Source: Labrys monachus (GTDB lineage: Bacteria; Pseudomonadota; Alphaproteobacteria; Rhizobiales; Labraceae). From it: a stretch of 64,000 bases of DNA. The translations under genes were made by a program, and so were the position numbers. The notes below the pieces were generated by a model. That model was not told the DNA's origin. It saw only the letters and a list, made by a program, of their open reading frames with translations, and searched no databases. Where the stretch lies: assembly GCF_030814655.1 (NCBI RefSeq), contig NZ_JAUSVK010000001.1, positions 167,501 to 231,500 of the forward strand, in the 5' to 3' direction. This document shows, in pieces, positions 1 to 64,000 of this stretch; positions within the stretch are counted from its first letter, which is position 1; each line of letters begins with the position of its first letter.

Positions 1-5
1 AGAGC

Positions 6-2838
<2,833 letters not shown>

Positions 2839-3059
2839 GCTCTCATTTGTCGATACTCACAACGCAATCGCAAGGCGATTGCGTGGAACCTCGGACCGAC
2901 TGGTCAGCCTTTTGCAAAGCAAAATGGCAACCAGTTCGCTCCGGTGGAAAACCGGAAACACCATCTTATGCGCTTCACGTGACAATCAGCTCCGCTGATC
3001 GCACGGCGCGCATCCTCCGCAATCGTACCGATTGCCCAGGGCTTCACTTGTCTTTCGCC

Positions 3060-3177
3060 GGCCTGGTGGCCCTAGCGAGGAGCCTGAACCCGATCCCATC
3101 CCGAACTCGGCCGTTAAACTCCTCAGCGCCGATGGTACTATGTCTCAAGACCTGGGAGAGTAGGTCGTCGCCAGGCC
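3060..3177 (+). rRNA. rrf: 5S ribosomal RNA
   Basis: About 118 nt, downstream of 23S. Terminal stem GGCCTGG/CCAGGCC closes the molecule, and the conserved loop sequence CCCGAACTCGG and GGGAGAGTAGGTC are present. The 23S-5S spacer (2839-3059) contains no gene that I can recognise. Confidence 0.95.
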
Positions 3178-3229
3178 TGCAAAAGACAAGCTTATCCAAT
3201 CACCATGCATCCAACATCTCCCAAATCAA

Positions 3230-3306
<77 letters not shown>

Positions 3307-3326
3307 CTTCCAACATAACTCAATCA

Positions 3327-3361
3327 CCGTCCCTGTGTGAAAGCACGGGGACGGCCTCTTT
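3327..3361 (+). terminator. rrn operon terminator
   Basis: Hairpin with 11-bp arms CCGTCCCTGTG (3327-3337) and CACGGGGACGG (3344-3354), one G-T wobble and a 6-nt loop, followed by CCTCTTTG. It lies 20 nt after the tRNA and fits a factor-independent terminator ending the rrn operon. Confidence 0.75.
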
Positions 3362-3394
3362 GCGTCTGGAAGTGCCTCTGGCAGTGGGCGTGTC

Positions 3395-4374
3395 GTAGAC
3401 ATCCGGATAATCTCGGTGCCGGCGAGACCATCGGGGTAGCCGCTGCCATCGAGACGTTCCTGATGGTGCAGCACCATGTCGAGCACGCTCGGGTCGAGGG
3501 GCGGTTCGACCGATTGCAAGGCCGCCCAGCCGTCACGAGGATGTCGGCGCATGACCTCGAACTCGGCTTCCGTCAGCCGTCCCGGCTTGGTCAGGATCCC
3601 CTCGGGCACGCGGAACTTGCCGACGTCGTGCAGCAACCCACCCAGCGCCAGCTTCTCGACGTCCGACGCGAGAAGCCCGAGTGACCGACCGAGACCGACG
3701 GCCATCACCATGACCAGGAGGGAATGTTGGTAGGTGCCGGGGTGATGGCGACGCACCACGTCGAGCAAGACCTCCAAGTGCTGACCACCAAGTTTGGCGA
3801 CGACGTCGGAGGCGATGCCTTCCCAGTCGTCCCGGACGATCGGGTGGCCGCCGAGCAGGGCTCGGAAGAGGCGGTCGAGCGCCGTGGCCGCCCCGTCGAT
3901 CGCGGTGATGACCGCCGTCACGTCCCTCAGCCCGTCACGGTCCATCGTCGATGTTCGCCTCGGAGGACGCCTCTCGATCGGCATCGTGGACGTGCCCTCG
4001 GGAGCCGTGGCCCCCTCTTCACGAGGACCCAAGCCGCCGATCAGTCCGAGAACCGACACCGCATCGATCGGTCGCCGAACGATCTGGGATGCCCCGAGCG
4101 CCGACGCCTGGACAGAGGCCTGTCGATCCCCACGATCGACGGCGACCAGGCGCGGGGCCGAACCGGCGAATGCGAAGAACGGTCTGAGGAGGGCCGCCGC
4201 TTCACCGTCGATCGACCGCACGTCGACCAGCCATGGCAGATCGACGAACCGCCCGAGACGGACCCAGTCCCGTCGATGGACCTCGACGAGACGGCAACGG
4301 GTCGAGAGCTCGGAGAGCCAATCGGGCTCCCGACCCGAAGCGTGATCGTGGAAGAGGCAGAGGGTGACCGTCAT
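3395..4374 (-). pseudogene. C-terminally truncated HD-GYP domain protein
   Basis: Reads as a cyclic-di-GMP phosphodiesterase-type HD-GYP protein. An N-terminal region begins MTVTLCLFHDHA; the metal-binding HD motif is HDVGK and the second signature HHQERLDGSGYPDGL is present. Homology to the intact paralogue at 44596-45792 stops after the G-T-E-I residues near 3400. The reading frame then runs through the rrn terminator and antisense to tRNA-fMet, ending at 3226. That tail (LRGQDLNLRPSGYEPDELPG) is a well-known artefact of antisense tRNA-fMet. The lost part corresponds to the last 65-70 residues of the paralogue, which begin L-V-I-A-D-I-Y and include conserved HD-GYP helices, so the product is probably inactive. 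Confidence 0.8.
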
Positions 4375-4418
4375 CGTCGAGGCTCCCGGGTCGCGGTCTC
4401 TCTGTGCCCCGCCGCGCC

Positions 4419-6116
4419 TCAGGCGGCGGCGAAGTCCTTGACGAAGGTCTCGACGACCTTGCGCAGATCGGCGGCCTGGCTCGACAAGCCCGTCGACAGC
4501 GTCATGAGCTGGGTCGAGGCCGCTCCGGTCATCTCGGCCGCCTGACCGACACCGGAGATGTTCTGCGTCACCTGATGGGTCCCCGTCGCAGCCTGCTGGC
4601 AGTTGCGGGCGATCTCGGCGGTGGCCGCCCCTTGCTGTTCGACCGCACCGGCGATTGCCGAGGCGACCTCCTTCATTTCGCCGATGACGCGGACGATCTC
4701 CGTCATCGACTTCACCGTTCCATCCGTCGCCGCTTGGATCTCGCCGACCTTGGTACCGATCTCGCCGGTCGCCTTGGCGGTCTGATCGGCCAGTTGCTTG
4801 ACCTCGGCTGCGACGACGGCGAAGCCCTTGCCGGCCTCACCGGCGCGTGCCGCTTCGATGGTGGCGTTCAGAGCCAAGAGGTTGGTCTGGTCGGCGATAC
4901 CCTTGATCAGGTTGATCACGTCGCCGATCGTCGAGGCCGCCGTGGCGAGAGCCGCAATGCGACCGTTGGAGGCTTCCGCTTCGTTGAAGGCGGTGTCGGC
5001 GACCCGAGCCGAATGACCGACCTGTCCGTTGATCTCGCGCACCGAAGTCGCCATCTCCTCGGACGAGGCTGCGACGGTCTGGACGTTGGTGGCGGCTTCT
5101 TCGGCCGCCGCAGCGACGGCCTGGGCCTGACGCGAGGTCTCCTCCGCCGTGGCGGAGAGACCCTTGGCGCTGTCGGCGACCTCACCGGAGGATTGGGCGA
5201 AGCCCGCGGCAAGAGCCTGCATGCGGGCGACGAAATCTCCCGCGAGCTTCTCGCGGCGGGCGAGTTGCTGACGTTCTGCCCCCTCGCGAGCCGCCTGCTC
5301 CTGGCGCGCCTTCTCGGCGACCTGGAGCTGACCGCGCAGCACCTCGATCGATTTGGCGATATGACCGACCTCGTCACGCCGTTCGGCACCGGTAACCTCG
5401 ACGTTGAGTTCGCCCCTCCCGAGGGAGGCCATGACACCCATCGCGGCCTGGATCGGACGGACGATGCCGGTGTTGGTCAGAAACACCGCAAGACCGATGA
5501 CGGTGACGAGCGCTGCGGAAATCCCGCCCAGCGTGACCCAGAAGCTGGTCGCCGTGGAGGCGCTGGCCGCAGCATTGGTCTTCTTGATCTGATCCATCAG
5601 AACGGTGTTGAACGCGGTCAATTTATCCCGGGCTGCATCGAGAGCCGGACTGCAGTCCCTGTCCATGAGGTCGCCGGCCTTCTTGACGCCTTCCATCGTC
5701 AGGTCGCCATTGGCGATCCGGATCGTTTCGGCACAGGCGCTCTGTTGCGCCTTCTTCACATCGTTCGATATGTCACGGATCCGGTCGGCGAACTGCGGTT
5801 GGAGACGCACGGCTTCGCCCACGTTCTCCTCGAACCCCTTGATGGCCTCCGCCTGATGCTGGACCGCCCTGCGGTTGGCCTCGTCGGTCGTTGCGACGAT
5901 GTTTTCGTAGATGGCATCGTCATAGGCGACGACGAAACGGTTGGCGCGCGCCAGTTGAATCAGCGCCATCGCATCATGCTCGATCACGTTCGAATAGGCT
6001 TCGTCGACCTTCACGGTGGTCGAAGTTGCGTAATAACCGCCGCCGAGGCTCACGACCCCGAGCAACAGCAGCAGGCTGATCACTTTCCAGGCCAACGGCA
6101 AGTTCTTGAACGACAT
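4419..6116 (-). CDS. methyl-accepting chemotaxis protein
   Basis: 565-residue transmembrane chemoreceptor. TM1 is at about residues 8-28; a helical periplasmic region of about 160 residues follows; TM2 is near 190-212. Then come a HAMP linker and a cytoplasmic signalling domain with the hairpin tip [20 protein letters not shown]. Start chosen at [10 protein letters not shown], preceded by GGAGG six bases upstream. No che genes are adjacent, so it must signal to a remote Che system. It is separated by 44 nt from the truncated HD-GYP gene in the same direction and may once have been co-transcribed with it. The same HD-GYP/receptor pairing recurs at 44596-47766. Ligand unknown. Confidence 0.93.
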
Positions 6117-6389
6117 GTGGTTCCTCCCTCTATCATCGGCAGGTGCCGCCTGAAGCCATGGAGCAGGAGCGGCGCGGAAAGCCCAGTCAGGGGGGCGATG
6201 GCCGGTGCAGCTGTTCCAAATAAACGGTTGGATTGAAATAAATATTGGTTAATAATCTATTAAACACACAGATATTTACAAGCGACGCTTTTTGTACATC
6301 TATTCGCATTTTGTATTTGCTCAAATGTCCGCAGATATACTTGTGAGATGGGAAATGGGTAGAGTAGCGCGGGTGGTGGCCGGGGGAGC

Positions 6390-6689
6390 TTGGACATCAT
6401 TCGCATCCAGAACACGCCGCTGACCATCCACGACCTCGCCGAGATGCTCGGGATCAGCGTGAGGATCCTGCAGGCCGGATTTCGCAAGCATGCCGGCTCT
6501 CCCCCTCCCCATCTCTCGAGGCTCGCTCGGCTTGAAGGAGCGCACCGGGATCTCGCGAGTGGCGTGACGCCGACCATTGCCGACGCGGCACGCAAGTGGG
6601 GGTTCAGCAACGCCGGGCGCTTCGCCGGCGAGTACTTCAAGGTCGTCGGCGAGTTTCCCTCGGACACCATCAGACGCTGCCGGGGGTGA
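6390..6689 (+). CDS. AraC-type HTH domain protein (probable C-terminal remnant)
   Basis: 99 residues from a TTG start, matching only the DNA-binding half of AraC/XylS regulators. The first helix-turn-helix is TIHDLAEMLGISVRILQAGF and the second is around IADAARKWGFSNAGRFAGEY, followed by a family-typical end with F-P-S-D-T-I-R-R. No ligand or dimerisation domain precedes it: the upstream 250 nt is AT-rich and non-coding. It may be a stand-alone small regulator or a broken gene; I favour a remnant. A second, shorter AraC scrap lies at 10726-10953. Confidence 0.5.
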   Translation: MDIIRIQNTPLTIHDLAEMLGISVRILQAGFRKHAGSPPPHLSRLARLEGAHRDLASGVTPTIADAARKWGFSNAGRFAGEYFKVVGEFPSDTIRRCRG

Positions 6690-6776
6690 CCGACGACGAT
6701 GAGTTGCCTGCGGCGGCGGTATCGTGGAAAATTCAACAGATTTTCTTAATCATTATTTCAATGCAAGAGATATATT

Positions 6777-7703
6777 ATGCCAGAAAAATGGACAAATGCC
6801 ATGAATCTGGAAACAATAATTGCTGGTTTACAGGAAAATTCGGCAGCCTTGCTCGCCGTTTATGACCAGGAAGATCGATTGCAATATGCCAACAAGGCAT
6901 TCCGGGAAGCATATTCTGTTGCTCCGGGTGAGAAAATTCTCTGGGCTGATATTATGCGCCGGAACTATCTCGCCCGACGCGGAACCCCGATTGATGATGC
7001 AGACTTTGAAGCCTGGCTCACAGCCACCTCATCGAGAAGAGGCAAGGTTGCCCACCGGACTTTCGAAAGCGACCTGAAAGATGGTCGCTGGCTCTGGATC
7101 ACCGAAACAACGCAGCCGGATGGCTGGTCCATCTACGTGGCGCTCGACATCACGTCCCTTCGTACCGGCGAACGGGAACTGCGTGTCATGCAGGACAGGG
7201 CGCTGCGGGCGTCGTTGACGGACGACCTGACAGCAGTCTCCAACCGTCGACACATCAAAGGGCTGTTGGAGCAGTTCATGGATGGTCGAGGCGGCAATTG
7301 GAGCCGCAAGGTTTGCGTGTGCATGCTGGATATAGACCACTTCAAACAAGTAAACGACAGATATGGTCATGAGATGGGCGACGTCGTCCTCATTAATTTC
7401 GCCAGAACTGTTCAGAAGAACATCCGTTTGAGCGATGGCTTCGGACGTGTCGGAGGCGAGGAGTTCATGCTGATCATGCCAGATATCAAACTCGAGGAAG
7501 CAGTTGTCGTGGTTGATTGTGTGCTGGACGCTGTTCGCTTCAGCCCGGTCGAATCACAGGATCAGCAAGTCCACTACACGTGCTCCGCTGGAATAGCGGA
7601 AGTTCAGGAAGGCGACACCCCGAAATCCATCTACATGCGAGCCGATGCTGCGCTCTACGCCGCCAAGCGAGAGGGGCGCGATCGCTTGAAGATTGCCGCT
7701 TGA
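6777..7703 (+). CDS. PAS-GGDEF diguanylate cyclase
   Basis: 308 residues. A PAS-like sensor (about 10-130; A-V-Y-D-Q-E-D-R-L-Q-Y-A-N-K-A-F at the start) precedes a GGDEF domain (about 140-305). The domain has LTDDLTAVSNRR, the Mg-binding D-I-D-H-F-K-Q-V-N-D-R-Y-G-H segment, and an active-site loop reading GGEEF, a functional variant. It should make cyclic-di-GMP in the cytoplasm. No RxxD inhibitory site is evident just before GGEEF (the segment is S-D-G-F-G-R-V). Base composition is noticeably less GC-rich than the flanking receptor genes, suggesting separate acquisition. The start at 6777 has AAGAG about ten bases upstream; Met9 (6801) is an alternative. Confidence 0.9.
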   Translation: MPEKWTNAMNLETIIAGLQENSAALLAVYDQEDRLQYANKAFREAYSVAPGEKILWADIMRRNYLARRGTPIDDADFEAWLTATSSRRGKVAHRTFESDLKDGRWLWITETTQPDGWSIYVALDITSLRTGERELRVMQDRALRASLTDDLTAVSNRRHIKGLLEQFMDGRGGNWSRKVCVCMLDIDHFKQVNDRYGHEMGDVVLINFARTVQKNIRLSDGFGRVGGEEFMLIMPDIKLEEAVVVVDCVLDAVRFSPVESQDQQVHYTCSAGIAEVQEGDTPKSIYMRADAALYAAKREGRDRLKIAA

Positions 7704-7763
7704 GACGTGGTGGTAGCCGGGTAAAGGTCGATGGATCTGAGCAGAAATCCTGATTTTGCGGCC

Positions 7764-8096
7764 TTACTCCAAGATCGTCGAGAGTTTTGCCAGTACCTCA
7801 TCCATGATCGTCTCTGGCACGCTTTCCAACTTACGACCGCGACGCGAACCGATGTCGAGGGCGCGGGGCTGGTCGCAGCGAACGATCCTCGTCGTCTGCG
7901 TCCCGGCTTCTATGAGCGATACGGCAAACCCGGCCGCGCGAGCGAAATTCCCGCCGCTCGAGATCGGGAGCACCACAGGGGTTTTCGTCAACTGGTTGAA
8001 CGCTCCCGGAGACACGACCAGCACCAGGCGCGTTCCTTGCTGCTCATGGCCGGAGCTTGGATCGAGCGAGACGAGAAAGATATCGCCGCGCTCCAT
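7764..8096 (-). CDS. MazF/PemK-family toxin (ChpB-like)
   Basis: 110 residues: MERGDIFLVSLDPSSGHEQQ followed by G-T-R-L-V-L-V-V-S-P and V-V-L-P-I-S-S-G-G, the characteristic beta-barrel core of MazF/PemK mRNA interferases. The usual R-P after the glycine is R-L here. Translation is taken from the ATG at 8096, which overlaps the stop of the upstream antitoxin gene, the classical coupling in these modules. The longer in-frame start 13 codons earlier lies inside the antitoxin gene and is disfavoured. Predicted role: translation arrest by RNA cleavage, neutralised by the partner. Confidence 0.9.
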   Translation of the reverse strand: MERGDIFLVSLDPSSGHEQQGTRLVLVVSPGAFNQLTKTPVVLPISSGGNFARAAGFAVSLIEAGTQTTRIVRCDQPRALDIGSRRGRKLESVPETIMDEVLAKLSTILE

Positions 8097-8353
8097 CACG
8101 GCAACTCGCCGCCGATCGGCTCGGCATCGAGCCATTCGCGATCTTCGGCGGCCGGCTCAGCCGTTGGGTCGCATTGGGCCAACAGCTCATCGAGCGTGTA
8201 TCGCGGCCGTGCCTTCGGCTCGATCACGAGCCGACCATTGTCGACGGCGAGGCCGACTTTGGCTCCGGCCGCCAGGTGCAAGACATCGAGCAGTGCCGGC
8301 GGTACCGCCAACATGACCGAGCCGCCCACCTTGCGCAGATTCGTCGTGTGCAT
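8096..8353 (-). CDS. MazE/PemI-family antitoxin (AbrB-fold)
   Basis: 85 residues. The N-terminal swapped-hairpin DNA-binding domain reads N-L-R-K-V-G-G-S-V-M-L-A-V-P and the C-terminal tail, T-L-D-E-L-L-A-Q-C-D-P, would wrap the toxin. The start at 8353 is chosen over the ATG four codons earlier because GGAGG sits five to six bases before it. Its stop overlaps the toxin start. The IS630 pair inserted at 8372 lies only 19 nt upstream and separates it from the AT-rich, promoter-like sequence now at 10666-10700. Confidence 0.88.
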   Translation of the reverse strand: MHTTNLRKVGGSVMLAVPPALLDVLHLAAGAKVGLAVDNGRLVIEPKARPRYTLDELLAQCDPTAEPAAEDREWLDAEPIGGELP

Positions 8354-8371
8354 ATGAGCCTCCATGAGTTA

Positions 8372-9517
8372 TACCCGGCCTACATCAAAACCCGGAAATC
8401 TCGCGGGTCGATGACATGGAAGTCATCGGAGACAAAGTCTCTCAACTTATGCCATTGACTTGGTAGTGTTTTTCGGAAGAACATGTTCACTGCATCTACG
8501 AAATCAGCGAAGCTTTCATAGTATTTGTTGTGGGTGACCGACGTGTGCATGACGCGCCATAGTCGCTCGATCGCGTTGAGATTTGGCGCGTAGGGTGGCA
8601 GGAATCTGAGATCGATCCTTTGTCCGTGCTCGACCATCCATGCCTCGACCTCCTTGGCGTGGTGGTATCTGGCATTGTCGAGGAAAACATGGATTTTCCC
8701 CGCCCCCGGATAGGCGGAAAGCAGGCGCGAGAACAGGCGGATGGTCGTCTCTGCGTTGACGGTTTCCCCTTCGACGATCTGGCAGAGACCGCTTTCCAGA
8801 TTGATGGCGCCATGCAGGTTCAGCCGCTGGCGACCGGCCGTCCGCAAGATGGCAACCGGATCGCCTTTTTTGATCCAACCATGAGCCGGACGGCTCTGGT
8901 ATTCTGGATGGACAGCATCAAGGAAAACCATCTGGTCATTGGCCGCGAGTCCGCTGAGAAGACGGGAATACTCGGCTATGAACGCTTGTTGCGCTTGCAC
9001 TGTCGGCAAGCGCGGCAGCGCCTTCGGCTTCTTGTATTCGAACCCGAGGCGATCGAGCAGCTTGATCATCCCGGATCGGCTGTAGGCGATGGAAAACCGC
9101 TTCTCTACAAGGGCAATGATCTCGGACGTGCTGGTGAACACGCGCGCCATCAGCGCTTTCACCAAGTCTATTTCCTGCGGCGTCGAAAGACGCGGCAGGC
9201 TGCCCTTCCAGCCGAAATCCGTCAGACGCTCAACACCGCCCGATGTCCAGCGTTGATGCCACTGGTAAACAGTGTCGTCATCAACATAAAGCACCCGCGC
9301 CACCTCCGGCACGGCGAGCCCGTCATCCAGAAGCAAGATCGCATGCGCCCGCCGCGCCGGGCCATGCTGGCCAGACGGGCGGCGAACCAGCCCCAGCAAA
9401 TGCTGGCGTTCCGAAGCGGTCAGGAATTGGCCTCTGATCATCCCGTAATCTGAATCCATCAGCGCCGATTCCGCAAGCCTTCGCAGCTATTTGCCGGGAT
9501 TCTACGGACTCGGGGTA
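8372..9517 (-). mobile_element. IS630-family element, copy 1 of a tandem pair
   Basis: 1146 bp, bounded by TACCCGG (8372) and CGGGGTA (9517). The ends are imperfect inverted repeats, about 15 of 24 positions matching. A TA dinucleotide lies at each side (8370-8371 and 9518-9519), as expected for TA-targeting IS630/Tc1-mariner elements. The second copy starts immediately after the shared TA. Confidence 0.92.
8380..9459 (-). CDS. IS630-family DDE transposase (copy 1)
   Basis: 359 residues. The N-terminal helix-turn-helix is around LAVPEVARVLYVDDDTVYQW. The DDE catalytic domain shows the first Asp in V-F-L-D-A-V-H-P-E, the second in H-V-F-L-D-N-A-R-Y-H, and Glu in N-L-N-A-I-E-R-L-W. Full length for the family and apparently intact. 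The amino-acid sequence is identical to that of the neighbouring copy at 9528-10607, so one of the two was created very recently. Confidence 0.95.
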   Translation of the reverse strand: MDSDYGMIRGQFLTASERQHLLGLVRRPSGQHGPARRAHAILLLDDGLAVPEVARVLYVDDDTVYQWHQRWTSGGVERLTDFGWKGSLPRLSTPQEIDLVKALMARVFTSTSEIIALVEKRFSIAYSRSGMIKLLDRLGFEYKKPKALPRLPTVQAQQAFIAEYSRLLSGLAANDQMVFLDAVHPEYQSRPAHGWIKKGDPVAILRTAGRQRLNLHGAINLESGLCQIVEGETVNAETTIRLFSRLLSAYPGAGKIHVFLDNARYHHAKEVEAWMVEHGQRIDLRFLPPYAPNLNAIERLWRVMHTSVTHNKYYESFADFVDAVNMFFRKTLPSQWHKLRDFVSDDFHVIDPRDFRVLM

Positions 9518-9519
9518 TA

Positions 9520-10665
9520 TACCCGGCCTACATCAAAACCCGGAAATCTCGCGGGTCGATGACATGGAAGTCATCGGAGACAAAGTCTCTCAACTTATGC
9601 CATTGACTTGGTAGTGTTTTTCGGAAGAACATGTTCACTGCATCTACGAAATCAGCGAAGCTTTCATAGTATTTGTTGTGGGTGACCGACGTGTGCATGA
9701 CGCGCCATAGTCGCTCGATCGCGTTGAGATTTGGCGCGTAGGGTGGCAGGAATCTGAGATCGATCCTTTGTCCGTGCTCGACCATCCATGCCTCGACCTC
9801 CTTGGCGTGGTGGTATCTGGCATTGTCGAGGAAAACATGGATTTTCCCCGCCCCCGGATAGGCGGAAAGCAGGCGCGAGAACAGGCGGATGGTCGTCTCT
9901 GCGTTGACGGTTTCCCCTTCGACGATCTGGCAGAGACCGCTTTCCAGATTGATGGCGCCATGCAGGTTCAGCCGCTGGCGACCGGCCGTCCGCAAGATGG
10001 CAACCGGATCGCCTTTTTTGATCCAACCATGAGCCGGACGGCTCTGGTATTCTGGATGGACAGCATCAAGGAAAACCATCTGGTCATTGGCCGCGAGTCC
10101 GCTGAGAAGACGGGAATACTCGGCTATGAACGCTTGTTGCGCTTGCACTGTCGGCAAGCGCGGCAGCGCCTTCGGCTTCTTGTATTCGAACCCGAGGCGA
10201 TCGAGCAGCTTGATCATCCCGGATCGGCTGTAGGCGATGGAAAACCGCTTCTCTACAAGGGCAATGATCTCGGACGTGCTGGTGAACACGCGCGCCATCA
10301 GCGCTTTCACCAAGTCTATTTCCTGCGGCGTCGAAAGACGCGGCAGGCTGCCCTTCCAGCCGAAATCCGTCAGACGCTCAACACCGCCCGATGTCCAGCG
10401 TTGATGCCACTGGTAAACAGTGTCGTCATCAACATAAAGCACCCGCGCCACCTCCGGCACGGCGAGCCCGTCATCCAGAAGCAAGATCGCATGCGCCCGC
10501 CGCGCCGGGCCATGCTGGCCAGACGGGCGGCGAACCAGCCCCAGCAAATGCTGGCGTTCCGAAGCGGTCAGGAATTGGCCTCTGATCATCCCGTAATCTG
10601 AATCCATCAGCGCCGATTCCGCAAGCCTTCGCAGCTATTTGCCGGGATTCTACGGACTCGGGGTA
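9520..10665 (-). mobile_element. IS630-family element, copy 2 of a tandem pair
   Basis: Second 1146-bp copy in the same orientation with a period of exactly 1148 bp (element plus one TA). The right-hand TA is at 10666-10667. The arrangement TA-IS-TA-IS-TA could arise from insertion into the TA next to an existing copy or from replication or recombination of a circular IS. Confidence 0.92.
9528..10607 (-). CDS. IS630-family DDE transposase (copy 2)
   Basis: 359 residues, identical in sequence and architecture to copy 1 at 8380-9459, with all three catalytic acidic residues present. Because the two elements are in direct repeat, homologous recombination between them would delete one copy and leave a single flanking TA. 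Confidence 0.95.
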   Translation of the reverse strand: MDSDYGMIRGQFLTASERQHLLGLVRRPSGQHGPARRAHAILLLDDGLAVPEVARVLYVDDDTVYQWHQRWTSGGVERLTDFGWKGSLPRLSTPQEIDLVKALMARVFTSTSEIIALVEKRFSIAYSRSGMIKLLDRLGFEYKKPKALPRLPTVQAQQAFIAEYSRLLSGLAANDQMVFLDAVHPEYQSRPAHGWIKKGDPVAILRTAGRQRLNLHGAINLESGLCQIVEGETVNAETTIRLFSRLLSAYPGAGKIHVFLDNARYHHAKEVEAWMVEHGQRIDLRFLPPYAPNLNAIERLWRVMHTSVTHNKYYESFADFVDAVNMFFRKTLPSQWHKLRDFVSDDFHVIDPRDFRVLM

Positions 10666-10705
10666 TATATGAAAATATAACTCTTCGGCGACTTGTTCAA
10701 GAATG
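10666..10705 (-). promoter_or_regulatory. displaced promoter-like region of the toxin-antitoxin module
   Basis: If the IS pair and one TA are removed, this AT-rich segment abuts the antitoxin ribosome-binding site. On the minus strand it reads GAGTTATATTTTCATATA just before the target TA, resembling a -10 region. This is an inference from IS excision; no -35 is clear. Confidence 0.4.
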
Positions 10706-10725
10706 AAATGCATCATTGTCGTTAA

Positions 10726-10953
10726 ATGCCAAAAACCCGCGACAGCGCGTTTGATCTACCCTCCGATCGAGGTTGGGTCGCCGCCGTCCGTCGGGAATTC
10801 CGGGCTCGAGGCGGAGACCTGAGCATTCTCGCGATTGCCAGGCTCTGGGGATTTTCGAACGCCACCCGTTTCAAGGCGGACTATCTGGCGGCTTTCGGTT
10901 CAGAGGTCTGGTCGGGGCATCATGGGAACTCTCGACTGAACGCCGAAGGCTGA
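10726..10953 (+). pseudogene. AraC-type regulator remnant
   Basis: A 75-codon frame in which residues about 12-58 (R-G-G-D-L-S-I-L-A-I-A-R-L-W-G-F-S-N-A) match the second helix-turn-helix of AraC-family regulators. It then ends in an unrelated tail after G-S-E-V-W-S-G. It resembles, but is not identical to, the fragment at 6390-6689. Too short to be a functional AraC domain, so probably a leftover. Confidence 0.5.
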
Positions 10954-11445
10954 GTGAGCACGTCACCATCGAACGACCGAGCGAGCCACCCCAACTCGAA
11001 CAGGGCTTCCGATTGGGTGCCCCGTGGATCCGCCCTGCCGACCTCCCGCTCGGTCGAGCCCGAGACCGGCTGGGTTTCAGCCCTCGCGAGAATATCCCCA
11101 TCCGGTCGACGGACATCGGCCGACCCAGCGGAACGGGGTGGACGACAGTTCCAGTCGTGTCGGCGAGGCCTATGGCGACGCCATCGCGGCTTGGGAAGCG
11201 GCATGATCAAGAGTGCCCGACCGTGACGTCGACGACTTGGCCTCCTTCGTCCTGCATGAACTCGAGGCCGATGCCTACGGCGTGAAAGACGATGTGCTAC
11301 CGGCGCTCCGCGAGGCCCTCGGCCCCATTCGGACTGATGACGCGGCGCGGTCTGATCCGCCGGGAACGGGATGAGGATTCGCGGAACCACTGGCGGTGGA
11401 TCCGCGAGCTCCGGCATATTGCCGACGGGCTTGGCGATGTCGATG
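10954..11445. other. decayed DNA between AraC and ParA remnants
   Basis: No intact gene. On the plus strand a segment near 11210-11370 reads as V-P-D-R-D-V-D-D-L-A-S-F-V-L-H-E-L-E-A-D and continues for about 30 more plausible residues, and just upstream V-G-E-A-Y-G-D-A-I-A-A-W-E-A-A precedes a stop overlapping an ATG. Both look like remains of small coupled genes of unknown function. The 3' part on the minus strand continues the scrambled end of the parA remnant. Confidence 0.3.
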
Positions 11446-11712
11446 GCCGAAGCTGCTGGTCATCCGACCGAGCACCTCCTTCTGCATCAAGAAGCGCAGG
11501 TCTACCCTGGAGGGGACGATCAGGGCTCCGGCGCAGCCGACCTTCAGTTTGGCGATGACACCGTGATAGGCGCGCAGGAATTGTCCGACGCCGTCGAATG
11601 AAAGGTGATCGAGCAGGGTTGGTACGACCACGGCGTCGGCCGCCATCATGCCGGCGACGATCAGATGGGGCGAGGACGGCGGCGTGTCGATCAGGATCGC
11701 GTCGTATGTCAA
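11446..11712 (-). pseudogene. parA fragment
   Basis: About 89 codons closely matching the middle and C-terminal part of the ParA at 63224-64000. They include the Walker B segment D-A-I-L-I-D-T-P-P-S-S-P and G-M-M-A-A-D-A-V-V-V-P-T-L-L-D-H-L-S-F-D-G. Everything before T-Y-D-A-I-L (Walker A and the nucleotide-binding N-terminus) is missing. After R-M-T-S-S-F-G the frame is lost by a small deletion. It is therefore a dead duplicate of a partition ATPase gene, in inverted orientation to the intact copy 52 kb away. Confidence 0.85.
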
Positions 11713-12025
11713 TCGGCATCGGAACGGGACCCCGGATCGGCGTGCAATAGGGGCTCTGACTCATATGTGGAACGGCCCGGTTGGCAAGATATTCGCCGCG
11801 TCATTTGCCGTCGGACGGTGCAGTCATATGTCCGGCCTGTTGGCGCGGTCATGGACCGCTGGCCACGATGAGATCCGCGATGCCGATCGCCTAATCAATT
11901 TCACGCGCTCGTAGGCGCAGTGAGTCAGACGGTCTGATCGGCCTCGAGGTTCGTCCCTCGGGTTCATCACGCGTTGGCACCTTGCCGCTCGATCCCGGCA
12001 TCGAGACGCCGGAATGCCATTTGTC
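11713..12025. other. intergenic region without recognisable gene
   Basis: About 310 bases between the parA fragment and the IS110 remnant. Reading frames on both strands are short and unlike known proteins. I see no hairpin terminator or tRNA. Confidence 0.4.
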
Positions 12026-12312
12026 TTATGCTCGCGCCATGGTCGCTGGCGCCTGGTAGGTGCCGCCCTTGACGAGAAGCGCCCAGATCGTCCGGGCAAT
12101 CTTGTTGGCCAGTGCCACAGCGGCGACTTTGTAGGGTCGGCGCGCCATCAAGGATATGACCCAGCCGGGCAGCTTCACACCACGACGCGCCTGCTTCAGA
12201 ATCGACGTCGCGCCGACGATCAGCAGTGTTCGCAACAGCTTGTTCCCACGTTTCGATATCCCGCCGAGCCGCTCCTTGCCGCCGCTGGAATTAGCTCGGG
12301 GAGTGAGCCCTA
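12026..12312 (-). pseudogene. IS110/IS1111-family transposase, C-terminal remnant
   Basis: The last 92 or so residues of a transposase_20-type protein: G-L-T-P-R-A-N-S-S-G-G-K-E-R-L-G-G-I-S-K, then L-R-T-L-L-I and V-A-L-A-N-K-I-A-R-T-I-W-A-L-L. The N-terminal DEDD half is absent. The break at about 12310 coincides with the 5' break of the ISL3 transposase on the opposite strand, so the ISL3-type sequence appears to have joined or inserted here. Confidence 0.8.
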
Positions 12313-13708
12313 TCGCCGGCTTCTCGCCGATCTGCCAATGGCTGGGAAACCGGTCCGGTTGGTGGTGCAGGCGCGGCGGTTCCACTGCGACACGGTGCTG
12401 TGCGGGCGCCGGATCTTCACCGAACGGTTCGATACGAACGTGCTGGCGCCGTGGGGACGACGGACCGCCCGGCTCGATCACATCATTCACCATCTCGGAC
12501 TGGCACTGGGCGGACGGCCGGCGGCGAACTTGGCGCAGAGGCTCAGCCTGCCGGTCAGCAACGACACGTTGCTCCGTGCCGTGCGTCGGCACGGCGGCAC
12601 GCGCCTTGTCCCGCCAACCGTGATCGGGATCGACGATTGGGCATGGCGCCGCAACCAGCGCTACGGAACCATTATCTGCGACCTGGAGCGGCGCAAGACC
12701 ATTGCCCTGCTGCCCGACCGCGAGCCGGCGACGGCACAGGCTTGGCTCTCGGATCAGCCCCAGATCAGTATCGTCGCCCGAGATCGCGGCGGCGCATATT
12801 CCCTGGCGGCGGCCAGGGCGCTGCCAAAGGCGATCCAGGTGGCCGATCGTTGGCACCTGATGGAGAACGCCAGCCGAGCTTTCCTCGACGCCGTGCGCAA
12901 GTCCATGCGCGCGATACGAGCCGCTATCGGGGCGGCCACGATCAATCCCGACCTGCTCACCGCCGCAGAACGGATCCAGTATGAGGGTTATATTCGTCGG
13001 GAAGACACCAACGCCGACATTCTCGGGCTTGCCAAGGACGGGGTCCCGATCAAGGAGATCGTCCGCCGGACCGGCTACAGCCGCGGTCTGGTCCGCCGTG
13101 TGCTGCGCGGTCAACGCTCGGATATCTTCCGCGTGCGCGAGAGCTCGCTCGAACTGTACCTGCCGTGGCTCGACGTCCAATGGGCTGCCGGACGGCAAAA
13201 CGGCGCCGAGCTATGGCGAAGGCTCAAAGGCCAAGGGTTCCTTGGTAGTCTACGTGTTGTCAGCGAGTGGGCTACGCGCCGGCGGAAGGCGGACAAGGTC
13301 GATGGCGGCGTCTTGAGCCGAACTCCCTCGGCGCGGACCATAGCCCGGCTTTTGACCATCGGTCGCGACGACCTCGGCAAGTCCGAAACCGTCACGGTAG
13401 CAGCGATAGAGCGCGGTGTGCCGCAGTTGGTCGAGGCGCGCATAACCATTGCCGCATTCCAAGCCATGATCCGCAAGAAATCTATCGCCGATCTCGATCC
13501 GTGGTTGGAGCGCGCCCGCTCGGGCTTGGTCGCCTCCTTTGCAAACGGGGTCGACAAAGACCGAGCGGCCGTCGGCGCCGCGATCACCTCGCCATGGTCC
13601 AATGGACAGACGGAGGGGCAGATCACCAAGCTCAAGCTCGTAAAACGCCAAATGTACGGCCGAGGAAAACTCGATCTCCTTCAGGCTCGCCTCATCGGAT
13701 CCACATAG
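12309..13708 (+). pseudogene. ISL3-family transposase, 5'-truncated
   Basis: Frame begins abruptly at Y-R-R-L-L-A-D-L-P-M-A-G-K-P-V-R-L. The N-terminal zinc ribbon (about 40 residues) is missing, while the DDE domain is complete: V-I-G-I-D-D-W-A-W-R-R-N, V-A-R-D-R-G-G-A-Y, and S-N-G-Q-T-E-G-Q-I-T-K-L-K. Downstream, TGCCTGTCGCCATC leading to GTGCGTCAGAGCC (to about 13738) resembles the right end of such an element; no matching left end is present. An apparent longer frame starting at 12014 is antisense to the IS110 remnant. Confidence 0.85.
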
Positions 13709-13903
13709 TGCCTGTCGCCATCAAAAGTGCGTCAGAGCCAACTTTGCACGCCGGATGACAGCGACGGGTCCTCAAAGAACGTGTCGAATACTGAGCACCG
13801 GCGTGGCACCCTTTGTGCTTGTGCAGTCTGCATGAGCTTGCTTTTCTATCGGGCCAGATAGCGTCTCTCTACGTCGCAGGACGAGCATATAGCGGGAGTT
13901 GCA

Positions 13904-14833
13904 ATGAGGGTATCTCTACGTCACTTTCGTGTCTTTATCGCAGTTGCGGAAAGTGGCCAGATCTCAAAGGCGGCGGCGGCCTTGTTCACGTCGCAACCCG
14001 CTGTCAGCGAGGCAATCAAGACGCTGGAGACGGATGTCGGCGTCAAGTTGTTCAATCGGACTCCGCGAGGTGTGTCGCTGACCTACGAGGGAGCGATCTT
14101 TCTCGAACACGCTCAAAACGTGTTGGCGACCGCAGTCGATGCGATGCTCGCACCGCAAAAGGTGCGGCGCGACCTGGACGGTGAACTGACGTTGGCTTGC
14201 ACGCACACGGTGGCGGGCTATTTCATCACGCCCCTGCTGTCGCGCTTTGCCAGAATCTTCCCGGGAATCAAGGTGAAACTGGTCGAATTGGAGCGGCCCT
14301 GTATCGAGGATCGGTTGATGTCGGGCGAGCTTGAGGTCGCCGTCTGCCTGCTGTCTCCGCTTGAACATATCAGCGAAATCGAAACCGAGTTACTCGTGCG
14401 ATCGAAGCGGCGGCTCTGGCTGCCGGCCAATCACGCGCTTCTAGACCGAAAGAACGTTGCGCTGCGGGATCTCGAGCACGAACCTTATATCATGCTGACG
14501 ATCGACGATGCCGACCGCACCACTCTCGGCTACTTCGAGAGGGCCGGCTTCGAGCCAAACGTGGTGTTCCGGACCTCGTCGATGGAGGCCATCCGTAACG
14601 TGGTCTCCGAGGGGCATGGCGTGACCGTTCTCTCCGACATGGTCTATCGCCCTTGGTCACTCGACGGCGTGCGGCTGGTCGCGGTCGATCTCATCGATCA
14701 AATTCCCAGCATGGACATCGGGTTGGCCTGGAACAGAGCCTCAGGACTCGGGCGCGATGCGCAATTGTTCTGCGATGTCTGCCGATATGGGGCTGGGATC
14801 GTCGGGTCGGGCATGTTCGCCGAGTCACAATAG
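13904..14833 (+). CDS. LysR-family transcriptional regulator
   Basis: 309 residues. The N-terminal winged helix-turn-helix (about 1-62; SKAAAALFTSQPAVSEAIK) is followed by a LysR substrate-binding domain. Start ATG at 13904 has GGGAG six bases upstream. It is transcribed in the same direction as pxpA and the monooxygenase operon, 95 nt before pxpA, and is the only regulator gene in the island, so it is the likely controller. LysR proteins usually bind T-N11-A sites near their own and target promoters and respond to a pathway metabolite. The inducer cannot be read from the sequence. Confidence 0.93.
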   Translation: MRVSLRHFRVFIAVAESGQISKAAAALFTSQPAVSEAIKTLETDVGVKLFNRTPRGVSLTYEGAIFLEHAQNVLATAVDAMLAPQKVRRDLDGELTLACTHTVAGYFITPLLSRFARIFPGIKVKLVELERPCIEDRLMSGELEVAVCLLSPLEHISEIETELLVRSKRRLWLPANHALLDRKNVALRDLEHEPYIMLTIDDADRTTLGYFERAGFEPNVVFRTSSMEAIRNVVSEGHGVTVLSDMVYRPWSLDGVRLVAVDLIDQIPSMDIGLAWNRASGLGRDAQLFCDVCRYGAGIVGSGMFAESQ

Positions 14834-14928
14834 CCGCCGTATCGGTTTTCCCGAATTTCAGGATCGCACCTTCTGATTATTCATCCGGGTGGGGCTCCTG
14901 TATTTCTGTCTCATCAGGAGGACCGACG

Positions 14929-15720
14929 GTGGGCCGGAAAACGACGATCGACCTGGGCTGCGACATGGGAGAAGCCTACGGCAACTGGCAGTTGGGTAGC
15001 ACCGACGACGCCAAGCTGATGACCATGATCAGCTCGGCCCATATCGCGGCGGGGTTTCATGCCGGTGATCCCAACCTGATGGACCGATCCGTCGCCCTGG
15101 CGCTGTCGAACAAAGTCGCGATCGGTGTGCATCCCGGATTTCGGGATCTTCAAGGGTTCGGCCGTCGCCGCATCGTTCAAAGCACCGAAGAGATGGTGAA
15201 CGACATCGTCTACCAGGTCGGCGCCCTGCGAGAGTTCGTGCATTTGCACGCCGGCACGGTGCAGCACGTCAAGCCGCACGGCGCGCTGTATATGGAGTTG
15301 GCGGCCAACGAGGTCGCCTCGAGGGCCTTCGTCAAGATGATGAGGCGTGTCGCACCGGACGCCTTCATCTACTGCATGGGCGCGTCCGAAACCTACAGAA
15401 TCGCAAAGGAACTCGGACAGCCCGTCGTCCGCGAATTCTACGCGGACCGCGAGTACGATTCGACGGGCAAGATCGTCTTTACGCGCAAGCCGGACAACTA
15501 CAATCCGAAGTCGGCGGCTGACCGGGTGGTGCGGGCGTGCCTCGAAGGCAAGGTCAAGCCTGTCGACGGTCCCGAAATCGAGGTCGGCTTCGAGTCGATC
15601 TGCGTTCATTCCGATACGCCGGGATCCGTCGATCTGCTCGTTGCGATTCGCGAGGCTCTCGGCGCCAATGGCGTTGAAATCCTGGCGCCCGGAGCGGCGA
15701 GAGCGCGCAACGCCACGTAG
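14929..15720 (+). CDS. pxpA: PxpA (LamB/YcsF family), 5-oxoprolinase subunit A-like
   Basis: 263 residues with D-L-G-C-D-M-G-E-A-Y-G, G-F-H-A-G-D-P, H-P-G-F-R-D-L-Q-G-F-G-R-R and K-P-H-G-A-L-Y, all hallmark motifs of PxpA. GTG start at 14929 is chosen because AGGAGG lies about eight bases upstream; the longer frame overlaps lysR. In Bacillus and E. coli PxpA acts with PxpB and PxpC in ATP-dependent hydrolysis of 5-oxoproline. Here pxpB and pxpC lie 8 kb downstream in an operon with biotin enzymes, so the complex may act on a different amide or lactam. A strong hairpin terminator follows. Confidence 0.92.
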   Translation: MGRKTTIDLGCDMGEAYGNWQLGSTDDAKLMTMISSAHIAAGFHAGDPNLMDRSVALALSNKVAIGVHPGFRDLQGFGRRRIVQSTEEMVNDIVYQVGALREFVHLHAGTVQHVKPHGALYMELAANEVASRAFVKMMRRVAPDAFIYCMGASETYRIAKELGQPVVREFYADREYDSTGKIVFTRKPDNYNPKSAADRVVRACLEGKVKPVDGPEIEVGFESICVHSDTPGSVDLLVAIREALGANGVEILAPGAARARNAT

Positions 15721-15850
15721 TCGCATTATGCGAATGCCGGCTCCGCAACTACAAGGTCCTCGGTGGGGCGCCGCCCGAAGGCGCAGGTGACGTCAGGCTC
15801 GGCTTACAGAAGCTTGCACCGAGCCAACACGTCGATACGCAGACTGATGA

Positions 15851-15894
15851 TGTCGCCCAGCCGGCCGCACCGGCTCGGGCGACATTTCTGTTTT
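15851..15894 (+). terminator. terminator after pxpA
   Basis: Long hairpin, TGTCGCCCAGCCGG pairing with CCGGCT and GGGCGACA around a CCGCA loop with one bulged C, followed by TTTCTGTTTT. This is a good factor-independent terminator separating lysR-pxpA from the monooxygenase operon. Confidence 0.85.
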
Positions 15895-16091
15895 GAATGC
15901 AATCTCGACCAAGCCGTCGATGCACTATCTTTTTGCTTTGTGCGAACAAAAATGCGGCAATGCACTCATTTATTCATCGTGGCTTCATAGCGACCATCAC
16001 CGAACTGGTATTTGAAAATACGATTAGACCCGTGCCGCGATCATCTCGTTTACTTGGCGTGCAAGATAACAGGGCGCTGAGAGGATCGAAG
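15895..16091 (+). promoter_or_regulatory. upstream region of the monooxygenase operon with palindrome
   Basis: About 200 bases between the pxpA terminator and the first operon gene. GTATTTGAAAATAC at 16008-16021 has perfect 6-bp arms around GA and lies about 70 bases before the start codon, as an operator might. AT content is higher than in the genes. I cannot assign -35/-10 boxes with confidence, and no clear sigma-54 GG/GC pair is visible. Confidence 0.4.
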
Positions 16092-16802
16092 ATGCCAAGC
16101 AATCCGTTGGTTGCACCGCAGCTCATTGCAAATGCGCGGATGCTCTATCTTGATTGGGTCCCCGAAGATCCGGCGGCCGCCAGAGCTCTCGTTCCGCAAG
16201 AGCTGACACCCGAGGGTCGCGGCTGCGTCTATATCAACCAGTACATCGTCGACGATCCCGCGCAGACATCCAACGGCGGATTGCCGGGAAGTTTCGGGGC
16301 TTACTCGCTGACTTATCTGGGCGTCGATCTCGACGGGCTCGATGCCCAGCCCGGAACGCCAGGGCGTTGGTGGACGCACTACTTCAACAGCTCGCCGAAC
16401 ATGATCGATTACGCGCTGCAGCGCGGCGTTCCTGCAACCTCCGGCGAGACCGTGTTCGAATGGAAGGGCGACGAACTGATCGCGACCACTCTGGTCGGCG
16501 GCAAGCCGCTGATCCGAACCAGCAGCACGGCACGGATCGGCGCCGGCGCGCCCGCCAACGGCCAGCTTCGCTACGTCACCCGCGTCGACGGTGTCCTGAC
16601 CAGCGGTCGCTATCCTTTCGTGATGAAGGCCGCCGCCGAGTTCAAGTGCAACGCGATCGAATTTCTCGACACATCGCATCCGGTCTATGCGCTGCGTCCC
16701 AAGCAGCCTCTCGACGTGACGTTCGGCTTCTATTCGCCGGACATCACCTTCTGCTATCCGGGCGGCGAAGGCCCGATCGACGTCAAACCGCACGGCGTGT
16801 GA
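16092..16802 (+). CDS. acetoacetate decarboxylase-superfamily protein
   Basis: 236 residues from ATG at 16092 (GAGAGGATCGAAG upstream). The overall pattern matches the acetoacetate decarboxylase-like fold: V-P-E-D-P-A-A-A-R-A-L-V-P near residue 20, then Y-I-N-Q-Y, G-S-F-G-A-Y, and P-N-M-I-D-Y-A-L-Q-R-G-V-P. Classical enzymes carry the Schiff-base lysine after a G-[FY]-P-K-K motif; here the aligned stretch is G-V-P-A-T-S-G-E with no lysine. It is therefore unlikely to decarboxylate acetoacetate and may be a lyase, hydratase or binding protein acting on the monooxygenase product. First gene of the operon, 27 nt before the hydroxylase alpha gene. Confidence 0.75.
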   Translation: MPSNPLVAPQLIANARMLYLDWVPEDPAAARALVPQELTPEGRGCVYINQYIVDDPAQTSNGGLPGSFGAYSLTYLGVDLDGLDAQPGTPGRWWTHYFNSSPNMIDYALQRGVPATSGETVFEWKGDELIATTLVGGKPLIRTSSTARIGAGAPANGQLRYVTRVDGVLTSGRYPFVMKAAAEFKCNAIEFLDTSHPVYALRPKQPLDVTFGFYSPDITFCYPGGEGPIDVKPHGV

Positions 16803-16829
16803 ACAGACCCAATTCACGGAGGAGCGACC

Positions 16830-18320
16830 ATGCTCGAACGTTCAGACTGGTATGACCTGGCCCGCGACACGAACTGGACCCCGAAATACGTCCCGGAGGA
16901 AGAGCTGTTTCCGGAAGACTATGCCGGCTCCAGGGGCATCCCGGAACACATCTGGGCGACCTATGACGAGCCCTACAAGGTCACCTATCGCGAATATGTC
17001 GGCATGCAGCGTGAGAAGGATTCGGGCGCCTACTCGGTGAAGGCCGCGCTGGAGCGCATGGATATGTACACCTCGGCGGATCCGGGCTGGATCGCCACGC
17101 TGAAGGAGCATTACGGCGCGGTGTCCGTGGTCGAATACAACGCCGCGCTTCAGAACGCTCGGCTGCTGCGCTTCGGCCGCGCCGGCGGCATGCGCAACAT
17201 GGCGACCTTCGGCATGTTGGACGAAGTCCGTCACGGCCAGATCCAGCTGTACTTCGCCCATGAATATGTGGCGAAGGACCGGCAGTTCGACTGGGCGCAT
17301 CGCTCGATGAACACCAACAATTGGGTCACGCTCGCGGCCCGGCGGTTCTTCGACGATCTGATGATGACGCGCAACGTCATAGATACCTCGCTGGCGATGA
17401 ATTTCTCGTTCGAGACCGGTTTCACCAATCTGCAGTTCATCGGTCTTGCGTCGGACGCGACTCACGCGGGCGATTTCAAATTCGCCAAACTGATTCAGAG
17501 CATCCAGTCCGACGAAGCGCGTCACGCGCAGATCGGCACACCGACGCTCAAGATCCTGATCGAGCAGGGCAAGAAGGCCGATGCTCAGCGCATGGTCGAC
17601 ATCTCGTTCTGGCGCTCGTCGCGCCTGTTCGCGATCCTGACCGGCATTCCGATGGACTACTACCTGCCGCTCGACAAGCGCGAGGGCTCGTTCAAGGAGT
17701 TCATGCAGGAATGGATCGTCACCCAGTTCACGCGGTCGCTCGAGGACCTCGGCCTGGAGAAGCCCTGGTACTGGGACATCTTCATGCGGGATCTCGACGA
17801 GCATCATCACGGCCAGCAGCTCGGCACCTGGTCGTGGCGGCCGACGCTGTGGTGGTCGCCGGCCGCCGGCGTCAGTCCGGACGAGCGCGACTGGCTCGAG
17901 GAGAAGTACCCCGGCTGGAACGACACCTTCGGCAAATGCTGGGACGTCATCACCGAGAATGCCAGGACCGGCCGTTTTGAGAAGACCGTGCCCGGCACGT
18001 TGCCGGTGATCTGCAACGTCTCGCAGAATCCGATCGTCGGCACGCCCGGCAAGACGCTGCAGGACCGTCAGCTCACCTATAACGGCCGCAAGTATCACTT
18101 CGGCTCGGAAGTCGATCAGTGGATCTTCGAGCAGGATCCGCAGCGCTACGCTCGCCACCAGTCGCTGGTCGACCGGTTCCTGTCGGGCAGCATCGAGCCC
18201 GCCAACCTCGAAGGCGTGCTCGCCTATATGGGCCTCGGCGTCATCAGCGACGGCGGCCAGGACGCGCACGACTTCAGCTGGGCCACGGCCAAGACGACCA
18301 AGACGGTCAAGGCTGCTTGA
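16830..18320 (+). CDS. diiron monooxygenase hydroxylase, alpha subunit (TmoA-like)
   Basis: 496 residues, the length of toluene/alkene monooxygenase alpha subunits. All six carboxylate-bridged diiron ligands are present and evenly offset by two from TmoA numbering: Glu102, Glu132 and His135 (DEVRH), Glu195 (F-S-F-E-T-G), Glu229 and His232 (DEARH). The catalytic threonine corresponds to Thr199. In the pocket, the positions equivalent to TmoA Gly103 and Ala106 are Val101 and Asn104, so the natural substrate is probably not toluene. Ribosome site GGAGG precedes the ATG. The protein would hydroxylate or epoxidise a small organic molecule using O2, with electrons from the reductase and Rieske protein encoded downstream. 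Confidence 0.95.
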   Translation: MLERSDWYDLARDTNWTPKYVPEEELFPEDYAGSRGIPEHIWATYDEPYKVTYREYVGMQREKDSGAYSVKAALERMDMYTSADPGWIATLKEHYGAVSVVEYNAALQNARLLRFGRAGGMRNMATFGMLDEVRHGQIQLYFAHEYVAKDRQFDWAHRSMNTNNWVTLAARRFFDDLMMTRNVIDTSLAMNFSFETGFTNLQFIGLASDATHAGDFKFAKLIQSIQSDEARHAQIGTPTLKILIEQGKKADAQRMVDISFWRSSRLFAILTGIPMDYYLPLDKREGSFKEFMQEWIVTQFTRSLEDLGLEKPWYWDIFMRDLDEHHHGQQLGTWSWRPTLWWSPAAGVSPDERDWLEEKYPGWNDTFGKCWDVITENARTGRFEKTVPGTLPVICNVSQNPIVGTPGKTLQDRQLTYNGRKYHFGSEVDQWIFEQDPQRYARHQSLVDRFLSGSIEPANLEGVLAYMGLGVISDGGQDAHDFSWATAKTTKTVKAA

Positions 18321-18348
18321 GCCAACACGTGTACACAGGAGGCCGATC

Positions 18349-18603
18349 GTGGCGTTGTTTCCTTTAGTCTGCAATTTCGAGGGTGATTTCGTGCTGAAAT
18401 TGCTCCCCGTCGACACCGAGCAAACCATGGCCGAGGTCGGCCAGACGGCGGCCGTCAACGCGGTCGGCATTCACATCGCCGACCAGCCCGGCAAGACCAT
18501 CTACGCCCGCAAGGAAGGCGCCGACGCGCCGTTCCCGTTGGACATGAAGTTGTCCGACAGCGGGCTCGAGCCGATGGACTGCGTGAAGTTCTATTTCGCG
18601 TGA
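18349..18603 (+). CDS. diiron monooxygenase, gamma subunit (TmoB-like)
   Basis: 84 residues, GTG start with AGGAGG just upstream. Matches the small ubiquitin-fold gamma subunit of toluene monooxygenases: F-P-L-V-C-N-F-E-G-D-F-V-L-K-L at the start and a C-terminal G-L-E-P-M-D-C-V. It completes the alpha2-beta2-gamma2 hydroxylase. Confidence 0.88.
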   Translation: MALFPLVCNFEGDFVLKLLPVDTEQTMAEVGQTAAVNAVGIHIADQPGKTIYARKEGADAPFPLDMKLSDSGLEPMDCVKFYFA

Positions 18604-18619
18604 GAGCGGAGCAACCACA

Positions 18620-18919
18620 ATGGCGACAATGAAATCACGCAATCTGGTCGGTCCGGTCATTCAGGCCGGAGAGATGGCCGACGCGATCGTCGAGGCCGCG
18701 CAGGACGACAATCCGGGCAAGGAAGTCCTGGTGAGTTCACGCGCGTCGTACATTCGCATCGAACTCGAGGGCGAGTGCATCCTGCGGCGGGAAACGATCC
18801 AGTCCAAGCTGGGTCGTCCGTTTCAGATGAACGAGATCGAACTCAACATGCCGTCGTTCGCGGGGCAGGTCGAGACCAACGACGACTCGATCCGCTTCTA
18901 CTACGCCCAGGTGCTGTAG
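18620..18919 (+). CDS. diiron monooxygenase effector protein (MmoB/DmpM/TmoD family)
   Basis: 99 residues: N-L-V-G-P-V-I-Q-A-G-E-M-A-D-A-I near the N-terminus, and central E-V-L-V-S-S-R-A-S-Y-I-R-I-E with a following R-R-E-T-I. This is the cofactorless regulatory protein that docks on the hydroxylase and tunes O2 activation. It directly follows the gamma gene (16 nt gap), whereas in tmo/xamo operons a Rieske gene lies between them. Confidence 0.9.
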   Translation: MATMKSRNLVGPVIQAGEMADAIVEAAQDDNPGKEVLVSSRASYIRIELEGECILRRETIQSKLGRPFQMNEIELNMPSFAGQVETNDDSIRFYYAQVL

Positions 18920-18959
18920 CGCCCGACACCGACATCCGAACAGTCCGAGAGGGATCACC

Positions 18960-19946
18960 ATGCCCGAAGTCGCACAACTGCGTCCGCTCAAGACCTGGAG
19001 CCATCTCGCGGCTCAACGTCGCCGGCCCAGCGAATACGAAATCGTCTCGACCAATCTGCTGTGGCACACCCGCGACCCCGATCACCCGTGGGACGTCGAC
19101 GGCTTCATGGGCGACTGGTACACCAAGAACCTGTTCGGCTCGCCCCTGAAGCACAAGGACTGGAACGCCTTCCGCGATCCGGACGAGACGGTATACCGCA
19201 CCTACAACATCCAGCAGGACGGGCAGGAGTCTTACGTCGACGGCCTGCTCGAGCAATTCGCCCGCGACGAGCACGACGCTGCATTGCCGGCGGCCTGGGT
19301 GCCGGTGCTGGCGAAACTCTACACGCCGCTGCGCTACCCGCTGCACGCCATCCAGATGAACTGCGGCTACCTCGCCAGCATCTCCCCGGCCAGCACGATT
19401 TCGGGTGCAGCGATGTTCCAGGGCGGCGATGCGTTGCGCTGGCTGTCGCGCATCGCCTATCGGACGCGCGAACTCGCCAATGCTCATCCGGATGCCGGCT
19501 TCGCCCGCGACGAACGCAAGAACTGGGAAACCGCGCCGGAATGGCAGGGCTTCCGCGAACTCGCCGAGAAGATGCTGGCGACCTACGACTGGGGCCAGAA
19601 CTTCTTCGTGATGAACACGATCTTCAAGCCGGCGCTCGAGGAAGCCGCCCTGAAGCAGCTAGCACTCGGCGCCCGGCGCAATCAGGACGCGCTGCTGCCG
19701 CTGCTGACGGAAGCGCAGCTCCGCGACAGCGCGCGCTCGCAGCGTTGGACCTCGGCGCTGATCGAAATGGCGATGCAGGAGCCGTCGAACAGCACCGTGC
19801 TGAACGACTGGGAGAAGCAGTGGGTGCCGCTCGCCGACAAGGCGATCAGCACCTATTGCGACGCCATCCCGGACAATCCGACCGCGAAGAAGACCGCGCT
19901 GGCCAATATGCGGCAGTATTGGGCAAGCGTCGGGCTGGCCGCCTAG
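18960..19946 (+). CDS. diiron monooxygenase hydroxylase, beta subunit (TmoE-like)
   Basis: 328 residues, ATG after a GAGAGGGATCACC region. Starts with L-R-P-L-K-T-W-S-H-L-A-A-Q-R-R-R-P-S-E-Y-E, the typical N-terminus of TmoE/TouE beta subunits. It has the helical ferritin-like body, including Y-P-L-H-A-I-Q-M-N and D-W-G-Q-N-F-F-V-M-N. The diiron ligands of the alpha subunit are absent, as expected for the non-catalytic paralogue. It forms the hydroxylase core with alpha and gamma. Confidence 0.93.
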   Translation: MPEVAQLRPLKTWSHLAAQRRRPSEYEIVSTNLLWHTRDPDHPWDVDGFMGDWYTKNLFGSPLKHKDWNAFRDPDETVYRTYNIQQDGQESYVDGLLEQFARDEHDAALPAAWVPVLAKLYTPLRYPLHAIQMNCGYLASISPASTISGAAMFQGGDALRWLSRIAYRTRELANAHPDAGFARDERKNWETAPEWQGFRELAEKMLATYDWGQNFFVMNTIFKPALEEAALKQLALGARRNQDALLPLLTEAQLRDSARSQRWTSALIEMAMQEPSNSTVLNDWEKQWVPLADKAISTYCDAIPDNPTAKKTALANMRQYWASVGLAA

Positions 19947-19965
19947 TAGCGCAGAGGGAGCGGCC

Positions 19966-20973
19966 GTGTTTCCGATCGAGATCGCAGACGGCAGGGGCAG
20001 GTTCGACGTCGGGTCCGACGACGTACTGCTCCGCGCCGCTCTGCGGGCCGGGCTGGGCTTTCCCTACGAATGCAACGCCGGCGCCTGCGGCAGCTGCAAA
20101 TTTCAGCTGATCTCGGGCGATCTCGTCGTGCCGACGGATCTCGCGCCGGCCGAAACGGAGCGGGATCGTGCCCGCGGGCGCTATCTCGCCTGCCGCGTCT
20201 CGGCGCGTAGCGCCTGCACCATCAAGATCCGCACCGACGCCACCTATGTGCCGTGCCACGCGCCGCGGCGCTTCGAGGCGCAGCTCGCCGAGAAGACCAC
20301 GCTGACGTCCGACATGAGCGAGTTCGTTCTCGTGTCGGAGACGCCGGCCGCCTTTCTGGCCGGGCAATACGCGCTGCTTTCGCTCGCAGCCGATGGCCCG
20401 AAGCGCGTGTACTCGATGGCGAACGTGCCGAACGACCGCGGCGAATGGCGATTCATCGTCAAGCGCGTGCCGGGCGGCGCGTTCTCCGATCCGCTGTTTC
20501 GGCTGCCGATCGGAACGAACATCCACATCGACGGACCTTATGGCACCGCCTTCGCACGGCCGGAGATCGACCGCGACGTCGTGTGCATCGCGGGCGGGGC
20601 CGGATTTTCGCAGATGCTGTCGGTGGCGCGCGGTCTTGCCGGGTCCGGCCGGATGCAATCGCGAACCCTGCGGTTCTACTACGGCGGTCGCAGATCGATC
20701 GATGTGCCGAGCCTGCAGCAGATTTCGGATCTCGCGTCGCAAGTCGGCGACCTTCGCCAGACCGTCGTCGTGTCCGATCCGGACGATGAGCCCCGATGGA
20801 ATGGCCCGACCGGCTTCGTCCACGACGTCCTCGGTCGCGACTTCACGGATGGCTGGGCCGACCATGAGTACTATCTGTCCGGCCCGCCGCCGATGGTCGA
20901 CGCCACGTTGCGCATGCTGGTGATGGAAAAGCAGATTCCGCACGAGCGCATCCACTTCGATCGTTTCTTCTGA
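19966..20973 (+). CDS. NADH:monooxygenase reductase (2Fe-2S, FAD)
   Basis: 335 residues, GTG start 20 nt after the beta gene. An N-terminal plant-type ferredoxin domain has Cys36, Cys41, Cys44 (CNAGACGSC) and Cys76. A ferredoxin-NADP+-reductase-like domain follows, with the flavin motif R-V-Y-S-M-A-N and the nucleotide-binding G-G-A-G-F-S-Q-M-L. It closely resembles TmoF/XamoF. It transfers electrons from NADH to the Rieske protein. Confidence 0.93.
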   Translation: MFPIEIADGRGRFDVGSDDVLLRAALRAGLGFPYECNAGACGSCKFQLISGDLVVPTDLAPAETERDRARGRYLACRVSARSACTIKIRTDATYVPCHAPRRFEAQLAEKTTLTSDMSEFVLVSETPAAFLAGQYALLSLAADGPKRVYSMANVPNDRGEWRFIVKRVPGGAFSDPLFRLPIGTNIHIDGPYGTAFARPEIDRDVVCIAGGAGFSQMLSVARGLAGSGRMQSRTLRFYYGGRRSIDVPSLQQISDLASQVGDLRQTVVVSDPDDEPRWNGPTGFVHDVLGRDFTDGWADHEYYLSGPPPMVDATLRMLVMEKQIPHERIHFDRFF

Positions 20974-20984
20974 ACGGAACCAGA

Positions 20985-21320
20985 ATGGCATTCGAACGCG
21001 TCTGTACCCTCGACGACCTCTGGCAAGGCGAAATGGCGAACTACACGGTGGGTGAGACCGAGATCCTTTTGGTGCACACCGACAAGGGGCAACTGGTCGC
21101 GACGCAAGCGATGTGTCCGCATCAGGAGGTGGAGCTGGTTGAAGGTGAGCTGAGCGGCTGTTTTCTCACCTGCCGGGCGCATCTATGGCGGTTCAACGTG
21201 GTGGAGGGAAAGGGTGTCAATCCGACTCACCCAGAACTCGCACTCTACCCAATCAAGGTCGAGAACGACGTCGTGTACGTCGATGTCGAAGGAGTCGAAC
21301 CGAAATACGCACATTCCTGA
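20985..21320 (+). CDS. Rieske-type ferredoxin (TmoC-like)
   Basis: 111 residues. A Rieske cluster site has Cys44-Pro-His46 and Cys63-x-x-His66, 16 residues apart, matching T4MO ferredoxin TmoC. It carries electrons from the reductase to the hydroxylase. Here it is the last of the six component genes instead of the third as in tmoABCDEF and xamoABCDEF. Confidence 0.93.
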   Translation: MAFERVCTLDDLWQGEMANYTVGETEILLVHTDKGQLVATQAMCPHQEVELVEGELSGCFLTCRAHLWRFNVVEGKGVNPTHPELALYPIKVENDVVYVDVEGVEPKYAHS

Positions 21321-21690
21321 GATCGACGGAACGCGCATCGAGGTGGCCGATCTCGTGCGCAGCATCGCGCGAGGCGGCCGGCGAGGGACGAGGCGGAGCA
21401 TGGGAGATCGTGATGACAAGTCCGAGTGACGGCCGGTCGGCCATGAAAGCGTACCCGTCGGGTTTCCGGGCCGCGTCGCCGCCTGACGCATCGAAATTGC
21501 GTGAGCTGCTGGTTCGCGCGCCGGGCAAATCGCCCAAGGCCTCCCGATCCGCCTGTCAATGCCAGCTCGCGTCCGATCAAGGCGTGGCCGGCGGGGAAAC
21601 GTGCGCGTTGCGAGCCGCGTGGATGTCGCGGTCAGCGAAGTACTCCGGGTAGTCGTGCCGTCATTCATTGTGTGAGCTGAGGATCTTCTG
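21321..21690 (+). other. intra-operon gap
   Basis: 370 bases between the Rieske and biotin-carrier genes, far longer than the other gaps in this operon. One small frame (21413-21652) is described separately. No clear terminator is visible, so a second internal promoter or a deleted gene is possible. A run Q-G-L-P-I-R-L in one frame faintly recalls amidase ends but is too short to name. Confidence 0.35.
21413..21652 (+). CDS. hypothetical small protein
   Basis: 79-residue frame starting MTSPSDGRSAMKAYPSGFRA, with GGGAG seven bases before the ATG. No family recognised, no signal peptide or membrane segment. Composition is rich in Ala, Arg and Ser, so it may be a chance frame in GC-rich DNA. 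Included because it fills the only large gap inside the operon. Confidence 0.25.
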   Translation: MTSPSDGRSAMKAYPSGFRAASPPDASKLRELLVRAPGKSPKASRSACQCQLASDQGVAGGETCALRAAWMSRSAKYSG

Positions 21691-21933
21691 ATGAGCATCA
21701 AGCAAGTACGAGCCCCGATGCCTGGAACTTTCTATCGGTCCTCGGGGCCCGATCAGCCCCCGTTCAAGGCGGATGGCGACACGGTGACGAGCGCCGACAC
21801 GATCGGCCTGATCGAAGTAATGAAGACCTTTCACACGGTCGCAGCCGGCGTCGACGGCAAGGCGCTCCGTTTTCTCGTCGACAACGAAGATCCGGTGATG
21901 GCCGGTCAGGTGATCGCCGAGGTGGACGAATGA
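21691..21933 (+). CDS. biotin carboxyl carrier protein domain (BCCP-like)
   Basis: 80 residues, a minimal biotinyl domain: V-R-A-P-M-P-G-T-F-Y-R near the start and the biotinylation site E-V-M-K with Lys45. It lacks the Pro/Ala-rich N-terminal extension of AccB and is thus of the compact type seen in Pxp-linked and urea-carboxylase-like systems. Ribosome site GAGGATCTTCTG precedes the ATG. The stop overlaps the start of the biotin carboxylase gene (ATGA), so the two are translationally coupled. Confidence 0.92.
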   Translation: MSIKQVRAPMPGTFYRSSGPDQPPFKADGDTVTSADTIGLIEVMKTFHTVAAGVDGKALRFLVDNEDPVMAGQVIAEVDE

Positions 21934-23315
21934 CCATTCGTTCGCTGCTCATCGCCAATCGGGGTGAGATCGCGGTCCGCATCATCAAGGCCGCGAAGGC
22001 GCTCGGCATCCGCACCGTCCAGGTGCACAGCGCCGCCGATGCTGACATGCTCGCCGTAAAGCTGGCGGATGAGGCGATCGACATCGGCCCGCCGGCGGCC
22101 AAGAAGTCTTATCTCAGCATTCCCGCGGTCATCAACGCGGCCAAGCGCGCCGGCGTCGATGCGATTCATCCGGGCTACGGCTTCCTCTCCGAGAACGGCG
22201 ATTTTGCCGATGCGGTCGAAGCCGCGGGGATGATTTTCATCGGCCCGAAAGGCGACGCGATCCGGCTGCTCGGAGATAAAGTTGCGGCGCGCGAAGTCGC
22301 CAAGAAAGCCGGCGTGCCGACGGTGCCGGGCAGTGACGGCCGTGTAGACGGCATTGTAGCTGCGCGGAAGGTCGCCGAGACGACGGGCTTTCCGATCATG
22401 ATCAAGGCGGCGGCCGGCGGCGGCGGTCGCGGCATCCGCATCGCCAACAATATGGCCGAGTTGGAGAGCCAATTTCCGATGGCGTCGGCCGAGGCGCTTG
22501 CCGCGTTCGGTGACGGCGGCTTGTATCTGGAGAAAGTCATTTCCCGCGCCCGCCATGTCGAGGTGCAGATCCTCGGCGATGGCGAGAACGTCGTGCATTG
22601 CTACGAGCGCGAATGCTCGCTGCAGCGTCGCCGCCAGAAGGTGTGGGAGGAAGCCCAGGCGTTCCTGCTGCCAGCCCGCGTGCGCGAGAAGCTCTGCGCC
22701 AGCGCCGTCGCGCTCGCGCGTGAAGTGAAATATCGCGGCGCCGGCACCGTCGAATATCTCTACGACGACGAGACGCAGGACTTCTACTTCATCGAGGTGA
22801 ATACCCGTATCCAGGTCGAACACCCGGTCACCGAGATGATCACCGGCATCGATCTCGTGCAGGAAATGATCCGCGTCGCTGGCGGCGCCAGACTGTCGGT
22901 CACGCAGAACGATATCGTGCCGCGCGGCCATGCCATCGAGTGCCGCATCAATGCCGAGGACGCGACTCGCGACTTCATGCCCGCGCCGGGCCAGATCGGC
23001 CGGCTCAGCATCCCCGAAGGCGAAGGCATCCGTTTCGATACGATGCTGTACGCCGGCTATTCGATCCCGCCGTTCTACGACTCGCTGCTCGGCAAGCTGA
23101 TCGTCTGGGCCGAAACCCGCGATGCATGTCTCGACCGATTAAAGGGGGCGCTGCAGCAGCTCGAGATCGGCGGCGTGCCGACGACGGTGCCGCTGCATCT
23201 GGCGCTCGCCGGCGACGACAGCGTACGCCGCGGCGCGTTTCATACGCGCTTTCTCGAAGCCTGGCTCGAGGCCGAATTCAGCCGACAACTCCAATCCAAG
23301 TCCGAGGTGGCGTGA
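21930..23315 (+). CDS. biotin carboxylase (AccC-like)
   Basis: 461 residues. The N-terminal pre-ATP-grasp domain reads L-I-A-N-R-G-E-I-A-V-R-I-I. The ATP-grasp has a glycine-rich loop at about 160-169 (AAAGGGGRGI) and E-V-N-T-R-I-Q-V-E-H-P-V-T-E near 290; a C-terminal biotin-carboxylase domain follows. It carboxylates the biotin on the adjacent carrier with ATP and bicarbonate. The gene next to it is not a classical acetyl-CoA carboxyltransferase but PxpB, with which its stop codon overlaps. Confidence 0.93.
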   Translation: MTIRSLLIANRGEIAVRIIKAAKALGIRTVQVHSAADADMLAVKLADEAIDIGPPAAKKSYLSIPAVINAAKRAGVDAIHPGYGFLSENGDFADAVEAAGMIFIGPKGDAIRLLGDKVAAREVAKKAGVPTVPGSDGRVDGIVAARKVAETTGFPIMIKAAAGGGGRGIRIANNMAELESQFPMASAEALAAFGDGGLYLEKVISRARHVEVQILGDGENVVHCYERECSLQRRRQKVWEEAQAFLLPARVREKLCASAVALAREVKYRGAGTVEYLYDDETQDFYFIEVNTRIQVEHPVTEMITGIDLVQEMIRVAGGARLSVTQNDIVPRGHAIECRINAEDATRDFMPAPGQIGRLSIPEGEGIRFDTMLYAGYSIPPFYDSLLGKLIVWAETRDACLDRLKGALQQLEIGGVPTTVPLHLALAGDDSVRRGAFHTRFLEAWLEAEFSRQLQSKSEVA

Positions 23316-24190
23316 TGGGCATTCGCTATTCGTTCGGAGGCGACGAACATCTGTTCGTCGAGTGCAGCGAGGAGATGTCGCTCGACGCGTTTTTCAAGAG
23401 CCTGTCGATGACCAACGGCATCCGCGACAGCGAGATCAAGGGCATCACGGAAATCTGTCCGGCCAACGCCTCGTTTCAGGTCAAGTTCGATCCAGACATC
23501 ATCAAGCCCGACGATCTGCTGCGCGAGGTGAAGTCGATCGAGGGCGCCGCCGCCAAATCCGAGCCGGTGATCCGGACCCGCATCATCGAAATTCCGGTGC
23601 TCTACAACGATCCGTGGACGCACGAGACGCTCATGCGGTTCCGCGAGCGCCATCAGGATCCGACGAGTACCGATCTCGAATACGCCGCGCGGATCAATCA
23701 CCACGCCACGGTCGACGATTTCATCGCAGCCCATGCGGGTTCGCCGTGGTTCGTCTCAATGGTCGGCTTCGTCGCCGGTCTGCCGTTCATGTATCAGATG
23801 GTCGACCGGCAGCGGCAGATCGAGGTGCCGAAATATCTGCGCCCGCGCACCGACACGCCGAAGCTCACCATCGGCCACGGCGGCTGCTTCGGCTGCATCT
23901 ATTCGGTGCGCGGCGCCGGCGGCTATCAGATGTTCGGCGTCACGCCGATGCCGATCTTCGATCCGACCCAGACGACGAGCTATCTACGGGACTTCATGGT
24001 GTTCTTCCGGCCAGGAGACATCGTGAAGTTCAAACCGATCGACCGCCCGGCCTATGACCAGGCGGTCGAGGAGGTCGATAACGGCCAGTTCGCGCCGCCG
24101 ATTCGCGACGTCAGCTTCGACCTGCGCGAATTCTCCAAGGACATTGACGGCTACAACGCCAAGCTGGAGGGCGTTCTCAATGGCCATTAA
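23315..24190 (+). CDS. pxpB: PxpB/KipI family (AHS1) protein
   Basis: 291 residues; the ATG at 23315 overlaps the TGA of the biotin carboxylase gene. The allophanate-hydrolase-subunit-1/KipI region includes V-E-I/I-P-V-L-Y-N-type strands (I-I-E-I-P-V-L-Y), V-G-F-V-A-G-L-P-F-M-Y, L-T-I-G-H-G-G-C-F-G and G-G-Y-Q-M-F-G-V-T-P-M. In urea carboxylase the homologous AHS1/AHS2 segment is the carboxyltransferase part. In PxpABC it is a subunit of 5-oxoprolinase. It overlaps the next gene by 11 bp. Confidence 0.9.
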   Translation: MGIRYSFGGDEHLFVECSEEMSLDAFFKSLSMTNGIRDSEIKGITEICPANASFQVKFDPDIIKPDDLLREVKSIEGAAAKSEPVIRTRIIEIPVLYNDPWTHETLMRFRERHQDPTSTDLEYAARINHHATVDDFIAAHAGSPWFVSMVGFVAGLPFMYQMVDRQRQIEVPKYLRPRTDTPKLTIGHGGCFGCIYSVRGAGGYQMFGVTPMPIFDPTQTTSYLRDFMVFFRPGDIVKFKPIDRPAYDQAVEEVDNGQFAPPIRDVSFDLREFSKDIDGYNAKLEGVLNGH

Positions 24191-25154
24191 GGTCGTGCAT
24201 CACGGACTCGCCACCACCGTTCAGGATCTCGGACGTCCCGGTTACTTTCATCTCGGCATTCCGGTCGGCGGCGCGATGGATCGCTACGCGATGCGCGCCG
24301 CCAATCTCCTGGTCGGCAACGACGAGGGCGCGGCTGGTCTTGAAGCCGTGTTCATGGGCCCGCAGCTCGAGTTCACGGCCGACGCATTGGTGGCCGTCAC
24401 CGGGGCCGATATGCCGGTCAAGATCGACGGCGTCGACCAGCCCGGCTGGACGGCGCTCAAGGTCAAGGCCGGCCAGAAACTGTCGTTCGACTTCCTCAAC
24501 TCCGGCGCGCGCATTTGCATCGCCGTCAGCGGCGGCATCGACGTTCCGGTGGCGCTCGGAAGCCGCTCGACCTATCCGATCGGCGCGCTCGGAGGCTACA
24601 AAGGCCGGCCGATCCAGGCGGGCGACGAACTGCCGGTCGGCGAGGGCAGCCTAGCGAGCGAGGGCCGCAGCGTCGATCCAGGCCTGCGGCGCGTACCCGG
24701 CAAACTCGCCGAACTCCGCGTCCTGCCGGGCCTGTATTGGCATCGACTGACGGAGGCCGCGAAGGAGACCTTCTTCGCCGACGAATGGAAGGTCGCCAAC
24801 GAGGCGGACCGGATGGGCTATCGCTTCAAGGGCGGCCGCAAGCTCGACCTCGTCGAGCGCGAGCAGCCGTTCGGCGCGGGCTCCGATCCCTCGAACATCG
24901 TCGATAGCTGCTACCCGTACGGATCGATCCAGGTGCCCGGCGGAACGGAGCCGATCATCCTTCATCGCGACGCGGTGTCCGGTGGTGGTTACTTCATGGT
25001 CGGCACGGTGATCGCCGCCGACATGGACCTGATCGGCCAACTGCAGCCGCACACGCCCACCCGCTTCGTCAAAGTCGACATGGATCAGGCGCTCGCCGCC
25101 CGGGCCGACGAGGCCGTCCGCCTTGAACGCCTTCGTGTAACCTTGAAGTCATAA
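24180..25154 (+). CDS. pxpC: PxpC/KipA family (AHS2) protein
   Basis: 324 residues from the ATG at 24180. AHS2/KipA motifs: T-T-V-Q-D-L-G-R-P-G-Y near the start, then G-G-A-M-D-R-Y-A-M-R-A-A-N, A-V-S-G-G-I-D-V-P, and S-N-I-V-D-S-C-Y-P-Y-G-S-I-Q-V-P-G-G near residue 240. It pairs with PxpB. Together with the carrier and the biotin carboxylase, the four genes supply every domain of a urea-carboxylase-type enzyme on separate chains. Confidence 0.92.
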   Translation: MAIKVVHHGLATTVQDLGRPGYFHLGIPVGGAMDRYAMRAANLLVGNDEGAAGLEAVFMGPQLEFTADALVAVTGADMPVKIDGVDQPGWTALKVKAGQKLSFDFLNSGARICIAVSGGIDVPVALGSRSTYPIGALGGYKGRPIQAGDELPVGEGSLASEGRSVDPGLRRVPGKLAELRVLPGLYWHRLTEAAKETFFADEWKVANEADRMGYRFKGGRKLDLVEREQPFGAGSDPSNIVDSCYPYGSIQVPGGTEPIILHRDAVSGGGYFMVGTVIAADMDLIGQLQPHTPTRFVKVDMDQALAARADEAVRLERLRVTLKS

Positions 25155-25168
25155 CTGGGGGACGGAAC

Positions 25169-26236
25169 ATGACACTTCGCTCAACTCTACTGACCGCTTC
25201 GATCGTCGCGTTTATCGCTGGTGCGGCTCATGCTGAAGATTGGTTCCCCTACAAGGCGATGAAGACCGAGCCGCCGTTTGCCACAGACGGCAAACAGGAA
25301 GAGGTTTCGTACATGCCGCTGGCGAAGGCCAGCCAACCTTGGAAGATCTGCGTGTCGTTTCCGCACATGAAGGACGCCTACTGGCTCGGCGTCGATTACG
25401 GCGTTGTCGACGAGGCCAAGCGGCTCGGCGTGTCGATGAATCTGCTCAACGCCGGCGGCTACACCGAGCTCAACACCCAGATTTCCCAGATCGAGGACTG
25501 CGTCGCCAACGGAGCCCAGGCCGTGGTGATCGGCGCGATCTCGTTCGATGGCCTGAACAATCTGGTGACCGAGATCAACAAGAAGGGCATCCCAGTCATC
25601 GACGTCGTCAACGGCATTTCGTCGCCGAACGTCACCGCCAAGTCGCTGGTGTCGTTCTACACGATGGGGCAATCGGCCGGCGAGTACCTGGCCAAGAAAC
25701 ACCCGGCCGGCAGTAAGGAAGTAAAGGTCGGCTGGTTCCCGGGCCCGGCGGGCGCCGGTTGGGTCGAAGCCGCCAACAGGGGCTTCCTCGACGCGGTCAA
25801 AGGCTCCGCGCTGAAAGTCCTCGACGCCAAATATGGTGACACCGGCAAGGAGGTGCAGCAGAAGCTGGTCGAGGACGTGCTGCAGGCTAATCCCGACATC
25901 GGCTATGTCGCGGGCACCGCTGTTACTGCAGAAGCTGCGCAGGGCGTCATTCGCGAGCGCGGCCTGCAGGGCAAGGTCGATCTGATGGCGTTCTATATGA
26001 CGCCCGGCGTCTATGAAGGCATTAAGCGCGGCTTCATCCTCGCGGCGCCTGCGGACTCGATGGTTATTCAGGGGCGTATCGCGATCGATCAGGCCGTGCG
26101 TATCCTGGAGAAGAAAGACTACATCAAGCATGTCGGTCCGAAGATCTTCGTCGTGGACCAGCAGAACGTGAACAGCGTCCCCCGCACCAGCATCCTTCCG
26201 CCGGACGACTTCAAGCCGGTCTTCAAGGTGAACTAA
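25169..26236 (+). CDS. periplasmic sugar/TorT-type substrate-binding protein
   Basis: 355 residues with a clear signal peptide (about 1-22, cleavage after A-H-A before E-D-W). A type-1 periplasmic binding fold (K-I-C-V-S-F-P-H-M-K-D-A-Y-W-L-G-V-D-Y-G) has the sequence style of TorT, the TMAO-binding protein, and of LacI-type ABC binding proteins. GGGGG precedes the ATG. It is the first gene of a complete ABC importer whose other parts follow directly, so it most likely binds the pathway substrate. A polar or nitrogen-containing ligand is a guess from TorT similarity. Confidence 0.9.
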   Translation: MTLRSTLLTASIVAFIAGAAHAEDWFPYKAMKTEPPFATDGKQEEVSYMPLAKASQPWKICVSFPHMKDAYWLGVDYGVVDEAKRLGVSMNLLNAGGYTELNTQISQIEDCVANGAQAVVIGAISFDGLNNLVTEINKKGIPVIDVVNGISSPNVTAKSLVSFYTMGQSAGEYLAKKHPAGSKEVKVGWFPGPAGAGWVEAANRGFLDAVKGSALKVLDAKYGDTGKEVQQKLVEDVLQANPDIGYVAGTAVTAEAAQGVIRERGLQGKVDLMAFYMTPGVYEGIKRGFILAAPADSMVIQGRIAIDQAVRILEKKDYIKHVGPKIFVVDQQNVNSVPRTSILPPDDFKPVFKVN

Positions 26237-26280
26237 CTGGCCAGCCGGCTCGGCTTCGGTTGAACCGGCACTGATTGGTG

Positions 26281-27819
26281 ATGATCGTGAGTGTCACGGG
26301 CGAACCGCTTCTGGTCGAGATGTCGGGAATCTCCAAGGAGTTTCCCGGCGTCAAAGCCCTGTCCGCCGTCGATTTCCAGCTCAAACGTGGCGAAGTCCAT
26401 GTGCTGTTCGGCGAAAACGGCGCAGGCAAATCGACGCTCATATCCATCCTGTCCGGTGTGTATCGCCCGACATCCGGCACCTTGCGCGTGGCCGGCGAGG
26501 CGGTGCACTTCCGATCGGTGCAGGACGCGCGCAAGGCCGGCATCGGCACCGTGTTTCAGGAGCTTTCGCTGGTGCCGACGCTCACCGTGTTCGAGAACGT
26601 GCACCTCGGAGAGGAACTGATGCGCGGGCCGCTGGTCGACCGCAAGGCGATGGAGCGCACCACACGCGAGCTGATCGACACGCTCGGCTTCGATATCGAC
26701 GTCCGCCAGCCGGTGTCGCGGTTGTCACGCGCGCAGCAGCAGATGGTCGAGATCGCCAAGGCGCTCCACGCCAAGGCGCGCGTGCTGATCCTGGACGAGC
26801 CGACCGCCTCGCTGACGGAGCGCGAGACCGAGCGGCTTTTCGAATTCATCCGGCAAGCGCGGCAGCGCGGCGTCGGCATCATCTATATCTCGCACCGCAT
26901 CCAGGAATTCGCCAAGATCGCAGATCGCATCACCGTGCTGCGCGACGGCAAGCTGATCGCCACCGTCGATCAGCCGTTCACGTCGGAAGACGCGCTCGTC
27001 ACCCTGATGATGGGCCGCGCGATCGACAAGGTCTATCCGCATATTGGCCGCCAGCCGGATGGCGAGACCGTGCTGTCGCTCCGCGGCATTCGCGCCGTCG
27101 GCGTCAACGGCGTCGATATCGATGTGCGGGCCGGCGAAGTGCTCGGCGTCGCCGGCTTGGTCGGCTCGGGCAAATCGCGGGTGTGGCGGAGTATCCTCGG
27201 CCTGCAGCCGCTGGAGCGCGGAACCGTCGCCTTGTTCGGCGATGACGTCAGCGGCCTGCCGACGCGTGAACTGCTGCGCCGCGGCGTGTTTTATCTGTCG
27301 CCGGATCGCAAGTCCGAAGGCCTCGTGCTGTCGGCGTCGTCGCGCGACAATCTCCGCCTCGATCTGCTCGATCGCAGCGACCTTTCCGGGCCGCTTGGTC
27401 TGCGATCGCCGCGCCGCATGCGTGCTGCCGCGGATGCGATCGGCGCGCGCGTCGATCTCGCGCCGCGTTCGCTGCCGAAGATGGTGGCGGCGCTGTCCGG
27501 CGGCAATCAGCAGAAGGTGCTGTTCGGCAAGGGGCTCGCCCGGGACCGTCGCCTCTACATCTTCGACGAGCCGACCATCGGCGTCGACATGGGCACGCGC
27601 AGCCAGCTCTATCTGCTGATCCGCGATCTCGCCGAGGCCGGCAAAGCCGTGGTGATCATCTCGTCCGATCTGCCGGAGGTGATGCATCTGGCTCATCGGC
27701 TGCTGGTGTTTTCCAACGGCAGGATTTCGGCCGAACTCGAGGGAGACGACCTCGTCGAGGACGTCGTGCTTCGGCATTTCTTCACGGATTCGAGGGAGCC
27801 CATCGATGAGTGCGCCTGA
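26281..27819 (+). CDS. ABC transporter ATPase, RbsA/MglA type
   Basis: 512 residues with two ABC domains. The first has Walker A GENGAGKST, signature L-S-R-A-Q-Q-Q and Walker B V-L-I-L-D-E-P-T-A-S. The second has Walker A-like GLVGSGKSR and signature L-S-G-G-N-Q-Q-K. The degenerate second half is typical of the carbohydrate-uptake-2 subfamily. The ATG at 26281 is preferred over the in-frame GTG one codon earlier. It overlaps the permease gene by 14 bp. Confidence 0.93.
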   Translation: MIVSVTGEPLLVEMSGISKEFPGVKALSAVDFQLKRGEVHVLFGENGAGKSTLISILSGVYRPTSGTLRVAGEAVHFRSVQDARKAGIGTVFQELSLVPTLTVFENVHLGEELMRGPLVDRKAMERTTRELIDTLGFDIDVRQPVSRLSRAQQQMVEIAKALHAKARVLILDEPTASLTERETERLFEFIRQARQRGVGIIYISHRIQEFAKIADRITVLRDGKLIATVDQPFTSEDALVTLMMGRAIDKVYPHIGRQPDGETVLSLRGIRAVGVNGVDIDVRAGEVLGVAGLVGSGKSRVWRSILGLQPLERGTVALFGDDVSGLPTRELLRRGVFYLSPDRKSEGLVLSASSRDNLRLDLLDRSDLSGPLGLRSPRRMRAAADAIGARVDLAPRSLPKMVAALSGGNQQKVLFGKGLARDRRLYIFDEPTIGVDMGTRSQLYLLIRDLAEAGKAVVIISSDLPEVMHLAHRLLVFSNGRISAELEGDDLVEDVVLRHFFTDSREPIDECA

Positions 27820-28843
27820 CGCAGTGGATAGCGCCTCCGCTGCGACGCCCGGCCTATCCGCGATCAACGCCGTGAAGACCCTGTTTCTCAAGGTCGGCGT
27901 GCTGCCGTTTTTCCTGGCTGCCGCGCTGATCGTGTTCTCGCTGGTCTCAGGTAATTTCCTGACCGTCAGTAATCTGACGAATGTGGCACGGCAGTCGGTC
28001 TATCTGATCCTGGTGTCGCTCGGGCAGATGGTGGTGCTGATCACCGGCGGCTTCGATCTTGCGGTCGGCACCGCCATCGCGCTCACCTCGGTGGTCAGCG
28101 CCCTCGCCATGGTTGCGTTGGCGGCGATGATGCCCGGCCACGTGTGGGCTGTGATCATGCTCGGCAGCCTCGCCGGCATCGGTGCCGCGCTGGTGATCGG
28201 CTGCGTCAACGGCGTCGGCATAGCGCAGTTCAGCGTGTCTCCATTCATCATGACGCTCGGCGTGCAATCGGTCGGCGCCGGGCTGGCGCTGTATCTGACC
28301 GGAGGCGTGCCGGTGTCGCGCCTACCGCTCGACTTCGGCAACATTTTCGGCTTCGGGCGTATCGTCGGCGTGCCGGTCCCGGTCGTCGTCGCGCTGACAG
28401 CCATTGCGGCGACCTGGGTGATGATGAATCGGACCCGGCTCGGCACGCAGATCTGCGCGGTGGGCGGCAACATCAAAGCCGCGCATCTATCGGCGATCAA
28501 CACCAAGAAGGTGTTGTTCCTGGCCTATGTGTTCAGTGCGGTGCTCGCCTCGCTCGCGGGTTTGTTGCTCACGGCGCGCGTTGAGTCTGGAGAAACCAAT
28601 CTCGGCGGCTCGATGGCGCTGGAATCGATTGCAGCCTGTGTCATCGCCGGCGTGTCGCTGCGTGGCGGAATCGGTCGCGTCGAGAATGTCGTGCTCGGTG
28701 CGTTCTTCATCGCGCTCGTTCAGAACGGGATGAACATTGCCCAGATCGGCTCCTACCTGCAAATGGTTCTACTCGGTGGGCTGCTGATCCTAGCCGTGGT
28801 CATCGATCAATTGCGCTATCGCATGCTGATCGGCTCGACATGA
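27806..28843 (+). CDS. ABC transporter permease, RbsC type
   Basis: 345 residues, about eight to ten hydrophobic helices, with the family signatures G-G-F-D-L-A-V-G-T and A-V-G-G-N-I-K-A-A-H-L-S-A-I and a C-terminal G-V-S-L-R-G-G-I-G. One gene only, so the permease is a homodimer as in ribose-type systems. With 25169-27819 it forms a complete importer. Confidence 0.92.
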   Translation: MSAPDAVDSASAATPGLSAINAVKTLFLKVGVLPFFLAAALIVFSLVSGNFLTVSNLTNVARQSVYLILVSLGQMVVLITGGFDLAVGTAIALTSVVSALAMVALAAMMPGHVWAVIMLGSLAGIGAALVIGCVNGVGIAQFSVSPFIMTLGVQSVGAGLALYLTGGVPVSRLPLDFGNIFGFGRIVGVPVPVVVALTAIAATWVMMNRTRLGTQICAVGGNIKAAHLSAINTKKVLFLAYVFSAVLASLAGLLLTARVESGETNLGGSMALESIAACVIAGVSLRGGIGRVENVVLGAFFIALVQNGMNIAQIGSYLQMVLLGGLLILAVVIDQLRYRMLIGST

Positions 28844-28979
28844 GCGCGGCTCGCTTTAGCATTTGCGGTGACCGCAACATCCGCCTTCGGGCCGGCCTGA
28901 TCGAGCTCGCTATCCTATTTTGTGCGATCCTGTCGACTAACGCTCGTTAACAGAAATCCATGAACCTCTTGGAGCAGAC

Positions 28980-29192
28980 ATGCCTTTCATTCGTGTAGAC
29001 TGGTTTCCCGGCCGGACCCTCGAACAGAAGCGCGAGCTTGCGGAGGTTCTGACCCGCGAATTCGCGCGGATCGCAAAATGCAAGCCGGAAACGATCAATT
29101 TCATCTTCACGGAAGTTTCGCGGGAGGATTGGGGCCGCAACGGCAAGCTGTTCTGCGACGCCTACGAATATGAGAATGATCAAAAGGCATGA
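28980..29192 (+). CDS. 4-oxalocrotonate tautomerase-family protein
   Basis: 70 residues, length and pattern of 4-OT-like tautomerases: the second residue is proline (MPFIRVDWFPGRTLEQKREL), which becomes the catalytic N-terminal base after Met removal. TTGGAG lies six bases before the ATG. It follows the permease by 136 nt and probably ends the operon. A tautomerase or hydratase step on an enol or oxo-acid from the pathway fits, but the substrate is unknown. Confidence 0.85.
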   Translation: MPFIRVDWFPGRTLEQKRELAEVLTREFARIAKCKPETINFIFTEVSREDWGRNGKLFCDAYEYENDQKA

Positions 29193-29570
29193 CGTGCGGT
29201 CACAGCTAAAGGCGTGTAACGCATCTCGTCGTATACTACACGGCCAGATACCCTGCGCTACCTGAGATCAGTCGTAGCGGCTGCTTTAGCGACCATACAG
29301 ATAGAGTGCTCCAACTCGAAGGGACCATCTGTCCTTGCGACCAATGTTCAGCGTGGGGTAGTTTTGCTCTGGTGCCTTGCCGTGGAAAAGGTCTCATCCA
29401 ACGCTTGCACTAGTCGGGTGCTCGGCTGTCGATGCGTTGTCCGGTGAACTGTTGCAAATTCATCATCGAGAGTTTTGAGATCACGACCAAGCACCCCAAG
29501 TTCCACCCGGGCCAGGGCCACCCGGGGTGGGGCTCCGCGGCTCAAGGAGGACAAGTATGAGCCGCATGGA
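29193..29570. other. intergenic, no recognisable gene
   Basis: About 380 bases between the catabolic island and the first IS5 copy. A minus-strand frame at 29348-29554 encodes 68 residues with no family resemblance that I can name. No terminator hairpin with a T-run is evident. The island's right boundary probably lies here. Confidence 0.4.
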
Positions 29571-29573
29571 TTA

Positions 29574-30504
29574 GAGCCCGCCTAAAAAGATGTTGAGCGA
29601 TATCAGTCGGTTGTGATTCTCGTTTGTTGTCGAGACAAATGGAGGATCAAATGGCCTGGACCGATATCGCTCGCCATGAGCATAGCCGAGCCGGAGGACG
29701 GTATCCAAGCGATTTGACGGACGGAGAATGGGCGCTCATCGCTCCGTTGCTGCCACCTGCCAAATCCGGAGGTCGTCGGCGAACCACCGATCTGCGCGAG
29801 GTCATGAATGCGACTCTCTATCTGGCAACGGGCGGCTGCCAATGGCGGATGTTGCCGAAGGACTTTCCGCCGCTGTCGACGGTTCAGGGCTACTTTTACG
29901 CTTGGCGCAACATGGGTCTGTTCGAGACGATCAATCATCTCCTCGTCATGAGCGCCCGCGATCTGGAGGGGCGGGAAGCCAGCCCGACGGCGGGCGTAAT
30001 TGACAGCCAGAGCGTGAAAACCACGGAAAGCGGCGGAATCTCCGGCTATGACGCGGGCAAGAAGATCAAGGGGCGCAAGCGCCACATCGTCACCGATACG
30101 CTGGGACTGCTGCTCTTTGTCATCGTTCACGCCGCCGACATTCAGGACAGGGACGGCGCACCGATGGTGCTGAAGGCCATTCGCCACCGCTTCCCGTGGC
30201 TGCGGCATGTCTTTGCCGATGGTGGCTACGCGGGCGACAAGCTGCGGCAGGCGCTCAAGGGCCATGGCAACTGGACCGTCGAAATCATCAAGCGATCGGA
30301 CGCCGTCAAAGGCTTCGAGGTCCTGCCGCGGCGCTGGGTTGTCGAACGAACCTTTGCTTGGCTCGGCCGATGCCGCAGGCTGGCAAAGGATTGGGAGAAA
30401 TCCATCGAAAGCGCAACCGCGTGGGCGCAGATCGCTAGCATCCGCATGCTCACCAGACGCATCGCAAGGTATTGTGTTTACGGATGAACTTTTGAATCAG
30501 GCTC
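29574..30504 (+). mobile_element. IS5-family element, copy 1
   Basis: 931 bp bounded by imperfect inverted repeats GAGCCCGCCTAAAAAG and (reverse complement of the right end) GAGCCTGATTCAAAAG. It is flanked by TTA on each side (right copy at 30505-30507), a 3-bp target duplication. An apparently identical copy lies inverted at 53697-54627. Confidence 0.9.
29651..30487 (+). CDS. IS5-family DDE transposase (copy 1)
   Basis: 278 residues from MAWTDIARHEHSRAG; this ATG is chosen because GGAGG lies six bases upstream, though the frame is open nine codons further. The N-terminal DUF4096-type region has Y-P-S-D-L-T-D-G-E-W-A-L-I. The DDE residues are in G-V-I-D-S-Q-S-V-K, H-V-F-A-D-G-G-Y-A-G and W-V-V-E-R-T-F-A-W-L. 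Intact. Confidence 0.93.
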   Translation: MAWTDIARHEHSRAGGRYPSDLTDGEWALIAPLLPPAKSGGRRRTTDLREVMNATLYLATGGCQWRMLPKDFPPLSTVQGYFYAWRNMGLFETINHLLVMSARDLEGREASPTAGVIDSQSVKTTESGGISGYDAGKKIKGRKRHIVTDTLGLLLFVIVHAADIQDRDGAPMVLKAIRHRFPWLRHVFADGGYAGDKLRQALKGHGNWTVEIIKRSDAVKGFEVLPRRWVVERTFAWLGRCRRLAKDWEKSIESATAWAQIASIRMLTRRIARYCVYG

Positions 30505-30659
30505 TTAGAGGCGGACTAGAACCGTGCAAAGTTCGAGTCTTTACTGCCGCAGATCTAGAGCTGCAGGATGTCTGCTTTGGGCCGATTGTGTTGAAGAAGT
30601 CGGCGACGCAACTCTTCGCGACGGCTCTGTGACCAAACGGCGCGTTAGTTTGTCTCGGC

Positions 30660-32021
30660 TCAGGCAAGCATTGGGGCGGGCGACGGGACCAGCTTTGCCA
30701 GTCTTCGGAGGTTCTGGGCGGTGGCGGCAAGGAGGAACTCGTCGTGAGCGCCGTAAGGGCCTCTCAGCCGTAGCCGGTCCAGACGCAGAATGCGCTTCAA
30801 GTGCGCGAACAGCATCTCGATCTTCTTGCGCTCACGTCGCGACGTCACGTAGGCCTCGGTCTTGGCGGCGCTACGCGCCACATCTCGGGCTCTCTCGTAG
30901 ATGGACCGCGGGACCTTGCGGGAAGGCATCTTCGGACAGCACCCTGGCTTAAGCTTGCAGACGTCGCAGTCATATTTGCTGGCACGATAGAGAAGCGTTG
31001 CACCATCATTGACCAACGTCCTTGTCGAGGCCAGTTTTTTGCCTGCGGGGCAGCGATAGATGTCGGTCTCAGCATCGTAGGTGAAGTCGTCCCGCGCGAA
31101 CGTCCCATCGTTGCGGGCTGATTTGTCGAACACTGGAACGTGTGGCTCGATCTCGCGCTCATTGACCAGCCAACCCAGCATCTCTGCTGATCCATAAGCG
31201 CTGTCGGCGGCCAGACGCTGGGGGCGCAGTCCGAGGCGTTCTTCAGTGCGGTCGATCATCGTGCGTGCTGCGCCGACCTCCACCTGTCGGATGGCCCGCG
31301 TCGCCTCGACATCGACGATGATCGCCACCTTGAGGTCGATCAGGTAATTGTCGGCATAGGCGAAGAAGGCGTGCCCTTTGTGAGCACCCGTCCATTGCGC
31401 GGCCGGATCCGATCGAGAGATGAACTTCGGCACCGTCTCGCTCGCCGCGCCCCAGGCGGCATCAGCGTGTGTGTCGAGATATTCTCGGACAGACCGGCGC
31501 GTCCGGGCCATCGCCTCCCAGTCATGCTGGCTGGCTCCTGCGGCCGAGCGTTGTTTGTTGGCGTCAGCAGCGATGAGGCTCGCATCGACCGCAAAGGCGG
31601 CACCATCGACCAGTCCTTCCGACACACAGCGACGAACGACCGTCTCGAACAGCTTGCGCAACAGATCGCAATCGCGGAAGCGCCCATGCCGGTTTTTGGA
31701 GAACGTCGAATGATCCGGCACTTCGCCGTCGAGACCGAGCCGGCAGAACCAGCGGTAAGCGAGGTTCAGGTGAACCTCTTCACACAATCGGCGTTCGGAG
31801 CGAATGCCGTAGCAGTAGCCGACCAACAGCATCCGCACGAGCAGTTCAGGATCAATCGATGGCCGGCCCGTCGAACTGTAGAATGTTGCCAACTCTCTCC
31901 GAACACCCGACAGGTCGACGAAGCGGTCGATAGACCTCAAAAGGTGAGAGGCCGGCACGTGCCGCTCGAGCGAGAACTCGTAGAACAAAGCCGCCTGATC
32001 AGTCTGCTCGGGACCCATCAT
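30660..32021 (-). CDS. IS1182-family transposase
   Basis: 453 residues. The N-terminal L-L-R-S-I-D-R-F-V-D-L and R-P-S-I-D-P-E-L-L-V-R-M-L-L-V-G-Y region is typical of IS1182 transposases. The DDE domain has A-V-D-A-S-L-I-A-A-D-A-N and L-A-A-D-S-A-Y-G-S, plus an inserted cysteine cluster (C-D-V-C-K-L-K-P-G-C-C) before the C-terminal F-A-H-L-K-R-I-L glutamate-helix equivalent. It looks intact. The element ends are not certain; it fills about 30560-32078. Confidence 0.9.
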   Translation of the reverse strand: MMGPEQTDQAALFYEFSLERHVPASHLLRSIDRFVDLSGVRRELATFYSSTGRPSIDPELLVRMLLVGYCYGIRSERRLCEEVHLNLAYRWFCRLGLDGEVPDHSTFSKNRHGRFRDCDLLRKLFETVVRRCVSEGLVDGAAFAVDASLIAADANKQRSAAGASQHDWEAMARTRRSVREYLDTHADAAWGAASETVPKFISRSDPAAQWTGAHKGHAFFAYADNYLIDLKVAIIVDVEATRAIRQVEVGAARTMIDRTEERLGLRPQRLAADSAYGSAEMLGWLVNEREIEPHVPVFDKSARNDGTFARDDFTYDAETDIYRCPAGKKLASTRTLVNDGATLLYRASKYDCDVCKLKPGCCPKMPSRKVPRSIYERARDVARSAAKTEAYVTSRRERKKIEMLFAHLKRILRLDRLRLRGPYGAHDEFLLAATAQNLRRLAKLVPSPAPMLA

Positions 32022-32076
32022 CGATTCAGCCTCCGCCGATATCCGGTAGTGAATCAGCGATCGCCCTCGGCTTCAA

Positions 32077-32851
32077 CTAGGTCCTGTTGACAAATGTCTT
32101 CGTCCATAGCCTGACGGCGGCGATGAGGACGAAGCCGAGGTAGCTCTCGGCGGTCTTGTCGTAGCGGGTGGCGAGGCGGCGGAAGTTCTTCAGCTTGTTG
32201 AAGCAGCGCTCGATCCTGTTTCGCAGGGCATAGACGTGATCGTCGACAGGGATCTGGACCTTGCGGCTGCGACGCGTCGGAATCATCGGTGTGACGCCGC
32301 GAGCCTCCATCTCGTCTCGGATGTGGTCGGAATCATAGCCGCGATCGGCCAGAAGGACTTTCGGCTCTGGCCCGTCGGCGTCGAGGAGCGGCAAGGCACC
32401 GGTGTAGTCCGAGGCCTGCCCCGGCGCGATGTCGACGGCTACGGGCAGCCCGGCACCGTTGGTGCGGAGATGAATTTTGGTCGAAAACCCACCTCGCGAG
32501 CGCCCGAGACCCTGTCTCTGAGTCCCCCCCTTGCGCCGGCGGCGCAGTGGTGCGCCCGGATGACGGTGCTGTCGATCATCTGAACCGTCTCGCCGACCCC
32601 TTCGGTGTCGTTCAGCACTTCGAGTAGCAGATCCCAGAGACCGGAGAGCGTCCATCGCCGGAACTGGCGGTAGACGGAGGACCATTTGCCGAAGAACTCG
32701 GGCAGATCCCGCCATTGAACACCGGTTCGGGCGATCCAGAAGACGCCGTCGAGGACACGGCGATGATCACGAGGCCGGCGGCCGCTGTGCGCCCCGCGCG
32801 TCGTCACGAAGGGCTCGAAGAATCTGGAGGGTTCTGTGAGGTCCGAACGCA
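32077..32851 (-). CDS. IS5-family transposase in two overlapping frames (OrfA/OrfB)
   Basis: The first frame (about 32851-32520) carries L-R-S-D-L-T-E-P-S-R-F-F and R-R-V-L-D-G-V-F-W-I-A-R-T-G-V-Q-W-R-D-L-P, then M-I-D-S-T-V-I-R-A-H. The protein continues in a second frame (to 32077) with G-R-S-R-G-G-F-S-T-K-I-H, L-A-D-R-G-Y-D-S-D and R-N-R-I-E-R-C-F-N-K-L-K. The switch falls at a run of seven to eight G on the minus strand (near 32522-32530). This fits the programmed frameshift known in the IS427 group of IS5. Likely element about 32079-32879 with AGGTCC at both ends. Confidence 0.82.
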
Positions 32852-32882
32852 AGGCGTTGCCCTGGTTCTGATCGGACCTCAT

Positions 32883-33173
32883 TGAAGCCGGATTGAACGA
32901 AGGCGCGGGTTGTTTGGCGCTATGGGGATTTCGCCGAAGCGGGGTTTGTCGGAGGCAGGGTTCCAGGCCGTTTGCGACTGTTGCCTGTGTCGGGAGGCGG
33001 ATTGCGTCGGGTCCTTGGGGTGTCGTTGATGCCGTTGCCTCTTGAGCGGCAGAAGCCAAAGTCTTCATGCCGATGCACTTTGGGAAGCGGGCGTGTGATG
33101 GAGGCAAGCGTTACCGTTGCGGCGGCATGGCCTGCCGACGTCAAATGTGACGAGGATGAAGTGACGCGTGCGA
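32883..33173. other. 3' non-coding end of the IS91-type element
   Basis: About 290 bases between the two-frame IS5 element and the IS91 transposase stop. No convincing gene. As IS91-type elements carry their origin end downstream of the transposase, this stretch is probably that end, interrupted by the IS5 insertion. Confidence 0.35.
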
Positions 33174-34352
33174 TCATGAACTGTCGTTCCATGCTGGCCG
33201 GCGTACCGGCTGAAGCGGGGACCATGCGCCGATGATCGACATGGCTCCGCCGCAACAGGGACAGCGATGCGCCAGAGGTGGAAGCGGCTCTATATCTGCC
33301 TCTTCAGCCGTGCTTTTTGGCGTGGGAACGCCCAGAAACCTGCGGCATTGATCCAGCTTCAGTTGCCGATGGCCATTGGCAAGCAGTCCGTAATGACGAA
33401 TGCGATGAAAGCCGTCCGGAACGGTGTGAAGCAGGAAACGGCGGATGAACTCGTGGGCATCGAGCGTCATCACCTTTTGCCTGCCGCCCGTTCGATAATC
33501 CTTCCATCGGAAGGCAACGCGATCGCCATCGATGCTGACGAGGCGGGAATTGGAGATGGCGATGCGATGGGTATAGCGCCCGAGATAGGCCAGCACCTGC
33601 CTGGGGCCGGCAAAGGGAGGCTTGGCATAGACCACCCAGTCGATACGCCGCGCTTCTTTGACAATGCGATTGAATGCAGTGGGATCGGTCAGACCGGCAA
33701 TATCGCCGAAGAACTGAAGGCGACCCAGATCATAGGCCTGCTTCAACTGTTCGAGAAACAGCCGCCGGAACAGACGTGACAGGACCCGCACAGGCAGGAA
33801 GAAGCTCTGCCGGCAGGCAACCCAGCGGGACTGGTCGAATGACAAGCCGCCGCCCGGCACGATGCAATGGATATGCGGGTGATACTGGAGGTTCTGTCCC
33901 CAGGAGTGCAGCACCGCAATGAAGCCGATCTCCGCACCCAGATGTCTGGGATCGGCGGCAAGCTTGCGCAATGTCTCGGCAACGGCGCGAAACAGGATGG
34001 TGTAGACGGCACTCTTGTTCTGGAAGGCGATTGCGGCGATCTGCTGCGGCAGGGTGAAGACGACGTGGAAATAGCCGACCGGCAGAAGGTCGGCCTGCCG
34101 GGCGGCAAGCCAATCGCGGCTTGCCTGCCCCTGACACTTCGGGCAATGCCTGTTACGGCAGGAGTTATAGGCGACACGGATCGTATCGCAGTCGCGACAT
34201 TGCTGGACATGCCCGCCCAGCCGAGCGGTCCGGCACATCTCCACCGCGCTCATTACGCGGCGCTCGACACGTCCGAGATGAGCGTCATGTGCTTGACGAT
34301 ATCGTTCCCCGTGGCGGCGAAAAATGTCCGCCACCTCTAGTCTCGCCACCAT
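33174..34352 (-). CDS. IS91-family HUH transposase
   Basis: 392 residues. The N-terminal zinc-binding region has Cys-rich C-R-N-R-H-C-P-K-C-Q preceded by C-R-D-C-D. The HUH metal-binding motif is Y-H-P-H-I-H-C-I-V-P-G-G-G. The tyrosine-containing L-G-R-Y-T-H-R-I-A-I region and a C-terminal C-P-C-C-G-G follow. This family moves by rolling-circle replication without target duplication. Its ATG lies 12 nt after the stop of a tyrosine recombinase gene, the usual companion in this IS91 subgroup; that gene is broken here by the RIT element. Confidence 0.93.
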   Translation of the reverse strand: MVARLEVADIFRRHGERYRQAHDAHLGRVERRVMSAVEMCRTARLGGHVQQCRDCDTIRVAYNSCRNRHCPKCQGQASRDWLAARQADLLPVGYFHVVFTLPQQIAAIAFQNKSAVYTILFRAVAETLRKLAADPRHLGAEIGFIAVLHSWGQNLQYHPHIHCIVPGGGLSFDQSRWVACRQSFFLPVRVLSRLFRRLFLEQLKQAYDLGRLQFFGDIAGLTDPTAFNRIVKEARRIDWVVYAKPPFAGPRQVLAYLGRYTHRIAISNSRLVSIDGDRVAFRWKDYRTGGRQKVMTLDAHEFIRRFLLHTVPDGFHRIRHYGLLANGHRQLKLDQCRRFLGVPTPKSTAEEADIEPLPPLAHRCPCCGGAMSIIGAWSPLQPVRRPAWNDSS

Positions 34353-34364
34353 GGCGAGACAACC

Positions 34365-34539
34365 TCAGCCTGGCGGCACCACCTCCAGCGTCAACCGGTC
34401 GAGTGGACTGATCGTGCTGCGGATCAGGACGTTGGAGACCTTCGTATAGCGCGCCGTAGTGGACAGGTTGTTGTGGCCGAGCAGAACCTGGATGATACGG
34501 ATATCGGTTCCGCTTTCCAGAAGATGGGTGGCAAAGCTG
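34365..34539 (-). pseudogene. IS91-linked tyrosine recombinase, C-terminal part
   Basis: 58 codons reading [20 protein letters not shown], then [14 protein letters not shown] and on to L-E-V-V-P-P-G. This supplies the distal catalytic His and Tyr of the recombinase whose N-terminal part is at 37988-38679. The coding sequence would be continuous if the RIT element and one copy of TGGCGC were removed. Confidence 0.9.
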
Positions 34540-34545
34540 TGGCGC
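34540..34545. repeat. target duplication, left (TGGCGC)
   Basis: TGGCGC directly abuts the left end of the RIT element and recurs at 37982-37987. Joining the flanks through one copy restores the H-T-L-R-H-S-F-A-T-H box of the interrupted recombinase. Confidence 0.75.
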
Positions 34546-34566
34546 CTATGTCGTCCTCTACATAGT

Positions 34567-34600
34567 CGCCACTATCTACCCTGCCGGACTATGTCGGGTA
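34567..34600. repeat. RIT terminal inverted repeat, left
   Basis: 34 bases starting CGCCACTATCTACCCTGCCG and ending ACTATGTCGGGTA. The exact reverse complement occurs at 37953-37986. The inner motif ACTATGTCGGGT is repeated once more at about 37880-37891, just after ritC. These are the probable recombinase binding sites. Confidence 0.9.
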
Positions 34601-34695
34601 ACTAGATTTCGATCAAAGATATCAAGGATTTATAGATAGCGTGTAGAGATAGTTCGTAGCCCTTCCAGCAATTCAGCTTGGGAAGGGAGCAAACA

Positions 34696-35934
34696 ATGAA
34701 GTATCGCATCAATGATCAATTTGCGTTGTCGCGGCCTCCTGAAGGGCCCGTCGCGAGTTATATTATTTCGTTTGCTGAATGGCTCGTTGGTCGGGGCTAC
34801 AGTCTTGTCTCAACGAGGAACCAGGTGCTTATGGCGGCTGGTTTCAGCAGTTGGCTTTGGCAAAACGGGATTGATCTAGCTGGTATAAGTGGAGAGCACC
34901 CCGGGCGTTATTTGCAAGACCGAGCACAATTTCGACGGCCAAAGCGTGGAGATAACGCCGCTCTACGACACTTGCTGGTTTTTTTACGCGGTGTGGATGC
35001 CATCCCGGAAGAGGTCGAGGACGAGTACCAGCCGTCGCCGATCGAACTACATTTGCAGGCGTACGAGTCGTATCTGCGAGACGCCCGCGCGCTGAACCGC
35101 CAAACGATTGTAAATTACCGGCCAGTCGTCCGGGATTTCCTCAATTTCCGCTTCAGTGATGGTGCTGTTTCGCTCGCAGAGTTGCGCGCTGTCGACGTGA
35201 CCGATTTTGTTCGAAAGAGAACTTCGCGTCTCAACATACGACGCGCGAAGATCATGACCACCGCTTTGCGATCGTTTCTCTCCTATGCGCGCTATCATGG
35301 GGATATCACCTCAGATTTGGCCGCAGCGGTGCCGATCGTGGCCAACTGGAGGCTTTCGTCTATTCCCCGGGCGATCAGCCGTGATGATGTAACCCGGCTG
35401 CTTGCCAGCATTGATCGCCGAACGCCAATCGGGTGCCGCGACTATGCCATGATACTCATGCTGGCTCGGTTAGGACTTCGGTCGAGCGAGGTGATCACGC
35501 TCGAACTTGACGATATCGATTGGGTCGCCGGACAGATTCGTGTGCGGGGCAAGAGTGGTCAACGCAACGACCTTCCGTTGCCAACCGATGTTGGTGCGGC
35601 CATTGCCGATTACTTACGGAAGGGGCGGCCACGTAATGCCTGCCGCCGTGTCTTTTTGCGCGACAAAGCCCCGATCCGGGGATTCGATGGTCCGAGCGGA
35701 TTTGGATGCGTCATCCGCCGTCGCCTTCGGCGTGCTGGTATCAATGCTCCCACAACAGGAGCGCACCAGTTCCGCCACGGCCTCGCTTCAGAGATGCTGC
35801 GGGGCGGCGCCTCGCTCGGTGAGATCGGCGAAGTTTTGGGGCACCGTCATGTGGAGACAACGGCGATTTACGCCAAGGTCGACCTCAATGCACTGCGAAC
35901 ATTGGCTGTGGCATGGCCGGGAGAAGTTCAATGA
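34696..35934 (+). CDS. ritA: RIT recombinase A (tyrosine recombinase)
   Basis: 412 residues. An N-terminal SAM-like core-binding region is followed by the catalytic domain with L-G-L-R-S-S-E-V (first Arg), H-Q-F-R-H and L-G-H-R-H-V-E-T-T-A-I-Y (Tyr nucleophile). The ATG at 34696 is preferred over the upstream TTG because GGGAG lies six bases before it. The stop overlaps the ritB start (ATGA). Confidence 0.9.
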   Translation: MKYRINDQFALSRPPEGPVASYIISFAEWLVGRGYSLVSTRNQVLMAAGFSSWLWQNGIDLAGISGEHPGRYLQDRAQFRRPKRGDNAALRHLLVFLRGVDAIPEEVEDEYQPSPIELHLQAYESYLRDARALNRQTIVNYRPVVRDFLNFRFSDGAVSLAELRAVDVTDFVRKRTSRLNIRRAKIMTTALRSFLSYARYHGDITSDLAAAVPIVANWRLSSIPRAISRDDVTRLLASIDRRTPIGCRDYAMILMLARLGLRSSEVITLELDDIDWVAGQIRVRGKSGQRNDLPLPTDVGAAIADYLRKGRPRNACRRVFLRDKAPIRGFDGPSGFGCVIRRRLRRAGINAPTTGAHQFRHGLASEMLRGGASLGEIGEVLGHRHVETTAIYAKVDLNALRTLAVAWPGEVQ

Positions 35935-36875
35935 GCGCACTCCGACAGGCTGCCCACGACTATATCGAGATGCGCCGCGGATTGGGGTTCAAGCTACGAG
36001 AAGCGGGAAGAGGATTGATCGATTTCGTCAGTTTCTTGGAAGCCAACGATGCTCCATATATCACCATGGAACTGGCCCTCGAATGGGCCCAGCGGCCATC
36101 CCATACGCAGCCCTCTCACTGGGCGGCACGGCTGGGTTACGTGCGCGGATTTGCCCTTCATCGGGTCGCCACCGATCCGCGGACACAAATTCCGCCTGAC
36201 GGGCTGCTGCCTTTTCGCCCGAAGCGGGCGCGACCCTATCTTTATTCACAGGACGACATCCGGCGTCTTCTGTCCGCCGCGCTTAAGATGCCGTGCCGAT
36301 ATACCAGCTGCATGCTCAGGCCGCTGACATACTACTGCCTGTTCGGATTGCTGAGCGTTGCCGGCCTGCGCCTTGGCGAAGCCCGGAACCTCAAGCTTGC
36401 GGACGTTGATTTCGATGCTGCGGTGTTGACGATCCGCGGCACAAAGTTCGGAAAGTCCCGTCTCGTGCCCATGCACGCATCAACGTGCGCGGTACTGCAA
36501 GATCTTATCAAACGCCGAGAACGACAATGCGCAGCTCTGGCGGTGTCTCCTTATGTGTTCACATCCTATAGGGGTAATCGCCTCGATGTGGCTGACATTC
36601 ATCGAACTTTCTATGCTCTATCTCGCCAGATCGGCCTGCGCGGGATCGATGATAGCCACGGTCCGCGTCTGCATGACATGCGGCACGTATTCGCCACGAA
36701 CACGCTGTTGCGTTGGTATCAAGCCGAGCAAGATCCCGAGCGGCTTCTGCCCATTTTGTCCACCTATCTCGGCCATGTCCACGTGGCCGACACCCAATGG
36801 TACCTTAGCGCCTCGCCAGAACTGATGACAGAAGCGATGCGCCGTCTTGAGCGCCGCTGGGAGGATCGGACATGA
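35931..36875 (+). CDS. ritB: RIT recombinase B (tyrosine recombinase)
   Basis: 314 residues from the ATG overlapping the ritA stop. Catalytic residues appear in A-G-L-R-L-G-E-A, H-D-M-R-H-V-F and L-G-H-V-H-V-A-D-T-Q-W-Y. The N-terminal part M-S-A-L-R-Q-A-A-H-D-Y-I-E-M-R-R-G is characteristic of RitB proteins. Its stop overlaps the ritC start. Confidence 0.9.
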   Translation: MSALRQAAHDYIEMRRGLGFKLREAGRGLIDFVSFLEANDAPYITMELALEWAQRPSHTQPSHWAARLGYVRGFALHRVATDPRTQIPPDGLLPFRPKRARPYLYSQDDIRRLLSAALKMPCRYTSCMLRPLTYYCLFGLLSVAGLRLGEARNLKLADVDFDAAVLTIRGTKFGKSRLVPMHASTCAVLQDLIKRRERQCAALAVSPYVFTSYRGNRLDVADIHRTFYALSRQIGLRGIDDSHGPRLHDMRHVFATNTLLRWYQAEQDPERLLPILSTYLGHVHVADTQWYLSASPELMTEAMRRLERRWEDRT

Positions 36876-37870
36876 TCAAGAATGCCAGCCTGGCAACACT
36901 TTTGGAGCGCTTTTTCATACAACGCCTGATGCAACAGCGGCAGGCTAGCCCCCATACGATCAGTTCCTACAGGGACACATTTCGGCAGTTGCTGAAGTTC
37001 GCCGAACGAACGTTGCATAAGCCGCCGTCTTGCCTGAGTTTCGAGGAGATCGATACACCGTTGATTGCGGCCTTCCTTGATGAACTTGAGAGCAGTCAGG
37101 GTATCAGCGTCCGCAGCCGCAACTTACGCCTCACGGCAATTCATTCCTTCTTCCGCTACGCGGCCTTCGAGGTACCGGAGCATTCCGCCCAAATTCAACG
37201 TGTTCTTGCCATTCCCAGCAAGCGCTACACTCGAACGCTCGTCAGTTTCCTGAGTCGCCCAGAAGTGGATGCACTGCTGGCCGCACCGGATCAATCGACA
37301 TGGGCTGGGAGGCGCGATCACGCGTTTCTCCTGGTCGCCGTGCAGACCGGCCTGCGGCTATCGGAGATCACCGGTCTCAAGCGGGATGATCTCTTTTTCG
37401 GCACGGGGGCTCATCTGCGCGTCATCGGCAAAGGACGTAAGGAACGCTGCACCCCATTCGCCAAGTCGACAACCGCAGTGTTGAGAAACTGGCTGAAAGA
37501 GCCTCAGCGCGGTGAAGAGGGCATCCTGTTTCCGAGTGCCAGGGGCGAACGGCTCAGCGTTCATGGTGTTCAGTATATATTGAACAAGCACCGCCAGACC
37601 GCTTCTGGCATGTGCCCGTCGCTGAACGGGAAGCGGGTCACTGTTCATCGCCTGAGGCACACAATGGCCATGGACCTGCTGCAGGCGGGCGTCGACCGCG
37701 CCGTCATCGCATTATGGCTTGGCCATGAATCGGTCGAGACGACGCAAATCTACCTCGAGGCGACATTGGCGATGAAGGAGGCAGCCTTGGGAAAGACTTC
37801 TCCATATTTCGGCAAGTCATCCCGCTACCGACCTGACGACAAGTTGTTGGGGTTCTTAAACAGCCTGTAA
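36872..37870 (+). CDS. ritC: RIT recombinase C (tyrosine recombinase)
   Basis: 332 residues, XerC/D-like. Catalytic R in T-G-L-R-L-S-E-I, H-R-L-R-H-T-M-A-M and L-G-H-E-S-V-E-T-T-Q-I-Y. It begins in an ATGA overlap with ritB. All three proteins retain the R-H-R-Y residues that I can identify, so the element may still be active. Confidence 0.9.
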   Translation: MIKNASLATLLERFFIQRLMQQRQASPHTISSYRDTFRQLLKFAERTLHKPPSCLSFEEIDTPLIAAFLDELESSQGISVRSRNLRLTAIHSFFRYAAFEVPEHSAQIQRVLAIPSKRYTRTLVSFLSRPEVDALLAAPDQSTWAGRRDHAFLLVAVQTGLRLSEITGLKRDDLFFGTGAHLRVIGKGRKERCTPFAKSTTAVLRNWLKEPQRGEEGILFPSARGERLSVHGVQYILNKHRQTASGMCPSLNGKRVTVHRLRHTMAMDLLQAGVDRAVIALWLGHESVETTQIYLEATLAMKEAALGKTSPYFGKSSRYRPDDKLLGFLNSL

Positions 37871-37921
37871 ATCGGAGAGACTATGTCGGGTGGCAAGGCA
37901 GTTCTGTAAGAAATCGTTATA

Positions 37922-37947
37922 TTCCTCAGTCATTTACGGCTGAGGAA
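37922..37947 (+). terminator. hairpin after ritC
   Basis: TTCCTCAG and CTGAGGAA with a 10-nt loop, immediately inside the right RIT repeat. No T-run follows on the plus strand, so termination is only probable; it could also be a recombinase-related structure. Confidence 0.45.
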
Positions 37948-37952
37948 AAGGC

Positions 37953-37986
37953 TACCCGACATAGTCCGGCAGGGTAGATAGTGGCG
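37953..37986. repeat. RIT terminal inverted repeat, right
   Basis: Exact reverse complement of 34567-34600, beginning TACCCGACATAGTCC. The element proper is taken to end at 37981, with TGGCGC (37982-37987) as the second target copy. Confidence 0.9.
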
Positions 37987-37987
37987 C

Positions 37988-38679
37988 AGCGTATGCACCG
38001 TCACCCGTTTATCGATGCCCGCCGCAGCGCACGCCGAACGGCAGGCAGAATACAGAACCTGAACGTCGATGGGCTTGGTCTCGTCCCGACCCGGAAACAG
38101 CCAGACCTCGGGTCTCGCCAGCCGCCAATAGACCCGCAGGATCGCAAGCAACTGCGCTGACAGCATGACGTTGCGATCCTTACCGCCCTTGCCATGCTCG
38201 ACGCGGATGACGCCGCGTTCACCATCGATGTCCCGGACCTTCAGATGCACCGCCTCCGAGGCCCGCAACCCCGCCGCATAGGCTGTTGTCAAGGCTGTCC
38301 TGGTTCTCAGGCTCGGAACAGCCTCCAGAAACCGCACGATCTCGTCGCCGTTTAGGATCGTCGGCAGCTTGGCGGGTGTCCGGGCATAGGCAATGCGCTC
38401 CGGTATCTCGGCATGACCAAGCGTGATGCCAAAGAAGAACCGCAGCAGCGCGCAGACCGTCTGGTTCAAGGCCGGCCACGATATGCGGCGCGACGACACC
38501 AGATGCACCTGAAACGCACGCACGTCTTCCAGTCCGAGACGGTCTGGTGATCGCCCGAAATAGCGCGAGAACTTCGCCACCGCATGCAAATACGATCGTT
38601 GCGTCGCTGGCGAAAGGTTGCGGATCGTCATGTCCTCGATCATCCGCCGGCGTAGAGGGCTCATCTCCGTCATCGTCAT
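37988..38679 (-). pseudogene. IS91-linked tyrosine recombinase, N-terminal part
   Basis: About 230 codons: M-S-P-L-R-R-R-M-I-E-D-M-T-I-R-N-L-S-P near the start, core-binding domain, first catalytic Arg in A-A-G-L-R-A-S-E-A-V-H-L, and H-G-K-G-G-K-D-R-N-V. The frame is cut at V-T-V-H-T-L-R-H by the RIT insertion and runs on into the repeat as Y-L-P-C-R. An SD-like CAGGAG precedes the first ATGs (38679 or 38673). Confidence 0.9.
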
Positions 38680-38754
38680 CTCCTGTTTGAAGGTTGGGCA
38701 AAGCAGCCCATTCCTTCAAATCAGAAGCACCTCATGCAATCAGATCCTCCAAAT

Positions 38755-38768
38755 GCCGCGAAAGCGGC
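38755..38768. other. perfect hairpin, possible IS91 terminus
   Basis: GCCGCGAAAGCGGC with a GAAA loop, followed by TTCGTTC, lies 76 nt upstream of the recombinase start. IS91-type elements have short hairpins at their ends, so this may be the element's 5' terminus. The surrounding 38680-38831 contains no gene. Confidence 0.35.
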
Positions 38769-38831
38769 TTCGTTCAATCCCAAAACTCGCCTGCTGCTGA
38801 AAATCTGCCAAAGTAGTGCTAAGAGCTAGCT

Positions 38832-38945
38832 GACATTCTCGCCCGTATCGCCGATCTTCCCACATCGTGTCTGCACGAACTGTTGCCCTGGCAATGGAAG
38901 CACCTGCGCCAAGCCGACAAGCCCACCGATCTGCAGGCCGCCTGA
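38832..38945 (+). pseudogene. IS66 TnpC C-terminal fragment
   Basis: 38 codons: D-I-L-A-R-I-A-D-L-P-T-S-C-L-H-E-L-L-P-W-Q-W then a short tail ending D-K-P-T-D-L-Q-A-A. This matches the IS66 C-terminal element, whose usual form is I-A-D-H-P ... L-L-P-W-x-W. The last ten codons and the following about 60 bases recur inverted at 57797-57898, next to the second IS4 copy. Confidence 0.8.
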
Positions 38946-39015
38946 GCTTCACGCAACGCCATCATAGAGCCCGCTCTGCCCTCCGCGCGCGCACCAATCA
39001 CGCGGCCTTCCTCGT

Positions 39016-40552
39016 CTTTCAATTACCCACAAGTTCAGCGCTGATGGTCATGCCTATCCTGATATCGGAGAGGCGCGACAAGCCCCGCCACATGACGGTG
39101 TTGCCGGGTGGCGGATCATGGGCGCGAGCCAGGTAGCCGCCGAGCTTTGCAATTTTGATCAAATAGCCGGACAACGTGCCCGCGCGGGATGCGAGCGGCT
39201 CGCCTTTATCGGGCAGCAGATGGTCGAGCAGCTTCATTTCGATCTGCGTGATCGCGACCGTGGGGTCGGCATTCGGCGTAGCTCGGTTGAGCATGGTCAT
39301 CCAGAAGATCCGCCAGGCAAGGATGCAGAAGACGGCAATGAGCTTTACAAGGCGCTCGGCGGTTTGTAGGCGGGCCTCTTCAGCCTTGCAACCGGATTTC
39401 AGGATTTTGTGAAAGGTCTCTATCTTCCAGCGCATAGCGTACCAGTCGAGCTTCTCGATGGCGTCTTCGTGGGAAAGAACAGGCAGATCGGTGATCAGCT
39501 TCCAGTCGATCCTTGGCCGATGCTTTGGTTCCGTCCGCTCCTGGGCGTGGATCACCGTCAAATCAAGTGCTGGATAGCGCTTCCGCTTACCGATCGGCGG
39601 CAGAACATGGATGCGGCGGAATCTGATCTCGACAGCAATCGTCTCAGGCTTGCCATTTGCATCGCGGACCTCGACCTCGTGCATTCCGCTGATTTCGGCC
39701 TCATTCATCTCGGCGGCGATCGTATGCTCGCCGTCGCCCGCCAGCCGGTCAACGCAAGTCCTCACCAGGAAATGGGTGCCGAGTTCATGGGCCATGCAGA
39801 AAAGCTCATAGATGTCGCTTTCGCGATCACCGACATGGATGCAGCGCGCGGCATCACCGAACAGCGCAATCGACTCCCGCATATTCTGTAGCCAGCGGAA
39901 GCTCTCTTTTTCTTCAATAGGTAACCGCGTCAGGTTGACCTTTTTCTTCAACGCAGCAGTTCCCTTGAACTTCGACCGCGTCCAGAACTTGATGGCAGCC
40001 AGGCCAAGGGGCAAACCGTCCAGCGTGACGGCCATGCTCGAATGCATCAAAAGCCCGCAAACGGACTGCGTCCAGGAACGGTCAGCCTTGCCCTTGTTGG
40101 TCCGACCAGTGAACCCGATCCGCTCGGGCCGCTTCCTTTGATAGATGAATTCACTCGTATCCTGCAGGACCAGAATAGGACCGGTCGTCGAAGCAAAACG
40201 ACTGCGCGTCGCCTGAAAGTGACCAGCGAGAATTTCGCCCTCGCTGACCCGATCATTGGCAAAGAACCGATAAGCCGCCTTGGTGTTGGCCCAGTCCTGA
40301 CACGCCAGTGGAATGCTTGCTCCCATGGCACCGTCCAACCTCTCCACAAGCTGACGTAAACGCTTGCCAAGCCGCTCGTCTGCGAAGGTAGAGCCGGCAA
40401 GCTCCTCATCAAACCACGCGTTCACTTCTGCGTCCATGGCACCGCTCCTGTGCGATTCGGTGCCAGACAAGGAATCACGGGCGATTCCTGCTACGCAAGT
40501 GCTCAAATCACAAAGGTATCCTCACCGGTAGGAACTTGTGGGTAATTGAAAG
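39016..40552 (-). mobile_element. IS4-family (IS50-type) element, copy 1
   Basis: 1537 bp with inverted ends CTTTCAATTACCCACAAGTT at both sides and a 9-bp target duplication CTTCCTCGT (39007-39015 and 40553-40561), the duplication length expected for IS50-like elements. An identical-looking copy lies inverted at 56260-57796 in the same target sequence. Confidence 0.92.
39019..40437 (-). CDS. IS4-family Tn5/IS50-type transposase (copy 1)
   Basis: 472 residues from MDAEVNAWFDEEL; this ATG has GGAG seven bases upstream, whereas the longer frame starts without one. The Tn5-type N-terminal G-A-S-I-P-L-A-C-Q-D-W-A-N-T-K-A-A-Y-R-F-F is present. Catalytic Asp lies in V-L-Q-D-T-S-E-F, Asp in H-V-G-D-R-E-S-D-I-Y, and Glu in Y-A-M-R-W-K-I-E-T-F-H. 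Full length. Confidence 0.93.
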   Translation of the reverse strand: MDAEVNAWFDEELAGSTFADERLGKRLRQLVERLDGAMGASIPLACQDWANTKAAYRFFANDRVSEGEILAGHFQATRSRFASTTGPILVLQDTSEFIYQRKRPERIGFTGRTNKGKADRSWTQSVCGLLMHSSMAVTLDGLPLGLAAIKFWTRSKFKGTAALKKKVNLTRLPIEEKESFRWLQNMRESIALFGDAARCIHVGDRESDIYELFCMAHELGTHFLVRTCVDRLAGDGEHTIAAEMNEAEISGMHEVEVRDANGKPETIAVEIRFRRIHVLPPIGKRKRYPALDLTVIHAQERTEPKHRPRIDWKLITDLPVLSHEDAIEKLDWYAMRWKIETFHKILKSGCKAEEARLQTAERLVKLIAVFCILAWRIFWMTMLNRATPNADPTVAITQIEMKLLDHLLPDKGEPLASRAGTLSGYLIKIAKLGGYLARAHDPPPGNTVMWRGLSRLSDIRIGMTISAELVGN

Positions 40553-40828
40553 CTTCCTCGTAGGCGTACGAAGAACTCCCGTCGGTGTGGTGGGAGCCTC
40601 TACGATCGCGGACACGGAGGATGAGGCGCCGTGAGACCTCCGTTGTCGCGGGATTCATACTGCAGATTCCGACGTTCATCCGGCCGGGTTTCCAATCGTC
40701 ATCCGGCCAGCATTCCGACGTGAAGCCGGCCAGCATTCCGATCATTATCCGGCCACCGCACGGGGTTTGACGGCCCTCCGGGTCAGCAACTGAGGCATGA
40801 CGCCCTCACGCAACGTGAGGAGAGAGCG

Positions 40829-42373
40829 ATGCCCGGCAAGAGGACGCTGACCATGAGGCAACTACGACATCTTTTGTGTTTGATCCACGGTGGCGCCAGC
40901 ACGCGCGAGGTCTGCCGTATTCTGGGACTGGCGCGGAGCACGGTGCAGGACAATGTCAGGCGTGCGGCCGAGGCCGGGCTGCGCTGGCCGCTGCCGGGTG
41001 ATCTCACCGACGACGCACTGGAACAGCTGCTGTTCTCCCGTCCGGGCAACAAGACCGGCGCTCGGCTGCGCGCCGAACCGGACTGGGCGTCACTGGTCGG
41101 CGAACTGAAGAAGCCCGGCGTCACCATGATGCTGCTGTGGGAGGAATACCGCGCCGTCCACCCCGACGGTTACGGCTACTCTCGTTTCTGCGATCTGTTC
41201 CGCCACTTCGAGCGGCGTCTGGCGCCGTCGATGCGCCAGGACCATGTCGCCGGCGACAAGGTGTTCGTCGACTACTCGGGCAAGAAGCTCGCCATTGCCG
41301 ACCCGGCGACCGGCGAGGTGCGCGAGGCGGAGATCTTCGTCGCCGTGCTCGGCGCCTCCGGCTACACCTTCGCCGAGGCGAGCTGGACACAGACCCTGCC
41401 GGACTGGATCGGCTCGCACGTTCGGATGTTCCGCTTCTTCGGCGGGGTCCCTCGGCTGATCGTGCCCGACAACCTGAAGGCGGGCGTCAACAGGGCGAGT
41501 TTCTACGATCCGGAGATCAACCGCAGCTACGCCATGATGGCCTCCCACTACGGCACCGCCGTCCTGCCGGCTCGGCCGCGCCGCCCCAAGGACAAGGCCA
41601 AGGTCGAGAACGGCGTCCGCTTCGCCCAGACTTGCATTCTCGGCCGATTGCGCAAGCGGACTTTCTTCTCTTTGGCCGAGGCTAACGCCGCCATCGCCGA
41701 GGCCGTCGAGCGCATCAACGACCACCTGATCCGTCGTCTTGCCACCACGCGGCATGAGCTGTTCCGGACCGTGGAACTGCCGGCCCTGGCGCCGCTGCCG
41801 TCGGAGGACTACGAGTTCGCCGAATGGCGTTTCGCCCGCGTCTCGATCGACTACCACGTCGAGTTCGACGGCTACTTCTATTCCGTTCCCCACGAACTGA
41901 TCCGCGAACAGGTCGACCTGCGTGCGACCGCCCGCATCATCGAGGTCTTCCATCGCGGCAGACGCATCGCCAGTCATCAGCGTCGCTACGGCGGCCGGTG
42001 CCATGGCGCCGATCCTGACCATATGCCCAGTTCCCATCGCCGCTATGCCGAATGGACGCCGGATCGCTTCCGCCGTTGGGGCGCCAGCATCGGCCCCGGC
42101 ACCGAAGGACTGATCACCGCCATCCTCGCCGCCCGGCCCCATCCCGAGCAGGGCTTCAGAAGCTGTCTCGGCGTGCTGCGTTTGTACAAGGAGCTCGACT
42201 TGGTGACGGCCGAAGCGGTCTCGGCCCGCGCCCTCGCGATCGGCGCTCTCACCTACAAGAGCATCGCCTCCATCATCGCCAATCGCCTCGGCAACAAGGC
42301 CGCCGGACGGCGCGGACACCAACCCGCCGTCGAGCAGCACGCCAATCTCCGTGGCCCCAGCTACTTCCATTGA
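40829..42373 (+). CDS. istA: IS21 transposase IstA
   Basis: 514 residues. An N-terminal HTH (T-R-E-V-C-R-I-L-G-L-A-R-S-T-V) is followed by an rve-type DDE integrase domain: K-V-F-V-D-Y-S-G, P-R-L-I-V-P-D-N-L-K and K-D-K-A-K-V-E-N-G-V. A C-terminal Mu-transposase-like beta-barrel begins around Y-E-F-A-E-W-R. GAGGAGAGAGCG precedes the ATG. Confidence 0.95.
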   Translation: MPGKRTLTMRQLRHLLCLIHGGASTREVCRILGLARSTVQDNVRRAAEAGLRWPLPGDLTDDALEQLLFSRPGNKTGARLRAEPDWASLVGELKKPGVTMMLLWEEYRAVHPDGYGYSRFCDLFRHFERRLAPSMRQDHVAGDKVFVDYSGKKLAIADPATGEVREAEIFVAVLGASGYTFAEASWTQTLPDWIGSHVRMFRFFGGVPRLIVPDNLKAGVNRASFYDPEINRSYAMMASHYGTAVLPARPRRPKDKAKVENGVRFAQTCILGRLRKRTFFSLAEANAAIAEAVERINDHLIRRLATTRHELFRTVELPALAPLPSEDYEFAEWRFARVSIDYHVEFDGYFYSVPHELIREQVDLRATARIIEVFHRGRRIASHQRRYGGRCHGADPDHMPSSHRRYAEWTPDRFRRWGASIGPGTEGLITAILAARPHPEQGFRSCLGVLRLYKELDLVTAEAVSARALAIGALTYKSIASIIANRLGNKAAGRRGHQPAVEQHANLRGPSYFH

Positions 42374-42387
42374 GCGAGGACGGACCC

Positions 42388-43143
42388 ATGTTGTCTCATC
42401 CCACCATCGACCTTCTCACCCAACTCGGCCTTCACGGCATGGCCAAGGCCTTCCAGGATCTCACGACTCAGCCGGAGGCGCGCAGCCTCGAACACGGCGA
42501 ATGGCTCGGCCTGCTGCTCGATCGGGAGCAGACGCTACGGCGCCAGAAGCGCTTCGAGGCCAGAAGCCGAGCCGCACGGCTGCGCCACGACGCCGCCGTC
42601 GAGGATATCGACTTCCGTAGCCCACGAGGCCTCGACCGAAGCCTCTTGCTCGGCCTGACATCCTGCGACTGGATCAGGGCGCGGCACAATCTCATCATCA
42701 CCGGGCCGACCGGCGTCGGCAAGAGCTGGCTGGCTTGTGCCCTCGGGCAGAAGGCTTGCCGCGAGGACTTCGCCGTCGCCTACCATCGTGTACCCAGGCT
42801 GTTCTCAGCTCTCGCACTCGCCCGCGGCGACGGCCGTCATGCCCGGCTGCTCAAGGCCATCGCCAGGGTCGACCTGCTCATCCTCGACGACTGGGGACCG
42901 GAGCGGCTCGACGACGACCAGCGCCGCGATCTCATGGAGATCGTCGAAGACCGACACGAGCGGCGTTCGACCATCGTCACCAGTCAGGTGCCGATCGACC
43001 TCTGGTATGAGATCATCGGCAACCCCACCATCGCCGACGCCATCCTCGATCGCCTCGTCCACAACGCCCACCGCATCGCGCTGTCGGGCGAGAGCCTGCG
43101 TAAGAAGCGCGCTCTCGCCGACGGCGCTGCCGTTCCCGCTTGA
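42388..43143 (+). CDS. istB: IS21 helper ATPase IstB
   Basis: 251 residues, AAA+ ATPase of the DnaC/IstB type: Walker A G-P-T-G-V-G-K-S and Walker B L-L-I-L-D-D-W-G. The ATG at 42388, 14 nt after istA, begins M-L-S-H-P-T-I-D-L-L, the usual IstB N-terminus; the frame is open further into istA but that part is not homologous. It assists strand transfer by IstA. Confidence 0.95.
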   Translation: MLSHPTIDLLTQLGLHGMAKAFQDLTTQPEARSLEHGEWLGLLLDREQTLRRQKRFEARSRAARLRHDAAVEDIDFRSPRGLDRSLLLGLTSCDWIRARHNLIITGPTGVGKSWLACALGQKACREDFAVAYHRVPRLFSALALARGDGRHARLLKAIARVDLLILDDWGPERLDDDQRRDLMEIVEDRHERRSTIVTSQVPIDLWYEIIGNPTIADAILDRLVHNAHRIALSGESLRKKRALADGAAVPA

Positions 43144-43313
43144 CCAGACACCCCGGAGCAAACCACCATCAATCTTGACCCGGAGCCCCTCAACCCACCG
43201 GCCGGATAAAATTCGGAAGGTGGCCGGCTTCAAATCGGAATCCTGGCCGGACATCAATTGGAACGGTGGCCGGATAATGATTGGAATAGGTGGCCGGTTA
43301 CGTCGGAATCCGC

Positions 43314-43889
43314 ATTCATACAGGCCGTCGATCAATCGAAGTCGCGCGATATATCCGATCGATGCGCCTTACCGGCGTGCACGCGGTTCGCGGCCTCGTC
43401 CGGCTTCACCCCAGCCTTCAGAAGGCGTGCCAGCGCCGCGCTCTCTGGAAGAGTCACCCCGGCATCGCCGCCACGCAATGCAACCAGACGGCTTTCGGCT
43501 TCGCGTAAGGCAAGCTGAAACTGCATGTCGTGCAACTCGTTCGTACCGGTCATGGTCGGTCGAATAGCAAATCCTCGCCAGACGCACCAGTGAAGATCGA
43601 ATGGCAGCCCGACAGCGCCTCGTACGCCTGCCGAGCCCGACCCGCTCCAGCGCGTCGAGGCGTTGCAGCAAGCGGTGGCGCAGGGCGTCGGCGCCGGTCT
43701 GATCGCCAGCGCCGAGTTCGGTGGTGACCCCCGCATCGCGTTGGTTGCGATAGAGAACTGTCAGGCGGTCATGGTGGAACAGTTGGTGCGCCTCGCTGCC
43801 CGCCCACCCTCGGTGCTGCTCGACGCCCTGTTCGCGCTAGCGGAGGAGATGTCAGCCAGCGGCGGCCTGAGTCGCTTCAAACTCACGAA
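43314..43889. other. gene scraps between IS21 and a methyltransferase fragment
   Basis: On the plus strand a frame of about 100 codons ending at 43893 (V-G-A-G-L-I-A-S-A-E-F-G-G-D-P-R-I-A-L-V and on to F-K-L-T-K) has coding-like composition but no family that I recognise and no convincing start. On the minus strand a frame ending at 43332 (A-L-R-E-A-E-S-R-L-V-A-L-R-G-G-D-A-G-V) also looks like a partial protein. Both seem to be truncated remains at the IS21 border. Confidence 0.35.
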
Positions 43890-44474
43890 GTGACCGCACT
43901 CGACTTTTCCGAGGCGATGCTGAAGGTCGCCCGCCGCAAGCACGCCGGCCACAAGAAGAAGGTCCGTTTCATTCTCGCCGACGCGGAAAGCACCGTGGAA
44001 GACGAAGCAAGTTATGAAGCAATCATTTGCCGTCATCTCGTGTGGACGCTGACGGAACCCGAACAGGCCTTCTCCGACTGGCGGCGGATCTTGAGGCCTG
44101 GTGGCCTTCTGCTGATCTTCGATGGCGACTGGGCGCGGCCGACGCTGATGGGGCGGGCGGCATCGCTCGTCATCCACGTGATCGACCTGTTGGTCGGCGC
44201 TGATCCCCATCATGGTGGCATGAGTGATCGCCACGCCGCGATCATGGCGCAATTGCCTTTCGGTGGCGGACTAACGACCAAACGTCTCGTCCCCATGTTG
44301 GCCGATGCCGGCTTCGCCGATATCCAGCTTTCTTCTCAGTGGACCATTGCGGTCGCTCAACGCAAGCACGCCACGCTCCGCAACAAGTTGCGGACTTTGA
44401 TTTACCGGCGCTTCGTCCTGTCGTGCAGGAAGAGCGGTGAAGCAGGCGGTTCACTGCGCCCGCATGTGGATTGA
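43884..44474 (+). pseudogene. SAM-dependent methyltransferase, N-terminally truncated
   Basis: About 195 codons beginning H-E-V-T-A-L-D-F-S-E-A-M-L, which is motif II of class I methyltransferases. Later motifs follow (D-A-E-S-T-V-E-D-E-A-S-Y-E-A-I-I-C-R-H, then L-R-P-G-G-L-L-L-I). Motif I, the glycine-rich SAM-binding loop that should lie about 20 residues earlier, is absent and replaced by unrelated sequence. The product cannot bind SAM normally, so I regard it as a remnant of a type 11 methyltransferase. Confidence 0.75.
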
Positions 44475-44475
44475 C

Positions 44476-44595
44476 GGCACGGTTGAAGTCGATCTGCTCC
44501 CCCCATCCTTCTTCCAAGGCTACGGCGTCTCGGGCGTCCTCATCGGCTTCCTCGCCCGCAACAATCCGGTCGCGGCGGCCGCAACCGTCATCGTC
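44476..44595 (+). pseudogene. ABC permease scrap (BmpA-type system)
   Basis: A 40-codon stretch, L-L-P-P-S-F-F-Q-G-Y-G-V-S-G-V-L-I-G-F-L and then A-R-N-N-P, resembles the conserved G-Y-G...A-L-L-G-R-x-x-P region of nucleoside-type ABC permeases linked to BmpA proteins. It partly follows the methyltransferase frame and stops at the HD-GYP gene. Only this short piece is present, so the assignment is tentative. Confidence 0.35.
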
Positions 44596-45792
44596 TCACC
44601 TCCTTTGGTTTCTGAAAGACGGATCAACTCGCCGAACGCCGACCGAACCGACGTCGAGATCGGCGAGGGGGCGCATCAGATCACGATCGACCTTCCCTTC
44701 GGCTGCCATAGCTTCGATGATCGCCAGCGCCCCGGTCTTCGGCAGCGGCGGTCGATAGCTGCGTTGTTCGATCAAGGCGCCATAGATGTCGGCGATCACC
44801 AACATTCGTGTCAGAGGCGGGATCTCTGCGCCGGAAAGGCCGTTGGGATAGCCTTTGCCGTCGAGATGTTCGTGATGTTGAAGCACCAGATCGAGCACGC
44901 CCGGGTCGAGGGGCGGCTCGACCGAACGCAAAGCTGCCCAGCCGTCGTGCGGGTGCCGGCGCATCACCGCGAACTCAGCGGACGTCAGCCGTCCCGGCTT
45001 GTCGAGAATCGCCTCGGGCACCAGGAACTTGCCAATGTCGTGTAGCAGGCCGCCGAGCGCCAGCCTCTCGATGTCGGACCTTGGAAGCCCGAGCGAGCGA
45101 GCGAGGCCGATGGCGATCGCCATAACCAAGAGGGAGTGCTGGTAGGTGCCGACGTGATGGTAGCGAACGATGTCGAGCCAGGCCCCGAGCCTTTGAATAT
45201 GAAGCGCCGCGATAACGTCGGAAACGATGCCCTCCCAATCGTCGCGGACGATCGAACGACCCGCGATCATTGTCAGGGCGAGCCGATCGAGGGCTGTGAC
45301 CACACCCTTGATCACAGTGATGATCGAGGCAACCTCCGAAGGCAATGGCCAATCCGTCTGCAGAGATCGTCGCGGTGGTTGCCACTCGACCGACGTCGAT
45401 ATCAGTGTTGCGGCCTCCGGTTCTGGAGCCGGGTCGTTGCGGCAGCCAGCACCGCCGATCAACCCTAGAACGCGAGCGGCCTCGATCGGGCGGAGGACGA
45501 CCGAGGTTGCACCCAGCGCCGCCGCTTGGACAGCGGCCTGCCGATCCCAGCGGTCAACAGCAACCAAACGAAAAATGGGCCCCGAGAACACAAAGAACGG
45601 GGAGATGAGCGCGACTGCCTCGCCGTCGATCCGACGCAGATCAACCAACCATGGCAGGTCGATGTAGTGCGTCAGGCGAACCCAGTCGTGCCGATGGACC
45701 TCGACGACCCGACAACTGGCCGAGAGGTCAGAGATATAGGCCGGCTCTCGGCCCAGTGCGTGATCATGGAAGAGACAGAGCGACCGTTCCAT
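44596..45792 (-). CDS. HD-GYP domain cyclic-di-GMP phosphodiesterase
   Basis: 398 residues from MERSLCLFHDHALGREPAYI (GGAGG ten bases upstream; the in-frame TTG three codons earlier is too close to it). The N-terminal half, about 190 residues, resembles a divergent receiver or sensor-like domain. The C-terminal HD-GYP domain has Y-Q-H-S-L-L-V-M-A-I, L-L-H-D-I-G-K, R-R-H-P-H-D-G-W and H-H-E-H-L-D-G-K-G-Y-P-N-G-L. The second signature reads GKGYP instead of the canonical GTGYP. Intact version of the gene truncated at 3395-4374. Likely hydrolyses cyclic-di-GMP. Adjacent to a receptor gene in the same direction. Confidence 0.9.
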   Translation of the reverse strand: MERSLCLFHDHALGREPAYISDLSASCRVVEVHRHDWVRLTHYIDLPWLVDLRRIDGEAVALISPFFVFSGPIFRLVAVDRWDRQAAVQAAALGATSVVLRPIEAARVLGLIGGAGCRNDPAPEPEAATLISTSVEWQPPRRSLQTDWPLPSEVASIITVIKGVVTALDRLALTMIAGRSIVRDDWEGIVSDVIAALHIQRLGAWLDIVRYHHVGTYQHSLLVMAIAIGLARSLGLPRSDIERLALGGLLHDIGKFLVPEAILDKPGRLTSAEFAVMRRHPHDGWAALRSVEPPLDPGVLDLVLQHHEHLDGKGYPNGLSGAEIPPLTRMLVIADIYGALIEQRSYRPPLPKTGALAIIEAMAAEGKVDRDLMRPLADLDVGSVGVRRVDPSFRNQRR

Positions 45793-45834
45793 GGACAGCA
45801 ATCCTCCGGATGCGGAATGAACGCGAGCCGCCGC

Positions 45835-47766
45835 TTACCTGCCGCGGATGGTCGAAAGGAAACCGTCGACGGCTTCCGCGAGTTCCCCCGCCTGACGGGC
45901 GAGTTGTCTCGATGCGGCGGAAACATGCGCCGTCGCGCTGCGCGACGCCTCGACTGAACGACCGACGCCGCCGATGTTGGTATCGACGGTGCCGGTGCCG
46001 TTCGCCGCCAGTTGGATGTTGCGGGCTATCTCGCGGGTCGCCGAGCCCTGCTCTTCGACGGCCGAAGCGATCAGAGTGGTGATCTGGTGCACTTCGCCAA
46101 TCGTTTGCCCGATGGTGCGGATCGCCGCCGTGGTCGTCTCGGTGGATCCCTGGATCGCTCTAATCCTCTCGCTGATCTGGGCCGTCGCCTTCGCGGTTTG
46201 GTCGGCGAGCTGCTTGACTTCCGCCGCGACCACCGCAAAGCCTCGGCCAGCTTCGCCGGCGCGCGCCGCCTCGATCGTCGCATTGAGGGCCAAGAGGTTG
46301 GTCTGCATCGCGATATCTTCAATCAGTTGCAGAATGCCACCGATGGTCACCGCCGCCTCTGTGAGGCCAGCGACACGGACATCGGCCGCTGTAGCCTCAG
46401 CGAGCGCCCGGTTCGCCACCTCGGCGGAACGATGAGTCTGCCGGCCGATCTCAGCGACCGAACTGGCCAGTTCCTCGGTCGCAGCCGCTACCGTCTCGAC
46501 ATTGGCGGAAGCCACCTGCGAGGCTTGCATCACAGCCCGTGTTCGATCGGTCGCCTCGGCCGAGGTCTGGCTCAGGGCGACGGCGGCCTGCTCCAGACAT
46601 TCTGCTTCGACCGCCACTGCCTCAACGATGCCGCCGACGGTTTGCTCGAACTCATCGGCGAATCTGATTATTTCCGCATGGCTCTGCGACGCGATCTCGT
46701 CATCGACCGCGTCCTGATCTCGCCGAAGCCGTTCTACACCTACGAGTGCGTCACGGAAGACGCCGACCGAGTGTGAGATTCGGCCGAGTTCGTTGGCGTG
46801 GTCGCCGAATGGGATCTCCGAAACGAGGTCGCCGTCGACCAGTCCCTGCATTCGCCGTACCAGCCGATCGATTCCGCGGTCGATCGATACCGCCACCGCC
46901 GCCACCAGAGCGAAGATCAGCAGACAGACGGCACCGGCGACCGCCAGCTTTTGGTAGAGATTGCCGAGTAACCCGTCGATGCGCACCGAGAGGAGGCGCG
47001 TCAACTCCATCGAGCCGTCGCGCCAAGAGCGGTCCGCCGCCGTCTGGAAGGCTTGGTGCGCCGCCGCCCTCGCCAATTCCTCGCGGCCGTCGTCGAGTGC
47101 TCTGATGAGTGAACCGTCGGTGCTGGCGCTGATCGCCGAGGTAAGCGAGCCGGCATGGATCCTCTGGGCTGACGAGAACCGCTGTGCCGCAAGTGCCGCA
47201 GAGACGGTATCTGCGACCGCCGGTTCGGCCGGCAGTGCCGTGACGACGTCGAACAGATTGCGCCCGGCGGCGACGAGCTCCGGCAGCTTCACCGTGGTCG
47301 AGTCCATCATGTAGTAACTGTCGAGATCGGGATCGAGCGTTAGGTTCGACCCGTCGTCGATCTTGGCGAAGAGCGCGATCGCCCTGTCGGCGACGTCATG
47401 CGCCGATGCACCACCGTGCCCGGCCGCCGCCAACGCCGTTCGCAACGCCTTGCCCGGTTCGACGGTCGCCATCGCCGCGTCGAAGCGAACTGCCGACACA
47501 TCGAGCCCCGCCACCAAGCCGTCGGCGGTGGTGCCCAGACGCTCCGGGTCCGCCACCGCCGCCTGCAGGGCCGGCCAGACGGCCTGCAGATAGATGACAC
47601 CATCACGCTCCTTCTCGGCGAAGGTGACGTCCTTGTTCGATTGGGCGACGAACAGCTGGGCGAACAGGGCAATTGGCAGCAGGAACGTCGCCGACACAGC
47701 GAACAACTTCTGGAGCAGCGTGGCTCGCTTCGGAAGTTTCATCAGCAGGTTCACGACCAACTCCAT
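45835..47766 (-). CDS. methyl-accepting chemotaxis protein
   Basis: 643 residues. TM1 is at about 18-40; a large periplasmic helical region follows ([11 protein letters not shown] onward, with [12 protein letters not shown], resembling ligand domains of NIT/4-helix type). TM2 is near 275-297, then HAMP ([10 protein letters not shown]) and the signalling domain with [20 protein letters not shown] Met at position 9 ([10 protein letters not shown]) is an alternative start. It lies 42 nt upstream of the HD-GYP gene in the same direction. Confidence 0.93.
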
Positions 47767-47853
47767 TGCATTCGACCGGTGGCAGGCGCAGCGGAGCCGC
47801 CGAGTCGGGGAAATATCGACGAGAACCGCGTCGTTGCGCGGCCGAGAGACGCC

Positions 47854-48212
47854 CTACACCTTACGTAGACGATGCCGCTCCCGGACACTCGGCGGGCTCA
47901 ACCCGCAGACCCGGTTTGCGCGGCTGGGTTGCGACGGGACGAGTGGGAGAGCGGTGGCGACGATGTCGTCGTACCGTGAGGACATCTCAAGACGGATCGT
48001 CCCCTCAGCGATCTTCGCCGGCCGTCGTTCAAATTTGAGGGCGGCCAGGAAGAGATCGATCGTCTTCCGTCGGAGGTCGGGCGATGATCGAGCGCTAAGG
48101 CCTTGTCGAGCCAGCGGACGAACAGCTCCGGCCTGACCACCAGGTTTCGATCGCGTACAAGAAGCAACTGCCATGTGGGCACCTCGGCCAGGGGAAATTC
48201 GACGAGCGGCAT
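47854..48212 (-). pseudogene. frameshifted small gene of unknown function
   Basis: Starts with a good site (GAGGAA seven bases before the ATG) as MPLVEFPLAEVPTWQLLLVR, reaching R-W-L-D-K-A-L near 48090. The coding continues in another frame as S-P-D-L-R-R-K-T-I-D-L-F-L-A-A-L-K-F-E, then I-R-L-E-M-S-S-R-Y-D-D-I, to a stop at 47854. A single-base change would join them into a protein of about 118 residues. No family recognised. Either a decayed gene or a sequence error. Confidence 0.5.
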
Positions 48213-48441
48213 CGGCTGTTCCTCGTGATGAAGATGATCGGTTCTTTCTGTTGTTTGCCGCTCGCGCGGTAGCGAAGTCTTTGCCGAGGACGACGGACTG
48301 ATCGGGCCGTCCAGCGGCAAAGGGCGTCTTGACCGATGCCCGATATGGTTTCCGTCACCTGACGCGTCGCGTTCGCACATTTCCCTTTCGCCTGCCAAAA
48401 ACCAAATCCAGTCGAAGCGCAAAGCACGGGCCAGGAAGACG

Positions 48442-50373
48442 TCACCTGATGCCCATTGCGTTGAGATGGGATCCGTAGCGCTGGTCGCTGCCCTGGATGT
48501 GATTGACCAGCCATTTCTTGAGGAAGGTCAGAACCTCCAGTGACAGAACACTGTAGACGCCGGACTTGTATTTGGCCTGCACATCGAGCACTTGGCGCGT
48601 CAGTTCGTCATGCTCCTGTTTGTGACCGGCCGTGGCGGGATAGCCGGTCTTGGCGAAGAGCTCTTCCTCGTGCTTGAAATGCGATGCCGTGTAGGCGATC
48701 AGCCCATCGAGCACCTGGCCGACAGCGGCGTTGCCGGCGCCGGACTGCATGCCGTCCCAGAGTTGATTGACCATTTCGATGAGCCTCTGATGCTCGGTGT
48801 CGAGTGCAGTGACGCCGACACTCAGGCCGTCGCTCCAGGTCATCAGGGATGATCCTGCTTTCTCCATTCCGACGCTCGACGCGCCTTTCGGCGCAACGAT
48901 GCTGAGGGAAGCATCCTTGATCTTGCGGGCCGAACCGCCGATGAGCTGCGTCCAGCCGGCGATTTCCCTGACGCCGGAGGCGATCGCTTCGACGCCCTGG
49001 GCGGCAGTGTTCATGTTTGCCGACATGTCCTGCGTCACCGCCGCCTGCTGCTCGACGGCGGTGGCGATATCGGACGAGATCTCGTTGATCCGGGTAATGG
49101 TCGACGAGATCGAGGCGATTGCCTCCACCACCTCACGGGTGTTGCCCTGGACCCGACCGATCTCGGCGGCGATCTCGTCGGTGGCTCTGGCCGTCTGGGC
49201 GGCGAGTTGCTTGACCTCGGAGGCGACGACGGCGAAACCCTTGCCCGCCTCGCCGGCGCGCGCCGCTTCGATCGTAGCGTTCAACGCCAGAAGATTGGTC
49301 TGGGCGGCGATCGAATTGATGAGATCGACCACCTTGCCGATGGTCTGGGTTCCCACGAGCAGGGTGTTGGCCGTGGTGTTGGTGCGCCCGGCCTCGGCGA
49401 CCGCGCCTTTGGCGATCTTGAGCGCCTGGGCCACCTGGCGGCTGATCTCGCCGACGGACTGGGCGAGCTCCTCCGAACCAGCGGCGACCGCTTGGACGTT
49501 GGACGAGGTCTGCGCCGAGGCCGCCGCCGCCGCTTCGGCCTGCTGCGTCGTCGTGGCGATCGCCTCGGCGATGGCGCCGAGATCGCCGTCGATACCCTTC
49601 TGGACCTCCGCCCGCCGCGCCCGTTCCTCGACCTGCTCGGTCATGTCGGTGGCGAACTTGACCACCTTGAAGGGACGCCCAGTGAGATCGAAGATCGGAT
49701 TGTAGGAGGCCTGGATCCAGACCACCCGTCCGCCCTTGCCGATCCGCTTGTATTCGGCCGCCTGGAAGCGGCCTGCGCGCAGCGCTTCCCAGAAGGCGCG
49801 GTATTCGGCGCTGTCGCGATGGGCCGGCTCGACGAACACCGAATGATGGCGGCCCTTGATCTCGTCGAGCCGGTAGCCGAGTGCGTCGAGGAAGTTCTGG
49901 TTGGCGTCGATGACGGTGCCGTCGAGTTCGAAGGAGATCACCGCTTGCGCCTTGTCGATGGCGGCGATCCGGCCCTGGAATTCGGCGTTCCTGAGCTTCT
50001 CGGCGGTCGTGTCGGCGGCGAATTTGACCACCTTGAACGGCCGTCCCGAGCGGTCGAGCAGCGGATTGTAGGAGGCCTGGATCCAGACGTCCTTGCCACC
50101 CTTGCCGATGCGGTGGAATTCACCGGCCTGGAATCTGCTGCGGCGCAGATTGTCCCAGAAGACGCGATAGTCGGCGCCGTCGCGCTCCTTCGGGTCGACG
50201 AACATCGAGTGGTGGCGGCCGACGATCTCGCCGAGGTCGTAACCGAGCACGGCGAGGAAGTTCTCGTTGGCGGTGATCACCTTGCCGGCCATGTCGAACT
50301 CGATTACGGCCTGCGATCGGTCGAGCGCCTCGAGCTTGGCATTGCGCTCTCTGGTCGTGCTGAAGAGATGCAT
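48442..50373 (-). CDS. soluble chemoreceptor: PAS-PAS-MCP-hemerythrin
   Basis: 643 residues, start at [18 protein letters not shown] with AGGAGG eight bases upstream. Two near-identical PAS/PAC repeats (about 18-120 and 140-242; each has S-M/V-F-V and I-Q-A-S-Y-N-P) are followed by a signalling domain with [14 protein letters not shown]-terminal bacteriohemerythrin (about 510-640) supplies the iron ligands: D-T-E-H-Q-R-L, H-F-K-H-E-E, H-K-Q-E-H-D and H-I-Q-G-S-D. There is no transmembrane helix. It probably senses O2 or redox state in the cytoplasm through the PAS cofactor and/or the diiron hemerythrin site. Confidence 0.93.
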
Positions 50374-50538
50374 TGCCCCCAACCTCCTTGTCGTTAGCTT
50401 CTGTCATCCATGGCTCTTGCCTCGATCCGGTTGTCGACGCGGGCGTCGCGAGGGAGGAGAGGGACCCTGCGGTGGTCGCTTCCGCTGCAGGGCCGAGGCA
50501 TTCTTCGGCTCGTCGTCTTGAGCCGCCGCCGCTCGCTG

Positions 50539-52614
50539 TTACCCGGCCCGCAGCCCGCGCACGAATTCCGCGACTTCGCGCTGGAGTTCGCCGGACTGGG
50601 TCTGGAGGTTGCCGGAGAGGCTCATGAGGTGAGTGGAGGCAGCCCCCGTCATCTCCGCCGCTTGACCGACGCCGGTGATGTTGCCGGTCACGTCCTGGTT
50701 CCCACGAGCCGCCCTCTGGGTATTGGCGGCGATCTCGTTGGTGGCAGCCCCCTGCTCTTCGACCGCGCCTGCGATCGAGGAGGTCACCTCGCGGATCGTC
50801 TTGATCGTGGCAACGATGCGCCCGATCGAGCCGACGGTTTCGTCCGTCGCCGCCTGGATCTCCCCGATCTTGGCGGCGATCTCATCGGTCGCCTTGGCCG
50901 TTTGGGCCGCGAGTTGCTTGACTTCGGAGGCGACGACCGCGAAGCCGCGGCCGGCTTCGCCGGCCCGCGCCGCCTCGATCGTGGCGTTGAGCGCGAGCAG
51001 ATTGGTCTGGCTCGCGATGTCCTTGATCAGACCGACGACGTCGCCGATCGTCGCCGAGGCTTCATTGAGAGCGCGGACGTTGCCCTCCGAGCGCGTGGCC
51101 TCTTCAGCAGCTTCCCCGGCGATGGTCGCCGACTTGGCCACCTGGCGGTTGATTTCGCGAATGGAGGCGGAGAGTTCTTCGGCACCGGCCGCAACCGTCT
51201 GGACGTTGTTGGTGGCTTCCTCCGCCCCACTGGCAACGGCCTGCGCCTGGCGCGAGGTCTCCTCGGCCGTCGCCGACATGTTGCGGGCAGCTTCAGCCAC
51301 CTCGTTCGACGATTTGGCGAAGTGATCGGCCAGCACCCCCATCTTGGCCTGGAACTGATCGGCGATGGCATTGCGCTCCGTCAGAATGCGGGCGGCATTC
51401 TCCCGCTCGATATTCGCCTGGCGTTCGCGCATCGCCTCGTTTTCCTGGAGGCGGTCACGGAACACCAGGACGGTCTTGGCCATAGCGCCGATCTCGTCGC
51501 CGCGATCGGCCCCCTCCACCTCGGTCGCCAGCCGCCCTTCGGCGAGGTCGTGCATCACGTCGGACAGTTTGCGAATTGGAACGGTGATGCCGGACGTCAC
51601 GACGAAGGCGAGAAAGAGCGTGACGAGCGCAAGGCCACCGGCCACCGTCGCAGAGAGTACCAGTCCGGCCTGGGCGTCGCTGCGCACCCGAGCCGCAGTC
51701 GTCAAGAGATTGTCATGGAAGACCCCTTCCACCTTGCCGAACAGTGCCATGCGGTCGGCATTGACGCGCAACCAACCGGCGGGGTCGAGCTTTGCGACAT
51801 CCGCATTGGGTCCTGTCTCTCGAATCACCGCCAGATATCGGGCGGTCTCGTCGATCGGTGTGCCGACGTAGGTCGCGTGCAAAACGTCGAGTTCGCTCCG
51901 ATTGGCATTGAGCTCAAGGATCGACATGAATGCTTCCTGCTTGGCGACGAAAGCCATGACCTTGGCATAGAGCGCGGTGTCGAAACGCCCGGCGCTCAAT
52001 CCGACCGCCGCATTGGCGCGGGCGGCACTCGAGGCCTCCTCGGCCTGCAGCGTGTAGCCATAGACGGTCATCAGCCGCGCCACCTCGGGATGCGTGATGG
52101 CCTTCTTGGCATAGAGGCTGACGTCGAGAAGGCGGACGATGGAGGCGGTGTAGTAGTTGTTCATGTCGTCAGCCGAGATCGTCCGCCGGCTGACGCCGTT
52201 GCGGACGGCATCGGCGCCAGCGGATTTGCGCAACCCGTCCTGCAACACCGCATCCAACTCGCTCGACACCGCCTTCAGATCGAAGGTCTTCAGCACGGCC
52301 TCCACCTTCGCCCGCGCCTCGTCGGAGGTCCTGCGTTGCTGATCGAGGTCACTCTGGCCGTCTCCACCCTTGGACGAGACGAACGCCGCCGAGGCACCGG
52401 CCTCCTTTTGCAGAGCGTGTACATAGTCGGTGACGTCGGAGGTTAGCGAGGTCAGATCCGCCACCTTGCTCATCTCGGTTGCGAGGTCCCACCTGGTATC
52501 GACCACTTGCCACGACATCCCCAGGAGACCCAGGGTGGGAATGGCCGCCAGCGCGGTCATCCTGACCTTGACCGATAGCCCAGACCCAAGATTGGTTATC
52601 CAAGACATGCTCAT
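50539..52614 (-). CDS. methyl-accepting chemotaxis protein with NIT-type sensor
   Basis: 691 residues from [20 protein letters not shown] (GGGAGA just upstream; the frame is open 35 codons further without a good site). TM1 is at about 20-38. A nitrate/nitrite-sensing (NIT)-like helical domain follows ([20 protein letters not shown]), then TM2 near 330-352, HAMP, and a signalling domain with [22 protein letters not shown] domains in other bacteria respond to nitrate or nitrite; the ligand here is inferred from that resemblance only. Confidence 0.92.
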
Positions 52615-53041
52615 TCTCCCAGCGCTCAAAGGCCTCTGAATTGTGAATCCACATATGTGTCTTCGGCCGACTGCATCTGGGTCGCACCTGAAACACACAC
52701 GCCAGACTGAACTGTACACACAGAATGATGATAAACGACATCTCGAATTAAAGTTTATTTTTGTTAATTATAAGTAAACTATTAATATTCGCCACTTTTT
52801 CGCTTATCGTATATTCTGTTCGTAAAATGTACTATTTCAATCGACGACGCTTGTTATTATAACTACAGCTACCTCATGTCATTGACAGAGAGCAACAAGA
52901 GCATCTCGATCACACAGAGCGCATTCGTCCGTGTCACACTCTCGCTCGCCGTTCACCCGGACCGGAGTGAATTTGCGCCGTGATCGAGCCCGAGTGGCAT
53001 CTTCACAGACGGCTCGAAGCTGCCCGGACTTCCGGCGACTG
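52615..53041. other. AT-rich intergenic region
   Basis: About 430 bases with several AT-rich stretches (52745-52865), probably the promoter region of the receptor gene at 50539-52614. No gene or RNA recognised. Confidence 0.5.
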
Positions 53042-53335
53042 CTATTTTCCGCAGGAAATCGGATCTTGCTGCATGTGCGCAATGTCGCAGCAGATTTCCC
53101 ATACATTGGTACGGGCAGCGATCCCGGTCTCCGTTGTGATCGGTGATGTCATCATGTCCCTGATCTCACTGAGTAATCGCTCTGCGATCGGTATCAGTGC
53201 ATCGTTTTCGCCACTCTTGATCAATAGATCGAGCTCTACGAGGAACGCTTTCACATGAGACTTCAGGTCACGATCCATTTCGGTCATGAGCCGCACGGCT
53301 TTTGCATGTGTGAGGGGATAGATTGAAACGATCAT
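53042..53335 (-). CDS. hypothetical protein
   Basis: 97 residues beginning MIVSIYPLTHAKAVRLMTEM, mostly helical and acidic (F-L-V-E-L-D-L-L-I-K-S-G-E-N-D-A), with a Cys pair (I-C-C-D) near the end. GGAG lies about ten bases before the ATG. A 30-codon frame starting M-A-L-D-V-L-V-D-A-L-F-R-L ends seven bases upstream and could be a coupled leader. No family recognised. Confidence 0.5.
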   Translation of the reverse strand: MIVSIYPLTHAKAVRLMTEMDRDLKSHVKAFLVELDLLIKSGENDALIPIAERLLSEIRDMMTSPITTETGIAARTNVWEICCDIAHMQQDPISCGK

Positions 53336-53693
53336 TGTTGATCACTCCGATTCCATCGAGATGATGACCCAGGTCTTCTCTTCGCGTGAGCCGACAAGCC
53401 GGAACAGGGCGTCAACGAGAACGTCGAGCGCCATGACCGAGTGTTTCGTCTTCGGCGATCTGCAATAAACAATGCTAGAATCTAGCCAAAAATAGGCTAA
53501 TGATCGGTTAATCGGCGTAAATATCAAATAGAAGTCGAATTAATTTCGTATTTTGTAAATAATACTCGCAAATAGAATAGGTATTCTTATTTATTATTTG
53601 TTTCTGTTATGTATGTAGTTGCACTACAGTTAAGATTCGACAAAAGCGATTCGATCAGGGTCTCCTGTCGATCATCACGTCAATGGTAATTGC
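53336..53693. other. AT-rich region next to IS5 copy 2
   Basis: About 360 bases, very AT-rich between 53520 and 53650. Apart from the possible short leader frame (53342-53434, minus) there is no gene. It may hold the promoter of the hypothetical gene at 53042-53335. Confidence 0.4.
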
Positions 53694-53696
53694 TAA

Positions 53697-54627
53697 GAGC
53701 CTGATTCAAAAGTTCATCCGTAAACACAATACCTTGCGATGCGTCTGGTGAGCATGCGGATGCTAGCGATCTGCGCCCACGCGGTTGCGCTTTCGATGGA
53801 TTTCTCCCAATCCTTTGCCAGCCTGCGGCATCGGCCGAGCCAAGCAAAGGTTCGTTCGACAACCCAGCGCCGCGGCAGGACCTCGAAGCCTTTGACGGCG
53901 TCCGATCGCTTGATGATTTCGACGGTCCAGTTGCCATGGCCCTTGAGCGCCTGCCGCAGCTTGTCGCCCGCGTAGCCACCATCGGCAAAGACATGCCGCA
54001 GCCACGGGAAGCGGTGGCGAATGGCCTTCAGCACCATCGGTGCGCCGTCCCTGTCCTGAATGTCGGCGGCGTGAACGATGACAAAGAGCAGCAGTCCCAG
54101 CGTATCGGTGACGATGTGGCGCTTGCGCCCCTTGATCTTCTTGCCCGCGTCATAGCCGGAGATTCCGCCGCTTTCCGTGGTTTTCACGCTCTGGCTGTCA
54201 ATTACGCCCGCCGTCGGGCTGGCTTCCCGCCCCTCCAGATCGCGGGCGCTCATGACGAGGAGATGATTGATCGTCTCGAACAGACCCATGTTGCGCCAAG
54301 CGTAAAAGTAGCCCTGAACCGTCGACAGCGGCGGAAAGTCCTTCGGCAACATCCGCCATTGGCAGCCGCCCGTTGCCAGATAGAGAGTCGCATTCATGAC
54401 CTCGCGCAGATCGGTGGTTCGCCGACGACCTCCGGATTTGGCAGGTGGCAGCAACGGAGCGATGAGCGCCCATTCTCCGTCCGTCAAATCGCTTGGATAC
54501 CGTCCTCCGGCTCGGCTATGCTCATGGCGAGCGATATCGGTCCAGGCCATTTGATCCTCCATTTGTCTCGACAACAAACGAGAATCACAACCGACTGATA
54601 TCGCTCAACATCTTTTTAGGCGGGCTC
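53697..54627 (-). mobile_element. IS5-family element, copy 2
   Basis: 931 bp, inverted relative to the copy at 29574-30504, with the same GAGCC termini and flanking TAA on both sides (53694-53696, 54628-54630). The transposase is identical in amino-acid sequence to copy 1. The two copies bracket about 23 kb. Confidence 0.92.
53714..54550 (-). CDS. IS5-family DDE transposase (copy 2)
   Basis: 278 residues, identical to the product of 29651-30487, same start with GGAGG and the same catalytic residues. Intact. Confidence 0.93.
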   Translation of the reverse strand: MAWTDIARHEHSRAGGRYPSDLTDGEWALIAPLLPPAKSGGRRRTTDLREVMNATLYLATGGCQWRMLPKDFPPLSTVQGYFYAWRNMGLFETINHLLVMSARDLEGREASPTAGVIDSQSVKTTESGGISGYDAGKKIKGRKRHIVTDTLGLLLFVIVHAADIQDRDGAPMVLKAIRHRFPWLRHVFADGGYAGDKLRQALKGHGNWTVEIIKRSDAVKGFEVLPRRWVVERTFAWLGRCRRLAKDWEKSIESATAWAQIASIRMLTRRIARYCVYG

Positions 54628-54739
54628 TAAGCCCCGTTGGCTTGGCGGTCGGCGACCGTGTGAGCGGGGCGAATTCCGGATCGACCGTTTCAAGCATTTT
54701 TCGGTTGCGGGAGGTCGGCGAATATGAGTCAATCTATGG

Positions 54740-56101
54740 GTGACCCACTCCTCTGATTTGGCCGACAAGGATGCTCTGATCGCCGCGCTGATCGCGCGCA
54801 ACGAGGTGCTTGTGGCCGAGGTGACGCGGCTTGCGGCGCGGGTGGCGGAACTCGAGGCCAAGCTCGGTCTTCCACCGAAGACGCCGGACAATTCGAGCAC
54901 ACCGCCGTCAAAGGGGCGCAAGCCCTCCAGGGCCGGCGCATCGAAGGCCAAGGCCAAGCCACATGCCGGCAGCCATCGGGCGCTGCACCCCAACCCGACC
55001 AACAAGTGCGATGTCTTCGCCTCGTCTTGCCGTTGCTGCGGGGCGGACGTCTCCGGGGCGTCGCAGTTCGTCTGCGAGGCCTACGACCGCATCGAGATCC
55101 CCGAGGTCGCGCCCGATGTCACCCGTGTCTCGCTGTTCGGTGGTGTCTGCCCGTGCTGCACCACGCGTTTCAAGGCGGAGCCCCCGGCCGGTCTGGAGCC
55201 GGGCTCGCCATTCGGGCCCAACCTTCGAGCGTTCGTCATCTATCTGCGTTCGGTTCAGGGCATCCCACTGGCGCGGCTGAGAGATGCGATGAGCGACCTG
55301 TTCGGGCTCGACATCAGCGAGGGCGCGCTGGTCAACATCCTCGCCGCCAGCACCGAGCCGTTCTCGGCGGCGGTGGCGATGATCAAGGACCGACTGCTCG
55401 CCGGCACCGCGATCGCCTCCGACGAGACCGGCCTCAGGGTCGGCAACGCAAACTGGTGGCTGTGGGTGTTCCATCATGGCGACAGCGCCGTCTTCATCGC
55501 CGACAGGCATCGTTCCAAAGCCGTGGTCGAGGGCTTCCTCGGCGAGGTCCGGCCCGACTACTGGATCTCCGACCGCTATGGCGGCCAGATGGGATGGGCC
55601 AAACGCGATCATCAGGTCTGCCTCGCCCATCTGATCCGCGACGTCCAATATGCCATCGATGCCGGCGACACCGTCCTCGCTCCCGCCGTGAAGGGGCTGC
55701 TCAAACGGGCCTGCGCCATAGGCCGACGACGACCCGACCTCACCGATGGGACGCTCAAAACCTACGAGGCCGATCTCGACCGCCGTCTCGACCGCATCAT
55801 GGCGCTCCAGCCGACCCATCCGGCCGGCGAGAAACTGCACAGGATCATCAAGAAGACCCGCCGGTCCTTGTTCGTCTTCATCCAGAACCGCCAGATCTCG
55901 GCCACCAACAACGGTTCGGAACGAGCCCTCCGGCCCTGCGCGGTCTACCGCAAGATCACCAACGGCTTCCGAAGCGAGTGGGGCGCCGCCCTCTACGCCG
56001 ACATCCGCTCCGTCGTCGAAACCGCTCGTCGACGCGCCGTCCGAGCCATCGACGCCATCCGCCTCACCCTCTGTGGCGAGCCAATCCAGATCCCGTCCTG
56101 A
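54740..56101 (+). CDS. IS66-family transposase (TnpC type)
   Basis: 453 residues. An N-terminal leucine-zipper-like coiled coil (L-I-A-A-L-I-A-R-N-E-V-L-V-A-E-V) and a Pro/Ser segment (T-P-D-N-S-S-T-P-P-S-K-G) precede a zinc-finger Cys set (C-R-C-C-G-A-D and C-P-C-C). The DDE_Tnp_IS66 domain has I-A-S-D-E-T-G-L-R-V, Y-W-I-S-D-R-Y-G-G-Q and N-N-G-S-E-R-A-L-R-P. It starts with GTG. No tnpA/tnpB genes accompany it, as in the ISBst12-like branch. The IS5 copy 2 lies about 110 nt upstream. Confidence 0.93.
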   Translation: MTHSSDLADKDALIAALIARNEVLVAEVTRLAARVAELEAKLGLPPKTPDNSSTPPSKGRKPSRAGASKAKAKPHAGSHRALHPNPTNKCDVFASSCRCCGADVSGASQFVCEAYDRIEIPEVAPDVTRVSLFGGVCPCCTTRFKAEPPAGLEPGSPFGPNLRAFVIYLRSVQGIPLARLRDAMSDLFGLDISEGALVNILAASTEPFSAAVAMIKDRLLAGTAIASDETGLRVGNANWWLWVFHHGDSAVFIADRHRSKAVVEGFLGEVRPDYWISDRYGGQMGWAKRDHQVCLAHLIRDVQYAIDAGDTVLAPAVKGLLKRACAIGRRRPDLTDGTLKTYEADLDRRLDRIMALQPTHPAGEKLHRIIKKTRRSLFVFIQNRQISATNNGSERALRPCAVYRKITNGFRSEWGAALYADIRSVVETARRRAVRAIDAIRLTLCGEPIQIPS

Positions 56102-56250
56102 TCGCTCGGTCCGCAGGGACCTGAGCAATTACGTCGGTGAGGCGTGTGGCTTTGTCGGTGACGAACAGCGGCGCGACCGGATGCCCTGCTGACAGGGCTG
56201 GCTCGGCCTCGACCTGTGCAAGCGCGCCAATGACGGCATGGCGTACGCCT
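56102..56250. other. short unassigned stretch left of IS4 copy 2
   Basis: About 150 bases. The last 18 bases before the IS4 target site (CGTACGCCTACGAGGAAG) also occur, inverted, next to IS4 copy 1. No gene recognised. Confidence 0.35.
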
Positions 56251-56259
56251 ACGAGGAAG

Positions 56260-57796
56260 CTTTCAATTACCCACAAGTTCCTACCGGTGAGGATACCTTT
56301 GTGATTTGAGCACTTGCGTAGCAGGAATCGCCCGTGATTCCTTGTCTGGCACCGAATCGCACAGGAGCGGTGCCATGGACGCAGAAGTGAACGCGTGGTT
56401 TGATGAGGAGCTTGCCGGCTCTACCTTCGCAGACGAGCGGCTTGGCAAGCGTTTACGTCAGCTTGTGGAGAGGTTGGACGGTGCCATGGGAGCAAGCATT
56501 CCACTGGCGTGTCAGGACTGGGCCAACACCAAGGCGGCTTATCGGTTCTTTGCCAATGATCGGGTCAGCGAGGGCGAAATTCTCGCTGGTCACTTTCAGG
56601 CGACGCGCAGTCGTTTTGCTTCGACGACCGGTCCTATTCTGGTCCTGCAGGATACGAGTGAATTCATCTATCAAAGGAAGCGGCCCGAGCGGATCGGGTT
56701 CACTGGTCGGACCAACAAGGGCAAGGCTGACCGTTCCTGGACGCAGTCCGTTTGCGGGCTTTTGATGCATTCGAGCATGGCCGTCACGCTGGACGGTTTG
56801 CCCCTTGGCCTGGCTGCCATCAAGTTCTGGACGCGGTCGAAGTTCAAGGGAACTGCTGCGTTGAAGAAAAAGGTCAACCTGACGCGGTTACCTATTGAAG
56901 AAAAAGAGAGCTTCCGCTGGCTACAGAATATGCGGGAGTCGATTGCGCTGTTCGGTGATGCCGCGCGCTGCATCCATGTCGGTGATCGCGAAAGCGACAT
57001 CTATGAGCTTTTCTGCATGGCCCATGAACTCGGCACCCATTTCCTGGTGAGGACTTGCGTTGACCGGCTGGCGGGCGACGGCGAGCATACGATCGCCGCC
57101 GAGATGAATGAGGCCGAAATCAGCGGAATGCACGAGGTCGAGGTCCGCGATGCAAATGGCAAGCCTGAGACGATTGCTGTCGAGATCAGATTCCGCCGCA
57201 TCCATGTTCTGCCGCCGATCGGTAAGCGGAAGCGCTATCCAGCACTTGATTTGACGGTGATCCACGCCCAGGAGCGGACGGAACCAAAGCATCGGCCAAG
57301 GATCGACTGGAAGCTGATCACCGATCTGCCTGTTCTTTCCCACGAAGACGCCATCGAGAAGCTCGACTGGTACGCTATGCGCTGGAAGATAGAGACCTTT
57401 CACAAAATCCTGAAATCCGGTTGCAAGGCTGAAGAGGCCCGCCTACAAACCGCCGAGCGCCTTGTAAAGCTCATTGCCGTCTTCTGCATCCTTGCCTGGC
57501 GGATCTTCTGGATGACCATGCTCAACCGAGCTACGCCGAATGCCGACCCCACGGTCGCGATCACGCAGATCGAAATGAAGCTGCTCGACCATCTGCTGCC
57601 CGATAAAGGCGAGCCGCTCGCATCCCGCGCGGGCACGTTGTCCGGCTATTTGATCAAAATTGCAAAGCTCGGCGGCTACCTGGCTCGCGCCCATGATCCG
57701 CCACCCGGCAACACCGTCATGTGGCGGGGCTTGTCGCGCCTCTCCGATATCAGGATAGGCATGACCATCAGCGCTGAACTTGTGGGTAATTGAAAG
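56260..57796 (+). mobile_element. IS4-family (IS50-type) element, copy 2
   Basis: 1537 bp, same inverted ends as copy 1 at 39016-40552 and a 9-bp duplication ACGAGGAAG (56251-56259 and 57797-57805). Inserted in the same target sequence as copy 1, but the whole segment is inverted. Confidence 0.92.
56375..57793 (+). CDS. IS4-family Tn5/IS50-type transposase (copy 2)
   Basis: 472 residues, identical to the product of 39019-40437, with the same start, GGAG site and DDE residues. Intact. Confidence 0.93.
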   Translation: MDAEVNAWFDEELAGSTFADERLGKRLRQLVERLDGAMGASIPLACQDWANTKAAYRFFANDRVSEGEILAGHFQATRSRFASTTGPILVLQDTSEFIYQRKRPERIGFTGRTNKGKADRSWTQSVCGLLMHSSMAVTLDGLPLGLAAIKFWTRSKFKGTAALKKKVNLTRLPIEEKESFRWLQNMRESIALFGDAARCIHVGDRESDIYELFCMAHELGTHFLVRTCVDRLAGDGEHTIAAEMNEAEISGMHEVEVRDANGKPETIAVEIRFRRIHVLPPIGKRKRYPALDLTVIHAQERTEPKHRPRIDWKLITDLPVLSHEDAIEKLDWYAMRWKIETFHKILKSGCKAEEARLQTAERLVKLIAVFCILAWRIFWMTMLNRATPNADPTVAITQIEMKLLDHLLPDKGEPLASRAGTLSGYLIKIAKLGGYLARAHDPPPGNTVMWRGLSRLSDIRIGMTISAELVGN

Positions 57797-57866
57797 ACGA
57801 GGAAGGCCGCGTGATTGGTGCGCGCGCGGAGGGCAGAGCGGGCTCTATGATGGCGTTGCGTGAAGC

Positions 57867-58187
57867 TCAGGCGGCCTGCAGATCGGTGGGCTTGTCGGCT
57901 TCGCGCTCGCGCAGCAACCAGGTCTGCATGTCGTCGAGAAGCGGCTTGCTCTTCTCTTGGCGCACGGCACGTCGCTCGTCGGCGCTGTGGCCGTTGATGG
58001 CGCGCTCGACCTCGAACAACGCATCAAGGCGCCTGACCGCCTCCAGTGCGATCGGGGAGACCGGCTTGCCCTTCTTGCCATCCCGGGCCGTCTTCTCGAT
58101 GTCGGCGAGCTCGAAGAAGCCGCGCCGCGCATGGGCGAAGCAGAACGCCGGTGTGATCGGCAGCGCCTTCTTCTGCGGGTCACCATA
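57867..58187 (-). pseudogene. IS66 TnpC internal fragment
   Basis: About 106 codons: F-C-F-A-H-A-R-R-G-F-F-E-L-A-D-I, then I-A-L-E-A-V-R-R-L-D-A-L-F-E-V-E, S-A-D-E-R-R-A-V-R-Q-E-K-S and a final D-K-P-T-D-L-Q-A-A. This is the middle of an IS66 DDE transposase joined after E-R-E to the same ten-codon tail found at 38832-38945. Both ends are truncated. Confidence 0.8.
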
Positions 58188-59161
58188 CGGATCCGCTGCT
58201 GGTCAACTTCAACTCAGCGGTCAGGGTTCGAAGAAAATGCCGCACCGTGCTCTTTCGACTGAACTTGCGCCGGCAATAGAACGGTACTCGCATTGCGGCT
58301 ACGGTGAACCCGGCTGCCCAAACGCCTCGGACCCACGCTGGTCCGGGGCTGGGGGCGGTGCAAGCGGACGCGTTCTGCGTCGCGCCCACTGAGGATCTCC
58401 GATGCCCCGCCACAAGTCCCGCATCAGCAAGAATCAACCGACCGTCGAGCCGAGCGCTGTCCTCGCAGAGGTCGGCGGCACTCAGCGCCTTCGTCATCGA
58501 TCCATCACGGCAACTGATCGAGCGCCATTTTGAACACGGGGTCATGGGCCCGCAGGCTGGTAGGCTCGTTGCCGTCTTTATCAACAGCAGGCGGAAGAGG
58601 ATGATCTCCGAGAGTGAATGCGGCAGAGGCGCCGCTGGCGAAGCTCTGTCACTCATCAGCCGCTGCGACAACACGACCAACGCCGCCGCATCGCGAGCGG
58701 CGAAGGGACGCGCCCCGCCGAGCAGCCACGCCGCGATCTCTTCCTCCGCCACTTCCTCCGGCGGCATCGGATTCGGGCATCACGATGGGCTGTCTGTCGA
58801 GAGGGGCCGAGCACCCAGCCTCGACACCGACCGGCCCGGCGATCGCCTGGAAGGCATCGTGCAGCACCGCGAAGACCTCTGGTTCGGCAACCACCTTCTG
58901 TAGACGCAGGGGCGGCGTCGACCAGCGAACTCACCTCCGTCGGCCCGCGCGCGTGACCTCTCATCCTTCGCACCACGGATCTCTGCTCCGCTCGCGGCAA
59001 GATACCTGGTGGAGATTGGCGAAGGGTCAGTCGACCGTGAAATATCTGACAAAACCGCAAGGTGTCGCCATGACGAAAGACGACCGACGCATCACCCATC
59101 ACGGCAGAGAGACCCCGGCGGTGACACAAAGGGGCTAGAAAAAGCCAGAAAAAGCAAGCGA
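58188..59161. other. non-coding or decayed region
   Basis: Nearly 1 kb without an intact gene. On the minus strand, frames ending near 58480 (P-P-E-E-V-A-E-E-E-I-A-A-W-L-L-G-G-A-R-P) and one starting near 58894 (E-V-F-A-V-L-H-D-A-F-Q-A-I-A-G-P-V) could be parts of one gene separated by a frameshift near 58770. The family is unknown. The left 200 bases show no coding pattern that I trust. Confidence 0.35.
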
Positions 59162-59509
59162 TCACCCCACGACGTCCATCGTGTGCGTCGTCGTCGCGGC
59201 ACCATCCCAGGACGCAATTGCGCAACCGGCGCCATAGGCTGCCGCTGCCTCCCGCGATCCCACGGTCGTGGTGGTATGGATCTGGATCGCGACGAGGATC
59301 CCGGCGGGCGGCTTGGCGGTTTCGTGCGCGAGATGATCGGGCGCGGTCTGGTCGGGCAATGCCTGCTCGGAATTCCCCGACGGCGTGCCGTCATCGTTTG
59401 TCGCGCTCGATTCGGCGGCTTCGGCGATACGCGCCTCCGGCGCGGTCTTGGTGATGGTCATGTTCAGAGGTATGTAGGAAAAGGTCGATCCGATTGAAGA
59501 AATGGTCAT
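59162..59509 (-). CDS. hypothetical protein
   Basis: 115 residues starting MTISSIGSTFSYIPLNMTIT, Ala/Thr-rich, no signal peptide, no recognised motif. GAGGCGGG lies about ten bases upstream of the ATG. Low complexity leaves open that it is a chance frame. Confidence 0.35.
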   Translation of the reverse strand: MTISSIGSTFSYIPLNMTITKTAPEARIAEAAESSATNDDGTPSGNSEQALPDQTAPDHLAHETAKPPAGILVAIQIHTTTTVGSREAAAAYGAGCAIASWDGAATTTHTMDVVG

Positions 59510-59996
59510 GGCGTGAACCCGCCTCGTTGACGACGCTCCATCTTTCGGCGTCCGATGATGAGACTACGCGAGATAAATCGATGAATACTTTGGATGATCC
59601 ATTCAATTGTAGTGAACCGGAGCTTATGCCATGTGCCGACCCCATGAGGCGTGGCGGTGAACCGGCGTCGAGAAACCGGTGCGCGGTGGAGCCTCGACGA
59701 GAGACTGGTGGGAGGGCAGCAGGTCGAGCGGATCCTGGTCAGGTCATCCATGCCATGCGCGGCGCGGGGGAGCACGAGGCTTCCGGCTGTGACATGCTCT
59801 GGGGGCATATGAGAGGGGATGGAGGTTGCCGCGCATCGTAACGGTGGCGATCATCACGCTGGCTGCCACTCGAACGGGTCAATGCAGCCACGGTGCCCAT
59901 TAACCATCACGGCGGCAGCGATGCCCGAGCCGAACTGGGCGGGGCTCGATTGACACGCCCGTCGAGAGCCGCGAAAGTGCCCGTATGGAGATGGTG
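59510..59996. other. intergenic region
   Basis: About 490 bases. No gene, RNA or repeat recognised. It contains an AT-richer stretch around 59570-59610 that could hold a promoter. Confidence 0.4.
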
Positions 59997-60509
59997 ATGA
60001 AGCTCTCTGTTCACGCCCTCGCGCTCGGCTTCGTCACCCTGACGACGATCGCTCGTGCCAGCACCTGTGCCGGGCCGGATGAACAGGCGCCGATCCTCTC
60101 GGCGATGAAGAGTTCGAGTATTGAAGTGGTGGCCTCGCGAGAGGCCGGGGTCGACCACGAGTGGATCGGTCGCCATGCCGAGGCGACGGTGAGGATCTCG
60201 ATCACCTGCGGCGGTGTCCCACCCGACCGGATCACCGGCATGATCGTCGACTTCGACGGTGGTCGGCTCGAGCCCGTCCAGATCGAGGCCACCGTCCGGA
60301 TCGCCATGTCGGCGTTCCGGCACAACCCGACCAACCGGGCGGACCTGAAGAAGATGCGCACCCTGATTACCAGTTGTGCCAAACATCCCGATGCCGACGA
60401 CGACTTCAAGGCCCTTGGTCTCGTCGTCGCCTGTTTCGGCACGGTTGGGAAGACGGACGACCATCACGTCTGGTTCCATGTCGTGCGAGATAACGCCTAC
60501 GGCCGGTGA
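59997..60509 (+). CDS. hypothetical secreted protein
   Basis: 170 residues. An N-terminal signal peptide (MKLSVHALALGFVTLTTIAR, cleavage after A-R-A or A-S) is followed by a mature domain with four cysteines (S-T-C-A-G-P, S-I-T-C-G-G-V, T-S-C-A-K-H, V-A-C-F-G). These could form two disulfides, fitting the periplasm. The start at 59997 is chosen because GGAG lies six bases upstream; the frame also opens four codons earlier. No family recognised. Confidence 0.6.
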   Translation: MKLSVHALALGFVTLTTIARASTCAGPDEQAPILSAMKSSSIEVVASREAGVDHEWIGRHAEATVRISITCGGVPPDRITGMIVDFDGGRLEPVQIEATVRIAMSAFRHNPTNRADLKKMRTLITSCAKHPDADDDFKALGLVVACFGTVGKTDDHHVWFHVVRDNAYGR

Positions 60510-60887
60510 GATGGTCTCGCCGCGCACCCGTTGCGTGGTGGCGGCCGCGTCGGCATCGACGCCGGGTTCAGTTCCCGGGAATAGGTGGCAGATGAACGAC
60601 CGTGACATCGTCGGGGACATCAAACCGTTCGGCGGCAGTGTGCCGATTGTCGCACCGGGATTTTGATCGACATGAACCTCGGGGATAAACCGCATGATCG
60701 CACGACACGCTCCGCTCACGTCCAATCTGGACGGTGCCGAGAGATCCGGTGATAGGTGTCGTTTGTGACGACGCCTTCGGTCTCGTCGTAGAAGGAGATC
60801 GCCACCTCGCTCTGTTTGAGCGCCTCAAGAACCAGTTGGCAAATCGGCTATATTCGCCCGAACGAGGGCCGCCGTTTCGAAACGCGA
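60510..60887. other. intergenic region with a possible remnant
   Basis: About 380 bases. A minus-strand stretch near 60725-60850 reads V-L-E-A-L-K-Q-S-E-V-A-I-S-F-Y-D-E-T-E-G and may be the end of a lost gene. No start or family is visible. Confidence 0.3.
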
Positions 60888-60918
60888 CGTTCCCGCCACA
60901 GCGCGTGCGGCGGGAACG
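60888..60918 (-). terminator. hairpin downstream of the alkaline phosphatase gene
   Basis: CGTTCCCGCC and GGCGGGAACG, perfect 10-bp arms with an 11-nt loop, 22 bases after the phosphatase stop. No T-run follows on the minus strand, so termination may be partial. Confidence 0.55.
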
Positions 60919-60939
60919 GGCGGGAATCGTTACAACAGA

Positions 60940-62370
60940 TCAGTCGACCTTGACGCCGAGAGCCTTGGCACTGGCGCGGAAGACGTCGGTGTTGTCGGCA
61001 TAGGCCTGTGCCGCAGCCGGGACGTCATAAACCGCGAGCCCCGGCTCCTTCTTGGCGACAGAGACGAAGAAGTCGGCGCCCTTGCCCTTGGCGTAGACCG
61101 GCACCAATTCGCGGGTGTGGCCATCGGTATGCCAGCGCACCAGCGGCAAGGCGCCGGCGCCTTGGTTGACGATGCCGGAGAAGGCGACCTTGTTGGAATC
61201 CGGGCCGAGCAACATACCGTTGCCGTGGTCGGTGGTGACGATCACCAACGTGTCGTTCCACGACGACTTCTTGCCGACCCAGTCGACGACGGCTTCGACC
61301 GTACGGTTGAAATCGACCTGCTCCTCGATGATGCGCGGCAGGTTGTTAGCGTGCGCCGCCCAGTCGACGGCGCCACCCTCGACCATCAGAAAGAAGCCGT
61401 CGGGATCCATGGCGATGATCTCCAGGGCACCTCGGGTCATGGTCGCCAGATCGGGCTGGTTGGGCAAAAGGTCGCCAGCGGCGACACCGGCGCGGTTGAA
61501 CTGTGTGGTGTCGCTGTTCTCGACGGTGCCGAGTACCTTGGTCTTGCCGGCGAGATCGAGCGTTCCCTTGGCGAGCGCTTCGAAATCGGCCTTGGTTGAG
61601 ATCAGCTTGTAAGGCGTTGCGCCCGACTTCAGCTTCTCCCAAGTGTCGCGACCGCCGACATATTGGAACGCCTTGTCGGCCTTCGGCTCCATCGGTTTGC
61701 CGTTCTTATCGAAATAGGGGTGTCCAGATCCCATGATGACGCTCGCCAGGCCACTCTCGACTGCTTCCTTGGCGATGCCTACATAGTCGTTGCGGCTGCG
61801 GTTGTGGGCGAGGAAGCCGGCCGGGGTGGCGTGGCTCCACTGGACCGTGGTCACGACGCCGAGCGCGCGGCCGCTTTCTACGGCGTACTCGCCGATGTTC
61901 TTCAGCCGAGTATCGGTGTTCGACCAATTGATGGCGTTGTTGTATGTCTTGTGTCCGGTGGCCAACGCGGTGACGGCAGCAGCGCTGTCGGTTGGATCCT
62001 TACGCAGATAGTCGTAGCCGGCGAAATAGCCGGGATAGTTGGCGACGGTACCCTTGGCGATCGTGTCGACCGGTGCGGCATTCCAGATCGCCGAGGACTC
62101 GAAGGTGATCGCACCGAAGTTGCTACCGGTCGGCTCCTTGGCAGTGTTGAGCGGATAGGTCGAGAGAAAGAGCTGGACGTCGAAGTCGTCATAAGCTTCG
62201 TGGCCGAGCCCACCGTGGCGGTAGTAGCTCGCTGCGCGCCACGTGTTGAGGCTGGCGCCGTCGGTGATCAACACAATGACGTTCTTGGTTGCTCCTTCGG
62301 CGGCAAAGCCGGCCGGGGCGAGCGCCGAGCCGACGACCAGCGCGATCAGGGCGGGTTTGACGAGGTGCAT
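60940..62370 (-). CDS. periplasmic alkaline phosphatase
   Basis: 476 residues from MHLVKPALIALVVGSALAPA, with GGAGG ahead of this ATG; signal peptide 1-23 (A-G-F-A before A-E-G). Alkaline phosphatase motifs are N-V-I-V-L-I-T-D-G-A-S (metal Asp), P-T-D-S-A-A-A-V-T-A-L-A-T-G (nucleophile Ser), M-V-E-G-G-A-V-D-W-A-A-H-A-N, T-T-D-H-G-N-G-M and W-H-T-D-G-H-T-R. It hydrolyses phosphate monoesters in the periplasm and is normally induced by phosphate starvation. I see no certain Pho box upstream. The gene stands alone. Confidence 0.93.
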   Translation of the reverse strand: MHLVKPALIALVVGSALAPAGFAAEGATKNVIVLITDGASLNTWRAASYYRHGGLGHEAYDDFDVQLFLSTYPLNTAKEPTGSNFGAITFESSAIWNAAPVDTIAKGTVANYPGYFAGYDYLRKDPTDSAAAVTALATGHKTYNNAINWSNTDTRLKNIGEYAVESGRALGVVTTVQWSHATPAGFLAHNRSRNDYVGIAKEAVESGLASVIMGSGHPYFDKNGKPMEPKADKAFQYVGGRDTWEKLKSGATPYKLISTKADFEALAKGTLDLAGKTKVLGTVENSDTTQFNRAGVAAGDLLPNQPDLATMTRGALEIIAMDPDGFFLMVEGGAVDWAAHANNLPRIIEEQVDFNRTVEAVVDWVGKKSSWNDTLVIVTTDHGNGMLLGPDSNKVAFSGIVNQGAGALPLVRWHTDGHTRELVPVYAKGKGADFFVSVAKKEPGLAVYDVPAAAQAYADNTDVFRASAKALGVKVD

Positions 62371-63223
62371 GAGAAGGCCTCCATTGCGAGAATGCCTCAA
62401 GTTCTATAATGTTATATCGTAACATCCGCATGACCGATCGTCACGCACTACCCTTGGACCCACCGGACCGCTTCTGCGCTCCGTTCCGGCCGGGCCGGAG
62501 AATAGCAAAGTCGATGACGGCCGAGAGTTTCACCAGCGAATCGCCGTTTGCGACAGCCAGCGATACAGCTCATCCAGAACGAAGAAGCCCGGTTGTCCCA
62601 TCCCTGCCTTCGCCGTTCCAACATCTCGAGAAAATCATGAACCGCTGGAAACGGCCGGGCCTTTCGATGGTCGTACCGCGCGGCAGCGTTGTTGACGACC
62701 GCGCCTGCTCGAAGCTCTCCCGGACATCTTCTCCATCTGCGACCACAGCCGGCGCCCGCGCACGACCGCCCAGGTCCCAGGCGTCGAGTCCCGACGCAAC
62801 GCCGGCCCCGATCTTGAGCACACCGTCCATCGGCGCGCACCTCGACACTCCGCTCGCCGGACTCTCCTTCAGAAATGAGGAAAGAACACCGCTGAACCTC
62901 GCCCTCGAAGAGATCGAGGTCGCCATCGCCGAGGTGACCGAGCGCTCGCAGCAGCGCAGCAAAGGCCGGGGTGTGTGACGGGGGCAGCGCCGAACCGCCG
63001 GCCCCGGCTCGGTGCGCGCGTCTTCTGGGCATCAAAGCCCGAACGCGATGGAGATGTGCGTCCTACGTGTCTGGTCCAACAACCCGGACAGCAGGTGGTG
63101 CGTAATACTACTTTCGAGACGAAATGGTCTTGAGATGGCGCAGCTCTTCACACTATCGTCACATCCATCGATGCTCGCCGCTCCATTGCGTCTGCGGATT
63201 CGCATCGGGAGAGCCGAGGCGCG
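62371..63223. other. region upstream of parA
   Basis: About 850 bases with overlapping frames on both strands. The most protein-like stretch is on the plus strand before 62978 (S-F-R-N-E-E-R-T-P-L-N-L-A-L-E-E-I-E-V-A), an amphipathic helix that may be the end of a small gene. No start is convincing and no family is recognised. Nothing clearly resembles iterons or parS sites. Confidence 0.35.
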
Positions 63224-64000
63224 ATGCGAATGGCGACATCGACGACAATCGTCGTCACTTCCGCCGGGAGGAGCCGCGCGGGACGCGCTTCTGTTTTCGC
63301 CGTCGCCAACAAGAAGGGCGGCACCGGCAAATCGACGACTGTGGTCAATCTCGCGGCCGAGCTGAGCGTTCGTGGCTTCAGGGTGCTGGTCGTCGATCTC
63401 GACGCTCAAGGCCACGCCGGTCTTGGCTTGGGGCGGGTCGCCGCCACCGGCGCTCCGAGCGTGCACGATGTGTTGTGCCATCGCTCATCGAAACTCGTCG
63501 ACGCCATCGTCGAGACCTTGGACCCGTTGATCGATCTGGCGCCGGCCGACCGCAATTTCAACGGTGACGTAAGGATCTCCGATCCCCGTCGGCTGGCCGA
63601 GGCCCTCGCCCCCATCGTGTACGACTACGACGCGATCCTGATCGACACGCCACCCTCATCGCCGCGTCTGATCGTCGCCGGCATGATGGCGGCTGACGCC
63701 GTGGTCGTACCAACCTTGCTCGACCACCTTTCATTCGACGGCGTCGGACAATTCCTGCGCGCCTATCACGGTGTCATCGCCGAACTGAAGGTCGGCTGCG
63801 CCGGAGCCATGATCGTACCATCGCGGGTCGACCTGCGCTCATCGATGCAGAAGGACGTGCTCAGCCGGATGACCAGCAGCTACGGCCGCGCCCAACTCGC
63901 CACCGGCGTGCGCATCGACGTTGCCGTCGCCGAAGCCTTCGGCGCCTGCCGACCACTGCGGTTGTGGCGTCCCTCGGCGCGGGCAGTATCCGATTTCGCG
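63224..64000 (+). CDS. ParA-family partition ATPase (partial, runs off the window)
   Basis: 259 codons to the window edge, from ATG at 63224 (CGGGAGAG about ten bases upstream; the ATG two codons later is also possible). Deviant Walker A K-K-G-G-T-G-K-S-T-T, A-box L-V-V-D-L-D-A-Q-G-H and Walker B D-A-I-L-I-D-T-P-P-S-S-P are all present, and P-S-R-V-D-L-R follows. The DNA-bound ATPase of a partition or positioning system; a parB gene would be expected just beyond 64000. The dead fragment at 11446-11712 derives from a close relative of this gene. Confidence 0.9.
   Translation, partial: MRMATSTTIVVTSAGRSRAGRASVFAVANKKGGTGKSTTVVNLAAELSVRGFRVLVVDLDAQGHAGLGLGRVAATGAPSVHDVLCHRSSKLVDAIVETLDPLIDLAPADRNFNGDVRISDPRRLAEALAPIVYDYDAILIDTPPSSPRLIVAGMMAADAVVVPTLLDHLSFDGVGQFLRAYHGVIAELKVGCAGAMIVPSRVDLRSSMQKDVLSRMTSSYGRAQLATGVRIDVAVAEAFGACRPLRLWRPSARAVSDFA

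Follow-up and report, generated by a model that had tools for sequence, protein, structure and literature searches.

Pairing of a diiron oxygenase with a biotin-dependent Pxp module

We found that one clade of toluene-type diiron monooxygenases is paired, across phyla, with a split biotin-dependent Pxp/urea-carboxylase-type module. Counting loci that end at contig or stretch ends, and relatives that are not independent of one another, PxpA lies beside TmoA in 19 of the 20 clade loci, and 18 have the full set of PxpA, biotin carboxyl carrier protein (BCCP), biotin carboxylase (BC), PxpB and PxpC (L095 completing L027): 16 are actinobacterial, one is from a Sneathiellales MAG (L095), and one is from the Labrys monachus genome, in the window (the whole stretch of 64,000 nucleotides that was analysed). 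L010 is the only clade locus with no Pxp gene in reach. The Pxp set occurs in none of the 61 other toluene-type monooxygenase loci (L028–L088), of which 50 reach 5 kb and 47 at least 9 kb beyond TmoA. Conservation of the neighborhood was one of two checks set by an earlier sequence-only reading of this DNA, and the pairing passed it. Chance or IS-driven co-location of oxygenase and Pxp genes was rejected, the pairing being kept in all these full loci.

The BC, PxpB and PxpC proteins of the oxygenase-linked loci fall into three lineages (AU p = 4.2e-55), in a tree where L143 is flagged as a long branch and the actinobacterial module group has a support of only 89/77. Their PxpA proteins likewise fall into three lineages (p = 1.4e-66; long branches flagged for L095, the window, L098, L099 and L143). 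One oxygenase clade with three partner lineages would, if this reading is true, be strong evidence of a shared pathway.

Gene content and the oxygenase clade

The cluster at 13904–29192 comprises 17 intact genes, all on the + strand, most of them identified by Pfam and NCBIfam matches. The sequence-only reading had them correctly as intact and on one strand, but gave their number as fifteen although its own list sums to 17. It had also described most as overlapping or closely spaced, which holds for 12 of the 16 gaps (−14 to 40 bp) but not for the other four (371, 370, 95 and 136 bp).

All six toluene-4-monooxygenase-type components, A to F, are present by Pfam, as in toluene 4-monooxygenase and ToMO (TmoABCDEF, TouABCDEF): a TmoA-like hydroxylase alpha subunit (16830–18320; PF02332), a TmoB-like gamma subunit (18349–18603; PF06234), a TmoD-like effector (18620–18919; PF02406), a TmoE-like beta subunit (18960–19946; PF02332), a TmoF-like reductase (19966–20973; Fer2, FAD_binding_6 and NAD_binding_1) and, last in the block, a TmoC-like Rieske ferredoxin (20985–21320; PF00355). 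TmoA aligns to ToMO (1t0q) over 492 residues and keeps the diiron ligands as E102, E132, H135, E195, E229 and H232; the corresponding ligands of the toluene-4-monooxygenase type are E104, E134, H137, E197, E231 and H234. Oxidation of toluene or other aromatics is characteristic of that enzyme type.

Unlike those enzymes, the window oxygenase has the gene order A-B-D-E-F-C instead of A-B-C-D-E-F, has no catechol or phenol pathway beside it in the window, is altered at positions 100, 103, 110 and 193, and has its TmoA in a clade of its own outside the canonical rows. In the window and all 19 other clade loci the C gene comes after F, or after E in loci that gave no F match; outside the clade, wherever B, C and D are all matched, C lies between B and D. 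The clade of 20 rows is supported at 100/99 in a rooted tree built from 50 rows selected by hand (long branches flagged for L027, L173, L174, L175 and L177) and an SH-aLRT of 100 among 84 rows. It is marked at ToMO positions 103 (V, 20/20), 110 (Q, 19/20) and 193 (N, 20/20), each residue occurring in 0/64 other TmoA rows, which include L006–L008, stretches too short to show Pxp genes. Within this clade the TmoA of the window branches off deepest in the rooted tree, so no actinobacterial donor is demonstrated.

The biotin/Pxp module

PxpA, a LamB-YcsF hydrolase subunit (14929–15720; PF03746, 273 bits), likely starts at the GTG at 14929, as read from the DNA; it scores 267.6 against the subfamily model NF003814 (cut-off 226). 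BCCP (21691–21933; PF00364) carries the biotin lysine motif, EVMK, and is followed by an AccC-like BC (21930–23315; PF02786, PF00289 and PF02785; NF009471 747.3, cut-off 686). PxpB, a carboxyltransferase C-D domain protein (23315–24190; PF02682), has urea carboxylase as its best NCBIfam model, below cut-off, and PxpC has the carboxyltransferase A-B domain (24180–25154; PF02626; TIGR00724 265.8, cut-off 230.2).

The families PxpA, PxpB and PxpC are those of the PxpABC 5-oxoprolinase, but the window encodes BCCP and BC between PxpA and PxpB; in an excerpt of PMC13274462, the pxpTABC set of C. glutamicum is without both. PxpB falls below TIGR00370 (66.7, cut-off 145.55) and PxpC below the 5-oxoprolinase model NF045499 (217.9, cut-off 500). 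With urea carboxylase/urea amidolyase the module shares biotin carboxylase, BCCP and carboxyltransferase domains, and BC, PxpB and PxpC match parts of TIGR02712 as separate proteins (514.3, 109.4 and 228 bits, cut-off 1303.85); it differs in being split over four genes, in having PxpA, and in a BC that passes the AccC-type model instead. ATP-dependent lactam opening is also known from caprolactamase CapAB, which an excerpt of PMC8453981 describes as having, unlike the window module, two subunits of hydantoinase/oxoprolinase type. Amide-bond chemistry had been proposed before, and amide or lactam opening does fit a module of the Pxp/urea-carboxylase type.

Composite origin of the cluster

The sequence-only reading had treated the cluster as one island. 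A single ancestral unit is not supported; the cluster combines two parts, an oxygenase block and a stand-alone operon. The window Pxp/biotin genes belong to a stand-alone operon of rhizobial type, with the oxygenase block inserted between PxpA and BCCP. The stand-alone operon has the layout LysR-PxpA-BCCP-BC-PxpB-PxpC, often with TorT-RbsA-RbsC, and was found in Rhizobiaceae (frequently on rhizobial plasmids), Roseobacteraceae/Paracoccaceae, Azospirillum and Diaphorobacter plasmids. We compared 31 such loci, a non-random set made up of order genomes, best PxpB plasmid matches, TorT-positive plasmids of at least 60% identity and two actinobacterial paralogues, with the same limits of stretch ends and relatedness as the clade loci; L156 (binding protein and transporter, no Pxp) and L098 and L099 (no BC) were excluded.

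These operons have the same genes as the window, with PxpB at 83–85% and PxpC at 76–85% identity in the three Rhizobiaceae compared, but none of the 31 has the oxygenase block. The PxpA-BCCP gap is 12–71 bp in 12 annotated stand-alone loci, against 5970 bp holding seven genes in the window. The window BC is 82% identical to that of Pararhizobium qamdonense, and the LysR-type regulator (13904–14833; Pfam LysR_substrate and HTH_1) is 43–46% identical to the divergent LysR of the four stand-alone operons compared. PxpA is 53–62% identical to that of 23 of the 31 operons, 39–44% to the other eight, and 35–42% to 18 other oxygenase-linked PxpA proteins. Transfer of a whole inherited unit into the window genome was rejected, since the module lineages differ and so does PxpA.

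Gap measurement sets the oxygenase block apart, with 371 bp between PxpA and the next gene, encoding an acetoacetate-decarboxylase-fold (ADC-like) protein, and 370 bp between TmoC and BCCP; the other wider gaps are 95 bp 3′ of LysR and 136 bp 5′ of the tautomerase gene. A terminator-like hairpin with a T-rich stretch lies directly 3′ of PxpA (about 15849–15886, + strand). Folding of 15835–15905 gave −34 kcal/mol and z = −5.1, with 0/200 shuffles equally stable. One transcript for the whole cluster is therefore doubtful: the hairpin suggests that in the window PxpA is transcribed apart from the oxygenase, which leans toward the other refuting condition of the sequence-only reading, separate transcription of the two modules. 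A pattern scan gave one promoter-like site (3.4 expected) and 11 terminator-like sites (10.7 expected), the bulged PxpA hairpin not among them. Transposase genes occur on both sides (12014–13708, 29624–30487 and 30660–32021); a repeat search over 10500–33500 gave nothing readable as an insertion mark, and an Rfam search over 11000–33000 gave no match.

The ADC-fold protein and the tautomerase

The ADC-like protein (16092–16802), whose likely ATG start at 16092 was read from the DNA, was assigned by structure and alignment. Its AF2 model has a pLDDT of 89, and Foldseek matched it to MppR/ADC structures (E about 1e-11, TM-scores 0.55–0.67). The window protein reaches 15 bits against Pfam ADC (E 0.018), below the cut-off of 29.8; 14 of 16 family members match at E ≤ 1, the best at 4.3e-05, and the family profile had no match among PDB sequences. 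The lysine pair of the PKK motif has a catalytic role in acetoacetate decarboxylase. That column has no lysine in 16/16 members, as placed by MAFFT, hhalign to ADC being weak; the alignment covers 16 of the 20 members, with L012, L017, L021 and L022 omitted as not called as separate genes. PKK is present in 9 of 14 PF06314 comparator loci (L167 and L171 being the same protein), and the other five were filtered out. The protein had earlier been called decarboxylase-like; the absence of the catalytic lysine speaks against this, and a role as Schiff-base decarboxylase was rejected.

The tautomerase of the 4-OT superfamily (28980–29192) has the N-terminal proline (MP- start), which is present in 17 of 17 proteins, and is 74–82% identical to six Gordonia/Nocardia homologues. 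It scores below the 4-OT models PRK00745 (65.9, cut-off 80), DmpI (47.8, 70) and TIGR00013 (38.7, 56.9). Genes for GST and tautomerase also accompany an ordinary toluene monooxygenase, and the tautomerase may therefore be left over from aromatic catabolism.

Proposed pathway and alternatives

No gene in the cluster names the substrate. From the observed gene set, clade, three module lineages, catalytic and biotin residues and operon neighbors we infer, for substrate and all reactions, a two-stage pathway that we favor only tentatively, in which the oxygenase would make a lactam from a small N-heteroaromatic and the biotin/ATP module would open it. TmoABDEFC would hydroxylate the heteroaromatic next to the nitrogen (pyrrole is our first guess, with indole and pyridine as alternatives), and the hydroxyl form would be a lactam by tautomerism; the 4-OT-type tautomerase and the lysine-less ADC-fold protein might act in isomerisation or an adjoining step. 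BC, BCCP and PxpB/PxpC would then carboxylate the lactam amide, and PxpA would hydrolyse the activated ring. The product of an unsaturated lactam would be an imine or enamine, losing ammonia to give succinate semialdehyde, so that no transaminase would be needed. The Sneathiellales MAG fits this, having an SSADH-like gene (61%) about 0.6 kb beyond PxpC, while GABA transaminase was not found in that stretch; it counts against the pathway that this is the only one of 20 loci with SSADH beside an oxygenase-linked set.

Neighbors of the stand-alone operon bear on the substrate as well. In counts that include the loci from which the reference proteins came (L104 and L143), six of the 31 loci have SSADH, five of them (at least 64%) with GABA transaminase (at least 72%) and one with BioB and carbonic anhydrase instead; five have a molybdenum hydroxylase (at least 64%), and 20, which speak against the pathway, have none of the three in the stretch read. 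Among eight genomes, the hydroxylase subfamily (at least 70%) occurs in two, both copies adjoining the operon, and SSADH (at least 60%) has six copies, one adjoining. A wider proposal, which we consider rather unlikely as it stands, is an undescribed aerobic route of N-heteroaromatic ring opening, by toluene-monooxygenase-type lactam synthesis from a pyrrole-like ring and biotin-dependent N-carboxylation to succinate semialdehyde, not by phosphorylated-lactam hydrolysis, with the module as a plug-in that takes either a diiron oxygenase or a molybdenum hydroxylase as its front end.

Possibly, though with less to recommend it than the two-stage lactam pathway from a small heteroaromatic, the two halves belong together but act on another or larger amide: indole would go via oxindole to 2-aminophenylacetate, pyridine would give a C5 semialdehyde via 2-pyridone, or the oxygenase would strip the side chain from an N-substituted pyrrolidone, whose saturated lactam would then be opened to GABA. 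Toluene monooxygenases oxidise indole, and the GABA transaminase genes of the stand-alone loci fit a saturated gamma-lactam. An HpaB-type flavin monooxygenase lies beside 4/19 clade loci and an amidase gene cluster beside 3/19; the HpaB-type enzyme and a second PxpB/PxpC pair, both carried by actinobacterial loci, may mean another or wider substrate. However, no aromatic ring-cleavage dioxygenase was found among the selected neighbors run through Pfam, and the MAG has SSADH without GABA transaminase.

It is improbable that the biotin module carboxylates a ketone-like carbon product of the oxygenase. BC and BCCP, absent from the excerpted C. glutamicum set (PMC13274462), and the adjoining ADC-fold protein would suit this. 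Yet that protein is without the decarboxylase lysine, PxpA is an amide-hydrolase subunit, PxpB is closest to the urea-carboxylase CT region and PxpC to a 5-oxoprolinase/urea-amidolyase model, and the stand-alone operon has GABA-pathway neighbors. Just as improbable is a biosynthetic or detoxifying actinobacterial cluster whose role the window copy keeps: several of the host genera are known for natural products, but both proteobacterial versions have LysR and importer, one has the SSADH-like neighbor, and no biosynthetic genes were found among the selected neighbors run through Pfam. Two separate functions merely joined in the window by insertion sequences, as the transposase genes, the 371 and 370 bp spacers, the hairpin and the different origins of the halves might suggest, are very improbable, given that 16 full actinobacterial loci and the MAG share the pairing, with three module lineages, against 0/61 among other toluene-type monooxygenase loci.

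The sequence-only reading is upheld in part. It knew of no characterised pathway with this gene set, and our literature searches likewise gave none: among the matches listed, chiefly outside subscription journals, none describes this oxygenase with Pxp/biotin genes, none has YcsF with toluene monooxygenase, and no paper characterising the stand-alone operon was found. For Dechloromonas aromatica, an excerpt of PMC2907700 names both a urea carboxylase/allophanate hydrolase cluster and a set of toluene monooxygenase genes, but under different sections, with gene numbers that differ and without connecting the two. The two-stage pathway, if true, would give a function to a split biotin-dependent operon common on rhizobial plasmids, and a new clade and role to toluene-type diiron monooxygenases.

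The importer

The importer consists of a TorT/RbsB-like periplasmic binding protein (25169–26236; PF13407; NF008185 431.6 bits, cut-off 200; TIGR02955 304, cut-off 310), an RbsA-like ATPase (26275–27819; PF00005 in two stretches) and an RbsC-like permease (27806–28843; PF02653). A TorT-like gene (at least 40%) is present in 20 of the 31 stand-alone loci, which have no oxygenase, whereas the actinobacterial oxygenase loci gave no TorT match; the importer therefore belongs to the stand-alone operon. Its genes had been noted before, as a supplier of the oxygenase; it more likely brings in the lactam than the oxygenase substrate, and TorT/RbsA/RbsC is probably a lactam importer in the proposed pathway. 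It may have another ligand, as the binding protein passes the TorT model and one stand-alone locus (L154) has the TMAO reductase gene torA upstream.

Gene content and conservation of the cluster

The cluster at 13904-29192 holds 17 intact genes on one strand, in a 64-kb window of a 6.92-Mb single-contig genome. These are LysR, PxpA (LamB/YcsF), an acetoacetate-decarboxylase-like (ADC-like) gene, TmoA, B, D, E, F and C, BCCP, biotin carboxylase (BC), PxpB and PxpC, followed by a binding protein of the TorT/RbsB type, RbsA, RbsC and a small tautomerase. The sequence-only reading had proposed it as a candidate undescribed system, and the neighborhood proved to be conserved elsewhere. We searched genome contigs with TmoA and used the best 80 of 342 relatives; among these the window and 19 loci form one TmoA clade (SH-aLRT 100 with 84 rows; 100/99 in a rooted tree built from 50 selected rows, where the window TmoA is the deepest branch). 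The 19 come from Gordonia, Nocardia, Amycolatopsis, Saccharopolyspora, Streptomyces, Haloechinothrix, two further actinobacterial MAGs and one Sneathiellales MAG. The whole PxpA-BCCP-BC-PxpB-PxpC set lies beside the clade TmoA in 18 of the 20 loci (the window, 16 actinobacterial loci, and the Sneathiellales locus L027 as extended in L095), vs. none of the 61 other TmoA loci from the same best 80. Those 61 gave no match to any of these five genes or to the ADC-like gene; they reach at least 5 kb past TmoA in 50 cases and at least 9 kb in 47. The genomic association of oxygenase and module is well supported.

PxpA is found in 19 of the 20 clade loci (L010 is the exception), the ADC-like gene in all 20, and the tautomerase in 17; a GST and a tautomerase also adjoin one canonical toluene monooxygenase. 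L026 is counted without the full module set, its locus ending at the contig end. TmoF had no match in L017 (Saccharopolyspora shandongensis) or L026, and the L017 set may be incomplete, since its ADC-like match is also only a 34-residue piece. The usual actinobacterial order is ADC-like-TmoA-B-D-E-F-C, then PxpA-BCCP-BC-PxpB-PxpC, with the tautomerase after TmoC or PxpC. The Sneathiellales order is ADC-like-TmoA-B-D-E-F-C, GST, LysR (reverse), PxpA, an SRPBCC protein, TorT-RbsA-RbsC, BCCP-BC-PxpB-PxpC and aldehyde dehydrogenase. Among 297 genomes drawn from the order of the window genome, the oxygenase clade is confined to the window genome itself; three others have TmoA relatives (58-59%) in canonical gene order.

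The oxygenase and the ADC-like protein

The window TmoA aligns with that of ToMO (1t0q) across 492 residues, with the six diiron ligands conserved. The 20 clade rows were compared with 64 other TmoA rows (ToMO numbering) at positions that we take to line the pocket. V at position 100 (20/20 vs. 1/64), V at 103 (20/20 vs. 0/64), Q at 110 (19/20 vs. 0/64) and N at 193 (query 191; 20/20 vs. 0/64, the others all T) mark the clade. Position 192 is A in 18 of 19 clade rows vs. L in all 64 others, and position 266 is Y or W in 19 of 19 vs. W in all 64; here the window has M and S, respectively. F196 and F205 are conserved in all rows and F176 in all but one, a pattern that would suit a small aromatic.

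A second pair of Phenol_Hydrox-family genes in the window genome (G000:C1:1872451-1876100, in L139) is probably a different diiron monooxygenase, since one member is 27% identical to TmoA. Ordinary toluene-monooxygenase-type TmoA (60%) occurs on large plasmids of the Mimosa-associated Cupriavidus taiwanensis and Paraburkholderia phenoliruptrix/sabiae.

An AlphaFold2 model of the window ADC-like protein, made with 15 relatives, has pLDDT 89, and its 24 Foldseek matches at E ≤0.001 are all of the ADC fold (MppR, the Streptomyces bingchenggensis aldolase-dehydratase, Swit_4259, ADC). A Schiff-base decarboxylase role is nevertheless unlikely, because the catalytic PKK column lacks lysine in all 16 aligned proteins, reading P-[A/T/V]-x. 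A relative (54%) on a Nostoc sp. ATCC 53789 plasmid (L103) likewise reads GVPAT, without the lysine; it lies near dihydroorotase and dienelactone-hydrolase genes, and the 24.7 kb examined contain no annotated oxygenase.

Composite origin

With the window PxpB as query, 89 plasmid records were found, of which 48 share 80-90% identity with it. Those examined carry a LysR(divergent)-PxpA-BCCP-BC-PxpB-PxpC operon, mostly with TorT-RbsA-RbsC behind (by annotation, or tblastn where unannotated). The window module is closer to four such stand-alone operons (BC 68-82%, PxpB 66-85%, PxpC 68-85%, PxpA 56-59%) than to five actinobacterial oxygenase-linked loci (52-56, 55-65, 54-56 and 37-41%, respectively). 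Unlike the module, the window tautomerase is 74-82% identical to six Gordonia/Nocardia homologues. In a BC+PxpB+PxpC tree with 49 rows, of which 18 are oxygenase-linked and 31 stand-alone, the oxygenase-linked modules split three ways: the 16 actinobacteria group together (89/77), the Sneathiellales MAG stands apart, and the window falls within a rhizobial group (100/99 for a 5-row set). Uniting all 18 was rejected (log-likelihood 401 lower, AU p 4.2e-55). A PxpA-only tree likewise splits them three ways (AU p 1.4e-66), the window being nearest L132 of its own order (100/94, long branch) and not the Rhizobium plasmids. With this three-way split in both trees, one oxygenase clade is paired with three module lineages; whether joining occurred repeatedly or modules were replaced, the pairing has been retained.

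The oxygenase block of the window, from the ADC-like gene to TmoC, is inserted between PxpA and BCCP; in 12 annotated operons of the stand-alone kind, 12-71 bp separate these two genes. Spacers of 371 bp upstream and 370 bp downstream bound the block, and 12 of the 16 intergenic gaps in the cluster measure -14 to 40 bp. PxpA is followed by a hairpin whose tail is T-rich (fold of 15835-15905: z -5.1; 0 of 200 shuffles equally stable), and this hairpin and the 370-bp gaps argue against a single transcript in the window.

Transposase genes flank the cluster on both sides. Three pairs are 100% identical (8380-10607; 29624-30487 and 53714-54577; 39019-40506 and 56306-57793), one copy directly adjoining the cluster, and from these pairs the region is evidently IS-rich and recently active. 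IS91-, IS66-, Mu-type and integrase genes lie farther out.

The window genome has a second biotin/Pxp module, whose PxpC (C1:4549394-4550344, in L130) is 70% identical to the window copy, with no TmoA match in the 18 kb around it. PxpC was found at E 1e-110 or better in 23 of 199 genomes drawn from the order.

Module neighbors and a proposed pathway

BC scores above an AccC-type model. BC, PxpB and PxpC match parts of the urea carboxylase model, far under cut-off; PxpB and PxpC fall under the 5-oxoprolinase cut-offs, PxpC passing the general 5-oxoprolinase/urea-amidolyase model. The BCCP motif E-[V/I]-M-K is present in 48 of 49 sequences including the window; in the exception, L153, the pattern matched another place.

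TmoA is absent from all 31 stand-alone loci. GABA transaminase (at least 72%) and succinate-semialdehyde dehydrogenase (SSADH, at least 64%) lie beside five of them (L104, source of the reference proteins, L131 and L151-L153), and SSADH alone beside L142, a Rhizobium sp. CIAT894 plasmid. There, SSADH, a carbonic anhydrase and genes for biotin synthesis come after the operon, as though it brought its own supply of biotin and bicarbonate. A xanthine-dehydrogenase-family hydroxylase (at least 64%) adjoins five others (L132, L138, L140, L143 and L144; the L140 copy is truncated where the stretch ends, and the L143 copy served as reference). These five belong to a Sulfitobacter, a Diaphorobacter and three members of the order that includes the window genome. 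None of the three enzymes was found near 20 of the 31. As background, eight genomes hold six SSADH copies (at least 60%), one adjoining the operon; the hydroxylase subfamily (at least 70%) occurs in two of eight, both copies adjoining it. The Sneathiellales oxygenase-linked locus has an SSADH-like gene (61%) about 0.6 kb after PxpC, with no GABA transaminase in the stretch examined.

Molybdenum hydroxylases are a known route from an N-heterocycle carbon to a lactam carbonyl, and LamB/YcsF is a lactam-utilization protein in Aspergillus; one plasmid record annotates its PxpA as 'lactam utilization protein LamB'. The carbonic anhydrase and biotin genes are consistent with a reaction using bicarbonate and biotin, and the pair of GABA transaminase and SSADH with a C4 lactam; the hydroxylase looks like an alternative front end of the stand-alone operon. 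From these neighbors, and the SSADH-like gene of the Sneathiellales locus, we infer that the module would open a lactam, the oxygenase being an alternative front end.

To the observed genes, conservation, residues and neighbors we add a pathway of which we infer every reaction and the substrate. TmoABDEFC would convert a heteroaromatic with O2 and NADH to a hydroxy-heterocycle or lactam, tautomerization following oxygenation; BC, BCCP, PxpB and PxpC would use ATP, bicarbonate and biotin to form an N-carboxylated lactam; and PxpA would hydrolyze this with loss of CO2 and ammonia, leading toward succinate semialdehyde. The C4 end product leads us to guess pyrrole as the substrate, with indole or pyridine as alternatives. 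The component families are already known; it is the function of their combination that is proposed. A literature search with subscription journals mostly outside its scope found no description of the oxygenase-module combination or of a split biotin-dependent Pxp operon.

Two observations count against reading TorT-RbsA-RbsC as a probable lactam importer: the window binding protein scores above the TorT model, and one locus, the only one seen, has torA near a TorT-like protein. This is L154, an Azospirillum thermophilum plasmid with TMAO reductase torA and a NapC/NirT cytochrome upstream of a stand-alone operon. Upstream of the operon on a Pararhizobium qamdonense plasmid (L101) are Asp/Glu racemase, amidohydrolase, leucyl aminopeptidase and FAD monooxygenase genes, a set resembling nicotinate/2,5-dihydroxypyridine degradation.

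Further actinobacterial neighbors

Several actinobacterial neighbors have no evident place in the proposed pathway and weigh against it, as do the missing TmoF matches and the GST and tautomerase beside a canonical toluene monooxygenase. Among the 19 clade loci besides the window, an HpaB-type monooxygenase occurs in four and an amidase in three; an MFS transporter and a flavin reductase are also among the actinobacterial neighbors. One gene cluster is present in 11 of the 19; two of its members that were scanned at full length proved to be PucR-type regulators, and a truncated third matched nothing. A second PxpB/PxpC pair, 23-33% identical and on the opposite strand, lies beside L009, L011, L013, L015 and L025, and a BioB-like match (36%) lies near the oxygenase-linked set of Amycolatopsis jejuensis (L021, 18944).
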